Shown here one piece after another: positions 1-64,000 of a DNA stretch of 64,000 bases (its first letter is position 1; the number at the start of each line of letters is the position of its first letter). The translations under genes and the position numbers were made by a program. Source of the stretch: Lentinus brumalis (lineage: Eukaryota; Basidiomycota; Agaricomycetes; Polyporales; Polyporaceae). The notes under the pieces are model-generated. The model did not search any database. It saw only the letters and a list, made by a program, of their open reading frames with translations, and was not told the origin of the DNA. The stretch covers positions 184,853 through 248,852 of the forward strand of contig MARA01000053.1 in the NCBI GenBank assembly GCA_001792895.1, written 5' to 3'.

Positions 1-179
1 GTAACCTCTGCCGGAAGAGAGACAACGACTAATATATGCGTCAATAATCGCCATATAAGAATCTGATGAGATGCTGATACCTTGGGGAAAAGCGGGCACT
101 CCTTGCTAGTCGCAAGCGGGAGGACAAGGGAAGGGTGAGAGTGAGAACGAAGGTGTAGGCGCTTCTCGGCAAAGGACAA

Positions 180-560
180 AACGCCTGTCCGCATCGGTGC
201 TGCGGTAAGGTACGATAAGTCCAACTGTAGTAACAGGATAACCCACTAGATCTCACGATGTGCTTCCAAGTCGGCGCCGCTTCGTGTCGTTGATAAGCCT
301 AAGCAGGCCTAGGCATGGCGACGCAGCCAACTCGCTCTTCTGACATGCCTGGGGGTTATGTTCTGTTCTGAGTCCCAAGCCATCGGGAGCCTACGAAGAA
401 ACCGAGGGCCACGAAAAGGCGGATTTGCTGCAGCTAGTAATCAGTAGAGGCTTATACCAGGCTTGCTACCCAGACGAGCTGGTACTTACTTCCTAGCCTT
501 TCATGTAGGGGAGAGGTGAACCGGCTTGCGGACGAGGAAATGCGCGAGGTGGCGACAATC
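180..560. repeat. Diverged direct repeat, copy 1
   Basis: This stretch matches 1830-2180 in the same orientation, for example the shared phrase ATAACCCACTAGATCTCACG and the following CGCCGCTTCGTGTCGTTG. The copies differ by many substitutions and small indels. They flank the small membrane-protein gene at 1065-1596. No open frame in the first 1 kb looks like a gene. Confidence 0.7.
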
Positions 561-1064
561 GCGTATGATGAGACGATCGGGCGGCTGTGTGTTAGTAATC
601 GCGGCACACGAGGATCACGGTGTTTGCTTTGCGGCTGGGGCGCCGACGCAGCATGGGTGAGCCTGCATGCTTGAGGGGTTGGGCCCGAATGTACGTGTAT
701 GTGTGTTATCTCGCAGTATGTAACATGATTTCCCGTGGCCACGAAGGGGCGTTCAGGACGAAATTGGAAGCGGGGAGGGAGGTGGAACGGTACACTGGCC
801 TGTATCTCTCAGACACGGAGCAGCACGCCTGCAGCTTGCAGGATGGAGAATATACCACGCGTGAACCCTCCGTAGACCGCAGATTGAGCGAACGCTGCAG
901 TTGAGCCTACGAGCAAAAGGGCGGTCTAGTCAGCACCTGCTTGACTTCGAAGGAGACAGTGCCACATGCGAAGGGACGTACCCAATCTCACGCCCTCGGC
1001 GGTGAAGCCGACCAAGTGCAGAGTCCATATAGGGATCGCCTTGACGGCTAGAGACGGTCGAAGT

Positions 1065-1596
1065 TCAGACACATTCGTCCGGACACTCACGTGGACACGT
1101 ACCGAGCGATATCAGCTTCAGCACCCCAGCCATGATGTTGTAGACAGCGCCGAGTATGGCGAATATCAAAGGGTGGAGAGCGTAGAGCGTGAGGAGGAGC
1201 ACGACCGCTGCGGCCGAGACAAGGCCGACGTTCTTCGCCTCCTCCGGGTGCTCCTGCACCCAGGTCGCGCCCTTGCTGGCCGCGGCTGAGACGCTAACCA
1301 TTGCTGGGTGCTGCTTGACCGAGCTCGCGCCGCTGCTGGCCGCGGCGGCGATGTCTGTTATGCGGTCTACCAAAGCAGGTCGGCTGTCAGCGCGGAGCCC
1401 ATGTGGAATTCATGGGCAAGACGCACCTGAGAATAGTTCTCGGGCACTGTCCCAGCTGAGACCTGTGGATGGGAGGGAGGCTACGCAGACCAGGGTCCGG
1501 ATTTGAGGACCGTTCGCTCCTGAGATGGTCGGGACGGTCACTCACGTAGCTCTGGGAAGTTGTCGTCGATGAAGGAGAACGACGGGGTGTTGAAGT
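1065..1596 (-). CDS. Small membrane protein, fragmentary gene model
   Basis: Function unknown. Two exons are visible on the minus strand. The exon at 1546-1596 encodes DFNTPSFSFIDDNFPEL and is bounded by a GTAG acceptor and a GTGAGT donor. The exon at 1065-1354 starts after an ACAG acceptor and encodes an Ala/Ser-rich stretch, then two hydrophobic segments (about VGLVSAAAVVLLLTLYAL and LIFAILGAVYNIMAGVL), ending in a Cys-containing tail CPRECPDECV and a stop. The phases fit if 1355-1545 is one intron. The first exon with the start codon was not found. The layout of a short acidic N-terminus followed by hairpin-like hydrophobic segments suggests a small integral membrane protein. It resembles fungal small glycine/alanine-rich membrane proteins only in a general way. 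Confidence 0.45.
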
Positions 1597-1829
1597 CTAC
1601 CGGCAGAGAGACTGGATTGGCGTCAGTTACAGACCGGAAACAAGAGAGAAAGGGAATGCTCGCACGTTGAGGAAGAGGAGGCATTCCTCGCAAGCCGCTA
1701 CGGAGGTATGGGTCGGGAGGACGGCGAGCGAGAAGCTGCAGCTCGAGGTAGCCCTATCGGAGAAGACGTGGTATATAGGTGGTAAGTGCATGCGCTGCCC
1801 GGCCCAGGACAACGCGCATGGGGTTCCGC

Positions 1830-2180
1830 ACAGCGCTGTCCGCATTGGTGCTGCGGTAAGGTGCTGTAAGGCCAAATTTAGTAACGGATAACCCACTAGA
1901 TCTCACGCTGTGCGACGATCCCCCTCATGTCGACGCCGCTTCGTGTCGTTGGCAGGCCTCAAGGGACATGGGCGGCACAACTCTAAGCGCTCCTCTGACA
2001 CACCTGCGGGTCGTGTCTTCCTCTGGGCCATCGGCAGACGACAAAACAGGGGGCCTACGGAAAGGCGGATTCGGAGGCAGATATAGTACTGCAGCAATCT
2101 ACCAGCGGAGGATTATTCCTTGGTGACGCGCCAGTAAGGACTTTCTTCCTAGCTTTTCCAGCGCAAGAGAATGTAACTTG
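1830..2180. repeat. Diverged direct repeat, copy 2
   Basis: Second copy of the repeat at 180-560, about 1.65 kb downstream. The bases between it and the gene starting near 2539 hold no supported reading frame. Confidence 0.7.
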
Positions 2181-2538
2181 GGGAGAGATACGTGGCAACT
2201 TGTGCGAGGTTCGCGAGAGTTATTATCACGCTGAGAGCCGTGCAGTCATTCTCATAAACAGCTTACCTGGCATGTACTGGGTGCTTGGACTAGTGAAGTA
2301 CGTTGGGTTAGGACAACGTTAGGACAAGAGCACTCTGACAAGCGCCGGAGAGCGCAGCTGGCTGGAAGGACTGACGTCATCAGGAGTTGAGGACGGTCTG
2401 GAGGGTGCCCGTCTTTGACCGCAACTCCCATCTCGTCGACCAACAGTCCATGGTCGTTGTCCTTCGACCTGCGCTCGCTGCTCTTGCTCTGCTTTCAACC
2501 ACCATTAGACCTTCCGTCGCTGCCACCGCCACCGCCCA

Positions 2539-3118
2539 GTGTCCTTTCCCTGCCTTCTCGCGCGCATACACCATGTCCGATCCCTCACCGTCCTCCCCGA
2601 GTTTCTTCAGGACCGCCTCTCCACCCTCCTCGCGTCGCCCCACATCCACTTCAACAAGCCGCCCGCTCTGCTCAACATCCGCATGGGCCCTGGGCCTGTC
2701 GATGTCTTTAGCACCCGGTTCGCGAACTGGTTCACCCACGATGCTACCGGCGTCGTGAACGGGAAACAGGTGGATAAGGAAGGGCTGAAGGAGGCGCTGC
2801 TCGCTCTCCAGAAGAAGTGGCACCCAGACAGTGCGAACTTCGTCGCGCAGGACGCATCGTCCAAGGTACGTCTGTTGTCTGCTGCCCGTGCATGCGGTTA
2901 CTGCATGTCTCCGTGCGTCCGCAGCCTGCGATCAAGTTCTCCTGGAACGTCAAGAATACGGAGCAGCCCGCTGAGGTCTCCGCAACTGCGGAGTAAGTTC
3001 GTCTTGATTATGGTCCTCTACGGCTGTTGACGACGCGGTCAGCGTGAAGGAGGAAGGCGGTACCCATCGCATCAGCTCCCTTGTCCTCGACGGCGACGAG
3101 TCTCTATTCGCCTCCTGA
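2539..3118 (+). CDS. Conserved-looking hypothetical protein, three exons
   Basis: Function not recognised. Exons 2539-2865, 2925-2992 and 3043-3118 join in frame across two short introns (GTACGT..GCAG and GTAAGT..TCAG) and end with TGA. The protein reads RLSTLLASPHIHFNKPP near the start, then FSTRFANWFTHDATGVVNGK and LLALQKKWHPDSANFV. It closes with KEEGGTHRISSLVLDGD. An alternating hydrophobic pattern with a Trp-Phe core suggests a small single-domain alpha/beta protein of the NTF2-like sort (inference). The start is uncertain: the natural-looking start ACCATGTCC at 2573 is in a different frame, and one extra base just after it would join it to the main frame. Confidence 0.6.
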
Positions 3119-4449
3119 TTATGGAAAGATACCTTCAACATTACCCTGTACTTGTACCCTCTGTATTCTCTGTCGGAAGCCCCATGCTTGGATTCTGTAC
3201 CGCGATAGCATGTTGTTTATTACGCCCACGTGATCGTGTCGTGTGCTTGGCGAAGCGTTCTGCTCCGCTCTTACGACCGCTACAATCTCTCTCCAGAGGC
3301 GAAGACTGAAGATACTTCCCGCTTGTCAGATGGATGCTTTGACAGATCGAAGGTACGTCGCATACTTGGATTTCATGCCAAGCACGTCGCTGACACATTC
3401 CCAGCGTTGAGGTCTGTCACGCAGGACCGTTGTTCGCCGTATTGGTCTGACGTATGCGTGTAGCTCGCGCGGATTGCTTGATTGCGTTGCGCAGGCACGC
3501 AGTCCATCCCGGCGATACTGGACTGGCCTATAGCTCAATTCTAAGCCCTTTGACGACGCAGAACGTCGCATGTGGTACGTGAGTGTGTGTCCGTGAGTGT
3601 TTGTCTATTATTCCTGATGACGTTCACGCTGATTGCTCGGGTGCTAGAACGCTCAGCAAGCCTCTCTCTTCTGCCGCGCTCTGCGGTCTCTTCCTGATTG
3701 GTACCGTCCGAGCGTGGCAGCATGCGCACGTAAGGCCGCTGCATCGGAACGCAGGTACATCTGTCCTTGTAGTCGTCTGCTGGACCTACCATCGCAGCTC
3801 CTGACAGAGAGGACTACGCATGTTGAGTACGTGACGCGCACCTCGTCGTACGAGTACTAATTGATAGAGAATAGAATACTACTGGATCACTATCACTACA
3901 ACCGATTTCACGCTTCTGTCGGCGACGGGCAAGTGGTGCCACCGATTTTGAACCCGGACCCGGAGCGTACTTTGTCGACGGCTCTCGAGAGTCCGGCCCG
4001 TCCTGTATGCGACGATGCAGTGGTACGTGAATTCTGTACGCCGGCCCGCAACTGACTCCGCTTTCAATCAGAAGCACCGTCACATCGACAGCACGAAAGT
4101 AGGATCCGTTTATCGCGCTGAGATGCTGACTTCGTACTTGTTTATGCGCGACAGAGATGCATAAGTTGTACATACGCGGCGTGTCGACTGGTGAGTCGAC
4201 CTCGTAAATGGTATGTGTGGACCCTGTGAACATGACATGGCGGCTGCAGCTGATCTACCGCGTGCTAGACTGCTCGTGCGTCGTACTCGACAGCCGCTAG
4301 GTCTTTAACCTCCCCGCGTAGTGACTGCACAGCACCGTCTTATCCGTCCCCATCTCCATCTGTGCTGAGGAGCAGCCCGTCGCAGCTGTTCACGAGTACA
4401 AGTACGTGGGTCCCGCCGCACGCGGCGTCGACATCTACTCGCGTGCCGA
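3119..4449. other. Intergenic, no supported gene
   Basis: Short overlapping frames only. None has a convincing splice structure or a recognisable motif. Confidence 0.5.
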
Positions 4450-5223
4450 CTAGACATCGACACTCCCCTCTTCGGCCTTTCCATCCAGTGCGCTCTCCGA
4501 TCGCGATCGCCCTGGCAGGCCCTGTCCGATGACTCTCCAAGCGCGGTGGCATCCGCAAGACACGAGCCCGATTCCCCCAGGAATGGCGCAGAGCGCCCCC
4601 ACTGCTGCCGCCTCGTGCAGCCCCAGCTCGTCCGTTGTCGTGTCCGGCATGAGCGCCATCCCGAGGGCCGCGGAGAACGCGACGCCGACGAGCACGAGGG
4701 AGATGCAGAGGAGCGTCTGCGCGGAGGAGAGGGCGTGCAGCGGCGGGAACAACTCGTGCGTCTCGGCCTCGGCCCCGGTCCGCTGTTGGTGTCTGTGCCG
4801 TGCGGTGAAGAAGACGCAGGCGGAGAGGGCGAAGGATGCGCCGAGGAGCGCGCCCCCTGCGGCGGAGGCGCGGAAGAAGAGCTCGAGGTAGACGGGCGTG
4901 GTGGGCCGGACGCGAGCGTGGATGTGGGCGATGACGAGCCAGCCGAAGACGCTGAGGAGGGTTGTGACGAGTGTGCAGGCGGTGAGGATGCGGGCACAGG
5001 TGAGGAGGTAGTGGAGGGTGCTCGAGGCGTTGTGGCACGCGCGATCGGCTGGCGTGGAGGGTGTGGATGTTTCGGGTGATAAGGTTTGCGTTTCGCTTAC
5101 AGGCTCGAAGCCGGCTGTAATGGTGCGTAGAGGAAGGGGCCGGACGGATGCTGGTGGTGCGGGATATGGAAGTTTGCTGCAGCTTGGGCCGGCAACGGCC
5201 TGAGCGTCGGTTCCGTGCGCCAT
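4450..5223 (-). CDS. Multi-span membrane protein, unknown function
   Basis: A single-exon frame of 257 residues. The ATG at 5221-5223 is chosen because the open frame upstream of it is low-complexity and unlike coding sequence. After a Pro/Ser/Thr-rich cytosol-like N-terminus (about 90 residues) there are four hydrophobic segments. They include ILTACTLVTTLLSVFGWLVI, GGALLGASFALSACVFF, LLCISLVLVGVAFSAALGMA and AVGALCAIPGGIGLVSC. A charged tail follows. This four-helix layout is typical of the many uncharacterised basidiomycete membrane proteins. No catalytic motif is visible. The 5' neighbour region is non-coding. Confidence 0.6.
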   Translation of the reverse strand: MAHGTDAQAVAGPSCSKLPYPAPPASVRPLPLRTITAGFEPVSETQTLSPETSTPSTPADRACHNASSTLHYLLTCARILTACTLVTTLLSVFGWLVIAHIHARVRPTTPVYLELFFRASAAGGALLGASFALSACVFFTARHRHQQRTGAEAETHELFPPLHALSSAQTLLCISLVLVGVAFSAALGMALMPDTTTDELGLHEAAAVGALCAIPGGIGLVSCGCHRAWRVIGQGLPGRSRSESALDGKAEEGSVDV

Positions 5224-6126
5224 TTTGGAAGAGGGTTGGGCTGGGAATGCAGAGATGAGAGTGAGTGAGTGGTTTGGACACGGTGGAGCGTACGCCTTAC
5301 ATATATCCTTTTCTTTGCAGTAACTTGGCGGACTCGCGGGGTGGTCGCGCGACCGCCCAGCCACGGAGGAACATCGAGCCAGCGGAGTCCCACTCGGGCA
5401 GTCGTACGCATGCCTATGGGAGGTGTCCGCTCGTCGGTGCGTGCCAGGGCCCTTGGCTGTAGCACCTCTTTCTGCGAGTGGAAGGCCGATGTCCCGATTC
5501 AGACGGCGTACTGGGTCGTGGTCAATACGCGAATCGCAGACGCGTCTGTTACGCGTATTCGGAAGGCGTCGGGAAGTTCTGGAGGAAGAGGAAGGCTGGG
5601 CACAACGGAACGTTGTACTTCGCCTTTCTTCGGAGTTCCTGGATTCCTGTCCGTTACACATACCGGGAGACAGGCCAAGGGAGAAGTTCCGAGGTCGCCG
5701 GACTTGCACGAGGATGAACCTCGGAACGTTGCAAGTTCGTGTCGGAGTAATCCTTTCGACAAGGAGCATCTGTAAAACTTCAGAAGCATGGGTGACACTC
5801 GACGGCGGGAATTGGTTCTCTGGTGTTTGCAGCTGACCGGGGAGGGCTCGCCGCTCAAGCAGGACGGAGACACTTCGAACGGTGATTGGAGAAGTCCGCT
5901 CGTCCGCTCGCCTGTTCGGCCCCGGGTGAGTGCCTTTGATCCAGCAGCGCGTCCTCCGGGAGGTAGGGTGACGTCCTGTTTCAGACGGGGTGCTGAATCT
6001 GAGCTCCGCATCACGCGAACACATCAGACTTGACCGATACTGAGGCGTCGAGAGGGTTGCGGGAGGTATCAAACGCAAAGACTCGGCTCTTTGGCATTTC
6101 GACCCCGCGCGGGTCCTTGGACGACA
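5224..6126. other. Intergenic, no supported gene
   Basis: Several overlapping frames of 80-170 codons on both strands, none with motifs or a credible splice pattern. It ends at the target duplication of the hAT element. Confidence 0.4.
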
Positions 6127-6134
6127 CGCGACGT

Positions 6135-6695
6135 TAGGGCACGGGGAAATAGGTCTCGAGGCCTACTTGACCGTAAAATACTTAACCCTGGCTGACCTCG
6201 ATCCCGAAATTCACCGGGGTAAAATACGGCTAATTAGCCGGGCGCTAATGATTTGACCGTCAGAGTCTTACGCCCGTACAAGAACTTGCTGAGGACTCCA
6301 AAAGCCTCCGAAACCATCCTGATATTATTCTGGCTTCAGGTGGAGTGGGTGGGGCACGAGAGAGGAAGTTGTGCGAACGTGTAGCGGACAGCCATGTCTC
6401 AGACGCCCGCTCACAACCTCACTCAACCCAGTGTCGCATACAGAGAGGGATTTTTGGACCATTTCAAAGCCTCCATGATAGGAGGCACCCGGAGGAGCTC
6501 TGCTAGCGTGATTAATCTGCTTCCAGGGCTCCTGCAGGCCCACCTGAGTCGTATTCATGGTGGTCTATTTGACCCAACTTTACCCCTCGAGTTTCGGCCC
6601 ACCAGGGTCCTCCCTATTTGACCTGTAAATTACACGTCATTTACCTGGGTAAATTAGCTGAGGTCAAATTCGGTCGCCTATTTCCCCGTGCCCTA
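6135..6695. mobile_element. Nonautonomous hAT-type DNA transposon (MITE)
   Basis: A 561-bp element with perfect 19-bp terminal inverted repeats TAGGGCACGGGGAAATAGG at 6135-6153 and 6677-6695 (reverse complement). It is flanked by an identical 8-bp direct repeat CGCGACGT at 6127-6134 and 6696-6703. An 8-bp target duplication and ends beginning TAG are the hallmark of the hAT superfamily. The ends are followed by AT-rich subterminal motifs containing GTAAAAT/GTAAATT and TTGACC. There is no transposase frame, so it would depend on a transposase elsewhere. The perfect ends and perfect target duplication argue for a fairly recent insertion. Confidence 0.93.
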
Positions 6696-7187
6696 CGCGA
6701 CGTCGCTGGAGTGTTACAGGGATCCCACTTACGGCACTGGTTTGGACTAGGATTCGGCACAATCGCCTCTTGGGTTCTAGAGCGAGACGCCACAGAAGGG
6801 ACTCCCCTACGCATACATGCTTTGCTGGTCCGGACAGCGTTGCCGCAGTGTTGACAAGCGTAAGACACTATGAGGCAGTACCACAAGCTCGAGAGTATCC
6901 ATGTGAGCGATTCGAAAGCCAGCGAGAGAGTTGTCCGCAAAATTGTCCGAGGGCAGGGAAGCGGCAAGTACGTAGACTTACTAGCAAAGTATAAGTAGTA
7001 CTATACTAATAATGCAGTAAGTCTCGAGTAAGAACGAGTAAGTAAGCCGTTTTGATTACTTTATGCTTTCGCCGTCGCGGGGGAAGACACGTACGTCGGA
7101 ATCTTTCCACGAACTCTCATCTTACACAACCATAGTCTCAGTCTGTCCACACTGGCGTCGCGCAACTGCTGCCAGCAGGCTGGCAGC

Positions 7188-7955
7188 TCAAAATTGCAAG
7201 GTCAATGCTCTAGGCAATAGTCGGCATATGTTTCCTCGGCAGACCTGCGTCTCTGGCCATGGTCGAACGCTCGCGAGAAGTTCCAGCTCAGTTGCATCGC
7301 GCCTTGGGCTGTCTTGTCCGTCTCGTTCTCTCTTTCGATTCATCTGCTCTGGTTGATCCATCTTGCGACATTTGTGTGGCATCTCCACGTCCACCTCCGA
7401 CACCAGGTTCCCCCGACATTCGTTGGTGATCCTGATCACCATCGACCTCGCCCCGTCCGTGGCAGCGTCCTTCCCGCGCACTATGTCTGCCACAGTTCCG
7501 ACGACGTGTGGGTCGTACGTGTCGTACTGCGTGAACGGGACGCCCGGTGAGCAGTACGCGATCGGTGAGAGGGCAAGGATCTTGACGCGTCTGCCCACTC
7601 GAACAGGCTCCGATGACTGTACCGCCAGACGGTACTTATGCCGCTCTCTTCCGATGTGGTAGATGTCGGGAACCGGGTTTTCGACACCTATCCATTTTGC
7701 GAGGAGCAGCAGCACGGGGTCGGGTTTGGGGGGAGCGATGGCGATGGCACCGGCGATGATGACGGTGTGTGTGTTCACTGGTTGTATCTGGTGCCGTTGC
7801 CGGTCATTCGTGATTTCGTGCAACATGGCGATACGCCAGCAGTGAGAGCGGACGGTCAAGCTGAAGCTCGAAGTACAGGCCGCGTATAAGTAACAACTCG
7901 TGGGCTGCACGAGGCGTCCGTTCCGAGGTCTCAGCTGTCTGTCAGCGAAGCTCAC
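7188..7955 (-). CDS. Hypothetical protein
   Basis: An uninterrupted frame of 255 codons. I do not recognise the product. A more modest start is the Met at about 7826 (MLHEITNDRQRHQIQPVN). It is followed by a hydrophobic run TVIIAGAIAIAPPKPDPVLL, then a basic/aromatic middle part with RVGRRVKILALSPIAYCSPG, and a polar tail ending LLPRALTLQF. No intron is needed. Length and composition are compatible with a real gene, but in GC-rich DNA a frame of this size can occur by chance, so confidence is low. Confidence 0.35.
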   Translation of the reverse strand: MSFADRQLRPRNGRLVQPTSCYLYAACTSSFSLTVRSHCWRIAMLHEITNDRQRHQIQPVNTHTVIIAGAIAIAPPKPDPVLLLLAKWIGVENPVPDIYHIGRERHKYRLAVQSSEPVRVGRRVKILALSPIAYCSPGVPFTQYDTYDPHVVGTVADIVRGKDAATDGARSMVIRITNECRGNLVSEVDVEMPHKCRKMDQPEQMNRKRERDGQDSPRRDATELELLASVRPWPETQVCRGNICRLLPRALTLQF

Positions 7956-8270
7956 ATGTCTATTCGGTGCACGCAGCAGCCAGTCTCAGAGTGCGGCTGA
8001 CGACTGGCGTGAATCCTCAAGGGAGTTAGCGTGAGTCCTCAGTCTCTGAGTCTCCCTAAAGTAGTCTCGCCAGCCAGACGTTATAGGCGCGGTTCTGCCT
8101 CGTCCAAAAAGGGAAGGAGAACGGGACAGAGGATGAGACAGAACCATGCGTATGACGGGCGGGTTGTGTTCTGGGATGGTGTCCGTTCTCCTTCCTATTT
8201 CGTCCGCGCCCTAACCGCCTGGGAACGAGACTATCTCTTGAAGTACTTCTCTCCTGTGCTGCTTGATACT

Positions 8271-8349
8271 GGTCTCGTACCCATCCGTAGTAGGATCGCA
8301 CTCCGACCACCGCATCCGGTGCGATTATACTACGGATGGGTACGAGACC
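8271..8349. repeat. Long perfect hairpin (inverted repeat)
   Basis: Arms of 22 bp, 8271-8292 (GGTCTCGTACCCATCCGTAG plus TA) and its exact reverse complement at 8328-8349. A second inner pairing ATCGCAC (8295-8301) with GTGCGAT (8319-8325) leaves a loop of about 17 bases. A transcript of either strand would fold into a stem of nearly 30 pairs with one small internal bulge. It lies in an open frame of doubtful coding value. Confidence 0.9.
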
Positions 8350-9012
8350 ACTTGATACTCAGAATTGTCCCTCTGCTTGCGAGCTGGTCATTGTGGCTGG
8401 CGGTCACGTATCTGGCCTACCTCGCGCCCCTCCACCCTTACCGCGCTCTCCACGAAGCGTATGATCTCGCTACTCGAGGACAATGGAATGACCACCGGCA
8501 TGTGCCTCGAGCTCCGCCCGAGCCCGAGCCCGTGCTGGTACCGCTCATACCCTTGCTCACGGAGGTCTTCTCCAAGAAGGACTTCACCGGACTTGAAGTG
8601 GCTCCCGCCCAATGCGCTCGCCACAATGACAGGCAGACTGCATAAGGCACGCATCTAGACGACACAACCGTACAAGTCACAGCACATCGTCAAGCCAGGT
8701 TTGTCCAAAATAGTCGTTCGTCCGACAACCCGTTCGGAGCCTACGCGCATGACACAAGCTTGTCCACGAGGCTCCGACGGCTGGCTGACGCCGTGTAATT
8801 GTCTTCTGTACGTATTCGCGCTACCATTGGAGTTCTGCCCAAGCGGAAGGCCCCATCAGGCACTTCCGCATACGCGCCGCGGAGGCGTGGGCATGGTAAT
8901 ACACGACTATTCGCCGTCGTTCAAGATACTCATAAGTGGCGGTCGAATTCTGTGCGCCCGCCCTTTGACTTACCACCACAATCCCCATCTTTCCCCTAAT
9001 TTTCACCGACTC

Positions 9013-10248
9013 ATGGAATCTTCAGGACATGCCTGTCTCCCCACCGAGGTCGTTGAAGAGATCCTCGAAACGACATGGAACTCTACCATCTCGGCGGATG
9101 AGCGCAAGTCGCTGCTCTCCGCCTTCGCCCGAGCTGACCCCGTCCTGCACGGACTACTCAGCCGCGCCGCGACGCGCTTCGTGATTCTCGACGTCACCGG
9201 CTTCAGCACGGACGACCTGGACCTCTATGCTGCGCTTGCGGACCGCGCTGCGACAGAGGCAGGCGCTGACGTCGACTCGCAGCCTCAACTGAACTCGTAC
9301 TACAACATAGAAGTCCCCGGTGACGACGTGCTTGCGTTCCGCGCGGACCTCTTCAAGAATTCACACCTCCGCATCGAAGGACTCACGGGCAGAGGCGACC
9401 AGCCCCACCGCCACCGTAATGTCTCCGACCCCCACCGCCCTACCTGGGGGTACGTCCTCGTGAAACTCACAAACATTATTCCCGACGCACGGTCTCTCAC
9501 CCTCGCCTTCTCACCCTCCTCTCTCTGGCTGGTCGCGAAGCAAATTGTACCCGCTCTGCTCTTCCCGACGCTCCGCTTCTTCCCGAGCCTGCGGAGCGTG
9601 CACTTCTCCGTGTTCTTCGAGGTCCTCAATTTTGCGAGCCACAGCGCCGCCCCGCCGACCGTCGCGCAGGTGACCTCCCTGCGGCTCACGCACGTCCCGA
9701 CCTGCGAGTGCTCGAAACGGGACTCGCGCCCCCGCCGCGCGGACGGACACCTCGAATGTTGTCTCGCTGCGACGCTGCTCGAGTGTTTCCCGAACTTGCA
9801 GCACTTGCACCTCGAGAACCCTGTGTTCCTGAAGATGCTGTATCCGCCTGCGTCGCTGCGGACGCTGACGCTCGACGCCCCGCCCGTGCAGCGGATTGAG
9901 GGGCGGGAGCCGTTCAGCTCGCTTCTCGAGTACAACCTTGCTGCGGCTGTCAAGCGCGGGTTCATGGCTACGCCTGCGGCGGCTGACAGGGACGAGGGCG
10001 ATTCGGAGGACAGACCGCGGAGGAGGAAGATCGTGGTGCGGACGGGCGCGGGGGAGCCGTTTGGGTGGATGGCCGCGCAGGCGGCGTGCAACGAGGCGGA
10101 GATCGAGCTCGTGCAGGCGGTTGTGTATGCGGAGCCGGACGTGCGAGTGGACTCTGCGCTCGAGCTCGGGGCTGTCAAGGGTTCTTCGGCGGGGAGTGTG
10201 CTGAAGAGTCCGACGGTGCTTGAGGCTGCGAAGATGGCGGCGGTTTAG
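9013..10248 (+). CDS. F-box-like protein
   Basis: A single-exon protein of 411 residues. The start is the ATG in TCATGGAATC, because it directly precedes the domain. Residues about 8-45 form an F-box-like helix bundle (LPTEVVEEILETTWN, then DERKSLLSAFARADPVLHG), followed by a longer region of leucine-rich character (SLRLTHVPTCEC, FPNLQHLHLENPVF, ASLRTLTLDAP). In Agaricomycetes such proteins are very numerous and are thought to be substrate receptors of SCF ubiquitin ligases or simply expanded families. The C-terminal part is charged and low-complexity. A decayed paralogue lies at 14600-15350. The convergent neighbour (10683-11610) also has a second copy next to that decayed paralogue, so the pair was duplicated as a block. 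Confidence 0.7.
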   Translation: MESSGHACLPTEVVEEILETTWNSTISADERKSLLSAFARADPVLHGLLSRAATRFVILDVTGFSTDDLDLYAALADRAATEAGADVDSQPQLNSYYNIEVPGDDVLAFRADLFKNSHLRIEGLTGRGDQPHRHRNVSDPHRPTWGYVLVKLTNIIPDARSLTLAFSPSSLWLVAKQIVPALLFPTLRFFPSLRSVHFSVFFEVLNFASHSAAPPTVAQVTSLRLTHVPTCECSKRDSRPRRADGHLECCLAATLLECFPNLQHLHLENPVFLKMLYPPASLRTLTLDAPPVQRIEGREPFSSLLEYNLAAAVKRGFMATPAAADRDEGDSEDRPRRRKIVVRTGAGEPFGWMAAQAACNEAEIELVQAVVYAEPDVRVDSALELGAVKGSSAGSVLKSPTVLEAAKMAAV

Positions 10249-10682
10249 ACGTGGCTGGCACTGTGCGGTCAGGCCGAAGCTGCGCTTACTCGTGTTTTGT
10301 CAGTAGCTCTTGCAATATAACAGCTCGCGATAAGTCTACATGGAGATCGGTTTAGTGCGCGACTGGTTACGACGCCAGACCAGGACTTCGCTGGTGGTCG
10401 AGTGAGTTCCAGGACCACAGTTCGCGTCCTGCACTTGCGCCGCCGTGGTCGGGGTGATATCAGGCCAACGCTGATAGGGGGTGTAAAATGGCTCTTGTTG
10501 GACACGAAGCGGCTCTTGTTGGGTGATCGTTGAGGGTGCGGTCGAGGATGGGTACAGAAGTGTTCCGCGAGTTCGCGTCGAGGCTAGAACGCGTACGAGA
10601 GATAGAGAAGGAATCGGTAATCCGAGTTGACATTGGTAGCCGAAGCCATGATATGTGAGGAGACTCGCGATAGATCTGAGGA

Positions 10683-11610
10683 TCACTGGGAGTACGGAGA
10701 ACCGTACTCGACAGCATTCTCGAACAGGATGCCCAATGGCCATGTGGTCTTCTTCTGCCCCTTCCCCAACTTTCCGTCGACATGGTGGGACCTTCCTGAA
10801 CCACAGATTCATCAACAGCTCGCCTTCCCGAGGGCTGAGCTCGGGTGGGTACTCCGGTCCAGTATATGACGGATTGGGCCGAATGGGATCTGACTCGAGC
10901 GAACGGAGCACGCGTATGACCACGACGCGCTTTCCGGAGTGCTCTAGGAGTGAAGATGGTTCGAAGGAATCGAAGCAACATATCGCCCTGCCTGACGAGC
11001 GCAATTTTGTTAGATCTGCAAACGGGAGCTTGAGCATGTGCTAACCTGAGAAGGGTGCATGCTGGACACCAGCCGCAGAGAGCATTCCCACATAGTGAAA
11101 CTGAGTGTGCGCTATCCTGTTCCTGCTAACGAAAGTGAACGCGTGATACGTGTGGTCTAGCGCGAGATCGAATGGCTGGCCGAACGCATGCAGGTATCGG
11201 TTCTCCATCAGGTGCCCGCCGTTGTCGTGCTGACGGTGTTCCTGTGCCGCTGCGAAGTCCATCACTTGCTGCGGGACTGCCTTATCGACAGCGGTGAGGA
11301 GGTGCCGGAGGGGCTCATGTTTCTCAAATTTGGCGATGACCGAAAGGGGGATGGTCCAAGGGACTCCGCGGTCGGTCATGAGATCGAGCCCGGAAGGAAA
11401 GTCGGTGGGATCATCTGAAGCAGTGACACGGAAACGGAGCTCTCCTGCAAGGGGGGGTGCACGAGTTGGTAGATGGTAGTACAGGAAGCCACTGATGGAG
11501 ACGGGTGAGAGACTTTGATTTGTCCGCGGAGAGTGCGGAAGCACCAGTTGGACCCTACCGGGGAAGAAGGGGGTGTATACGTGAAGCTGGCACTAAGTGT
11601 TCACAAAGCG
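10683..11610 (-). pseudogene. Copy A of unknown two-exon gene, frameshifted
   Basis: Paralogue of the gene at 15646-16939. The upstream exon (to 11046) contains GFLYYHLPTRAPPLAGELRF and DRGVPWTIPLSVIAKFEKHE. It splices at AG|GTTAGC to 10991 (GRAICCF...). The second exon carries the family signature YTGPEYPPELSPREGELLMN. Compared with copy B it has lost 11 bases near 10790, so the homologous ending (WPLGILFENAVEYGSPYSQ, stop at 10683) is in another frame. The N-terminal part present in copy B is missing or beyond recognition upstream of about 11600. Either a pseudogene or a gene with a changed C-terminus; I favour pseudogene. Function of the family unknown. Confidence 0.55.
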
Positions 11611-12724
11611 GCTGAAGAGAATGATATAAAAGTCATATAGGTGCAATCAAGAAGATAGTGTGGCTCATAGAACGTACTGAAACTGCACCTGAAGGTAGGA
11701 AGTCAACTTGTTGAAGCGACCGCAGCCGGCAATTCCCGCTGGTCTCAGCCAGCGCTAAGGCTGCCTTTCCCGGCCTTTGCGCCGCTTGCACACTGTCCAC
11801 TGTTCTCTCGGTACATTCTATGCCATCCATTCCTGCCTGTGTCTCTATTCCATCCTCCACACGTGTCCTGGACTAGGTCTGTCGAAACGCGGAGCGATCA
11901 CACCCGCGTCCGTACACAGATACCGGTCGCCAGTAGTCTTGCGGCAGCAGGAGGAGGTAACCTCGCCGGAAGCGGGGAGACGAGGCAACGCGAAACGTTG
12001 AGTCAAAACTACCTGCAGGCATCTAGCGTGATAGCTCTCGGAGGAGAAGTGGGGAATGAACGATAGAGACATGTGCTGCGGGCCGGCATGGTATGTGTTC
12101 CCATCTCCATGCACCTTCATCCACCCCCATTTTTGTGTGCGAAGGAGCGCAGACGCGAGCTGCGTATCCTCTCGGAATGGCTTCAAACCACTTTCTGCTA
12201 GAGAGCGACCAGGCATCGTGGACGCCGGAGGCTGCGAGCCCCGGTTCAGCCGAGCAACATATGTGCGACGCTGTCATGTGCGTGCAGTTCCGCTATGCCG
12301 CACTTTGTCTATAGCATATAAACCCCGCTCTGCTGGGAGTTTTAAACACGTCGGAAGACGCAGACCGGGGTGAAATTACAAGTACCCCGAGTCGCTACAG
12401 GCACGTATTGCTCATCGTGTACGTATTTTCGGCTGCCCTAGATGTCTGGTGTCTACTCCTCCCCGTACTTACCTCCGCAGCCCGACCTCGAGTCTTACTG
12501 TCGTGGTAAAGGAATCGCGGTCGGGAACTCGGGTTGGACTGGGACCGGAACACGCTCGGCTCGGTAAGCACTTCCTTACTCAGCAAACGGTTTGCAGAGC
12601 GCGTCGTCAGTCAGCTCGAACCTTCTGGGCGCTCGCACGACTTGTATGTTCATCCCGCAGTTTTTCACTCCATGCTCGTCTCGGCGTCCATATCCGATAT
12701 GTCGCGAGCGACGGTACCCAGGCA
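11611..12724. other. Intergenic, promoter side of OYE gene
   Basis: No supported coding frame. Contains two TATA-like sites (CATATAAACC near 12315 and the one annotated at 12725). Confidence 0.4.
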
Positions 12725-12730
12725 TATAAA
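12725..12730 (+). promoter_or_regulatory. TATA box of the old yellow enzyme gene
   Basis: TATAAA about 100 bases before the ATG at 12826, followed by a long pyrimidine-rich stretch. This is the usual arrangement of core promoter and transcription start in highly expressed fungal genes. Confidence 0.55.
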
Positions 12731-12825
12731 ACCAGCCCCATCGCGATCTCCCTCTTCACTTTTCCTCCCAGTTCCAACTCCCTAGATTCCACCTATCGTT
12801 CACGATCAACGCGATAAGACATACC

Positions 12826-14295
12826 ATGGCACCTCTTTTCAACGCGCCCGCTCCCAACGTCCCGTACTTCGTCCCACGGCAATACCCACCTGCCGGTACC
12901 GCGTTCGACCCCCAGCCAGACGGCAAGCCGATCCCTTCGCTCTTCAAGCCGCTCAAGATCCGCGGCGTTGAGTTCCAGAACCGCATTTGGGTACGTCGCT
13001 ACTCAACGCTGCACCGCATTTTGCTTTACTGACGGTCGCGGAATCCGCAGCTCTCGCCTCTCTGCCAGTACTCGTCTGACAACGGCGTCATCTCCCCGTG
13101 GCAGTTCGCCCACCGTGAGTCGCATTTCGCATTCAATCCCTCTTTCGATCTCGCTCACGCTCTCCCTCGCAGTCGGCGGCATCTTCACGCGCGGGCCCGG
13201 CCTGACGATCGTCGAAGCCACCTCGGTCTCGCCCGAAGGCCGCATCTCGCCCGAGGACGCGGGCATCTGGACAGACGAGCAGGCCGCCGCGTGGGCGAAA
13301 GTCGTCCAGTTCGCGCACTCCCAGAACCAGAAGATCGGCATCCAGCTCGCGCACGCCGGCCGCAAGGCGTCCACGCTCGCGCCCTTCGTGCACGGGGGCC
13401 TCGTCGCGGACGAAGCGGCGAACGGCTGGCCGGAGGACGTCGTCGGGCCCAGCGCCATCCCGTTCTCTGCCGACTTCCCGCAGCCGAAGGAGCTCACGAA
13501 GGAGGGCATCAAGCGGCTCGTGCAGGCGTGGGTCGCTGCTGCGCGCCGCGCGGTGCAGGCTGGCTTCGACGTGATTGAGATCCACGGCGCGCACGGGTAC
13601 CTGATCAGCTCGTTCTTGAGCCCGCAGAGCAACAAGCGGACGGACGAGTACGGCGGCAGCTTCGAGAACCGCATCCGGTTCCCGCTCGAGGTCGTCGACG
13701 CCGTGCGCGCGGTCATCCCGCCCGACATGCCTCTGTTCTTCCGGTGCGTTCTCTTTATTTTGCGTGCACCGCTCGGGAGCTGACGACTTGGACAGTGTAT
13801 CGGCGACGGAGTGGCTCGAGGACGTCCTTCCGAACGAGCCCTCATGGCGTCTCGAAGACACCGTCAAGCTCGCAGGTATCCTCGCGGACCACGGCGTCGA
13901 CCTGATCGACGTCTCCTCGGGCGGCAACAGCTCCATCGGACGCATCTCCCCTCTCGTCTCCGGGCCGGGATACCAGGTGCCGTTCTCGGAGGCGGTCAAG
14001 AAGGCGCACGGAGACAAGGTCCTTGTGTCCGCCGTCGGAGCCATCCACACCGGCACGCTCGCGCAGAGCATCCTGGACGAGGTACGTGTGCGCTTCTCTG
14101 GAGTCTGAGTGGTTCGGTCGCTGATGTGCGCGTTCTCAGGGCAAGGCAGACGTGATCTTTGTCGGCCGGCTGTTCCAGAAGAACCCCGGTGTCGTTTGGT
14201 CGTTCGCCGACGACCTCGGCATTGAGCTGCACCACTCGGGCCAGATTGCGTGGGGCTTCCAGGGGCGCGCGAAGAAGAACGAGAAGAAGCAGTAG
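12826..14295 (+). CDS. Old yellow enzyme-family NADPH dehydrogenase
   Basis: FMN-dependent ene-reductase of the YqjM/NamA-like class, which reduces activated C=C bonds with NADPH. Five exons: 12826-12990, 13051-13114, 13173-13743, 13796-14081 and 14140-14295. They join in frame to 413 residues. Visible family marks: the N-terminal SPLCQYSS with the Cys seen in YqjM-type enzymes, [10 protein letters not shown], and the substrate-binding His pair in EIHGAHGYL. Next come [20 protein letters not shown] with [11 protein letters not shown], and the phosphate-binding end around [12 protein letters not shown]. No signal peptide, so probably cytosolic. All catalytic marks are present and no frameshift is needed, so the gene should be functional. 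It separates the two copies of the F-box/unknown gene pair. Confidence 0.93.
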
Positions 14296-14599
14296 AGCGG
14301 TCGTCTGGTGGGCGAGCTATCGTATGTAGACAGATGCATTGTACTCTAGAGCATTATACCGCCGTAGAATATGTAAGCATACCTTGATTCAAGTCCTTCG
14401 TCCCGCGACGCGGTCGTACAAGCGCACTGATATTCTCGGTTGGGTAAGTTGTCTACCTAGACTAACAGGAGGCTATCAGGGATTGCACTTCTGCGCCGGT
14501 CCTCCCGAGTCTTTGGATGTCGAAAGTCCGCGTCCGCTCGCAATTCACGATATTCATATACTCGTATAGAGATTCGTAGGTGACTCAACCTAATCTCCT

Positions 14600-15350
14600 A
14601 TGGCGATGGAATCCGCACGCCTCCCCACTGAACTGCTCGAAGCCGAATCGCATGGGATCTCACAATGTCTGCAACAGAGCGCCGGCTGCTGCTCTCCACG
14701 TTCGCCCAAGCTGACCCCAACCTTCACACACATCTCGCGCGTATCGCGACAGGCATTGGCGGCGTCGTCATCCTGGATCCTACTCCAATATCTCCGACTT
14801 GAACCTTTACGCTGCTCTCGCCGACCGCGCTGCTGCGGAATCCGGCGCTGGTATAGTCTCGAACTCGAAGCGCATGCGCTCCCAGCGGGAAGTCGACGAA
14901 AAAGACACCCTCTAGGTCCCCTCGGGAGATGTGCTTGCGTTCCGGGCGGGTCTCTTCAAGAACTCACACCTCCACATCGAGGGACTGACGGGCGCGAGCG
15001 TCCATTCCCAGCGCCACACCGACCTCCCCTATTCCTACACGGCGTCCGATACCGTTTACCGCCAATCCTGGGGCTACGTGCTCACGAAGCTGGCGCACGT
15101 CGTCCCCGACGCGCGGTGCGTCACTGTAGCGCCCGCGCGCGAGCCCTCCTGGCAGTGGATCATGTGTAGCATCGGCGGGACAGAACTCGGTGCACGCATC
15201 CCGCCTTCCAGAGCCGACGGAGCGTGCACTCCGCCATGCAGTTTGATGTGCTCGACTTCCCGAGCCACGGCACACCCGTCCAGCAAGTGACCTCCCCGCG
15301 CCTCGCGCACCTGCCAAGTTGCAAGTGTCACCCGCACAGCTGCGATGTGT
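14600..15350 (+). pseudogene. Decayed paralogue of the F-box gene
   Basis: Reads as a broken copy of the gene at 9013. It has an ATG with SARLPTELLE, then frame changes, then a stop just before VPSGDVLAFRAGLFKNSHLH, which matches VPGDDVLAFRADLFKNSHLR of the intact gene. WGYVLTKLAHVVPDAR and a QVTSPRLAHLP segment follow in different frames. The 3' half of the parent is missing. The remains sit directly before copy B of the unknown gene, mirroring the layout of the intact pair. Confidence 0.85.
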
Positions 15351-15645
15351 CCGGTAAGTGGTACGAGGCGAGCTGAAGAGGGCAAGGGCGGTTGGCCGGA
15401 TGAAGAGGAGGAGGATGGTCGTGCTAACGGCGCGGAGGAGCTGTGCGGGCGGGTGAGCGCGAAGGGGCGTGCGACGAAGCCGGGATCGAGCTCTTGGGGA
15501 TCGTCGAGTAAATACCACAAACAGCAGAGGAGCAGTGTCATGGGCGAGGCTGCCAGTTCGGCACTGTCCTTGTGGCCGCGTAGCAGGACTGTGGCCCAAT
15601 GTGATGCAGGATCCCGATACCATGTGTGGCGGCCGATACAGACGT

Positions 15646-16939
15646 TCACTGGGCATACGGAGAACCGTACTCGACAGCGTTGTCGAACAGTATGCCGAAT
15701 GGCCAAGCTGTCTTGTCCTTCCCCTTCCGCAACTTCCCGTCCACATCACCGACCCATGGCTGCAGCTTCCTGCGGCGCAGATTCATCAACAGCTGACCTT
15801 CTCGAGGATAGAGCTCGGGTGGGTACTCCGGTCCAGTGTATGATGGATTGGGTCGCATGGGATCCCACTCGACCGATTGGAGTATACGCATGAGCACAAG
15901 ACGCTCCCCCGGGACCGGAGATGGTTCAAAACAACATATGGCCCTGCCTAACGGAGTACATACGATCGTCAGATTGACCATGAGAGCGAGGGAAGTGCTG
16001 ACCTGAGAAGGGCGCATGATGGACAGACGGCCGGCCGCTAGAGAAGAACGCTGTGAGGTCGAGTGTAATGTGTGCTGTGCGATCCTTGCCGATGAACACA
16101 AATGCATGCTTCCTGCCATCCAGCGCGAAGTCGAATGACTGGCCGAACGAATGTATGTATCTGCAGCCCAGCAGATTACCGGAACTGAGCTGGCGATGGC
16201 CGTCCAGTGCCTGCGCAAGGTCGATCACTTGCTGCGCGACTGTCTCGTCGACATAAGTGAGGAGGTGTCGAAGAGGTTCGTATTTCTTGAACTTAGCAAT
16301 GACAGGAAGGGGAACGGACCAAGGGACTCCGCGATCAGTTACGAGATCGATCCCCGAAGGGAAGCTGGTGGGGTCACACGAAGGAGTTACGCGGAAACGG
16401 AGTTCCCCTGCAAGGGGAGGTGCACGAGCTGCGTGGTGGTAGTAAAGGAATCCACCGGCATGTGCGCGATCTTGCCTTGCCCGCTCGGAGCGCGGCAGGC
16501 GAAACCTGACCGTTTCAGAGAAGGGATGGGTATACACATAGAGCCAGTAGTCGTCTTGCGTATACTTGATGGTCAAGTAATCCGCCGGCGTGAGTCTTGT
16601 GGGGTCCAATGTGGAGATAGTCACGGTTTTGGCGTGACGTTTTAATGCCGCCACGACTTGCTGCGCGTCGTCTCCCGCTCCTGGCCCGGGCGACAATAGT
16701 ACGTAGTCACTAGATGCGCGGCCTGAAGATGCGAAGGTGCGAGCTGACGCAGTGCCACGGCTCGACACAGTGTCAAGCCGTGGACAGTGGAAGTGCAGGC
16801 GGAGCTCTCGACGCATTTGCGGGCATCCCCAGAGAGTGAAGACGCGATGCGTCGTTAGCCCTGGAGCCACGCGCATAGCTTCAAACCAGATTGTATGAAT
16901 CACCGTCCATGGATACGACATCGTGCTTGAAAGGAACAC
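15646..16939 (-). CDS. Copy B of unknown two-exon gene
   Basis: Function unknown. A long exon down to 16003 splices at AG|GTCAGC to an exon at 15646-15947 ending with EYGSPYAQ and a stop. The phases agree. Recognisable stretches: HTIWFEAMRVAPGLTTHRVF, TLDPTRLTPADYLTIKYTQD, GFLYYHHAARAPPLAGELRF, DRGVPWSVPLPVIAKFKKYE and YTGPEYPPELYPREGQLLMN. Such proteins occur in small families in polypore-type fungi (general impression, not checked). The start is uncertain: the Met at 16939 opens the frame, but an upstream exon in 16940-17600 is possible. No signal peptide or membrane segment is seen. It lies tail to tail with the F-box remnant, as copy A does with the intact F-box gene. Confidence 0.6.
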
Positions 16940-17626
16940 GTACCGTAAGAATCTGAAGGTGGTGGTTGGAGTTGAGTATCGTTCGTGAGAAGTGCGTAGA
17001 TATCAGCCGCGCACGTGGCGCTCGACGGAACGGCGGGAACGTCTGCTGCTCATGGCGACGACCTAGTTCCATCGTCCTCGGCGCACAAATCGAACCTCGC
17101 CGACTAAGTACATACTCATACCGTCGCGGGCCCTGTTATTGCGCTGCGACTTTATTGCAAGCGAACAGAATTACTGGCCAACTTCTGGCATATCACGATA
17201 GACAGCATCTCACAACTCGCCCGCACTGACGGCTGATGATCCCCGTATGTGGAGGGCCCATTCGAGCTCACTAACGGCGATCCTCTTGAGCGGCAGCGGG
17301 CCTTAAAATTCATCCGCGGTTGACGAAGATTGACCATATCCTTGAACATCACGCCGGGCGACCTGGTGCCAGTCCGGTCGAGTTTGGAACAGCGAGCCCA
17401 TGTGCTGATCTGAGCCGACCCCTGATTCAGTCTCGAAAGGTCGACTTTCAACGTGAACGTCGCTCGGACCAGACACAGGCACGGGGTATGAATGCAAACA
17501 TAGGCCAGCATAGGCGGCTTGCGACAACATTCGAGGCCGTGAGGGGCGATATCGGCCTGCGTGGAGCGTGCTCCCCGGTCCTTCATCGAGGAGGACGTTA
17601 GCTGCATATATTACGACTGCCCGACG

Positions 17627-20600
17627 TTACAGCTCCGGCTCGCGTACAATGATATCGATAACGTTCCTGCCAATGAACGGCTTTAGCACAACGCGCACAT
17701 CAGCGAGATCCAAGGAACGTACCGCAGATGCATAGTCGCGCCGCTCTGTACGTCGGTCAGCGTCAGGACATCGATCGAATGAACCCCCGGGGCGAGCGCG
17801 AGGAAGTCCATCCGGACGGACTGACATGTCGACGGTAGAAGTGGGCTGCGCAGCATCAGGATCGGCAACACACCACGAGCTCCAGACGAGACGACGTACC
17901 CAATGCGCACACGGTTCTCCAGCGGAATGATCCCCGGCGGCGGCAAGTCACCCCTCCCACCCGCCTCCCGCTCCTTCTTCGCCTTCCTCCGCCTCCGCCG
18001 CTCGTCCGGATAACTCACCTCAAACCTCCTCGTCCACGACGACTGGTTGAACACAAAGATGTCGAGCGTGAAATGGTCCAGCGGATACAGCTCGCCCGCG
18101 TGGTGGTGCGCCGCCTTCTTCCCGCCGCGGTCGCGGTCGCGATGGTGCGGCGCAGGCAGGAGCCCGACCGACACGACGATCGGCTCCCCGCCCACGTCGT
18201 GCCCAGTCGAATTCGGATCCAGGGGCTGCTCCTGCTGCTGCTTGAGCACCCTCATCGGATCCATGCCCGTGAACGCGCTGAAGCCGCCGACGGTAGGTCC
18301 TGGGGTCTGCGGGAGGCTGCCTCCGCGCTCGCGGCGGATCTCGACGCTGGGACCGACAGCTCCGGGCCCGGACTGCTGCGCGAAGGGGGTCTGCCAGAAC
18401 GGCGTTGGGGAACGGCCCCTCCTGGGGAGTTCGGGTATGCGGGGTATGCGGGGGTGCGAGGAGTCGGAGGATCCAGGAATTCGTTGATCGTGCTTGCGCT
18501 GTCGGTCTGGGAGTGTGTGAAGCCGGCAGGCCGGTTCATGGGCGGAAGAGGTAGAGGTGGACTCGTCGGCGCGTCGAACGTCGTCGGCGAGCGAGGGAAC
18601 GAGGCTTGGAACGCCACGGACGGCGGAAGGTAGGACGCACGGTTGGGGATGTTGAGCGTCTGCCCTGTCGGCGTCGGACTCGAGTGGAGAGGTGCAGAGA
18701 GCGGCTGGTTGTTGGGATTGAGCATCGAGGTGGAGCTCTGGTAGTTCATCGGTGACTTCGGCATACGCGCGTACTCGTGAACGGTGTCTCGAACGCAGCG
18801 AGGGTATGGCGCTTGCTACCAGCAACCGCGGTGAGGGGGATCACGCTGCGCGTGGTGAGAGGCGTGAGCGTCCGTGTCGGCGGGGCGAGAGGCGCAGTCG
18901 GGAAGGGCGATGCGGGGGTCGGTAGCACGAAGTACTGTTGGCTTTCATCGTCCTCGAGCTCAGCGGATTCGCGCTTCTGCTGCCGCGTGATGCTGGAGGA
19001 CGCGAGGTCGAGCACGCAGTTCCAGCGCGAAGGGAAGACGTTCGTGGGGTATACAGGGCTGCCGTCATTCGGCTCGAACGGCCTGACGATGAGGTGGATC
19101 GTCACCGCGCGCTGCAGCTCGTCCGCGATTCCTCTCTTGTCGGCACCAACGGGTCGCGCCAGGGAGAACTCGTCGGCCTCTGGCCCGCGCAGGAATGAGA
19201 CTGCGTATAGCAAGTTAACTTGCTCGCGGGGGCCGACATCAAGGGGGAATGCATCCGACTCGCTGTCGCCCCAGCCGATGAACGAAGCACTCGCGCCGGT
19301 CCCGCTGATGGAGACGTCGACACGCTCAACCTCGAAGTGGTACGCGAGGCTCCCTGGAGTTGTCGACGAAGCTCCGGGGAACAGGTTCTCGACCTCGACG
19401 CTGAGCACGACCGTGTGCTCCTCGTTACCGGCCTCGCGCTGTTCCCGCTCCTCGAGGATGTCCTCGTCGAGGTCCGAGTCCGAATCGGACGCACCGGGGT
19501 CGGTCTGTCGAGGCTTCGAGAGCTTGCCGCCGTGCGATCCTTGCGGCAACAGGAAATACGGCACGAAGACCGTCCGCATGCGCACGCGGAAGCCCATGTG
19601 CGTCTTCAGCGTCTTGCGGAAGGACTTGCGCAGAGTCGCGGCGCGAGGGAGACTGCCCGTGGGTGGCGGCGACGTGATGCCGCTCGAGTACGCAATGGGA
19701 GTCTCCGTGGTCGCGGCAGAGGGTGGAGGACCTAGGGCGAACTCGTGCATGCGAGTGTTCATGCCAAGCCGAGTTGACGGGAGCGACAGTCGTTTCGACG
19801 AGTCGTTAAACGTCGGACCTGCCAGTCTCTGTCAGCTCCGACAGTTTGACAGTACGAACGGTGCATGACTGACCGTGCGCGATTCCCTCCAGCAGATTGA
19901 CTTCCTGGAGGCCGGAGAGCAGCTCGTCGTCATCGCTCGCCGCGTGCTCGTCGGTCGCGCCATTCGGTCTGGTTGGAGACAAGAAGTCGTTGCTGCACTT
20001 GAGTCCACCTGCTGCGTCGGCGAGTGCAATGAGCGCGGCCAACGCCTGCCGGGGAGCCGTAACGGGAAGGGGCTTGTGGCGGAGGGTGGTGGATACGGTG
20101 ATGCACAGGAGGGGGTCGGGAACCTTAGTGACCATATACACTGCGCGAACGCTCAGAGCGTATCGAGGTTGAGAGTATACGGAACTTACAAACGAGGACA
20201 GTCATCTTGTAGACGGCCATCCAGGAACGCTCGGACGCGTTCCATATGATCGCGAACGCCTCCTTGTCGCGGTTGTCGGACTCGCCCCAGACGGCGGAGA
20301 CAAGCGGCGTGCCCTGAGACTGAACGTATTGCAGGTCGGACTGGGCAGCCGATGGGATAGGATGGGGAGTATGAGGAGGGAACATGGACGCGTTTCCCGC
20401 CAGCAGGTTGCCTGGCCGGTTACGCTGCATCGAGCTGTTCCGAGGAGGCGGCATGGACAGGCGCGAATGGCCCGGAGCGTCGGGCGTGCTGGAGGACGGA
20501 GAGATGTACGAGGTTTCATAGGAGATTTGCAGGTGGGATAGGTAAGTGAGGAGATGTTGCGGGGGTGGGGATGGCTGTCCGTCGGAGGGTCTTGCTCGGA

Positions 20601-21079
20601 GGACAGAGGGAAGCGGATGGTGAGGTAGAAGTCCAGGTTCTCGTCTACAGGAGGACATATTCGTTAGCATATGGTGTAAAACATGGCCTCCAGTGCGCGC
20701 TGGCTTGAACGCTGCGGTGACTGGTGCTCTCTCCCGGGTGTCTTCGACCCCGGTGGACTGTTGTTGTCTCCATCGTCACCATTTCTCCTTCAACGATGAA
20801 CAGCCCAAGAGGACTGCCCGTCCCGCACACATACAGCCCGGGTGATGCTCCGCATGTCGATACGGAGCGTGATGCGTACCGCGCGCATGACTCCAGCGAC
20901 GAGAAGCATAGAGAAGACGTACCAAAGAACGCTGCTTTCCTGTCCGACGAGGGTTCTCGCATTCGAGAGATCCACTCCGCTGCCCGCTCGCCATGGTACT
21001 CGGTCGGGAACTCCAGAGATGGCGGGGGTGCTATGACCTCCAGAACGCTGGTTTCGAATAGGTCTTCGTGGTTGGACAT
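17627..21079 (-). CDS. TRAPPII trafficking subunit Trs65-like protein
   Basis: Subunit of the TRAPPII Rab-GEF complex at the late Golgi in fungi. Exons on the minus strand: 20923-21079 (start MSNHEDLFETSVLEV), 20190-20644, 19874-20140, 17723-19818 and 17627-17666. The protein is about 1,005 residues. Supporting stretches are RKAAFFDENLDFYLTIRFPL, WMAVYKMTVLVLYMVTKVPD, FNDSSKRLSLPSTRLGMNTR, AYHFEVERVDVSISGTGAS, and the conserved C-terminal end LTLTDVQSGATMHLR joined to NVIDIIVREPEL. The middle holds long Pro/Ser/Gln linkers typical of the family. Three places (about 20563, 18768, 18425) need one extra base each to keep the frame; with these three bases the total length becomes a multiple of three. 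I treat them as sequence errors in a housekeeping gene. The 278-bp first intron is longer than usual here. Confidence 0.85.
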
Positions 21080-21312
21080 TCGGCCAGCGACACCAGAGTA
21101 TTGCAATATAAGATGACTGAGCCGATAGCGATACGACGCGAGCCAGTCTGAGTGTGTTCAGCAAGTACAGCGGTTGTCGGGGGAGGAGAGTCGTGCCATT
21201 CTAAGCGCTCGTCATACAACTCTGTCTCTTACCGCCATCTTGTCGCCAGCTGCAGCCAGCTACTCCTCCTATCATCTCTCTTACGGTCTCGACGGGCGCA
21301 AGGCCCTGCAGA

Positions 21313-22848
21313 TTGACTACTCGCGCGCCGCTGGCCTACCTACCACGCCGTGTTCCAACATCTGCCTCGCTTGCGCATCTTTCTGCTTCTCCTCGCCGTC
21401 TCGCGCTCTCGCATGCCGCTGCCTGCACCTCTTCCGACGATCCGGACCAGAAAGACATGCCCAAGGCTGTTATGACTGGTTTCTATGCAGTAGCAAGAGG
21501 TCGCGTCCCTGGAGTCTACTCGACATGGTACGCGCGATCTCTAGTCTCCGAGAAGTCCGGGTCCCAACTCGTACTCGTGCTCACTAGGGACGAATGTCAA
21601 CAGCAAGTCTCCGGGTTTTTGGGCAACAAGCATCAGAAGTTTCCAACACTCGAGCAGGCCAGGGCCTACCTCGCGCAGCAACGAGTCAACATTGGCCAGT
21701 CTACCGCTAGCAGTCCTTCCACGCCGCCCCCTCCATCACGCCGAACAAATGGTCCCAAGCCCTATGACAAGCCGGCACCAACGAACGCGGCCCCGCAAGA
21801 CACGCCGCGCGGCTCCAAGTGGGCCGCACTGACGACCGAAGTCATCGCGGACGAGAGCGGGTGGGACGTGGTTTACTCGGACGGTGCGTGCAAGGGCAAC
21901 GGGAAGGTCGGCTCGGTCGCGGGCATAGGTGTATGGTGGGGCGCAAACGATCCAAGGTACGCACTCGTCATTCTGTTACCTCTCTCTACAACGCAATGGG
22001 GCAATAGAAACCTCGCGGAACGCTGTCCGGGTTGTCAGACGAACAACCGCGCCGAACTCATCGTTCGTCTGTCTGCTCGCGTGCTTCCTTTCTCCTCGCT
22101 GAACCCTGCTAGGCTATCGTACGCGTGCTCGAGACGACCCCGCACACGAAGCAGCCGCTCCTGATCAAGACCGACTCCAAGTACAGTATAAGTTGTAAGT
22201 ACGCCGCGTGCGGTCGCCCCCGTAGCCGCCTACATCTCCAACCACCCCGCAGGCTTCCGCGAATGGATGCCGAATTGGCTACAGAACAACTTCAGGTCCT
22301 CGACCGGCGAGCCCGTGAAGAACGCCCCGCTGATTCGATACCTGTCCGCCCTCCTCGACCAACGCGCACGCGGAGGCCAGAAGGTCAGTCTTCTTTCGCA
22401 CGCAATTATTCCGCGCATGTATTGAGTGCACGTCTGCACGTCTTACAGGTCCATCTCCAGTACGTGAAGGGACACGCCGGCATCGAAGGCAACGAAGGCG
22501 CGGACTACTGCGCGAACCAGGGAGCGGTACTCTCGCAGGAGCCCGAACGCGACTGGGACGCCCTCATCGACGACCTTCAGAACGTCACCGCCGAGGTACT
22601 TTTTTCCTCCTCCTCCTCCTAGAGGGACATGCTCCGTCCGCTGACGCCGTGCAGCTCTCTGTGCAGCCCGAAGCCTTGCCAACAGCAGACGCATCGCAGA
22701 CGGAACTCGAGGTACAGTCGGACATGGCGTGACACATTTGGTGAGGTTCATACATATATTCTGTCATTCGCAGGAGTATGCCCCAGAACTGGCGTGTGTT
22801 GACCATCGCAAGAGGACAGAACATGGGGTGCTGGGCTACAAGACGTGA
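21313..22848 (+). CDS. Ribonuclease H1 with N-terminal hybrid-binding domain
   Basis: Degrades the RNA strand of RNA-DNA hybrids. Seven exons: 21313-21956, 22008-22062, 22113-22194, 22253-22383, 22449-22595, 22655-22711 and 22774-22848. From the ATG at 21457 it is 348 residues, from 21313 it is 396. The N-terminal hybrid-binding (viroplasmin-like) domain is FYAVARGRVPGVYSTWY to FPTLEQARAYL. After a Pro/Ser linker comes the RNase H fold with the acidic catalytic residues in VYSDGACKGNGK, NNRAELIAIV and LIKTDSKYSI. The fourth acidic residue is expected after QYVKGHAGIEGNEGAD, where HAGIEGNEGAD is intact. The 48 residues between the two ATGs are rich in Arg, Ser and Ala and lack acidic residues until the end, like a mitochondrial presequence. 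No frameshift is needed. Confidence 0.93.
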
Positions 22849-23526
22849 GGCGCGTCATGACGCGTTTTCCCGCATTGGCTCAGGCGTGTTGTGCTCGGAG
22901 CACACACCGACTCTGTCAGCTTGTCGAACGTCCCTCACTGTATGTTTCCATCTCATTTGTGCGTGATACAGCCTGAGACTCGAAGCTCGCGCTCAATCGA
23001 CCCAAAATGAGACTCAAACCCATCGAGTCCGCCTCCGATTGGCATCGACGCCAGTTCCCGGCCGCATCGCTCCCGCTACGGCCTCAAAGATCACGACTGC
23101 AGGGTCCATCCTGAGCTGTAAACCCTCTTTGCTACGCTTTCGAATTCTCGTTCATGTTAACGGAGACACTGGTCGCGCAACCGTACGTGTTCCATATGTT
23201 GGCAGTCGCTCATCAAGTATTGGAGCGAGCTTCTCACTGTCAGTACTGGGAGTCTGACCAGACCTTTGCGAATCTGACGAATCGCGACTAGGCTACCTAT
23301 ACCATGCATCTTCATATTCCTGCCCGCTCGCAGCTGTACCGCGTCACTGTTCGCAATCAGCTGTAGGTGCATTCGCAATTAATCAAGCTCGGGGTTGCGG
23401 ACTGCGGCATTCGCACGTGAACTCGGGTTGCCGTCATCGACTCACTGCCCGAGTACCGCATGCCCGTGCCATCGACGACCGCGATAAAGCTCGCGCAGGG
23501 CAGCCTCTCGCGTCCGTGCTCCTGCC
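22849..23526. other. Intergenic, no supported gene
   Basis: Short frames only. Probably the promoter of the arrestin-like gene. Confidence 0.4.
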
Positions 23527-24990
23527 ATGACCTCGTCTATTCAAGTCGTGATTCCGCCGACGACATACTGCTCTGGAAGCTTCGTCGAGGGCGAAGTACG
23601 GCTCAACTTCCGGCATCTGCGAGAATATGGAGACCGGTTCGAGAAGATATGGGTCACCCTCAGAGGACGCATTATATGGTACGTAGTACATCCAATCACC
23701 ATTCGGATGTCTTTTCTGAAGATTGTGGTCAGCGTATGCGCGGATAACGATTCCGAGGATTGCGAAACGATCCCGCTTTTTGACCTTAGCCGCATGCTGT
23801 GGACCTACGGCTCCGAGTACCCACCGCCGGACTCTGACATCCTGCGGCTCTTCTTCCGCTTCCAGCTCCCGGACGACATCCCGCCGTCCTTGCTCGACCG
23901 CGCCGGGCCCGGAGGAACTGCTGGCGTGATGTACTCGCTCACCACGGTGGCCGTCCGTGCTGGTAGCTCTACGAGACCGTGGACGAAACATACGCCCATC
24001 GTGATCGTCCCGCGCGATGACGTGAGTCCGCTTATGACGCAATCCCTGGTTACAGATGGTTTCGCGTGGAGGACGGTGCACAAATCGAAGCAAGTCAGGA
24101 GAGCACTGTGGGGAGACTATGCGACGGTCAGGATCGAGGTGCGTCGTTTGAGTCGGACTCGGAAGACGTACCGTCTGTGACCACTGTTCGGCAGCTGTCC
24201 GTCCCAGACGTCCCCGTGTTCCCTCTGTTCACGCCCGTTCCGTTCAAAGTCGACGTCACGACTACCACCGCCAAGCTTAACCGCCGCATAAAGACGGATG
24301 GACGTGCGGATTCCGGACCTACGCAGATCTTTCCTACACCCCCTGCTGACGCCTCCGAGTTCGTATTCCAGCTTGTGCGGCGGACAAAGGTCCGCGTGCA
24401 GAAAAGGGAAGAGACGATCCAGTCAGTCACAGCGTGCACGCCTTGCGAACGCGTCGACGTCGACGTTCGATCCAAGGAGTGGGTCCCGACGCCCGACGCG
24501 CCGGGCTGGTCGCACTTGAGCTCGAACCAAGAACGAGGCGTGTGGGTGCAGTGCGCGCAATACTCGTCGAAGCTGGCCTTCAACGTCCCGCCAACGTTCA
24601 GCGTCGGCGATCGGCTTGGATGGGAGGTACGCCTCGACGATCAAGCCGTTTGTCCGCGCAGCTCTCTTACGGGATGTCCAGTACCACCTGAAGCTCAAGG
24701 TGCCCTTTCCCGGGTCCGGCAACGACGTAGAAGTCGAGATGCCCGTCACGATCGTCTCAGGCATCAACAAGCCGGTGCCTCGCAAGGAGCACCAGCCCCA
24801 TTCGCATAACCCCCGGCTCAGTTCTTGGGCCCCATCTACTTCGGAGCTGTCTCTTCCGTCGTGAGTGTGCCTCTCATCTTTGTTCTATGTCTTGACTCAT
24901 GCGGCGCACAGCGAGTACTGGCAAGGGCAGGGCACTTGGGCCTGGAACGAGTTCAATAGGGGGATCGATACGCAGGTCCCGACAGCTTGA
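23527..24990 (+). CDS. Arrestin-like protein
   Basis: Five exons (23527-23678, 23733-24138, 24195-24626, 24682-24860, 24912-24990) join in frame to 415 residues. The start MTSSIQVVIPPTTYCSGSFV and the following EGEVRLNFRHL with KIWVTLRGRI are the beta-sandwich opening of arrestin-N domains (pattern: a strand, a charged turn, then a second strand). LPDDIPPSLLDRAGPGGTAG followed by VMYSLTTVAVRA matches the part of fungal arrestins that reads LPPSF...G...Y.L.A.V. The C-terminal half has VQYHLKLKVPFPGSGNDVEV and VEMPVTIVSGIN, the arrestin-C strand before the usual LPVTIV motif. No PPxY motif for Rsp5 is evident in the parts read, so it may not be a ubiquitin-ligase adaptor of the ART type. Role in endocytosis is inferred from the family. 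Confidence 0.75.
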
Positions 24991-28161
<3,171 letters not shown>

Positions 28162-31100
28162 CGCAGAGAAGTTCTGGGGACGAGGAGACGAGCGGCGGGC
28201 GACAAGAAGATTGCGGGAGGACGAAGGAGGACGGGGTCGACGATGAACCGTCCCCTCGCTTATCTAAGCCGCCCCATCGCTGACCCTACTCCCGCCCCGC
28301 ACCCGCGATCCCCCTCCGCCGTCCCTCCCCGCCGCGCACTACCGCCCGCTAAACCACCCAGCCCCGCGCGCGCACTCCCTCCCTCCCTCCTCCATTTTCT
28401 GCGCGATTTTGTGCGTAGAGCTGCCGCCGCTGCAGGCTGCACACCGCGAGCTAGGGTTAGAATGACGTCGGTGGCGATGCGTACGTGGCCGTTGCGTTGC
28501 GAGCAGTGACGTCGTTCTTCGCTGCCTGTGAACGCGTTGGGCGTGCCTTGCTTCGAAGCAGCGTGGCCGGGGACTTGCGTGCACGGGTCGTCTGCTCGTG
28601 AGGCTCGCTCGACGTTCTCTTCTCTCGTTGCGCGCAGAATCTGCGACCTCTCGTGCCCGACTGGACGGGCGAAGGGCGACGCGCTCGGCACCCTCTGTCG
28701 CTATCAAGAGCGAGCAGCACAGGTAATTGCAAAGGAAGAGGATACTCATTGAAACGAACGTTGCGAAGGTCGCGCGAGCGTACTTACCCTATCGGAAGAG
28801 GATAAGTACTCGACTCGCAGTTGCCAGTACACGCGTGAAACGACGCTCAGCAGGTAAGTATCTCAGAACCGCGCAATAAAGAAGGTCATTCACCTCTGCC
28901 CACCCGTGTTTGCAGCAGAGATGGCAAACTTGCGTCGCCCTCGAGATGTCGGCGTCCGTATGGGCTTCAAGTGCATAGGCTCCAGACGATGGGCGATGTC
29001 AAATATGCACTGTCTTCCTCTCGTCCCGAAGCAAACGACCGCGGGAAGGGCATCTGGTGCGCGCATACCACGCTGCAGAGAAGCCTGGAGGAGGTGGAGG
29101 GCCTCGGACTGTTGGGATGCGCTCAGACACGCTACAGCCTACATACGCAACCGAGTCCGCCGCTGTTCACTGTCAGTATTGACTCTGTTAAGGCCGCCGA
29201 TCCGGGCCTCGAGTGCGGCAGAGCGAGAGAACTGCGTGGGTTGCGCCTCGAATGGACGAGAGGGACGGTGGCGGAATCGGCAGCTACTTAGGCGAGTGAC
29301 ACTGAAGCAGCTGGTTGCGTCTTCAACATGCGGCGTGCCCGAAGCCGTCGCCGACTCGACGCTCTGAGTCTGTGATGCGACAGCGACCATGCCAGTGCTC
29401 GTACCATCCCGCCGTCCCGACTCCCACCGCATCCCGCATCCCAAACGGTGCACGGTAGAACGCTAGTCAGCCAGCGACGTTCCAGCCAGTTCTCAGCGGG
29501 AACTTCACTTACCTCGCTTCTTGCAGCAGAGCCTGGAGGCCGTCCTCGCGGTCCCTGGTGCTGCATGTGCGCGTGACGGTGCAGGCGCGACAGGGAGCGC
29601 AGCGCAGCGGTGGCGTCACGTCTACGTGCTACTGTCTTGCAGGCTGCAGGCGTCCGTCTGTGCGCGCGGGAGGGCGTTATATCCGTGCGGATCGTGCTAG
29701 ACTGGATCTCGGTGCTTGGCGGAGGCACCCGGCTCGACGGGGAGTCCGAAGTGGCGATACCCCGGGGCCGAGCTCCGCTGCGATTCATCTGAAGCGCAGG
29801 TTCTTGAAGGGAATGCGGCCCTCAAAGCTTCGAGGTGAAGCAACAGCTGCTTGGGCAAGTCCCTTGCAAGCTGTTGCTGTTGCGGCTTGCTGGCCTGGAT
29901 GGCAGGACATGTCGTGCGGTAGGTACGCGTCGTAAGAGCAATGTGAAGAACTCCCCAGTAGGGGACGTCGAGTGTCCCCGAGAGCGGAGTCGAGGGAGTC
30001 GAGACTCGTCACTCGAGGCCGTACAGGAGAGTACGGAGTGATACACGCTTGGCATTGACAGTCATCCGTGGACCGTGTCGTCGTCCTCGCTCCGATGTGC
30101 AGGCTGGCACCGGTGCGACTGTGTGGGTGAGTGCGTCGGTGGCTGTCGACGGAGCGCAGCACGTCGGACTCACGGACTCGAGGCTATGTACGTATGCATA
30201 TGCGGATGCTCCTGGATCCACCGAGTGCGCTGTGACTCTGGCGGCGGTTGCGTTCCAGCCAGCCGCTGGGGTTGTACCGGGGAGTGCTGGTCGTGGAGTG
30301 TTACCAGCACTGATTCCTCCCAGTGTGCGCGACGAGCTTCGGGCGTCGTGGAGCTCTCGAGGCTGGACAATCGGAGCACGAGTGGTGGGCTCGGACTCCT
30401 GCGAGTCAGCACAGGCAAAGTATCGAGCTGGCGGGTCATCGACGCCGTACGCGCCTGGAACGTCCGTGAATGGACAAGGACCCGAAGCACGCAGGTGAAG
30501 CTTGCCGACTCCCGCAGTCCGGCGACTGGACCTGGATGAGGCGCGGCGGGCGCGGAGTGTGTCGTCTGTGTGCCGGGCTGCAGAAGGATAAGTAAATAGC
30601 GAGAGACGAGACGGGATGTGGCAGTCACCCGCCCGCTCGCCCTCGTCTGCATCGACCGCCTCTTCTCGACCGGTGACGACGGTCTCCAGTAGGCTGTTCC
30701 ACCAGAGTGGGGCGTCGGTGCGGTGCGACGGACGTATGCGCAGAGCCGGTAAGTGTCGACCTGTTTCTGATTGCGGAGAACGAGCTGACTAACAGTGACC
30801 TTGCTTACAGCGCGCTCAGACCCGGAAGACGACCCGGCGAGCAGCGGGCATGGGGAGGCGGGCGAGCGGTGGAGGGCGGCCATGATACCCAGTGCGGGCC
30901 GAGGTACCTTGGAGGACTTGAGCCTCCAAACGCACGTCACAGCGGCGGGTGCAGGCATGTATGTACGGAATTCCAGAGCTGCTTCGCCATATGGCAAGGT
31001 CGAGAAGGGCAGCGTTGCGAGACGCGTGCTGTCGGTCATCAGATACTGGACGGGGGACGAGGGTCGAGGGTCAGCAGCCAATCACTGAGAAGAGCTAGCA

Positions 31101-31255
31101 GAAGACTCGCCTGCTCACGCCGTCCATTGCAGTTGCAGACACCGAGCTTAGTGACGGAGCGAACGAGTTCCCGAATAGGCAGAGCCACGCGAGCACGGGC
31201 GCCTCTCTGTGGGTGACCTCATCGCGGTGGACTTGCTTCTGAGTTTGTCGCTGCG
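28162..31255. other. Intergenic, no supported gene
   Basis: About 3.1 kb. Next to HOG1 is a C-rich promoter-like stretch with CCCTCCCTCC repeats. The rest has overlapping GC-rich frames up to 303 codons on both strands. None has hydrophobic/charged patterning, splice sites or motifs I can support. Confidence 0.4.
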
Positions 31256-34200
31256 ATGTCGTTCGTCCGAGCTTCTCTCGCTGCCCGCTCAACCGTGCGT
31301 TCTCTCTCTGCACGCTGTTCTTCGCTGACGTGAGAGCAGGTGCGGCGGTACTCGACTGCCCCTGCGGCCAAGTCGCCGTCCAACCTCCCCTTCATCCTCC
31401 TCGGCGCAGGTACGCTTGCCCTCCGCTGAGCCCGCCCCGCTCCTCACTCGTCCCAGGCACCGCCGGTCTCGCCGGGTACATCTACCTCAGCCGCAGCGAC
31501 GGCGCACAGGCCGCCGCGAAGCCCAAGATCTCCGACAAGAGCGCCCTCGACCCGCAGAACTTCCTCGACTTCAAGCTCAAAAAGGTCGAGCCCTACAACC
31601 ACAACACCGCAAAGTGCGTCCCTCTCTCTCTTGCGTTTCCTGACGTGCGCCGACGCGCCGCAGATTTATCTTCGAGCTCCCACCCGACACCGCGTCCCTC
31701 CTCCCCGTCGCCTCCTGCGTCATCGTCAAGTCTTCCCCGATGCCGCCCCGCTCGTCGACGCAAAGGGCAAGCCCGTCATCCGTCCCTACACCCCCATCTC
31801 GCCCTCCGACCAGCCCGGCGAGCTCACCTTCCTCGTGAAGAAGTACGAGGAGGGCAAGATGTCCAAGTACATCCACGACATGCACCCCGGCGACAAGCTC
31901 TCCATCAAGGGTCCCATCCCCAAGTTCGAGTACAAGAGTGCGTGTTCGGTCTTTGCTTCTTGATTCCCTCCTCGTCGTTCCTCGTCTGGTCCGCTGTGGA
32001 GGTGTTAGAGCGTCAAGTTCGTCCATGCCGAACCGCTGACGCAGACTCTCGGCAAACGCGACCTGTTCCCCTCGCCTGCGCAGTCACTGAGTCAGACCGC
32101 GAGCGTGTTGCGAGGGCCCCTGGATGAGAGCGCGACTTCCCGACTGAACTCGCCGCGTGCAACCCTTGAAGACATCCCAGCTTGCGCGCGAGCGATCATT
32201 CCCTCCCATCCTCTCTACCCACGCGTCCTCCGTATGCGGTGAGAACACACATCCCTGCCCCCGCGCTGCAGGCGAGAGACGTAGCTGCACTGCGCACTGC
32301 GACAGCACGGCCTTTCGTCCCGCCAGTGAACGCGTGCCTGTGCGTGCGTGCATACGTACCGGGCATCTCTGCTGTCGTGTCGTACGATTTCGGACGGCTC
32401 CGCGGAAAAGAGACTCAGTGATGCGGTGAGCAAGACCCGTGGACAACGCAGGCGAGCGGGTGGGACGGTGTCGAGGTACGAGAGCGTGTCTGCGATTACT
32501 TCCGGGAGGTCGGGCTGTCGGGCTGTCTGCCGCACTCGGCTTGGTTCTGCGCATGGACGAGCGGAGACGATGGGGACTCGGAGACGTGGGTGGTGGCATG
32601 TAGGAGAGGCTGTATGGCGCGTCCGAGAGCGCACTGTGGTTGAGGAGGAGTCGGCGCGGGAGGGGAGGCGGTCGTGCTCGGTGTTCGATGCTTGGTGCGA
32701 GAGTCGTGCCCACTCCGAGAGCCGGCCCAGTGTATTCGTCGGACTTGGGTGCGTGCGGGCTCGCGACGCGTCTGGAGTCGTCCCGCTGGGATTCAGATAC
32801 GTCGCTCTGTTAGTGAACCCTGGTAGTCTGGCGGCGCCCTGGACTGCTTATCTGGGCGTGTGCTCCTGGAGTATGCGAGCTGGTCGCGCACCCCGTTCAT
32901 GTCGTCCGTCTGCGACGAGCATAGACGACGGGGACTCGGAGACGTGGACGTAGTGTGCAGCCGTCGGACGTGGAGAGTATGTTCGGCGCACAGGAGAGGC
33001 TGTATGCGCACCCTGGTCTAGATGTGCCGGTGTTGGACCGGTGCTCGCTGCTCGCTGCGTCAATTCTGCTCGGAGAGTCCGCCGAGTCGCGGGAGGACTA
33101 CGAGTCGCTGCATGAGCACACCCGCTCTGAGCCCCGTGTAGACCCGACGCGCACGCAATCGTGATACGGTCCGTGCCGTGCGTCTCTGGGCCAGTGCGCA
33201 GGATTGTGAGCAACGCACGCTCATCCAGCAGCGATCTGGAGATTGCGCGTGCGTGAGGTCCCGGTGCCGCGTTCGTAGTCGCACGCCGGAGGATCGTTTA
33301 TTCGCCGGTAGCGGGCAGCGGGCAGCGGGGTACGCACAAGTGAGCTGGGACTCGTCAATGTCAGTGTCAATGCTGTGCGTGCCCTGCTGTTCGCGCTGCG
33401 CGAACGGAACGCGGGTGGACGCGGTGATGCTCCGATGAGTCCTTCTCGTGCCCGTGGTTTAAGGTATGACGGCAGGCCCGTCGGGTGTCCGGCCAGGTCA
33501 CGTTGCCGTCTCCGGGTTCCGCATGTCCAAGTACGCGCCTCGACCCGCCCCCGCCGAATCAGCGCGGAGACGAGCGAGTCGCGTAGGCGCGTCTGCACTC
33601 GTCCTGCCGGAGCCCGAATACATTCCTGTTCAAACCAGCGTCGTGAGCAGCCCGCTCTCGTCCAGCCGCGGAAGCATGACACGCGGCGCACACTGTCTAC
33701 CATCTCACATGCAGGAGAACGTCGTTCTCTACTCCTCCGTGGTTATTCTACGTTCTCCTGGCACACATGCTGACGCCCTCGCAGTTAACCAATTCGATGA
33801 GGTCGGCATGATCGCCGGCGGCAGCGGCATGTACGTCCTGCCTCTCCCTCCCTCTCTCCGTCTCGCGCTCACGCACACGCACACGACAGCACACCGATGT
33901 ACCAGATCCTCGAGCACGCGCTCAAGGACCCGTCGAACAAGACGCGCTTCACGCTCATCTTCGCGAACGTGACCGAGAAGGACATCCTGCTCAAGGAAGA
34001 GTTCGACACGCTCGTGAAGCAGCACCCGAAGACACTCAATGTCGTGTACACCGTCGACAAGGCCGAGCCGGGCTGGAAGGGCCCGACGGGGTACGTGAAC
34101 GAGGAGCTGTGCAAGCAGTATTTGCCGTCTGCGGACCTCGGGGAGAAGGCGAAGATCTTTGTGTGCGGGCCCCCTGGACAGGTCGCCGCGCTTGCCGGCA

Positions 34201-34349
34201 AGAAGGAGGGGATGAAGCAGGGCGAGTTGGGCGGCGTGTTGAAGGAGCTGGGGTACAAGGAGGATCAGGTGCGCCGTTTGCGTCTCGCGAGGGTGATGGG
34301 GGATGCTGACTGTTGGTGCTCTCACTCGTTGCAGGTCTTCAAGTTCTAA
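31256..34349 (+). CDS. MCR1: Mitochondrial NADH-cytochrome b5 reductase
   Basis: FAD enzyme that passes electrons from NADH to cytochrome b5 (outer membrane/intermembrane space). Exons: 31256-31294, 31340-31409, 31457-31613, 31664-31937, 33785-33830, 33890-34268 and 34335-34349, about 326 residues. The N-terminus MSFVRASLAARSTVRRYST is a mitochondrial presequence, followed by a membrane anchor FILLGAGTAGLAGYIYL. The FAD motif is RPYTPISPSDQPGELTF; the NADH-domain marks are MIAGGSGITPMYQ and KIFVCGPPGQV, and the protein ends VFKF. One base appears missing near 31729 (a run of C), where SCVIVKSS joins DAAPLVDAKGKPVIRPY. Intron 4 (31938-33784) is 1,847 bp, some thirty times longer than its neighbours, but its GTGCGT donor, CGCAG acceptor and phase are intact. 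Confidence 0.9.
31938..33784 (+). other. Giant intron of MCR1 with internal duplication
   Basis: Lies between PKFEYK and NQFDEVGMIAGGSG, where other introns of the gene are 45-60 bp. It contains an internal diverged repeat: GGGGACTCGGAGACGTGG near 32571 and again near 32930, each followed by AGGAGAGGCTGTATG. I found no terminal repeats or reading frame that identify a mobile element. Confidence 0.6.
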
Positions 34350-35590
34350 GTTCTAGAGTAGCATGGGCGACTCTCTTGCTTTCGTGCTGTGGACGTACAA
34401 TCTATCCATGCTCAACACTGCTCCGTCGCATGGCGGTCTGTGACTCCCGAGCCTGAAGTGGAGACAAGTCAGAAGGATATGCGGTGACAAGCGCGATGCG
34501 TACGTTCCTCTCCACACCCTACTGTGTCGTTTATTGTTGGTTCTTTCATGGCTGTTATGAGCGGGGCGGAGGGACTTCATCCCTGCGATTGTCGGCGTTG
34601 GATTCGGTCGATCGGCACAGATTGCGTGAGCATTGTTAAGACTTGGGTGGAGTGCTCACACCTCATTGTAGCAGTCTCTGCAGTACAGGAAGAGGGCTAT
34701 ATAGGACGAGGCCGCCGCGAGCGAGTCCGCCGTTGGGGTCAAGTTGGGGTCGTGACACGATGCCGCGGCTTCTATGTGCGAATTTGTCACGGATGATACT
34801 GAACTCGAACCACCGTCATGTTTCTTGCATGCTCATAGACTACGTGTTCCAAGCAACGCTAATGAATGCGATCCGATAGTATTCTAGCAGTAATCCGGAG
34901 TTTCGAAGCCTTAGGGTTATGAGACCATCCAGGGAGCCCAGGGGAAGGCCTCTGGTGGCAAGGGTCGGGGTAAGGCAGCGGGGGGTTAGCCCTAGGACGG
35001 GGTTTCGAACCCTAAATTAGGGTCAGTTCCCGGGGGAAGGGGGGCGGGTCCCGCTTGTGAGGAGCACAAGTCTGGCGTGCGCTGAGATGGGTGATAGGCG
35101 GGGTTTAGCGTTAGCATCTAGCGCCCAGCACGGGGATGTGGTGCATGCCAGGGTACGTGCGTGCGGGCGCACACAGCGCGTGGCGGGGAAGGGGAGCATC
35201 AAGCGCCCGGGAGGTGGTGCGTGCCGCGGAGCGTGCGTGAGGAGCGCAAGGAGGATCTAGCGCCCGGCGCGCGTGCGAGAGGTGGTGCATGCCGGGGTGC
35301 GGGCAGGTGGAGCACCCCGCGCCCACCGCGTGTGCGAGAGGTGGTGCATGCCGGGGTGGGTGCGGGAGGGGCGCACACAGCGCGCGGCGGGTAAGCGTGG
35401 CAGACAGCGCCATTCGTCGGCGGCTGCGGAGCCACGTCCGCGCATGCGCGGCGCATGGGCGCGTTGGTTGGTACGTACGTCGCTGACGAGCGCGGAGGAG
35501 GCCACGCGCCGACCCTGGCGACGCGCGGGCGCGAGGTGCGCTCACGCCGGTGGACAGCAGACAGCCCAACCACGCCGCTGCGCGGGCCGC
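34350..35590. other. Intergenic, with GC-rich tandem repeats
   Basis: No supported gene. From about 35130 to 35400 a degenerate G-rich unit built around GTGGTGCATGCCGGGGTG recurs at least four times. Near 34905-35030 there are several TTAGGG/CCCTAA-like words. Confidence 0.6.
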
Positions 35591-35760
35591 ACCTACGCGT
35601 GCATTGCGCTAGGTACAGCAGTCCAGTGCGGGTGGCCTTAGTGTTGTGCCATCACCTCGGCAACTGAGTGTTAGGGTTGGCCTAATCTTGCTTGGTCGAG
35701 CAATATTAGCGTGGCTAAGATGTTTCGCAGGATCATACAATACAAGCTGCAGGCGAGGCG
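35590..35760. repeat. Direct repeat upstream of the helicase gene, copy 1
   Basis: Shares with 36190-36365 the blocks AGTCCAGTGCGGG, then GTTGGCCTAATCTTGCTT, then TCGAGC.ATATTAGCG and AGGATCATACAA. About 75-80 percent alike by eye. Confidence 0.75.
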
Positions 35761-36189
35761 GCGCCCCACGGCCGATTCCGCCTGCCGCCATCTGGCACGC
35801 TAGGGACTTGTTATGGGTGCGGGTGAAAGATAGCCCAACGGGGATGCATGCGTTAGCGACGCAGGGGCTGGCAGGCGGATGTTCGACCTTATAATTATAA
35901 GAGGCCAGTGCCATTGCTGTCAAAGGTAAAATTTCCTCGTCATCTGACCCCAGAGGGGTAAAAGGCCTGTCAAAAGTTGCCTTAGGGGTTAGGGGGTGGC
36001 CCTGTTACAGGGGGAATATCGCGCTTTGCCGGCCGTGTGGGGTGCAGCGTGCGTGCATGAGGACGGCCCGCGGTCGAGAAGGATATGCCTTGGCGGCGCC
36101 TTGCACGGGCGCGACGTACGCTCATGCGGCTGGCCAGCACCGCCTGGTGTCTACAGTCCATACGCCCCCGGGCCGCCAGTGCGCGCACA

Positions 36190-36365
36190 TCGTGCAACAT
36201 TCGGAAGTCCAGTGCGGGGGCCTTTGTGTGAATGCCATGGTGTTTCATCACCTCTGTGGAGTGTTGGGTTGGCCTAATCTTGCTTAATCGAGCCATATTA
36301 GCGCGGCTGGAATGTTTTCCAGGACATAGCCTGGAATCCGGAGGATCATACAAGCCGCTAGGGAG
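36190..36365. repeat. Direct repeat upstream of the helicase gene, copy 2
   Basis: Second copy of 35590-35760, ending about 130 bp before the start codon of the helicase gene. It is probably part of its promoter or of the 5' flank of a repeated element. Confidence 0.75.
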
Positions 36366-36494
36366 TCGATCGTGGGGTGCAAAATTTCTGGACAACTTTC
36401 TGCCAGGCGGGAGAGGAGGTACATAAGGTGCGGCGGACGTCTCAAACGAGGACCACTTTTTCCCCCGAGGGAATCTCTCTGCTTCTTCGCCGCC

Positions 36495-39400
36495 ATGGCT
36501 CCGCGCACATCTATGCTCTCAATATTCCTCGAGCTTGCTACCGCGGCTGGCTCGGACCCCAAGGACCCCGCCCCGTGGTGTTACGCTAAATGGATGACGG
36601 CGGGCTCTGGGAAGGTGCCCCCCTTCCACCCGGGGTACCCTGCCCCTGAGGACCCCAATGAGCGACGGCACCAAGAAGCGATGGTGGACCTGGTTCGTCG
36701 ATACCGGGCGGCAGGACAAGGGAACGAACAGGACGCCCGCGAAGCCATCCTCCAGGGCAATGTCGCGGATGCGAAGGCCAGGCTGCAGAGGTGGTTGGAC
36801 TGCGACACCAAGGCATCACTAATCAATTCGCGCTTTGATCGGGTGCTCAGCGACACTGGGATTAGCGTCTATACTGTCGCCCTCCCGAAGCTGACAGGGG
36901 TAAGCACGGACTCTTCAAGATTCTACGGGGGCTCACGAGTTACCAGTTGCGTACCCTGGAGGCTGCCAACGCCTACGTGTGCCTGTCCGACCTCGCTCTG
37001 GAGTTCTTTGGTGAGGACAGCCTGGACGAGGGTGGCCGTTTCGTCAAACCCGAAATAACTGCGTGGCTTCGTGGGTACCTCACTCTGACGTGGCACCGCT
37101 GGCGCAGTTCATTCAACCGGCAGGTGGCAGCCCTTGAAAAGGCGCAGACTGCTTTCCAGGAGCGGCAAAAGGGTGAGTCACAGTCACAGCCGAGAAGAGA
37201 TAGGCAGGACTGATGGAGACTATGTAGAGATGCAGGAGGAGGATGCCAACCACACCCATGCGGAGGTGAGGGCTTACCTCGCCGCTATGAAAAAGGCGGC
37301 CGACCATGTCACGAGGTGGAAAGACGCCATTCCAGAGCGCTACTCGGGGATGGTGGAGTTGTTGAAGACGACCCAAGAGGGCATGGCAGGGGGGCTCGAT
37401 TCGGACGCATTTAAAAGTGAGCAGATGCAGGTGCTTGGCTCGACAGGCGCGTGTCTAATGGCTTATGAATACTCTAGAGCTACCACTTGCGATACGGGCG
37501 GTGTGGCAGTACCTCCCGAACCAAAGGGACATTGAGTCGGCGCGAGCCAAAGTGGCGGAAATGATTCGCGCGATGCAGGACGAGGAGCCGATGGAGGTGC
37601 CCAGAGACATGCCATCATGGTCGACCGATGACTGGGATGAGGGCACTGAAGAGTTGGCTGGCCGGACAGTGGCAGAGCTCGCGGGAATGCTGGGGTTGTC
37701 GAAGCCGCAAGTCCCCGGCATGGCGAAGAAGGAACACCCTACGTCGGCCCACGACGCTTGGTCAAGGGAAGGAAGGCGCTTGGCTGAGAGCGAAGACGCG
37801 GTCGCGCTGGGACTCTTCCCTCACCAGTGGCAAGGGCTTGTAAAGCTGGTCCACAACATGTTGGCAGGGCGTTACACCCTCCTCATGGACGCTGTCGGCG
37901 TGGGGAAGACGGCACAGGCCATCTCGACAATCCTCATGTACGAGTGGATCCGCGCGATGCAGGAAGCCGACCAGTTGCCGGCGGTTCTCAGTGAGTGATT
38001 TCTCTGAGCTCGAAGCGCTGCGCTGACCCCGCTTGTGCACAGAGGAACTCGTGGGGGAAAGAAGACTCCCAAAGGGGCCCCACGTGGTCGTGCTACCGCC
38101 AGGGCTGATCGCGCAGTGGCAGGCCGAGCTGCATCGATTCCTTCCCCCGATGTCCTTCACAATCTTGCCTTACCAGGGCAACTTCAGTGTTAACAACCGC
38201 AAGGCGATCTGGGCCCTTGCCCAAACATCACAGGTGCCAGTGATCCTGCTTGTCGCGCAAGGGGCGGTGTCGGAGGATGGCAAAACGGTCCTTTCAGCAC
38301 CAACGAAGATGAACCAGAGCAACGAGTTCACGGAGCTGAGCCCAAAGAAGACTAAAGTGGGCGTCGCCTCTTTGCCCTTCTCGTTGTTCAACCCTGGGGT
38401 GACCTTCGGCACCGTCATCGTGGATGAGATTCACATCTACCGCGGGCGCCCAGCAAAGCGCCTGTATGTCTCGGCGATCATCGCCAAGGCCTTCTATGCC
38501 ATTGGTATGAGTGCGACACCTATCATCACCGCCCCGATAGTGCGTGTACGAATTGGAGGACCCAGATGGCAGTCTGACGGGGTTGTTTTCAGGACTTAAC
38601 CTATGTCGCGCGGCTGTTGCGCGTCCCTGGGTTTGACAGTGAGGAACAGGAAGAGTTGCGCAGGGCATTCAATCGCGTTAGGGACGAGGAGCGCACCAAA
38701 CGCAAGGCGGACCCAGACACGCTCAAGCAAGCGGCCGCAGTGGCGCGGGGGCAAGTCACCAAGGAGCCCAAGGACGACGCAATCCGCCATGCAATGGTAA
38801 AGTGGATCACCGAGCAGCGAGTACTTATCTCGTCGAATATCCTCCGACGGACAACAGCGTCCAAGGGTCCCGACGGGCTGCCGATATCATCGCTGCCGGC
38901 AATTACGCACCGGCGCATGTACTGCGAGTTGCGACCGACGAGCAGGCGGTGCAGGAGCGACTGGCCACCGAATTGGTCGATGGGGAAGTCACGGTGAACC
39001 AGAGGGGTGTGAAGGTGAGCGCACACGCACGTACAAGGTCTGCGAGCATGACGCGCCCCCCCCGGCGAGATGCTGAGGCTCAGAGGGTTAGAGAGCGCCA
39101 GCTACGCTCGCTGTGGTGCGCTGCGCGGGCTAAGACGTGCAGACAGGGCCACGTAGCGCATCCTGTGATGCGAAATGAGATCGCCACGAGCGCACCTTGC
39201 GCTCTCTCGGGGGCTTGCGCAAGCCTCACACGTGGTGGGACACGACCACGTAGCGCGTGTTGTGTCGCGGGCTGGGTCCCCCACCGAGCGCAGCCCACGC
39301 TCCCAGGGGCTAGGCGTGACCCTGGCACGTGTGTCCACGGACTGGCCGGCGGGTGCGGGCGGGGTGCGCAACTTGCGCTCAATTGGGCGCGCCTCCCGGC

Positions 39401-41261
39401 GGCTGGCGGGGTGGCCGTCGTGTCGCCTGCGTCTGGCGCGGGGCGCGCGCTGATCAGTGTTGCTCACTACTGACACGTCGTAGGCCTTCTATCTAGATGT
39501 CCGTCGCGCACTGCTGCACAAGTGCCTTGGTGAAATCGACGGACACAGGTGGCCTGACAAGAGAGAAGAGCTCGATTGGGACTCGCTCAAGTCCACGAAG
39601 CTCGCCCTCGCCCTCGAGATCGTCCGCTACCATCTTGGCAAGGTCTGCGCGCCGCCGCTCGACTCCGACCTCGACTCGCAGGAAACCTGGGTCAAGGTTC
39701 CTGAAGGCGAGCCGGAGGGCTGGCTTCACCCGCCAAACGCAAGATTGACAAAATGTTCATGTATCTCAACTGGCCCGGCGAGAATTGGATCATCCGCAAG
39801 GGGCTAGAGGCCGCGGGCATCTCGTTCTACGAGGTCACCGGGGAGTTCAAGCCGGCCCAACGTGCAAAAATACTCGACGAGTTCCGCGATAGCGACGACA
39901 CCTTCGTCTGCCTGCTTCCAACGTCGGCCTCGTCGGCCTCAACCTTGCATTTGCCAACATCATGATCATCGTCGACAACCTGTGGTCGTCCCAGGACTAC
40001 GACCAGCTCGTCGGGCGAGTGTGGAGACACGGGCAGCAAAAGAACGTCACCAACTACCACATTCTGGCGCTGCACACGTCGGACATTTTCTTTACCACGG
40101 TCGCGGAGGACAAGGGATTCATGCACCAGGTGCTAGCCCACGGTGTGCCGACCATTCGTATGTGCTTCTGTGGCCCTTCGCTGCTTGCATGGCACTACAC
40201 ATTCCTACCCTAGTGGCTGCAATCGGCGGTGTGGAGCCCGAGCTGGTGACGAGTGCGACTCAGAGGAGCCCTCGTCAGGGAGACCGCCTGTGGCACGCTC
40301 GGAGGCCAGTCCGAACAGGGCAAAGGTAAAGCCAAAGGCAAGGGCAAGCGTAAGGCGACGACGTCGGCACCACGCGCGCCTGGCCCGGTGGCGGCGATTG
40401 TCGAGAAAGCGATTACGCCAGACGGTGCGAAGAACCCTGTAAGGGCCCAGCCCGAAGACCATGAGGGCGAGAGGGACCGCGCGATTCGGGAGAAGGATCA
40501 AGAGATCGGAGGCTTCGGCGGCAGCTCGCAGGGACCCCTCAGGCTGAGCAGACAAATGAGCAGGTGCGGCCGTCGGTCCCTGCGCCCGCCCGCGAGACTG
40601 TTCCACCAGGGCAACGTGGCCCAACGACGCTGCCTGCGCACGTAGCGCCTACGGCGGGCCAGGACGCTGTTGCGCCACCCGCACGTCTTGCGCCTCCCGC
40701 GCCCACTGGCTCAGCTGGTCACACTGCGCCCCTGGTGCCACCTGCCACCCCCGCCCTGATAACGCCGACGAGCGCCCCTCTCCCGTCCACGTCCCGCGCG
40801 GCCTCGGGGCGCGAGACGGAGCCGGCGCTTGCGACCTCAGGACCACCCGCAGACGCCCTGTCCGTCCCGCCCGCGTCCAAGAGGCGGTCACACATCTGCC
40901 CCAGGCCCCCCGCCGATACCGTCACTTGCCAGCGATGTGTCAGCCACACGGATGGGGCCAGCGTCGGGTCAACCGCATGGGCACCAGCAGCATGCGCCGG
41001 CCACTCAGGGTATCCATGAGCACGGGCCGGCGGGTATCGAGCCCCAGGACTTTGGAATTGAGATGGATGACATGCAGGTGTTCGTGGACAGCGATCACGC
41101 GCGCACCACGGACGTGCTACCCGACGCCTACGGTGGCAGCGCGGGGCGGCAAACATCACCGAGAGCAGTCGCCAGCCGCTAAGCGCAAGCGTTCGAAGCG
41201 TGTTGTCGTAAGCTCCGAAGATGAGGAGAGCAATACTGATGGCGACGCTGGGGAGAATTGA
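36495..41261 (+). CDS. SNF2-type helicase/ATPase, large, frame-broken as given
   Basis: DNA-dependent ATPase of the SNF2 superfamily. The start GCCGCCATGGCT has ideal context. Helicase marks in order are GLFPHQWQGL (Q-motif-like), motif I DAVGVGKTAQAI, motif Ia VVVLPPGLIAQWQ and motif II VIVDEIH. Motif III is MSATPI. The C-lobe has KIDKMFMYLNWPGENWIIRK and VGLVGLNLAFANIMIIVDN, and motif VI is DQLVGRVWRHGQQ. Clear introns are 37991-38042, 38540-38592 and 39015-39483; the last is 469 bp and GC-rich. The C-terminus is Pro/Ala-rich and ends KRKRSKRVVVSSEDEESNTD plus an acidic tail. At least four places need one added base (about 36912, 38930, 39733, 39917) and one near 37455 shifts the other way, so the gene may be damaged or misread. 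Motif I departs from the usual DEMGLGKT. Its stop lies at the very start of the tandem duplication. Confidence 0.75.
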
Positions 41262-42382
41262 TAGGTATTTCTGTAACCCCCTTAGGGTTAGGGGGAGGTA
41301 AGGGTGAGCATTATTGGCCGAATGTACGTTGCGAGCGGTCGAGTTGCTGGAGAGCATAAATTGCGGCGGAGGAGCGGTTGGTGGCAGGGAGGTGGGTGTG
41401 ATTGGTATAAGTAGCGAACGAGCGGGCAACCGCTCAGAACTGTGTAGAAGGTAAACGGTTGCAGAATGTATGGTGAGCAGTCGGCCATCCACGGCACGTT
41501 ACAAGCGGCCGACCACCTGCTGTCGTGAGCGGTTGACCGCTCGTACCTCATCGTGAGCGGACGACCGCTCGTACCTCGTCGTGAGCGGACGACCGCTCGT
41601 ACCTCGTCGTGAGCGGACGACCGCTCGTACCTCGTCGTGAGCGGCCGACCGCCTGCTGTGAGCGGACGACCGCTCGTACCGTACCGTGAGCGGACGATCG
41701 CCCGTACTGTACCTTGAGTGGTCGACCGTACTGTACCGTGAGCGGTCGACCGCTCGTACCTTGTCGTGAGTGGTCGACCGTACCGTACCGTGAGCGGTTG
41801 ACCGCTCGTACCGTACCGTGCGCGGCTGACCGCCTGCTACGAGCGGACGACCGCTCGTACCGTACCGTGAGCGGCCGACCGCCCGTTATGTACCTTCAGT
41901 GGCCGACCGTACTGTACCGTGAGCGGTCGACCGCTCGTACCTTGTCGTGAGTGGTCGACCGTACCGTACCGTGAGCGGTCGACCGCTCGTACCGTACCGT
42001 GAGCGGCTGCCCGCTTGTACCGTACCCCTTGTCGTGAGCATTCGACTGCTCGTACACTGCTATGAGCGGTCGACCGCTCGTACCGTACCGTGAGCGGTCG
42101 ACAGCTCGTACCGTGCCATATGAGCGGTTGGCAGCTCGTGCCTCGCTGTGAGCGGTCGGCCGCTCGCTGCGATGTTCTAGGCGAGAACTGCCTGCTGCCG
42201 TGCACTGTCCAACTGCTGATCATGGAAAACCAAGGGACATCTGGTGAATGCAGGCCGCGAGCGGTCGACCGCTCACCACGGGTGCGTCTGCCGGACATAG
42301 CGTTGGACGTGCCGGGATGCAGGCTAGTACACCGGACCTGCAACTCCAAGCGTACAATCCAAGCGGCCGACCGCTCTCGAAT
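41257..42382. repeat. 1.1-kb tandem duplication, copy 1, packed with palindromes
   Basis: Begins ATTGATAGGTATTTCTGTAA with CCCCCTTAGGGTTAGGGGG and repeats from 42383 almost base for base. It is filled with the 16-bp palindrome and decayed forms of it (GAGCGGACGACCGCTC, GAGCGGTCGACCGCTC, GAGTGGTCGACCG). These are separated by short words such as GTACCGTACCGT and GTACCTCGTCGT. Non-coding. Confidence 0.9.
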
Positions 42383-43703
42383 ATTGATAGGTATTTCTGT
42401 AACCCCCTTAGGGTTAGGGGGAGGTAAGGGTGAGCATTATTGGGCCGAATGTACGTTGCGAGCGGTCGAGTTGCTGGAGAGCATAAATTGCGGCGGAGGA
42501 GCGGTTGGTGGCAGGGAGGTGGGTGTGATTGGTATAAGTAGCGAACGAGCGGGCAACCGCTCAGAACTGTGTAGAAGGTAAACGGTTGCAGAATGTATGG
42601 TGAGCAGTCGGCCATCCACGGCACGTTACAAGCGGCCGACCACCTGCTGTCGTGAGCGGTTGACCGCTCGTACCTCATCGTGAGCGGACGACCGCTCGTA
42701 CCTCGTCGTGAGCGGACGACCGCTCGTACCTCGTCGTGAGCGGACGACCGCTCGTACCTCGTCGTGAGCGGCCGACCGCCTGCTGTGAGCGGACGACCGC
42801 TCGTACCGTACCGTGAGCGGACGATCGCCCGTACTGTACCTTGAGTGGTCGACCGTACCGTACCGTGAGCGGTTGACCGCTCGTACCGTACCGTGCGCGG
42901 CTGACCGCCTGCTACGAGCGGACGACCGCTCGTACCGTACCGTGAGCGGCCGACCGCCCGTTATGTACCTTCAGTGGCCGACCGTACTGTACCGTGAGCG
43001 GTCGACCGCTCGTACCTTGTCGTGAGTGGTCGACCGTACCGTACCGTGAGCGGTCGACCGCTCGTACCGTACCGTGAGCGGCTGCCCGCTTGTACCGTAC
43101 CCCTTGTCGTGAGCATTCGACTGCTCGTACACTGCTATGAGCGGTCGACCGCTCGTACCGTACCGTGAGCGGTCGACAGCTCGTACCGTGCCATATGAGC
43201 GGTTGGCAGCTCGTGCCTCGCTGTGAGCGGTCGGCCGCTCGCTGCGATGTTCTAGGCGAGAACTGCCTGCTGCCGTGCACTGTCCAACTGCTGATCATGG
43301 AAAACGAAGGGACATCTGGTGAATGCATCATATTGTATCGTGAACAATATGAGCGGTCGACCGCTCGCACACCTCGCTGTGAGCGGTCGACCGCTCGCAC
43401 ACCTCGCTGTGAGCGGTCGACCGCTCGTACCCTGCTGTCCGCCCTCGCCCGCTCGTACCTCGCTGTGAGCGGTCGGCCGCTCGCTGCGATGTTCTAGGCG
43501 AGAACTGCCTGCTGCCATGCACTGTCCAACTGCTGATCATGGAAAACCAAGGGACATCTGGTGAATGCAGGCCGCGAGCGGTCGACCGCTCACCACGGGT
43601 GCGTCTGCCGGACATAGCGTTGGACGTGCCGGGATGCAGGCTAGTACACCGGACCTGCAACTCCAAGCGTACAATCCAAGCGGCCGACCGCTCTCGAATA
43701 TGT
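42383..43703. repeat. 1.1-kb tandem duplication, copy 2
   Basis: Near-identical to 41257-42382 at both ends, offset 1,126 bp at the left end. It gains about 190 bp net because the block from the GTTCTAGGCGAGAACTGC word to GGACATCTGGTGAATGCA occurs twice. Its right end is shared with the left arm of the large inverted repeat. Confidence 0.88.
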
Positions 43704-44055
43704 GTTGGTGCGGTATCTCCTGTCGCTCGCGACGCGCCGCCGAGCATGTTCTGAGCACGCCCTGATACAAGACTGATGTGTTCAACGCTTAGTGTATCGG
43801 CACGCCGCCGGACACGTCTTGAGTGCAAATACCATACTTATGCATCCCGTGCTACGTTCAGCGACCCCCATTACCCTGCCGTGAGCGGCCGACCGCTCGT
43901 GGGTGCTCACGGTATTGTATATCAGCCCTCCTGGCTTAGTTGGTAGACCACTTAGAAGCTGTGCCGCTGCACGTCGTGGGCGCAGGTTCGATTCCTGCAG
44001 GGCTGTATTCGTCTTGGGTATCTCGGTTTTTGTCGCCTGGCGACGCGATGAGGAA
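43214..44055. repeat. Left arm of ~1.85-kb inverted repeat
   Basis: Reverse complement of 44225-45066. Every paired feature I checked mirrors around 44140 without indels: palindromes, the GTTCTAGGCGAGAACTGC word and the tRNA-like sequence. The spacer is 44056-44224. Confidence 0.92.
43923..44005 (+). other. tRNA-like sequence, left arm
   Basis: 83 bases with a perfect B-box GGTTCGATTCC, an A-box TGGCTTAGTTGG, a 5-bp T stem (GCAGG/CCTGC) and a 7-bp acceptor stem (CAGCCCT/AGGGCTG). Two extra bases precede the A-box, and I cannot draw a convincing anticodon arm. It is more likely a tRNA-derived element or pseudogene than a working tRNA. Confidence 0.55.
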
Positions 44056-44119
44056 CGGTGGCCCCTACTGGCATCGAGCGGTGGAATCGAACCAGAAAAA
44101 AGTGTTTAGGCGACCATAA

Positions 44120-44194
44120 GAGCCCCACAGGAATCGAACCTGCGACCGCTCGATGCGTTCGCAGAGCGGCTTACCCACTAAGCCAGTAGGGCCC
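44120..44194 (-). other. tRNA-like sequence in the spacer
   Basis: 75 bases with B-box GGTTCGATTCC, A-box TGGCTTAGTGGG, a full D stem (GGCT/AGCC) and an acceptor stem GGGCCCT/GGGGCTC that closes with G-U pairs. The region where the anticodon arm should be folds instead as CGCTC...GAGCG with a 12-base loop. No isotype assigned. Confidence 0.5.
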
Positions 44195-44224
44195 ACAACG
44201 GCATCAGTAGAACCCCGCGTCACC

Positions 44225-45066
44225 CCACTCATCGCGTCGCCAGGCCACAAAAAAGCTGATTCCCAAGCCGAATACAGCCCTGCAGGAATCGAACCTGCGA
44301 CCACGACGTGCAGCGGCACAGCTTCTAAGTGGTCTACCAACTAAGCCAGGAGGGCTGGTATACAATACCGTGAGCACCCACGAGCGGTCGGCCGCTCACG
44401 GCAGGGTAATGGGGGTCGCTGAACGTAGCACGGGATGCATAAGTATGGTATTTGCACTCAAGACGTGTCCGGCGGCGTGCCGATACACTAAGCGTTGAAC
44501 ACATCAGTCTTGTATCAGGGCGTGCTCAGAACATGCTCGGCGGCGCGTCGCGAGCGACAGGAGATACCGCACCAACACATATTCGAGAGCGGTCGGCCGC
44601 TTGGATTGTACGCTTGGAGTTGCAGGTCCGGTGTACTAGCCTGCATCCCGGCACGTCCAACGCTATGTCCGGCAGACGCACCCGTGGTGAGCGGTCGACC
44701 GCTCGCGGCCTGCATTCACCAGATGTCCCTTGGTTTTCCATGATCAGCAGTTGGACAGTGCATGGCAGCAGGCAGTTCTCGCCTAGAACATCGCAGCGAG
44801 CGGCCGACCGCTCACAGCGAGGTACGAGCGGGCGAGGGCGGACAGCAGGGTACGAGCGGTCGACCGCTCACAGCGAGGTGTGCGAGCGGTCGACCGCTCA
44901 CAGCGAGGTGTGCGAGCGGTCGACCGCTCATATTGTTCACGATACAATATGATGCATTCACCAGATGTCCCTTCGTTTTCCATGATCAGCAGTTGGACAG
45001 TGCACGGCAGCAGGCAGTTCTCGCCTAGAACATCGCAGCGAGCGGCCTACCGCTCACAGCGAGGTA
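44225..45066. repeat. Right arm of ~1.85-kb inverted repeat
   Basis: Mirror copy of 43214-44055. Immediately to its right (45067-45165) a shorter part of the arm is repeated again. Confidence 0.92.
44275..44357 (-). other. tRNA-like sequence, right arm
   Basis: Exact mirror of the tRNA-like sequence at 43923-44005, same boxes and stems. Confidence 0.55.
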
Positions 45067-45166
45067 CGAGCGGGCGAGGGCGGACAGTAGGGTACGAGCG
45101 GTCGACCGCTCACAGCGAGGTGTGCGAGCGGTCGACCGCTCATATTGTTCACGATACAATATAAGC

Positions 45167-45775
45167 ACTCGAGTATAGGGTCACCCAGGATATCCCTCGG
45201 CACATGTAAGCGCCCAACAGGAGCCGCCGCTGGGAGCCGTCAGCTGCGTGGTTCAATTATGGTACCTTACTTCGGGTGTAGCATTACATACAAGAGTTAT
45301 CTGAGTCAGAGGCAGACATGCACACAGTCGCACTCTGTGCTCCTGGGCAGTGATGCAACAACATAGAGAGACCGTGTCAGAAGTTTCCCATATGTGTAGG
45401 GATAATGGGCCCCTAAGCACCTATCTTCTGGCTGGTCCTGGGACCTCGGAGCGCCACTCCTCAGAGATATGAACACATAAGGTACACCCCAGTCTATATA
45501 TTATGTGTTCTATCACCCGGAGACACCTTGGCTCCACGTGTATGGTGGAGCTTGTTACATCACAGGCTGATATACTGTTGAGACTGTCCACACCGGGACA
45601 AAGTCCAGGTGAAGTTGGGAGTTACGGACTTACAAAGTCCGGAAGGATGTGTGCGGAGGAAGAAGGATTCAGCAAAGCTATGGATCAACACCTTGAGGAT
45701 GCGTGGGTGTCTTCAATGTAAGACGGACAAGAGATCCGGAATTCATAACAGGAGCAAGCAACAAGTAAGAAGAAA
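45167..45775. other. Non-coding stretch, no supported gene
   Basis: Less GC-rich than the surroundings, without palindromes or convincing frames. Confidence 0.4.
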
Positions 45776-45783
45776 AGCAAGAG

Positions 45784-46548
45784 TAGTGATGTGCAACGCC
45801 CGGTCTTGAGCCATCAGGCTCCCCAAGCCGGCCGTATTCAGGCCGAGCCAAGCTGAGCTTTCGAGGCGGCCTGGGGAGCCTGACGGCTCGGCACACGACC
45901 ACAATGAGCTCGAGCTGGGCTCTCGAGCTTGGGCTCAATGACGCTGGCATAGGGCGAGCAATATTGATCACTGAACTAATGATACTGCGATTTATGTGGG
46001 TTTTAAACATACGTTAGCACTGCAGTACTCACATTTTCTTCATCAGGAAGACTCATAAGTAGTCTTGTCACTCTTGTGTATCAATTACTCGGGACTGAGA
46101 GCATGCAGTGCACGCTAGGTCAAAGGTCAGAGGGCAGGGCAAAGCAGATGGCGACGAGAAGTGTCACTGGACGTGTTCTCTCATCGTTCTTCATGCTCTT
46201 GCAGCGCAGGAGGCCGGGGCAAGAACCGTCAGCCTGAGGTCGACGACGGATGCGTCATTGGACACGTCTTCTTGCTCTTCCTGGTGTCAAGCAGCGCGGG
46301 AGGGCAGGTGCAGAGGCGGAGTGCAACGAAACACGTTGTTGGACACGTCTCATTATGGGTCTTTGCACTCTGGCAGTGCAGAGGTGCGGGCAGGAGGTAA
46401 GTAGCACCCACCACCTGCAGGCTCTGGCTCAGGCCGAGCTGAGCTCGAGCCGTCTTCAAGAGCCCGGCCTGCAGTTCGAGCAGGCCGTAGCTCTCCAGGC
46501 CGAGCCGTAGCCGCGGCTTTGCAGCCGAGCCGGGCTCGCACATCACTA
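45784..46548. mobile_element. Nonautonomous hAT-type transposon, second family
   Basis: A 765-bp element. Its ends begin TAGTGATGTGC at 45784 and, reverse-complemented, TAGTGATGTGC ending at 46548. It is flanked by the identical 8-bp repeat AGCAAGAG at 45776-45783 and 46549-46556. The inner parts of both ends hold GCCGAGC/GGCTCGG words in inverted order, a common feature of hAT subterminal regions. There is no transposase. The ends differ from those of the element at 6135, so a different transposase family is implied. Confidence 0.92.
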
Positions 46549-46556
46549 AGCAAGAG

Positions 46557-47059
46557 ACAAGACCAAGTGGAAAGAAAGTCAAGCCAGAGGTGCGAGGTTA
46601 AGCAGAAGTCAGAGTGAGAGGTTGGAGGTCAGGAATCAGAAGTCTGGTTGGAAAGATCAGACTATGAGAGGAGAGCAAACAGAACAGATCGATCTCACAG
46701 TTGTAACAGGGAGCGTAACGAGATATTAGAACTGAGAACTAAGTGTCGCTACAAGGAGGCTTATATGGCAAAGTCCAAAAGTCCGAAGAGCAGTAGCCAA
46801 GACAGAAGTACAGGAGGTCAGGAACCAGAGTCAGGTGGAAACTTATGATCAGCCAATGCAAAGTATTCCGCCGCTTGTGGGCCTCTTGTGTGCGATAGTG
46901 AGTGGTCTGCCGCTCACGGGCCTCTTTCTGCTGTTGTCCGCTCGTAATCTCCTGTCGATAGTCACGCACAGTGGGCGCTTACAGTGGAGATAGGCATAAA
47001 TACACCTGTGACCGCAAACTGTGTGTGACTATCGACAGGAGGTTACGAGCGGACAACAG
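46557..47059. other. Non-coding stretch, no supported gene
   Basis: No credible frame. Contains a short inverted pair (CTATCGACAGGAG/CTCCTGTCGATAG) around 46950 and 47035, just left of the 46-bp array. Confidence 0.45.
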
Positions 47060-47690
47060 CAGAAAGATGCCCGCGAGCGGCCGACCGCTCGCTATCGAAC
47101 ATAAGCAGAAAGATGCCCGCGAGCGGCCGACCGCTCGCTATCGAACATACGCAGCAAGATGCCCGCGAGCGGCCGACCGCTCGCTATCGAACATACGCAG
47201 AAAGATGCCCGCGAGCGGCCGACCGCTCGCTATCGAACATACGCAGAAAGATGCCCGCGAGCGGCCAACCGCTCGCTATCGAACATACGCAGCAAGATGC
47301 CCGCGAGCGGCCGACCGCTCGCTATCGAACATACGCAGAAAGATGCCCGCGAGCGGCCGACCGCTCGCTATCGAACATACGCAGAAAGAGGCCCGCGAGC
47401 GGGCGACCGCTCGCTATCGAACATACGCAGAAAGAGGCCCGCGAGCGGGCGACCGCTCGCTATCGAACATACGCAGAAAGAGGCCCGCGAGCGGGCGACC
47501 GCTCGCTATCGAACATACGCAGAAAGAGGCCTGCGGGCGGCGACCGCTTGCTATCGAACATACCAGAAATATGCCCGAGCGGGCGACCGCTCGCTATCGA
47601 ACATATGCAGAAAGATGCCCGCGAGCGGGCGACCGCTCGCTATCGAACATACGCAGAAAGAGGCCTGCGGGCGGCCGACCGTTCACTATT
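47060..47690. repeat. 46-bp tandem array carrying the palindrome
   Basis: About 14 units built on GATGCCCGCGAGCGGCCGAC with CGCTCGCTATCGAACATACG, one palindrome per unit. The left units spell GAGCGGCCGACCGCTC and the right units GAGCGGGCGACCGCTC; the last units are decayed. Because 46 is not a multiple of three, all three plus-strand frames stay open, giving spurious frames of 200-257 codons. Confidence 0.92.
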
Positions 47691-48142
47691 GGAGACGCAG
47701 AGACAACGCGTCGCGATCGGGCGACCGCGCGCAGGAGGAGATAGTGATTTGACACTTGAGGGATGCACGTGGGCGGCATAGCCACGTGGCAAGTACGTCA
47801 TGATGATTCGTGATCGAGTGTGACAGTTTATGTCGATCAATCAGGAACGCGATCATCTGTGGAAGTGTGGTTAGAGGACATCACGGGCTGAACGCTTCAG
47901 AGGGAAGGACGTGCAGGGATGGGCGGTGGGGTACAGATTATGTCGCGTCCAAGTGCGAAACACCGGAGATGAGGAGATGAGGAGATGGATGAGCGTGATG
48001 GCGAACGGAAAAGGGAATCGCAGTGCTCGAGAGAATAGATGATCCCTGCACGGAAAAGGACAAGGTTGGGATTGTTCCGATCGATGGGCCGCGATGCAGG
48101 CATGAGGCCGCAGGCAGGCAGAGATAGATAGAGCGGGGGGAG

Positions 48143-48168
48143 CGACTCTCTCTCTCTCTCTCTCCCCG
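48143..48168. repeat. CT microsatellite before the ParB-like gene
   Basis: A run of about ten CT repeats followed by CCCC, ending about 70 bases before the ATG at 48236. Pyrimidine tracts here are usual near fungal transcription starts. Confidence 0.7.
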
Positions 48169-48235
48169 CGATCACCCTCTGAGCGACCGCACTCCCCTAC
48201 TACAGACACTCCTCCACTCCTCTCTTACTGGCACG

Positions 48236-51200
48236 ATGAGTACTGCAACAAAGGCAAGCAAGGCTGGCAAGAAGGCGAAGGCGACGAAGACCCAGGCCGC
48301 GGCGGGGGTTGGTAAAACGAAGGATGGGGCGGCGGGCGACGCGCCGCGAGCATCTGGAGATATATCTCCTGCCGGTCGCGATGAGGTGAGTACTGTATGC
48401 AGCATCGCGTGTGAGTGCGGATGAGCTGAGGGATGGGATTGGACAGCTCGCGGCTGCGCCTCCCCTTGAGCGGATGGCGCTGATGGCGGAGAAGCAGAGC
48501 AAGGAGTTGGCTTTGAAGAAGGAGATGGCAGCGGCGCGACTTGGGTACGCCACTGTTAACCTCCTCAACCCCGGGGTCCAGCTGTCGTTCGGTCAATACA
48601 ACAACCGAGCTTTGAACAAGAAGGCCGTCTCCGACCTTGTGCACAGTTTCCGCGGCATGGGCATCCAGCACGAGGACCACCCGATGCCGGTTGCTGTCAA
48701 GGTGGACTGGGTGGACCCCGGTTGTCTTGTTCAGAATGCCGACGACAACGACTTGAAGGCCGTGCAGTGGACGTCGAAGGTCCAAGGCGCCGAGGTCACC
48801 GTTCTCGGCGGGCAGCACCGACATGCGGCCGTGCAGGGCTTCAAGAAGCAGCTTGAAGTTGAGGCGGCGAAGCTGAAGACGGCGCTCTCGAAGAAGCAGA
48901 AGAAGCTGAACGACATCGGCGACGGCGGCGACGTCACCAGGAAGGGCAAGGCGGCCGTGAAGAAGGAGGCGGAGGGCGCGCTGCGATCGGAGCTCGCGGA
49001 CATGGCGGACAAGCTCGCGAAGATCAAGAGCCTCCTCGGCGAAATAGGGACGTGGACGGTGGAGCTGTATGACATTGGTGAGTGTTGCATGTATGAGATT
49101 GTTTTATATCGAGCGGTCGACCGCTCGACCGGTGCTGTTGTAGTGCGAGCGGTCGACCGCTCGAGAGGCGTGGTCAGTGTGAGCGGTCGCCCGCTCGACC
49201 GAGTCCGAGCGGTCGACCGCTCGCGAGGCGTGGTCAGTGTGAGCGGTCGACCGCTCGACCGAGTTCGAGCGGTCGACCGCTCAAAAGGTGTCGCCAGCAT
49301 CGCCCGCTGCGTGTGCGATGTTGCGATTCGAGCGGTCGACCGCTCGCGAGGCTCGGTCAGTAGGAGCGGCCTCGCCAATGTGAGCGGTCGCCCGCTCGAG
49401 AGGCGTGGCGAGCGCGAGGGCGTGACCGCTTTCTCCGACCATACACTGCGGCTGTTTTAGATTGTACTTCACGAGATCACACGACTGATGATGCGCTATG
49501 TTATAGATAAGCTGCAGGAGCCAACCCTCCGCCATCTCTCCATGAACAAGATCGATCCCCAGCTCTCGGAGACGATGGTAGAGCGAACATGGCGGTGGGT
49601 GTACGAGCTGAAGGCCGCGGCAGCGCAGCTTGCCAAGACGCACAATGTCCCGGTGGAGACACTCGTCCCCGGCAATGGGTGGTGGAGTTCGCGACTCCTG
49701 GAGGATGTGATGGGCGACCCGAAAACGCGTCGGAAGTATTCCTCCTTCATGAAGCCGTTCCATAATCCGTCCACCTGGAACCTCATGTCGCTCATGAGTG
49801 TGTTCCCATACTACACGAGCGAAGCCGTGGTCAACACGAAGGCATTTGGGGACTACCTGGACGACGGCGATTACGGTGACTGGGTGCGTGCTTTTTTCTG
49901 GCTTGTGTGTATGCGGATGCGAGTGCTGACCTGCTTGTGTCAGCTTCACATGGAGATATTGCGTTCAGGGCTGGCAGCGCTGCATTTCATCGCGAGTGAC
50001 TGTGAGTGGCCGGAGGTGAACCAGCAGGGGAAGCTGGTGAATCCCCAGGCCTCTGCGCTCGGCAGCGAGGTGTATGCGTTCCAGATCGCGAGCATCCAGG
50101 AGGCCGAGGAACGGACGGCGGTGATGGAGGCGTTGCAGAATGGCCAGGAGGCGATTCTCCCTGCGGTGTCGAAGACCGCGGTGGGTGCCCGTCGGCAGGC
50201 GCAGAATAGGTACGAGGAGGTCATGGCGACGGTGCGGGCCGCACGAGTTGTGCAAGAGGTGTTCCCGAAGGAGCTCCTGGACACGATCGACGCGGCGTAC
50301 CGGTCGTGCCTCAAGGACCGGCTTGCGCACATGGCGCACAGCGACTCGCCTCTGTGGATGGACGCGCTGCGTGGCTATCAGGCCTCGATCCGGCGGTCGT
50401 GTGCGCAGTACTGGACGGCGACCCTCGACAAGCTGCGGGCGACGACTCCGGACTCGGAGTCCATTCGTGCGCTGGAGAACGCACCCCAGAAGCTGGAGTG
50501 GGTGTTCGAGCTGCAGCGGCTCGGGCTGGCCTTCGCGCTCCCGGTCCCGACGAAGACGTTCATGGACGCCCTGAAGGAGAAGTTGACCGCGGCAGACGAC
50601 GGAATCGCGACGGTGAGTGGTATTGCCTTTGTCCATCGGACTGTTCGATCGCCGAGACGCAGCGTGAGCGGCCGCCCGCTCGTTCGAAGAGGTTACGATG
50701 CGAGCGGTCGCCCGCTCATCCCAGGGATGTGCTCCGAGCGGTCGCCCGCTCGGGCCCAGAGTTACAGTGCGAGCGGTCGCCCGCTCATGCCATGGACGTG
50801 CTCCGAGCGGTCGCCCGCTCGGCCCTAGAGTTACGGTGCGAGCGGTCGCCCGCTCATGCCATGGACGTGCTCCGAGCGGTCGCCCGCTCGGCCCTAGAGT
50901 TACGGTGCGAGCGGTCGCCCGCTCATGCCATGGACGTGCTCCGAGCGGTCGCCCGCTCGGGCCCAGAGTTACAGTGCGAGCGGTCGCCCGCTCATGCCAT
51001 GGACGTGCTCCGAGCGGTCGCCCGCTCGGCCCTAGAGTTACGGTGCGAGCGGTCGCCCGCTCATGCCATGGACGTGCTCCGAGCGGTCGCCCGCTCGGGC
51101 CCAGAGTTACAGTGCGAGCGGTCGCCCGCTCATGCCATGGACGTGCTCCGAGCGGTCGCCCGCTCGGCCCTAGAGTTACGGTGCGAGCGGTCGCCCGCTC

Positions 51201-54200
51201 GTGCCAAGAGATAGGGCACGAAGGGTGAATACATACTTCGAGCGGTCGCCCGCTCGGCCGCGGAGTTACACTGTGAACAGCTGTGCTAACACCTCTCCCT
51301 GCAGCTCATGTTCATGCTCGATCCGCTCCACGGCGGCAATCCCCATAACCTCCTCGGTGACCAAATCAACGCCCTCCTGTCAGATGCGACACTTTTCCGA
51401 CAAGTCCCTGGTGTCTCAGTCTGGGTAAGTCTGATCGGATACCTTCTGCACGCTCACAGTTCATACACTGACGGCCCAACAGTGGTGGTCGTTTGTGCTC
51501 CGCGAGCACATCAAGCTTACCGACATAGGCCGCATGGTCCACGCAATGGCAACAACTGGCTCCGATGCCCTGCGTGGTACTCGGCGGTTCATCTTCGAGA
51601 AGATCGGCAAAGCTGTGTGGGGGAAGGGCGGCGTCAACGCGAAGTTGTCCCCCTTCGGCGCATTCATCGACTTCAACTCGGAGGACGATCCGTGGAAGCC
51701 GACCTGCGAGGCGTACTACAGGCGATGAAGGAGGCTCTGACCGTCATGCGGAAGGACGCAGATGCGGAGAACGGGGGGTTCACTACATCCCAGCTCGACA
51801 AGCTGCCCGCGCTCCGCATGCTCGTAACCACGTCCGCTCCCGAGTTCCGATCGTTCGTGGCGAAGAAGGCAAACAGCGCCGGAGAGGACAAGGCGTTGAA
51901 GGCTCTGAGCGTCGAGCTTCCGGTCAGGTGGGCGTACCAGCTTGAGCACGTCGCGCCATTCTACGCCTCTCTGGCGTTCAAAAGCCTGCGGGCGGCCGCA
52001 GCGAAACACCTGAGCGCGATTGGTGCATTCGAGTCCATCGGGCGCGAGGGGCGGCGCGTCAGTGTCTGGAAGTACTGGGACGCTGAGCTCGGGAAAGTGT
52101 ACGAGACCCAAGCGTCGCCGCTGCCTGTCTCGGTGGATGTGCTCGACCTCGACCTCGACACATTCCTCGAGTCCGCCACCATGCGGGCTACGTTCTCCGC
52201 GGAGATCTCGACCATCATCAAGACCGTCAGGTCGTCCAAGGTCGCGCATTTCGGCCCCACCGCTGCCAAGAAACAGGTGGTCCTCGACCGCGAGGTGCTC
52301 ACCTCTTTCGAAGACTTGATCAAGGTGAGTGCGGCGTCTGGATGTACTATGCTTTGTACTCACTGCGCATCGCGTGCTTTCAGACACTCTGGACGAACGC
52401 GAACCGGCAGGTGGCCCGCGCAAGCGGGACAACGGCTCCGTACGTCGAGCCGTCTGGACGGCGGGACCATTTCTACGAGGAGTTCCCGACTATGGCGGCG
52501 AAGGCGGACAGCTCCGCGTACCCGTCGCTCAATTATATGCAGATCCAAGCCGAGAGGACCGCGCGGTCGCGGAAGGAGATGGACCGGTACGAGGGCGCAT
52601 TGGAGAGGCTTGGTTATCCCAAGCCGCAGCTCTTGGGCCCGTACAAGGACACGGACATTCTCCCGCAAGACCTCGTCGGCTGGAACGGGCCCGTGGGGGC
52701 GATGAAGCTCGATGCGGCCAGCGTTCCTGCGCGCGCACTCGCGGCGGCGGCGCTCGCGAAGGAGGAACATCGTTCGGACGTCGAGGATGTCGAAATGGAG
52801 ATGGGCGGACCCAGCGGTGCGAGCACGGCGACTCACGGAGAGCCCACCGACCCGGCCGATCGGGAGTCTGACAACCAGAGCGCGTCCGAGGGCGCTGACA
52901 AGGACAAGGACGAGGGCGACGATGAGGAGGACGACGACGACGACGACGACGCGGACGACGACGCGGACGCGGACGACGACGGGGACGACGACGAGGACGG
53001 GGATGGGGACGAGGACGAGGGCGATGAGAACGGCGAAGACCAGCTCCAATCAAGCAGCGACGAGCCTCCTCAGGGCAATCACGGCAAGAACGACCAGTCG
53101 GCTCACGGCGAGGACCTCGACGCAGAGGGGGAGGATGCCGATGAAGAGAAGCTCTGGGCCTCTGTCGGTCCCATCACGCTCGATGAGCCCAGCGGTGAGC
53201 ACACCGACGAGGTTTCCACCGCCCCGGCAACGCAGAGTGCCTCGGAGCACGCCACGGACGAAGCGAAGTCCGTTCCCCCTGAGGAGGCTCAGCCTGACGA
53301 GGATGTCCCTCGCGAGCGGTCGCCCGCTCGCGACGCTATGGAGGTCGATGACAAGGGTCCTTCCGAGCCCGAAGACGGCCCCCCTACCTCTGAGGTCCCC
53401 GACGACAACGGCGACGATGCGGAGGACGACGCGCCGCAGCCTTTGCGACGTCTCAAGAAGCACGGGAGGACCGACCGCATGGTGGACCTCGACGACGATG
53501 CTGAGCAGGGCGTTGAGGACCTCGCTCATAGTGAGTTCTCTCATATTGTCTTACGCAAATGACAGGTGAAGACGCAGCAAATGTATTCTCGGAGCGGTCG
53601 ACCGCTCAAGAGGGGATCGCAGCCGCACGTCAGAACGAGCGGTCGACCGCTCGCATGGTCCCCTTCTGGTGGATGCAATCCCGACATTGCCTTCGAGCGG
53701 TCGACCGCTCAACATGACGTGCGGCCGCTAAGATGCTCGCGAGCGGTCGACCGCTCAGACGGTACCTGCCGCTGCGAGCTAGCGAGCGGTCGACCGCTCG
53801 CGAGCATCCTCACCCACGATCCACTACCTGTTGTCCGACAATGGATGCTCGTGAGCGGTCGACCGCTCAGACGGTATCTGCCGCTGCGAGCTAGCGAGCG
53901 GTCGACCGCTCAGACGGTATCTGCCGCTGCGAGCTAGCGAGCGGTCGTCCGCTCGCGAGCATGATCCGCTACCTTCTGTCCGACAGCTGATGCTCGCGAG
54001 CGGTCGACCGCTCGAACACATCCTCACCCACGCTCCACTACCTTCTGTCCGACATTGAAGCTCACGCAATGATTGTACAGACGTCAGTTCCATGGTGGTC
54101 ACCCCGCCGGTCTCGCACGCTCAGAAGGACGACAACCAAGGCACCGCCCGCATTACTCGCAAGCGTGCCGCGACAAGTACAGCAGAGCCCGAAGATAAGG

Positions 54201-54361
54201 CGGTCAAGGTCCTGAAGAAGGACCTCAAGACTGGCTCTGGCGCGGCCAGCTCGACGCAGCCTGTCGCGGCGAGGACTCGTCAACGTCCTCAGCCCGGCGC
54301 GAAGTCCAAGGCAAATGCCGCGATGGTTAAGGACGACGACACTGACGCGATGATCGGTTGA
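48236..54361 (+). CDS. Large protein with ParB/sulfiredoxin-like box
   Basis: About 1,427 residues. Exons: 48236-48385, 48426-49077, 49461-49883, 49944-50612, 51305-51424, 51483-52324, 52384-53530 and 54081-54361. The N-terminus is a Lys/Ala-rich tail (MSTATKASKAGKKAKATKTQ). Residues about 100-270 read RALNKKAVSDLVHSFRGMGI, then HPMPVAVKVDW and VTVLGGQHRHAAVQGFKKQL. A helix of the type 'xLxxSFxxxGI', a 'P-x-V' strand and 'GxHRxxA' are the successive boxes of ParB/Srx-fold domains. The centre is helical. After residue 1000 come a long Asp/Glu run, DVPRERSPARDAMEVDD, and a basic tail (ARITRKRAATSTAEPEDK). Nuclear or DNA-bound action is inferred. Uncertainties: the 40-bp first intron, the phase at 49077/49461, and one base missing near 51683. 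Introns 49078-49460, 50613-51304 and 53531-54080 carry palindrome arrays. Confidence 0.7.
49105..49397. repeat. Palindrome array in an intron of the ParB-like gene
   Basis: Eight copies, mostly GAGCGGTCGACCGCTC and two GAGCGGTCGCCCGCTC, with irregular 15-45 bp spacing. They fill most of the 383-bp intron 49078-49460. Confidence 0.92.
50666..51255. repeat. 69-bp tandem array of paired palindromes in an intron
   Basis: About 17 copies of GAGCGGTCGCCCGCTC separated alternately by an 18-base word (ATGCCATGGACGTGCTCC) and a 19-base word (GGCCCTAGAGTTACGGTGC or a close form). The period is therefore 69 bp. Fills the 692-bp intron 50613-51304. Confidence 0.95.
53314..53329. repeat. Single palindrome inside an exon
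   Basis: GAGCGGTCGCCCGCTC, in the last long exon of the ParB-like gene, extended to TCGCGAGCGG...CCGCTCGCGA at 53310-53333 (24 bp). It is translated in frame as RERSPAR. It is the only copy I found inside a supported exon. Confidence 0.9.
53592..54013. repeat. Palindrome array in the last intron of the ParB-like gene
   Basis: Nine copies, nearly all GAGCGGTCGACCGCTC, in the 550-bp intron 53531-54080. The linkers repeat too (AGACGGTATCTGCCGCTGCG, AGCATCCTCACCCACG). Confidence 0.92.
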
Positions 54362-54816
54362 GTTCTTTGTCCCCGTCTCTCCTTCCGCGCTCCTGTGCCC
54401 GCCGGTCTGTTTGTCGTTCGCTGAATGTCGCGCTTCCTCATTGTACTTGTATCGCATATCCTTCCCTCCCTCCCGTCGCATAGTCCTGCCCATGTACCAC
54501 TCCTACTCGTTCCTGTATATCTCTCCTCGCCATAATTGAATGCAATTGTCTCTCGCCCTTTAAATGATGACTCATCTGAAATGACACACCCCCGATCGCA
54601 CAACCAAATAGCGTTCCCGCTGCTTGAACGTTTGAAGCCCTCTGATCCGCTCTTTCTAGCCTACCGCTGCCTTGGGGTCGCATAAATCATTGCTGCGTGG
54701 TCAAAAGTCGTCTGCGGTCCCCTCCCACCCTTACCCTAACTCCCCAACTTGTCGTCCCCTCCCTCCAGCATTCTATCTCCATCTCCCGCCGCTCGCGATA
54801 TCTCCTGCTGCTCGCG
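54362..54816. promoter_or_regulatory. Intergenic region between the two large genes
   Basis: The 3' flank of the ParB-like gene and the promoter of the next gene. C/T-rich near 54715-54790, with CCCTTACCCTAACTCCCC. No palindromes here. Confidence 0.5.
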
Positions 54817-57800
54817 ATGGACACCAACTTCGCCTTCTACGATGATCAACCGACGTTTTCTCAAGAGGAGCCGTCCTTCGAACAAGATGAACAGCCGGAA
54901 GAAGACGTAAAGTACGTGTCTGAGGGCATCTATCTATCTGGCCACTGTCCTGCTTTGCGCACTCCGTCCTCATCGTACCCCTCCCCCTCTCTCAATAGCG
55001 AACTCGACGAGCCCCTCGGCGCGGCGGCGTACACCGATGACGAGGAAGACGGGCCTCTCCGCGAGCCGTTCAACATCAGCTTCGTCCCGCCGACCATGGT
55101 GACCGAGGACAGTGTCTCGCAGGAGGAGGTCACCCGCGGCCATCTCGTCGCGGACGCTCACTTTGACGAGTTGGCGCAGAGGTATGTCGAGATGCCGACC
55201 AGAACCGTCCTCCTCTCCGATCTTGAGCGGAACTTCAACTCCCGCAACCAAGAGAGGGCTCTCTCGCTCCTGCAGCGCAAGAACCTTCTCAAGGTCGACA
55301 GCCGCTACTTGTACGCCGCCAATGATCCCAAGATCTACTGGAAGCTGAGCGAGGTGTGTACATGATGCTACCTCTGTTACCATCTCTGTGTCTCATCCCA
55401 CCCGTGCGTTCTCGCTCCCTGTGCCCTTTCTGGCGTGCAGGTGCGCTGGGACTGCGACATACGTGTCCCGAAGGAGCTCGGCTTCGGTGCTGTGTTGCCG
55501 CCAGTGGACAAACCGGACTGGTCGTTCACGATGCGCTTCGACCGCAGACATTGGACGTTCAAGGGCGACCGGCGCGTCTTTGGTTTCCTGCCCGACCACC
55601 GGATGTTATACATTGGCCAGGCTCCGATGCAGGCTGATGTGTTCATCGCGCTCATGCCTGTCGACGCCTTTGCCGCAGACCCGGAGCCCGTCCGCCACAC
55701 GCGCGTGCCCACGACGATGAGTTCTGTTGTGGCACGCATTACCATCTCCATGATCACCTACATGCTCGTCAAGGCTGGCTATGGTACGGTATACATGACG
55801 GAAGAGTATCCCGACGTCGCGAAGGAGTATGAATGGCGGTTGCAAACCAACATCTTGTGAGTCCTGCCATTTCCCGCATGTGGTCTTGCCCATGTCGTTG
55901 CGACGCCCGCCCATTGCTACCGCGCACAATCAGAGGCAGGCGCGTGTCTTGACTCTCGTCGCTCACCCTAACCCTTGGGTAACCACAAGGGATATTGACG
56001 ATGAGCGGTCGCCCGCTCCGGACGATACATCCCAAATTGTGAGCGTACGACCGCTCACCGTGACCCTTGGATGATAGCAAGCGCATGGATGAGCGGTCGC
56101 CCGCTCCGGACAACGTGTCGCTCTGAGCGGTCGCCCGCTCCGGACGATGTCCTCTGAGCGTCGCCGCTCACCGTGACCCTTGGATGATAGCAAGCGCATG
56201 GATGAGCGGTCGCCCGCTCCGGACAACGTGTCGCTCTGAGCGGTCGCCCGCTCCGAACGACACATCCCACTATTGTGAGCGTACGACCGCTCACCGTGAC
56301 CCTGGGATCACAGCAAGCGCATGGATCAGTGTCGCTCTGAGCGGTCGCCCGCTCCAGACGACATATCACCATGAGCGTGCGACAGGTCGCCAGACGACAC
56401 CGCATAAGCGGTTGCCCGCTCCAGATGGATTGTCGAGTACTAATAGCGGCTGACCCGTGGCAGAAGATGCCTTGTGAGCGGTCGCCCGCTCCTATTCTCC
56501 CCATTCCACATTTGTTGCACGTCATGTATGCTCACTCGTTTCGTCAGCGACAATCCCATCTGGCAGTTCACTACCGAGACTCTTCGGAACCTCGACCGTG
56601 CGATCAAGGAGCATTACGACGAATGGTGGCAGGGAGCACCGGACTCGTACAGAGTCCCAGAGTTCATCGACGCTGAGCCCGTTGCCATCCTCGCCAAGTA
56701 TGGCCAAAACATCAAAATCTGTGCCCCAGCTACCTTCGAGGCCGATCGCGATACTTGGAACGACATGATCGACTTCAACAACATCCTCCGCATTCACATG
56801 GCTTATGCTGTGCATACCCAGTGCGTGTTAACACCTGCATCTCATACATATGCTCTCATATCAATTGCACCACACGCATCCTGACTGTAGGGCTATTGAG
56901 GCAAGCGGCTTCGAGCCTATCGACCCCAGCGCATCCTCGATCGCTACACACATGTATACACGACCGCCGATCCGAACACGCGCGAGCTCATCGAGGACTT
57001 GGAAAACTACGACCTCCTCGACGGTGACGGTCGCGAGATCCCCATCTTCTCCGAGGACGGACTTCCAATCCTCCGCAGAGACAGGTTTCGCGACCCGGAC
57101 ACACCTCCCTGCGGCTTGCTCCAGGATCTCAACAAGGTCCTCCCCTCTTTCAAGAGTCCTCGATCATCCCGCTTCAGGACCCTGAGCTCGACGACGGGGA
57201 GAGGGATCTCCAGGACGAGGACTTCATCGCCGACATCCTTGGGGACCCGTCTGAGCCCATGACACCCATCTTCACCTACCCCCAGTTCTTCTCCAAGAAC
57301 ATCGGTCAGTGGCAGGCGGACGGATCATCAAGCCTCTCCTGCGTCCCTTGCGCCGTCTCGCCCGCGACATAGGCGTCACTGCGGACGGGCCCCTCTGCAT
57401 TGAGGGCTTCAAGTCCCAGGCATACAACAATGTCGCCCATCACGTCCGAGACAAGGCCCGCACTCACATCGCGCAGCGCGGGCCGCTCACTGGTGCTACC
57501 GCCGGTGCTTGGGCACGCGACGCCACCACCAAAAAGACCGCTCTCGATACGTTGGGCTATGCGTCTGCGCAGCTGCCCCATGAACGCCTCGCCCGCCAGA
57601 TGCGCACCGCTGAGGACCATGCCAACAAGAACGCCCTCCGCTTTGAGAACAACTTCATCTTCCACATCGCGCGCATCAAGCCTGAGTATCGTTCTGGCGG
57701 CGGTTTCTACGAGCACGTTCTCATGAAGCTCCGCAAGATCTTCTTCAGCCCTGAGGTCAACAACGCGCTCCGTTCCTCGACGGTAATCTTCAAACCAGCG

Positions 57801-60800
57801 GTACGACGCACCACTTACTTTTGATCTGCGTGGATGATGCTGACTGCGCGCGGCATCTCACAGGTCTACCCTCGCATCCTGGAGTGGACGACGTACCCAA
57901 TCACGACCCTCCTCGACCGAGTCTGGACATTGCGTGTCAAGCCAAACCTTATGAATCCTGCTGAGAACGGCCGTCCTGATCCTGTCTACGTCGAGCTCAC
58001 CTCTGTGGCCGAGCGCTGCCTCAATTTCGCGCACACAGGCGCAGCCAAGGTCCTCAATAGAAATCTGATGTGGCACATGTGGGTCACCCGCGGCATTCTC
58101 GACAATGGCTTTCCCGCGTTCTGGCCTGGTCTGGTCATCGGCGGCGAGACAAGAACCGCACCATTTGTCGAGCTCTCCCAGTGGCCGCTGGCCCCCGTCC
58201 GGAGTATATGCCGCTCGTGGTGTCGAAGCGCTCTCAGGAGCTCACATACGGTCTCCCGCACTTCTTGGTAAGTACTCATCTTTTGATTGTGGCCTGTCTT
58301 CGGTTTGGTGGGCGGAACCTCCGTGTGTAGTGCGCAGGGCGTTCAGAAGTGCTCGCGAGCGGCCGCCCGCTCGTACGCACGTCTTGTTGATGGTCTGCTC
58401 GTCGGTCATCTCACCGGCTGCGCTCGTGCGACGTATGCTTTCGAGCGGTCGCCCGCTCCCGAGACTCGATCTCTGCCATGCAACCTCCGTCCTTCATGCG
58501 CAGAGCCCTCAGAAGTGCTCGCGAGCGGCCGCCCGCTCGTACGCACGTCTTGTTGATGGTCTGCTCGTCGGTCATCTCACCGGCTGCGCTCGTGCGACGT
58601 ATGCTTTCGAGCGGTCGCCCGCTCCCGAGACTCGATCTCTGCCATGCAACCTCCGTGCATCGTGCGCAGAGCCCTCAGAGGTGCTCGCGAGCGGTCGCCC
58701 GCTCGTACGTGCGACTTGTTGATGGTCTGCTCGTCGGTCATCTCACCGGCTGCGCTCGTGCGACGTATGCTTTCGAGCGGTCGCCCGCTCCCGAGACTCG
58801 ATCTCTGCCATGCAACCTCCGTGCATCGTGCGCAGAGCCCTCAGAGGTGCTCGCGAGCGGTCGCCCGCTCGTACGTGCGACTTGTTGATGGTCTGCCCGT
58901 CGGTCATCTCACCGGCTGCGCTCGTGCGACGTATGCTTTCGAGCGGTCGCCCGCTCCCGAGACTCGATCTCTGCCATGCAACCTCCGCGCATCGTGCGCA
59001 GACCCCTCAGAAGTGCTCCGCGAGCGGCCGCCCGCTCGTACGCACGTCTTGTTGATGGTCTGCTCATATTGGACCAGACTCTTGATTCACTTCCGTGGCT
59101 ACATACCCTTCGCTGACCTCACAACGCCCTCAGATATATCTCACGGACTTCCGGCTTCGTCTGGCCAACGTCTCCCCCAAACCGCCAGGCACCTCCAGGT
59201 ATAACGCATCGATTCAGAGGCTCCTCATCACGGCCCAGATCGCCATGGACGCATACGAGGAGGATGTGCTCGCTCTCGTCAAGCGGCAGCTGTTCACAGA
59301 GATCGCCGATGCCTTGAAGGATCGCAACCATCCCGACCACGTCAGGGCTATTGAGCGCAAGAAGAACTGGGACGTGTGGCGCAAGTCTAATCATTGTCTC
59401 TCCTACGGTCCCGACCGGTCCACCCTCGAGCAAGTCATCCGCTTTTCCTCTGTCACTGTCGCAGACATTGGCCGCGGTCTGCAGAAGTCTTCCCGCGGCG
59501 AATGGTCCCTCGACCAGTTCGCAGACGAGATCATCAGTCAGACAAAGCTGCCGACGGCTCGCTCCTTCCGCGCACCCATCGACCCCGCTGGCACATTCGG
59601 CCCCGTCGCCTGCGCTTGCATTCAGCAAGCAAGGCTGATGCTCAGAGGAAGCAACGACAGGGACGTCCTGAAGGACTTCAAACGCGCCCTCGTTGCCGTC
59701 ATGCAGACCCGCCACGTCAATTTCATCCCGGACACCCTGCCTAACCCCAACGGCACAGGCGCCCCTCTGCGTACTCCCTCTATTCACGCATGGACCACCC
59801 TCGGCGCGACAAGCGCAACTCCCTCCATCGCCGTAAACCGTCTCCCGACCCAGGAGGCCCGCGCGGAGGCTGCCCTGGCCCAGTTCACCCGTCTCGTCGT
59901 CGACGCGGACCCTCGTGCTTCCTGGGACACCGTCTCCATCAAGATCTCCGAGTTCCCCAAGTACTTGGACCGCACCGTCCTTCCCCAGTCTTGGAACTGG
60001 GCCTCCGCTAAAGCAACCGGGATGATTCTCGAGACGTACGAGTGGGCGGACGAACGCATGCGCACCAATCTCCAGGATCCCCTGTGCTCGCTCGCCCTCA
60101 CTCTCGCATTTCTCCTCTCAAAGGTCCTCCCCAGAGTCGCTTGGGAAACCGAGAATTGCCCGGCCGGTCTCGACCGAGTCTCGACTGCCAATCCTCAGGG
60201 CTCCGTGACCTATTTCCGCATGGTCCCCTGGACACAGCGCGTTTACACGAACGACCACAAGGGCAGTAAATCCGAGGACCAATTCTTCACTATCGCCGCC
60301 ATCACTTTCCTCGCTTGGATGGACCCCAAGTCGCCTCTGCGCACCCACCTCCAAAACGGCGGGTCCATCGCGCAGTGGAACAAGAAACACGGTATGCCCG
60401 CATGTTGCCCAGCTCTACTGTTCTTGCCTCGTCTCACTCCGCTAATCCCGTTCAGGCCCCAAGTACCTTCACACCGTAAACCTCATCCGTCTCGGGATCG
60501 CCTACGGCAAGGGCGCTGCCATGTTCAAGTCACCTCGCCTCCACAGGGACTATCACATCTTTGATGTACCCGAGTTGCACGCGTGGAGCCGCGAGGTCCG
60601 AACAACGCTGCTCACAAAGCCCGACGGCCCGCACACAATCGTCACGAAGATCTTCGGGCACGACGTCGCGGAGATGTTGGCCGGCAGAGGTCACTTCGGA
60701 TCGCAGATGCAACGCGCCGCTAACACGGAGTACTCGCATCGTCTGCAAGCCGGTCCCTCATCATCAACCCGTCCCCGCGCCGGTAGTTGGAGCTCTGACG

Positions 60801-60904
60801 ATGACTCTCAACCCCTGCCTCTCAACGCCGCCGTTATGTGTAGACTCATGTGTCCCGCTCCGTTTTACAATGATAATCCACGCACTGCAATCCCCTCGCG
60901 TTGA
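54817..60904 (+). CDS. Very large unrecognised protein, eight exons
   Basis: About 1,390 residues, function unknown. Exons: 54817-54911, 54999-55353, 55441-55856, 56548-56820, 56891-57800, 57864-58267, 59134-60391 and 60456-60904. It starts MDTNFAFYDDQPTFSQEEPS with an acidic leader. Conserved-looking blocks are SLLQRKNLLKVDSRYLYAAN, KLSEVRWDCDIRVPKELGFG, WTFKGDRRVFGFLPDHRMLY, TSVAERCLNFAHTGAAKVLN and LTYGLPHFLIYLTDFRLRLA. KYLHTVNLIRLGIAYGKGAA and FGHDVAEMLAGRGHFGSQMQ follow. The composition is that of a folded globular protein, not a repeat translation. Introns 55857-56547 and 58268-59133 are swollen by palindrome arrays. One added base is needed near 56933, 57160, 57315 and 58195, two of them at runs of C. 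Same strand and similar intron features as the ParB-like gene upstream suggest they belong together. Confidence 0.65.
56002..56492. repeat. Palindrome array in an intron, partly decayed
   Basis: About seven GAGCGGTCGCCCGCTC plus decayed relatives (GAGCGTACGACCGCTC twice, GAGCGTCGCCGCTC). Linkers repeat CCGTGACCCTTGGATGATAG with CAAGCGCATGGA. Lies in the 691-bp intron 55857-56547. Confidence 0.9.
58351..59041. repeat. 166-bp tandem array with two palindromes per unit
   Basis: Starts recur at about 58351, 58517, 58683, 58849 and 59015, a period of 166 bp. Each unit has GAGCGG(C/T)CGCCCGCTC and, some 85 bases later, GAGCGGTCGCCCGCTC. It fills the 866-bp intron 58268-59133. Confidence 0.95.
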
Positions 60905-61463
60905 ACCATTCGTGCGTATGAGCGGTCGGCCGCTCAGACCCTCAGTTGCGTGTATTGCTGTGAGAATAATCCAACAGATCCAGTGCAATCCGGCGTGTTG
61001 CACATGCGCACAGGTTCCCTGTTCAAAGCGGTCGTACCAGCGCAACAGTGTCATCTCAGCGGTCGACCGCTCAGAATATACTTCTTACGTTAATGACAAC
61101 CCGTCCACCACCAAATTCACTTACAGTGTCCTGGGAATGTCATGTCTGAGCGGTCGGCCGCTCGGAACGCCATTCATTTGTCGTCGCTGCCTGCAGGAGA
61201 TGTATCTCCGCCCGCCCGCGATGCACGTATAACACCGGTAGTAACAGTCGCCACTGTCCCGCTCGACCGCCTGATACTGACATGCCCTCATTCCATCTCC
61301 CGCCCACCGCCGCCTCTCACACAGTGATGCGTCACCCGTCACCGCGAGTGTCATCTCACGTGGTTTTGTTGAGCGCAACCAAGTCTCACGCAGAGCGCCC
61401 GCCTATGTTCGCCTTCTCTCTTCCCTCCACCCTGTCATCCCTCTATCGCCTCCCCACACCGCA
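60905..61463. promoter_or_regulatory. Intergenic region with three palindromes
   Basis: Contains GAGCGGTCGGCCGCTC at about 60919 and 61147 and AGCGGTCGACCGCTC at about 61058. The last 150 bases before the ATG at 61464 are C/T-rich promoter-like sequence. Confidence 0.6.
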
Positions 61464-62761
61464 ATGAGCTTCCCCTCGCCCCGCCACCACGCCGGCCATC
61501 ACGAGGTCCCTGCAGACATCGCAGGTGCTCCCCGAGCTGACAAGATCGCGACGGCGGTGCAACAGGACACCGTCGAACGTCGGTACCCTCCCCTATCTCT
61601 TCCTCATGTCGCAACTAATCAACCCTTTACCTTCAGATCCGGCAGGTTTCGTGCTGCGCCCGCGCATGATGTCCGTAACTACACCTGCCAGTCTCACCGC
61701 TCTATGTCCCTTACATTTTATTGCAGCGTCCGGTGTACCCATCACGTTCACAGCCGCAGCACTCATCATGCGCTCGCCTTCTTGGGCGAAATAGTCGCTG
61801 TCAAGCTCAGCAATACTCTCCACGAGGTACGCTGCCTCCACAGTTACGCCTCCGGTGCCGCTTGTGCTCACCCTGTTCACAACTGCAGCCAATCGCCGAG
61901 CTCTCACTCTTGTACACCCGCCAGGACCTCGACACTGAGGTCCTCGCGCCCTCCACCGTCGACAACGGCACAGCCGTCGCAATCCACGGCCAGTACCAGG
62001 TCGTCCGCAGCTCCAGCAAGATCCATGTGTACGCAGCCCAGATCACTGAGATCGTACAGGTCGTCCGCCTCGATCTTGCCCTTTTCGGCATGCCCTACAT
62101 TGCCACTGGCACGCTGTGGCTCCGGGAGGATGTCTCTGTCGATGTTGACCACCACATCTTCAGCGTCAAGCATGTAAGTTCCCGCACGCTTCTCCTCGCA
62201 GCTCGCCTCACTCTCTGACTCCTTGTCCTTCCAGGAACAAATGGTCAGCATATGTCGTCGCTCCTGTCGCCGTCAAAACCTCCTCGCCCTCGAGGAGGAC
62301 GTGCTCAGGTTCTGCGAGCTTTGCCGGAAGTGGTACCACATCGGCTGCGTGCCGCGTCTGCAGACCGTTGCCCACTACCGCACGCAGAACAACCCGTCTC
62401 TGCCCGCCTGGGTCACCTGGACACCCCCGCCAACGCAGAGCGTACTACGGGGCCCGATTTGGCGCCCCTTGTCACGCTGCCGATCCAACGCAACTACCCC
62501 GACCTCTTTCCTGCTCGCTCCGTCTCATTTGAGATGTTGCTCGGCCAAGTCCGGCAGGACATCCTCAACCCCCACTGGACATATCCAACCACCGCCGATG
62601 ACCAGGTCATATACATCCAAGCCCTCGTCCGACGGTTTACGGTTCCCGAGGAGCCGCTCGCTCGGTGGCACGCGCTCGACGACTTCATTAAGCTCATGAA
62701 GGTTCCTTTGACAGACCGATATCTCTACCGATGTCCCCGTAGCTCCGAGCATTTCATGTAG
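61464..62761 (+). CDS. Protein with possible BAH domain and PHD-like zinc motif
   Basis: The start MSFPSPRHHAGHHEVPADIA is taken from the ATG after a pyrimidine tract. Parts of the exon structure are clear (61889-62173 and 62235-62761); the region 61583-61888 holds two or three small exons I cannot fix. The middle reads FLGEIVAVKLSNTLHE, then LYTRQDLDTEVL, and GTLWLREDVSVDVDHHIFSV. That order of strands recalls a BAH domain (inference). Next comes FCELCRKWYHIGCV, a C-x2-C-x4-H-x2-C zinc knuckle of PHD type, preceded by CRRSC. The C-terminus ends LTDRYLYRCPRSSEHFM. Single bases seem missing near 61780 and at a C run near 62424. If correct, it is a chromatin-reader-like protein. Confidence 0.6.
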
Positions 62762-62827
62762 TTTTGTTTGTAATATATGTTCGACAAGCATGTAGAAGGC
62801 AGTATAATTCGTGATTGCGTCGTCTCG

Positions 62828-63655
62828 CAGCGGTCGACCGCTCTGAACGCATTCCGACGCGAATACAGAACGTTTGTCTCTGAGCGGACGGCCGCTCAGA
62901 CCAACTACTCGTCTCGCAGCGGTCGCCCGCTCCGAACAGATTCGGACGCGAATACACGGACGTTTGTCTCTGAGCGGACGGCCGCTCAGACCTACTACTC
63001 GTCTCGCAGCGGTCGCCCGCTCCGAACAGATTCGGACGCGAATACACGGACGTTTGTCTCTGAGCGGACGGCCGCTCAGACCTACTACTCGTCTCGCAGC
63101 GGTCGCCCGCTCCGAACAGATTCGGACGCGAATACACGGACGTTTGTCTCTGAGCGGACGGCCGCTCAGACCTACTACTCGTCTCGCAGCGGTCGCCCGC
63201 TCCGAACAGATTCGGACGCGAATACACGGACGTTTGTCTCTGAGCGGACGGCCGCTCAGACCTACTACTCGTCTCGCAGCGGTCGCCCGCTCCGAACAGA
63301 TTCGGACGCGAATACACGGACGTTTGTCTCTGAGCGGACGGCCGCTCAGACCTACTACTCGTCTCGCAGCGGTCGCCCGCTCGAACAGATTCGGACGCGA
63401 ATACACGGACGTTTGTCTCTGAGCGGACGGCCGCTCAGACCTCCTACTCGTCTCGCAGCGGTCGCCCGCTCTTAACAGAATCGGACGCGAATACACAGAC
63501 GTTTGTCTGTGAGCGGACGGCCGCTCAGATCTCCTACTCGTCTCGCAGCGGTCGCCCGCTCTTAACAGACTCGGACGCGAATACACAAAGATTCGCCTCT
63601 AGCTGAACGCCTCCCCATGTGGTTACGACCCGTCTCCCAGCGGCCGCCCGCTCTC
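62828..63655. repeat. 90-bp tandem array with two different palindromes per unit
   Basis: At least seven regular units from 62880 to 63570. Each carries GAGCGGACGGCCGCTC and AGCGGTCGCCCGCTC, linked by AGACCTACTACTCGTCTCGC and CGAACAGATTCGGACGCGAA. The outermost units are decayed. It sits between two converging genes; the 90-bp period keeps several frames open. Confidence 0.95.
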
Positions 63656-63753
63656 CACGCATTCGTCGCGGCTATAACGTTTCATACCCTGGCCCAATTG
63701 CCAACTAGTACATTGCAATCCATACCTACCTGAACTCTATACTACCCGAGCTA

Positions 63754-64000
63754 TTAGATGACGTGGTCGGGATGACGGGGGCACTGGTACAGCATCTTCT
63801 CACCAAGGTTCACCTGCGTCAGGTACTCGATGAACCGGTCGATGTGCGGACTGCGGACGTCCGGACGCAGTAGTGTCGGCACCAGCAGGGAGTCCACGAA
63901 GGCTCGGTATGCTCGTTCGCTGGGCGGAATGGCGAAGCCCGGCCGCTTCGCCGCATCCCGCAACTTGCTGAGAAACAGCTCCGCCGTCAATATGTGGTGG
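63754..64000 (-). CDS. 3' end of a paralogue of the zinc-motif gene
   Basis: Partial gene running off the right edge. The C-terminus reads ELFLSKLRDAAKRPGFAIPP, then YRAFVDSLLVPTLLRP, and ends NLGEKMLYQCPRHPDHVI. This parallels the end of the gene at 61464 (DRYLYRCPRSSEHFM, preceded by YIQALVRRFTVPE), sharing LY-x-CPR and a final His. The two genes converge on the 90-bp array. Function unknown. Confidence 0.6.
   Translation of the reverse strand, partial: HHILTAELFLSKLRDAAKRPGFAIPPSERAYRAFVDSLLVPTLLRPDVRSPHIDRFIEYLTQVNLGEKMLYQCPRHPDHVI

Follow-up and report, generated by a model that had tools for sequence, protein, structure and literature searches.

The window analysed here, a stretch of 64,000 nucleotides from Lentinus brumalis, raises a simple question: what is a short palindrome doing in so many copies at one end of it?

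Copy number, spelling and decay of the palindrome

The first-pass annotation had estimated more than one hundred copies of a 16-bp palindrome, with none left of 41 kb. Both statements hold. GAGCGGNCGNCCGCTC has 106 exact matches in the window, all within 41,555-63,526 and the leftmost at 41,555, while just two matches, each with three mismatches, lie left of 40 kb. Over 100 dinucleotide shuffles of the window, the mean count was 0.02 and the highest 1. A search of the 53.4-Mb genome, which had been proposed along with such a control, returned 1,314 matches against 2 for the reversed sequence. With positions 7 and 10 masked, the palindrome is the commonest 16-mer class of the region, at 106 copies versus 23 for the next class.

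On the plus strand, positions 7 and 10 read TA (32), TC (32), AA (10), CA (8), AG (8), TG (6), GA (5), CC (4) and TT (1). The consensus extends outwards to Y...R, a pyrimidine preceding the palindrome in 66 of 67 distinct contexts and a purine following it in 60 of 67. The GAGCGG stems are spaced by 4 only, with zero cases at 2, 3, 5 or 6, and form a CGG inverted repeat (CGG-N4-CCG) at fixed spacing, as expected of a Zn2Cys6-type site.

Imperfect copies differ between contigs. A change of C>T at position 8 or G>A at position 9, within the central CpG, is the usual decay in contig C21 (28 of 39 one-mismatch palindromes) and accounts for 7 of 28 in the window. There, 11 of the 28 carry G>C at position 1, nine of them in the 90-bp array and the others at 61057 and 63638. 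The suggestion that decayed copies often read GAGTGG was overstated: this word occurs 11 times in the palindrome region, 5 of them from one array family, and 11 times to its left.

Distribution at chromosome ends

The palindrome is subtelomeric in distribution, and the uniform genomic density that the first-pass annotation had named as the counter-case is not what was found. For the rarer C/G-type palindromes, 50 of 71 sites were listed; all 31 of these on contigs >240 kb lie no more than 37 kb from one end of their contig, and the tandem arrays with C/G-type copies are confined to chromosome ends, as in a satellite. Near-identical copies of one gene block, A-B-C-D, occupy many contig ends, with palindromes in their introns and spacers. 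Contig C79 starts with CCCTAA repeats, and this block spans its 10-44 kb interval; it is the only one of the contigs read that was observed to end in telomere repeats.

Architecture of the element

The gene block belongs to an element that covers more than 21 kb of the window (21.6 kb), in the order inner terminus, non-coding arrays, genes A-B-C-D (Table 1). The element faces the contig end, which is telomeric where visible. Its inner terminus is sharp and adjoins a telomere-like core. The 20-bp terminus occurs at 41 genomic sites, every one with 0 mismatches where 2 were allowed, and lies upstream of gene A in all 11 testable copies, at 5.37-6.31 kb. The TTAGGGTTAGGG core stands beside it at 34 exact sites and at 1 with one mismatch. 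Ahead of the sharp boundary, seven different sequences were seen among 10 readable sites, and all 13 termini on contigs known to exceed 240 kb are oriented towards the closer end of their contig. The element is thus joined to telomeric repeats and telomere-facing, as terminons are. Its copies and junctions suggest that it is mobile; telomere-linked elements as such are a known kind.

Table 1. Features of the palindrome-bearing region and its left flank (window positions)
Feature	Position	Strand	Remarks
Subtelomeric segment with gene H	34910..41256	+	begins at CCTTAGGGTTA junction
Gene H	coding ~36495-41260	+	SNF2/helicase-like, mostly weak Pfam matches (Helicase_C E 1.1e-6)
Inner terminus, truncated element copy	41257..41298	+	TTGATAGGTATTTCTGTAAC then TTAGGGTTAGGG core
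Palindrome arrays, terminal non-coding part of element	41555..45141	.	34 exact copies
Inner terminus, copy bearing genes A-D	42383..42424	+	
46-bp tandem array, 5' of gene A	47059..47689	.	11 exact palindromes
Gene A	48236..54361	+	without known domain; one frame break near 51.69 kb
Gene A intron 2	49078..49506	+	429 bp, 8 palindromes; splice as in L. brumalis protein P0002
Gene A intron 4	50613..51304	+	692 bp, 17 palindromes
Gene A intron 7	53531..54080	+	550 bp, 9 palindromes
Gene B	54817..60902	+	no Pfam match (pieces scanned); frame breaks near 56.9, 57.15 and 57.3 kb
Gene B intron	55857..56547	+	691 bp, 7 palindromes
Gene B intron	58268..59133	+	866 bp, 166-bp array, 9 palindromes
Spacer between genes B and C	60920..61163	.	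two palindromes
Gene C	61464..62760	+	weak PHD-finger match, E 0.0088, under cut-off; frame break near 62.43 kb
90-bp tandem array between convergent genes C and D	62820..63586	.	8 exact palindromes
Gene D	63755..64000	-	end only, off contig end; by eye like gene C C-terminus

To the left, the reading frame of gene H ends inside the terminus of the truncated copy (stop codon read directly). The gene H segment contains zero exact palindromes, and in five further copies its start falls no more than 5 bases away from the equivalent point. A 0.9-kb inverted repeat (43136-44052 / 44228-45144) lies in the non-coding terminal part of the element; tRNA-like pieces at 43.9-44.4 kb were below gathering and set aside.

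By the gene models of this analysis, 105 of the 106 palindromes are non-coding, 50 in introns and 55 in spacers, the sole exonic copy lying in gene A at 53314-53329. All 12 gene A copies have palindromes in intron 2, and the 11 in which the locus includes the complete intron have 8-10 each; the length of the intron among near-identical copies is 428-515 bp in 11 of 12 (script values, 1 below true). P0003, a protein record of 99% identity that comes from a different assembly, reads through this intron into palindrome-encoded peptides, with fewer units. Contig C79 carries a KDZ transposon (transposase PF18758, E 6.4e-33), and a second copy, alike in its reading frames, interrupts the intron 4 array of gene A there; the window ORFs scanned gave no KDZ transposase match. 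Other contigs carry opposite-strand relatives of gene C at 29-30% identity, and gene A has relatives at about 60% identity.

Constraint within the arrays

Change is rarer at the 14 fixed bases than in the spacers of the same arrays. Over 8 arrays, substitutions affect 19/1386 fixed positions, 337/4489 spacer positions and 15/197 occurrences of positions 7 and 10. Counted as variable columns in 6 arrays, the figures are 16/154 for fixed bases, 164/535 for spacer and 7/22 for positions 7 and 10, which vary at the spacer rate and as freely as had been proposed. Circular shifts gave p = 5e-5 for the 6 arrays and 0.001 for the four window arrays alone. Taken singly, 4 of 6 arrays reached p < 0.05, one of them at 0.04999, and array w46 gave no constraint signal (p = 0.38). 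A 43-bp array, poorly aligned, and a 60-bp array were left out of the column and shift tests, and the two C21 arrays are related copies.

The claim of three fixed CpGs is weakened. The central CpG is present in 1,314 of 1,459 genomic GAGCGGN4CCGCTC sites, but within the 6 arrays 7 of its 22 columns vary, like the spacer.

In most array pairs the palindrome recurs amid unrelated spacers, as judged by unmasked comparison; the masked version was low in power and missed a known homologous pair. Arrays w41.5, w43.3 and those of C21 are akin to each other, as perhaps are w49 and w50. The comparison of contigs C86 and C79 (motif 16/1024, array spacer 64/2571, not clearly slower) is uninformative on constraint, because the two differ little outside arrays (13 substitutions in 12,807 bases) and their units are misaligned inside. 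The constraint itself could mirror the choice of amplified units rather than selection.

A proposed recognition site on a telomere-linked element

Taken together, the constraint and the lack of compensatory stem changes speak for a DNA-binding protein that is specific for the sequence and probably a dimer, rather than for an RNA hairpin or a neutral satellite. As it changes less than the surrounding DNA, the palindrome is probably a protein-binding site. We lean, with moderate confidence, towards reading the palindromes as dispersed recognition sites of a large gene-bearing element near chromosome ends, bound by a dimer and perhaps with a role in the element's chromatin. Of the earlier proposal of a protein-binding or methylation site, the first half gains from the base constraint, the single spacing of 4 and the missing compensation; the second found no support, with CpG undepleted and the central CpG varying at the spacer rate inside arrays.

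Under this recognition-site model, a protein would bind the palindrome as a symmetric dimer, each subunit contacting the half-site GAGCGGNC, and recognition would take place in duplex DNA, not in a hairpin. Arrays win and lose units, with sites staying in any spacer that gets amplified. The least certain steps are that bound arrays may organise the chromatin of the element, whether to silence or express it in a coordinated way, to tether it or to protect the end, and that the binding protein may be encoded by the element or be a subtelomere factor of the host.

Several candidates were rejected. Gene A looked ParB-like by eye (GGQHRHAA), but none of 8 gene A family members matched any ParB family with the E-value limit set at 10, although most matches above 0.1 are removed by filters, and its structure model was poor (pLDDT 52). 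A regular-expression scan covering C21 and 40 kb of C79 as well as the window revealed no Zn2Cys6 protein in the element. As to a viral origin, at least 120 IMG/VR stretches contain the palindrome; among 80 listed, 79 have a single site, one has two and none has arrays. A further search there gave 35 stretches matching gene A patterns, none confirmed.

Genetic elements on which a short palindrome recurs several times are familiar, as in the EBV family of repeats, papillomavirus E2 sites and parS. The present element shares this feature with them but differs in its intronic placement, and no corresponding binding protein was found in it. A bolder proposal, which we regard as rather doubtful, is a giant telomere-seeking element other than a standard retrotransposon, whose hairpin terminus would offer a telomere template, whose genes would be of chromatin type and whose 1,314 palindromes would serve an oriP/parS-like system with its own protein.

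The three commonest spellings of the palindrome gave no match among 5.39 million open papers, and the element is not described in titles or abstract openings among the matches listed. The finding brings together subjects that are usually studied apart, namely elements at fungal chromosome ends, the growth of introns and the conservation of repeated sites, and makes the palindrome a direct 16-bp probe for the putative protein marking these chromosome ends.

Alternative explanations

The palindrome may instead be an amplification hot spot, of no use to cell or element, at which replication or nuclease breaks occur and from which intact units alone amplify. Its presence in most of the tandem arrays found in non-coding parts of the element, the variable length of intron 2 among near-identical copies and the dissimilar spacers from array to array are all consistent with this. 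We nevertheless consider it unlikely: two palindromes (60920 and 61148) stand outside arrays, and 14 fixed bases with positions 7 and 10 free are more in keeping with recognition than with simple foldback. There are 13 other 6-bp stems with a loop of 4, versus ~6 by a rough formula, and a single word makes up 5 of the 13.

That the palindrome serves subtelomeric silencing, as a site of CpG methylation or of heterochromatin nucleation, is distinctly improbable. The three CpGs, the subtelomeric location, the usual decay in C21 by central CpG transition and the weak PHD-like match in gene C point towards it. Against this, CpG is not depleted (observed/expected 0.97-1.30 in bins from 40 kb on versus 0.89-1.25 leftward), the central CpG is no better kept than spacer inside arrays, and CpG columns vary alike in motif and spacer (13/74 versus 20/80, p = 0.33).

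An ordinary, functionless subtelomeric satellite spread via exchange between chromosome ends would predict near-identical blocks at different ends, as seen in C86 and C79; exchange, however, accounts for the identity of copies and not for 14 bases that resist change relative to their spacers, and we give this explanation very little weight.

An RNA hairpin at work in introns or in transcripts, with a 6-bp stem and NCGN tetraloop, folds well (roughly -9 kcal/mol; three spellings gave z values from -3.0 to -4.2) and could draw on the 50 intronic copies, but is highly implausible given 0 compensatory stem changes versus 20 one-sided breaks, 55 of 106 copies in spacers and only sub-threshold Rfam look-alikes, among them a guanidine-II riboswitch below gathering that we took as chance.

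Comparison with known chromosome-end elements

Terminons, telomere-associated endonuclease-deficient Penelope-like elements, are very large and lie near telomeres, with telomeric-repeat junctions and truncated copies stacked endward (PMC6431247). The element resembles them in all four respects, but its intron-rich genes A-C point to the contig end, and the main text on terminons nowhere uses the word stem 'palindrom' (PMC6431247). Penelope-like RT is present in this genome, on contigs C21, C107, C61, C94 and C50, and a separate RT unit on C21 (RVT_1 E 0.00099, under cut-off) has 296 relatives. Pfam scans of ORFs in the window's 21.6 kb of element, whose outer end lies beyond the window, gave no RT. 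Rfam gave no hammerhead ribozyme at gathering in the window, C21 and 40 kb of C79, a search that could miss a degenerate one, and the 571 bp examined at the end of the C21 RT unit held none even with E-values of up to 5 admitted.

In Agaricus bisporus, subtelomeric RecQ helicase families are repeated at chromosome ends (PMC7473861). Gene H is likewise a helicase-type gene repeated at mushroom chromosome ends; it differs in being SNF2/helicase-like, by the mostly weak matches in Table 1, and in having a segment free of exact palindromes. FoTeRs of Fusarium are chromosome-end non-LTR retrotransposons with tandem repeats and helicase genes nearby (PMC12857005), and MoTeRs of Magnaporthe are telomeric retrotransposons whose stacked copies are separated by telomere tracts (PMC8381367). 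The element shares with them fungal chromosome ends, tandem repeats, telomere tracts and a nearby helicase gene; whereas FoTeRs are non-LTR retrotransposons, the block here bears other genes.

Abundance and genomic distribution of the palindrome

The window contains 106 exact matches to the 16-bp palindrome GAGCGGNCGNCCGCTC, compared with 0.02 expected, and every one of them lies between 41,555 and 63,526. This agrees with the first-pass annotation, which had counted more than one hundred copies and seen none left of 41 kb. The genome-wide search that it proposed returned 1,314 sites, versus 2 for the reversed pattern (53.4 Mb, 136 contigs). When any four central bases were allowed, 1,459 sites were found, versus 13 for the reversed pattern; the central CG is thus present in 1,314 of 1,459.

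The window makes up the final 64 kb of contig C86. Genomic placement was judged from the rarer C/G-type variants. Among the 50 of 71 such sites listed, all 31 on contigs known to be longer than 240 kb lie within 37 kb of a contig end. A search with the gene A exon gave one fragment and 12 full copies, the latter at 99% identity, and those on contigs longer than 240 kb lie no more than 39 kb from an end. Copies of genes B, C and H (the last SNF2/helicase-like) occur on an overlapping set of contigs, and contig C79, which starts with CCCTAA repeats, also carries the block.

The palindromes occupy long introns and spacers

In the window, five introns of genes A and B hold 50 copies and spacers hold 55; one further copy is exonic. 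The palindrome-bearing introns measure 429-866 bp, versus 58-87 bp for the six other introns measured. Exon 2 of gene A has a 96% match to a Lentinus brumalis protein, so the source organism is probably that species or a close relative; the same protein confirms how intron 2 is spliced. This intron contains palindromes in all 12 copies of the gene; in the 11 where it is complete it holds 8-10 of them over 428-515 bp (each length being one short of the true value), and in the remaining copy, on C107, no acceptor was found within 1.5 kb. Relatives at ~60% identity showed no palindrome in their short intron read-throughs. Among spacings below 150 bp between neighbouring palindromes there are 31 distinct values, ranging between 26 and 137, so helical phasing is unnecessary.

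Constraint within tandem arrays

Across eight arrays, departures from the unit consensus were seen for 19 of 1,386 letters at fixed positions, for 337 of 4,489 in spacer and for 15 of 197 at positions 7 and 10. Column counts, made on six arrays after two small ones were dropped, gave 16/154 variable columns at fixed positions and 164/535 in spacer (Fisher p = 1.3e-7), while positions 7 and 10 (7/22) did not differ from spacer (p = 1.0). A shift test, in which the motif mask was slid round each array, gave p = 5e-5 for all six together, 0.001 for the four window arrays and 0.003 for the two on C21. Individually, four of the six reached p < 0.05; one array, w46, showed no constraint signal by itself (p = 0.38).

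Arm columns varied in 9/132 cases and central CG columns in 7/22. The central CG is part of the motif genome-wide, yet decays like ordinary sequence. Its variation inside arrays weakens the earlier description of three fixed CpGs. Among CpG columns alone, motif (13/74 variable) and spacer (20/80) did not differ.

Judged from sequence, the palindrome is best read as a site for recognition rather than folding. No compensated stem changes were found, versus 20 one-sided breaks, and the GAGCGG stem occurs with a 4-base loop only, among loops of 2-6. Other-sequence 6-bp stems at a 4-base loop numbered 13, versus ~6 expected by a rough formula.

The terminus and its junctions

From the search start at 27,000, the DNA is single-copy except for short weak matches, up to a repeated segment carrying gene H, which starts at CCTTAGGGTTA; the starts of five other copies fall no more than 5 bases from that point. 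The terminus, TTGATAGGTATTTCTGTAACCCCCTTAGGGTTAGGGGG, which is the inner end of the element, cuts this segment (see table). In a search allowing two mismatches, the outer 20 bp of the terminus gave 41 genomic sites, all exact. The core, with telomere repeats, gave 35 at up to one mismatch and is thus more variable. The terminus is oriented toward the nearer end at 13/13 sites on contigs known to be longer than 240 kb. Its distance upstream of gene A is 5.37-6.31 kb in 11/11 copies with enough contig (C79, C54, C84, C86, C50, C59, C67, C75, C38, C124 and C107); the twelfth, only 1.3 kb from a contig end, falls outside this count.

Ten sites read upstream of the boundary showed seven different sequences. 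Reading frames are cut at the terminus: gene H in the window, and a reverse transcriptase (RT) and another gene on C21. Such cut frames and varied flanks are as expected from stacked additions at chromosome ends; exchange between chromosome ends is a possible alternative origin of the junction pattern.

On its other strand, the core forms a CCCCCU/AGGGGG stem with the telomere complement AACCCUA in the loop; this fold was no better than shuffles (z -0.3).

Coordinates of features in the window (C86) and on two other contigs
Feature	Contig	Position
Start of gene H segment	C86	~34,910
Terminus (first instance, cutting gene H segment)	C86	41,257
Terminus (second instance)	C86	42,383
Terminus core stem, other strand	C86	41279-41298, 42405-42424
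tRNA-like sequences	C86	43925-44355
Frame break, gene A	C86	51692
Frame breaks, gene B	C86	56935, 57150, 57305
Frame break, gene C	C86	~62430
Frame break, gene H	C86	~39740
Stretch holding both KDZ copies	C79	1-40000
~93-bp repeat arrays	C79	23412-24115, 33972-35535
TTAGGG junctions	C21	4432, 15512, 23668

Frame breaks and associated elements

The 40 bp at the gene A frame break are identical in C79, while those at the three gene B breaks differ there, so some frame breaks may be assembly errors. None of the tRNA-like sequences, which lie in the arms of a 0.9-kb inverted repeat and in the stretch separating them, reached Rfam gathering.

On C79, a KDZ transposon lies inside the array of gene A intron 4, flanked on both sides by the eight bases GCTCGCAC. 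Arrays of ~93-bp repeats with long open frames are found at both KDZ ends, and another KDZ copy is truncated by telomere repeats at the contig start.

The RT open frame on C21 (603 aa) scores under cut-off for Pfam RVT_1 and has 296 relatives, with Armillaria, Trametes and Agaricus among the named sources. We take it to be a putative Penelope-like RT, for which the TTAGGG junctions offer one basis. C21 also contains a tandem repeat with a unit of ~8.16 kb, comprising a putative Penelope-like RT unit together with a stack of terminus-plus-array units that begin with TTAGGG motifs.
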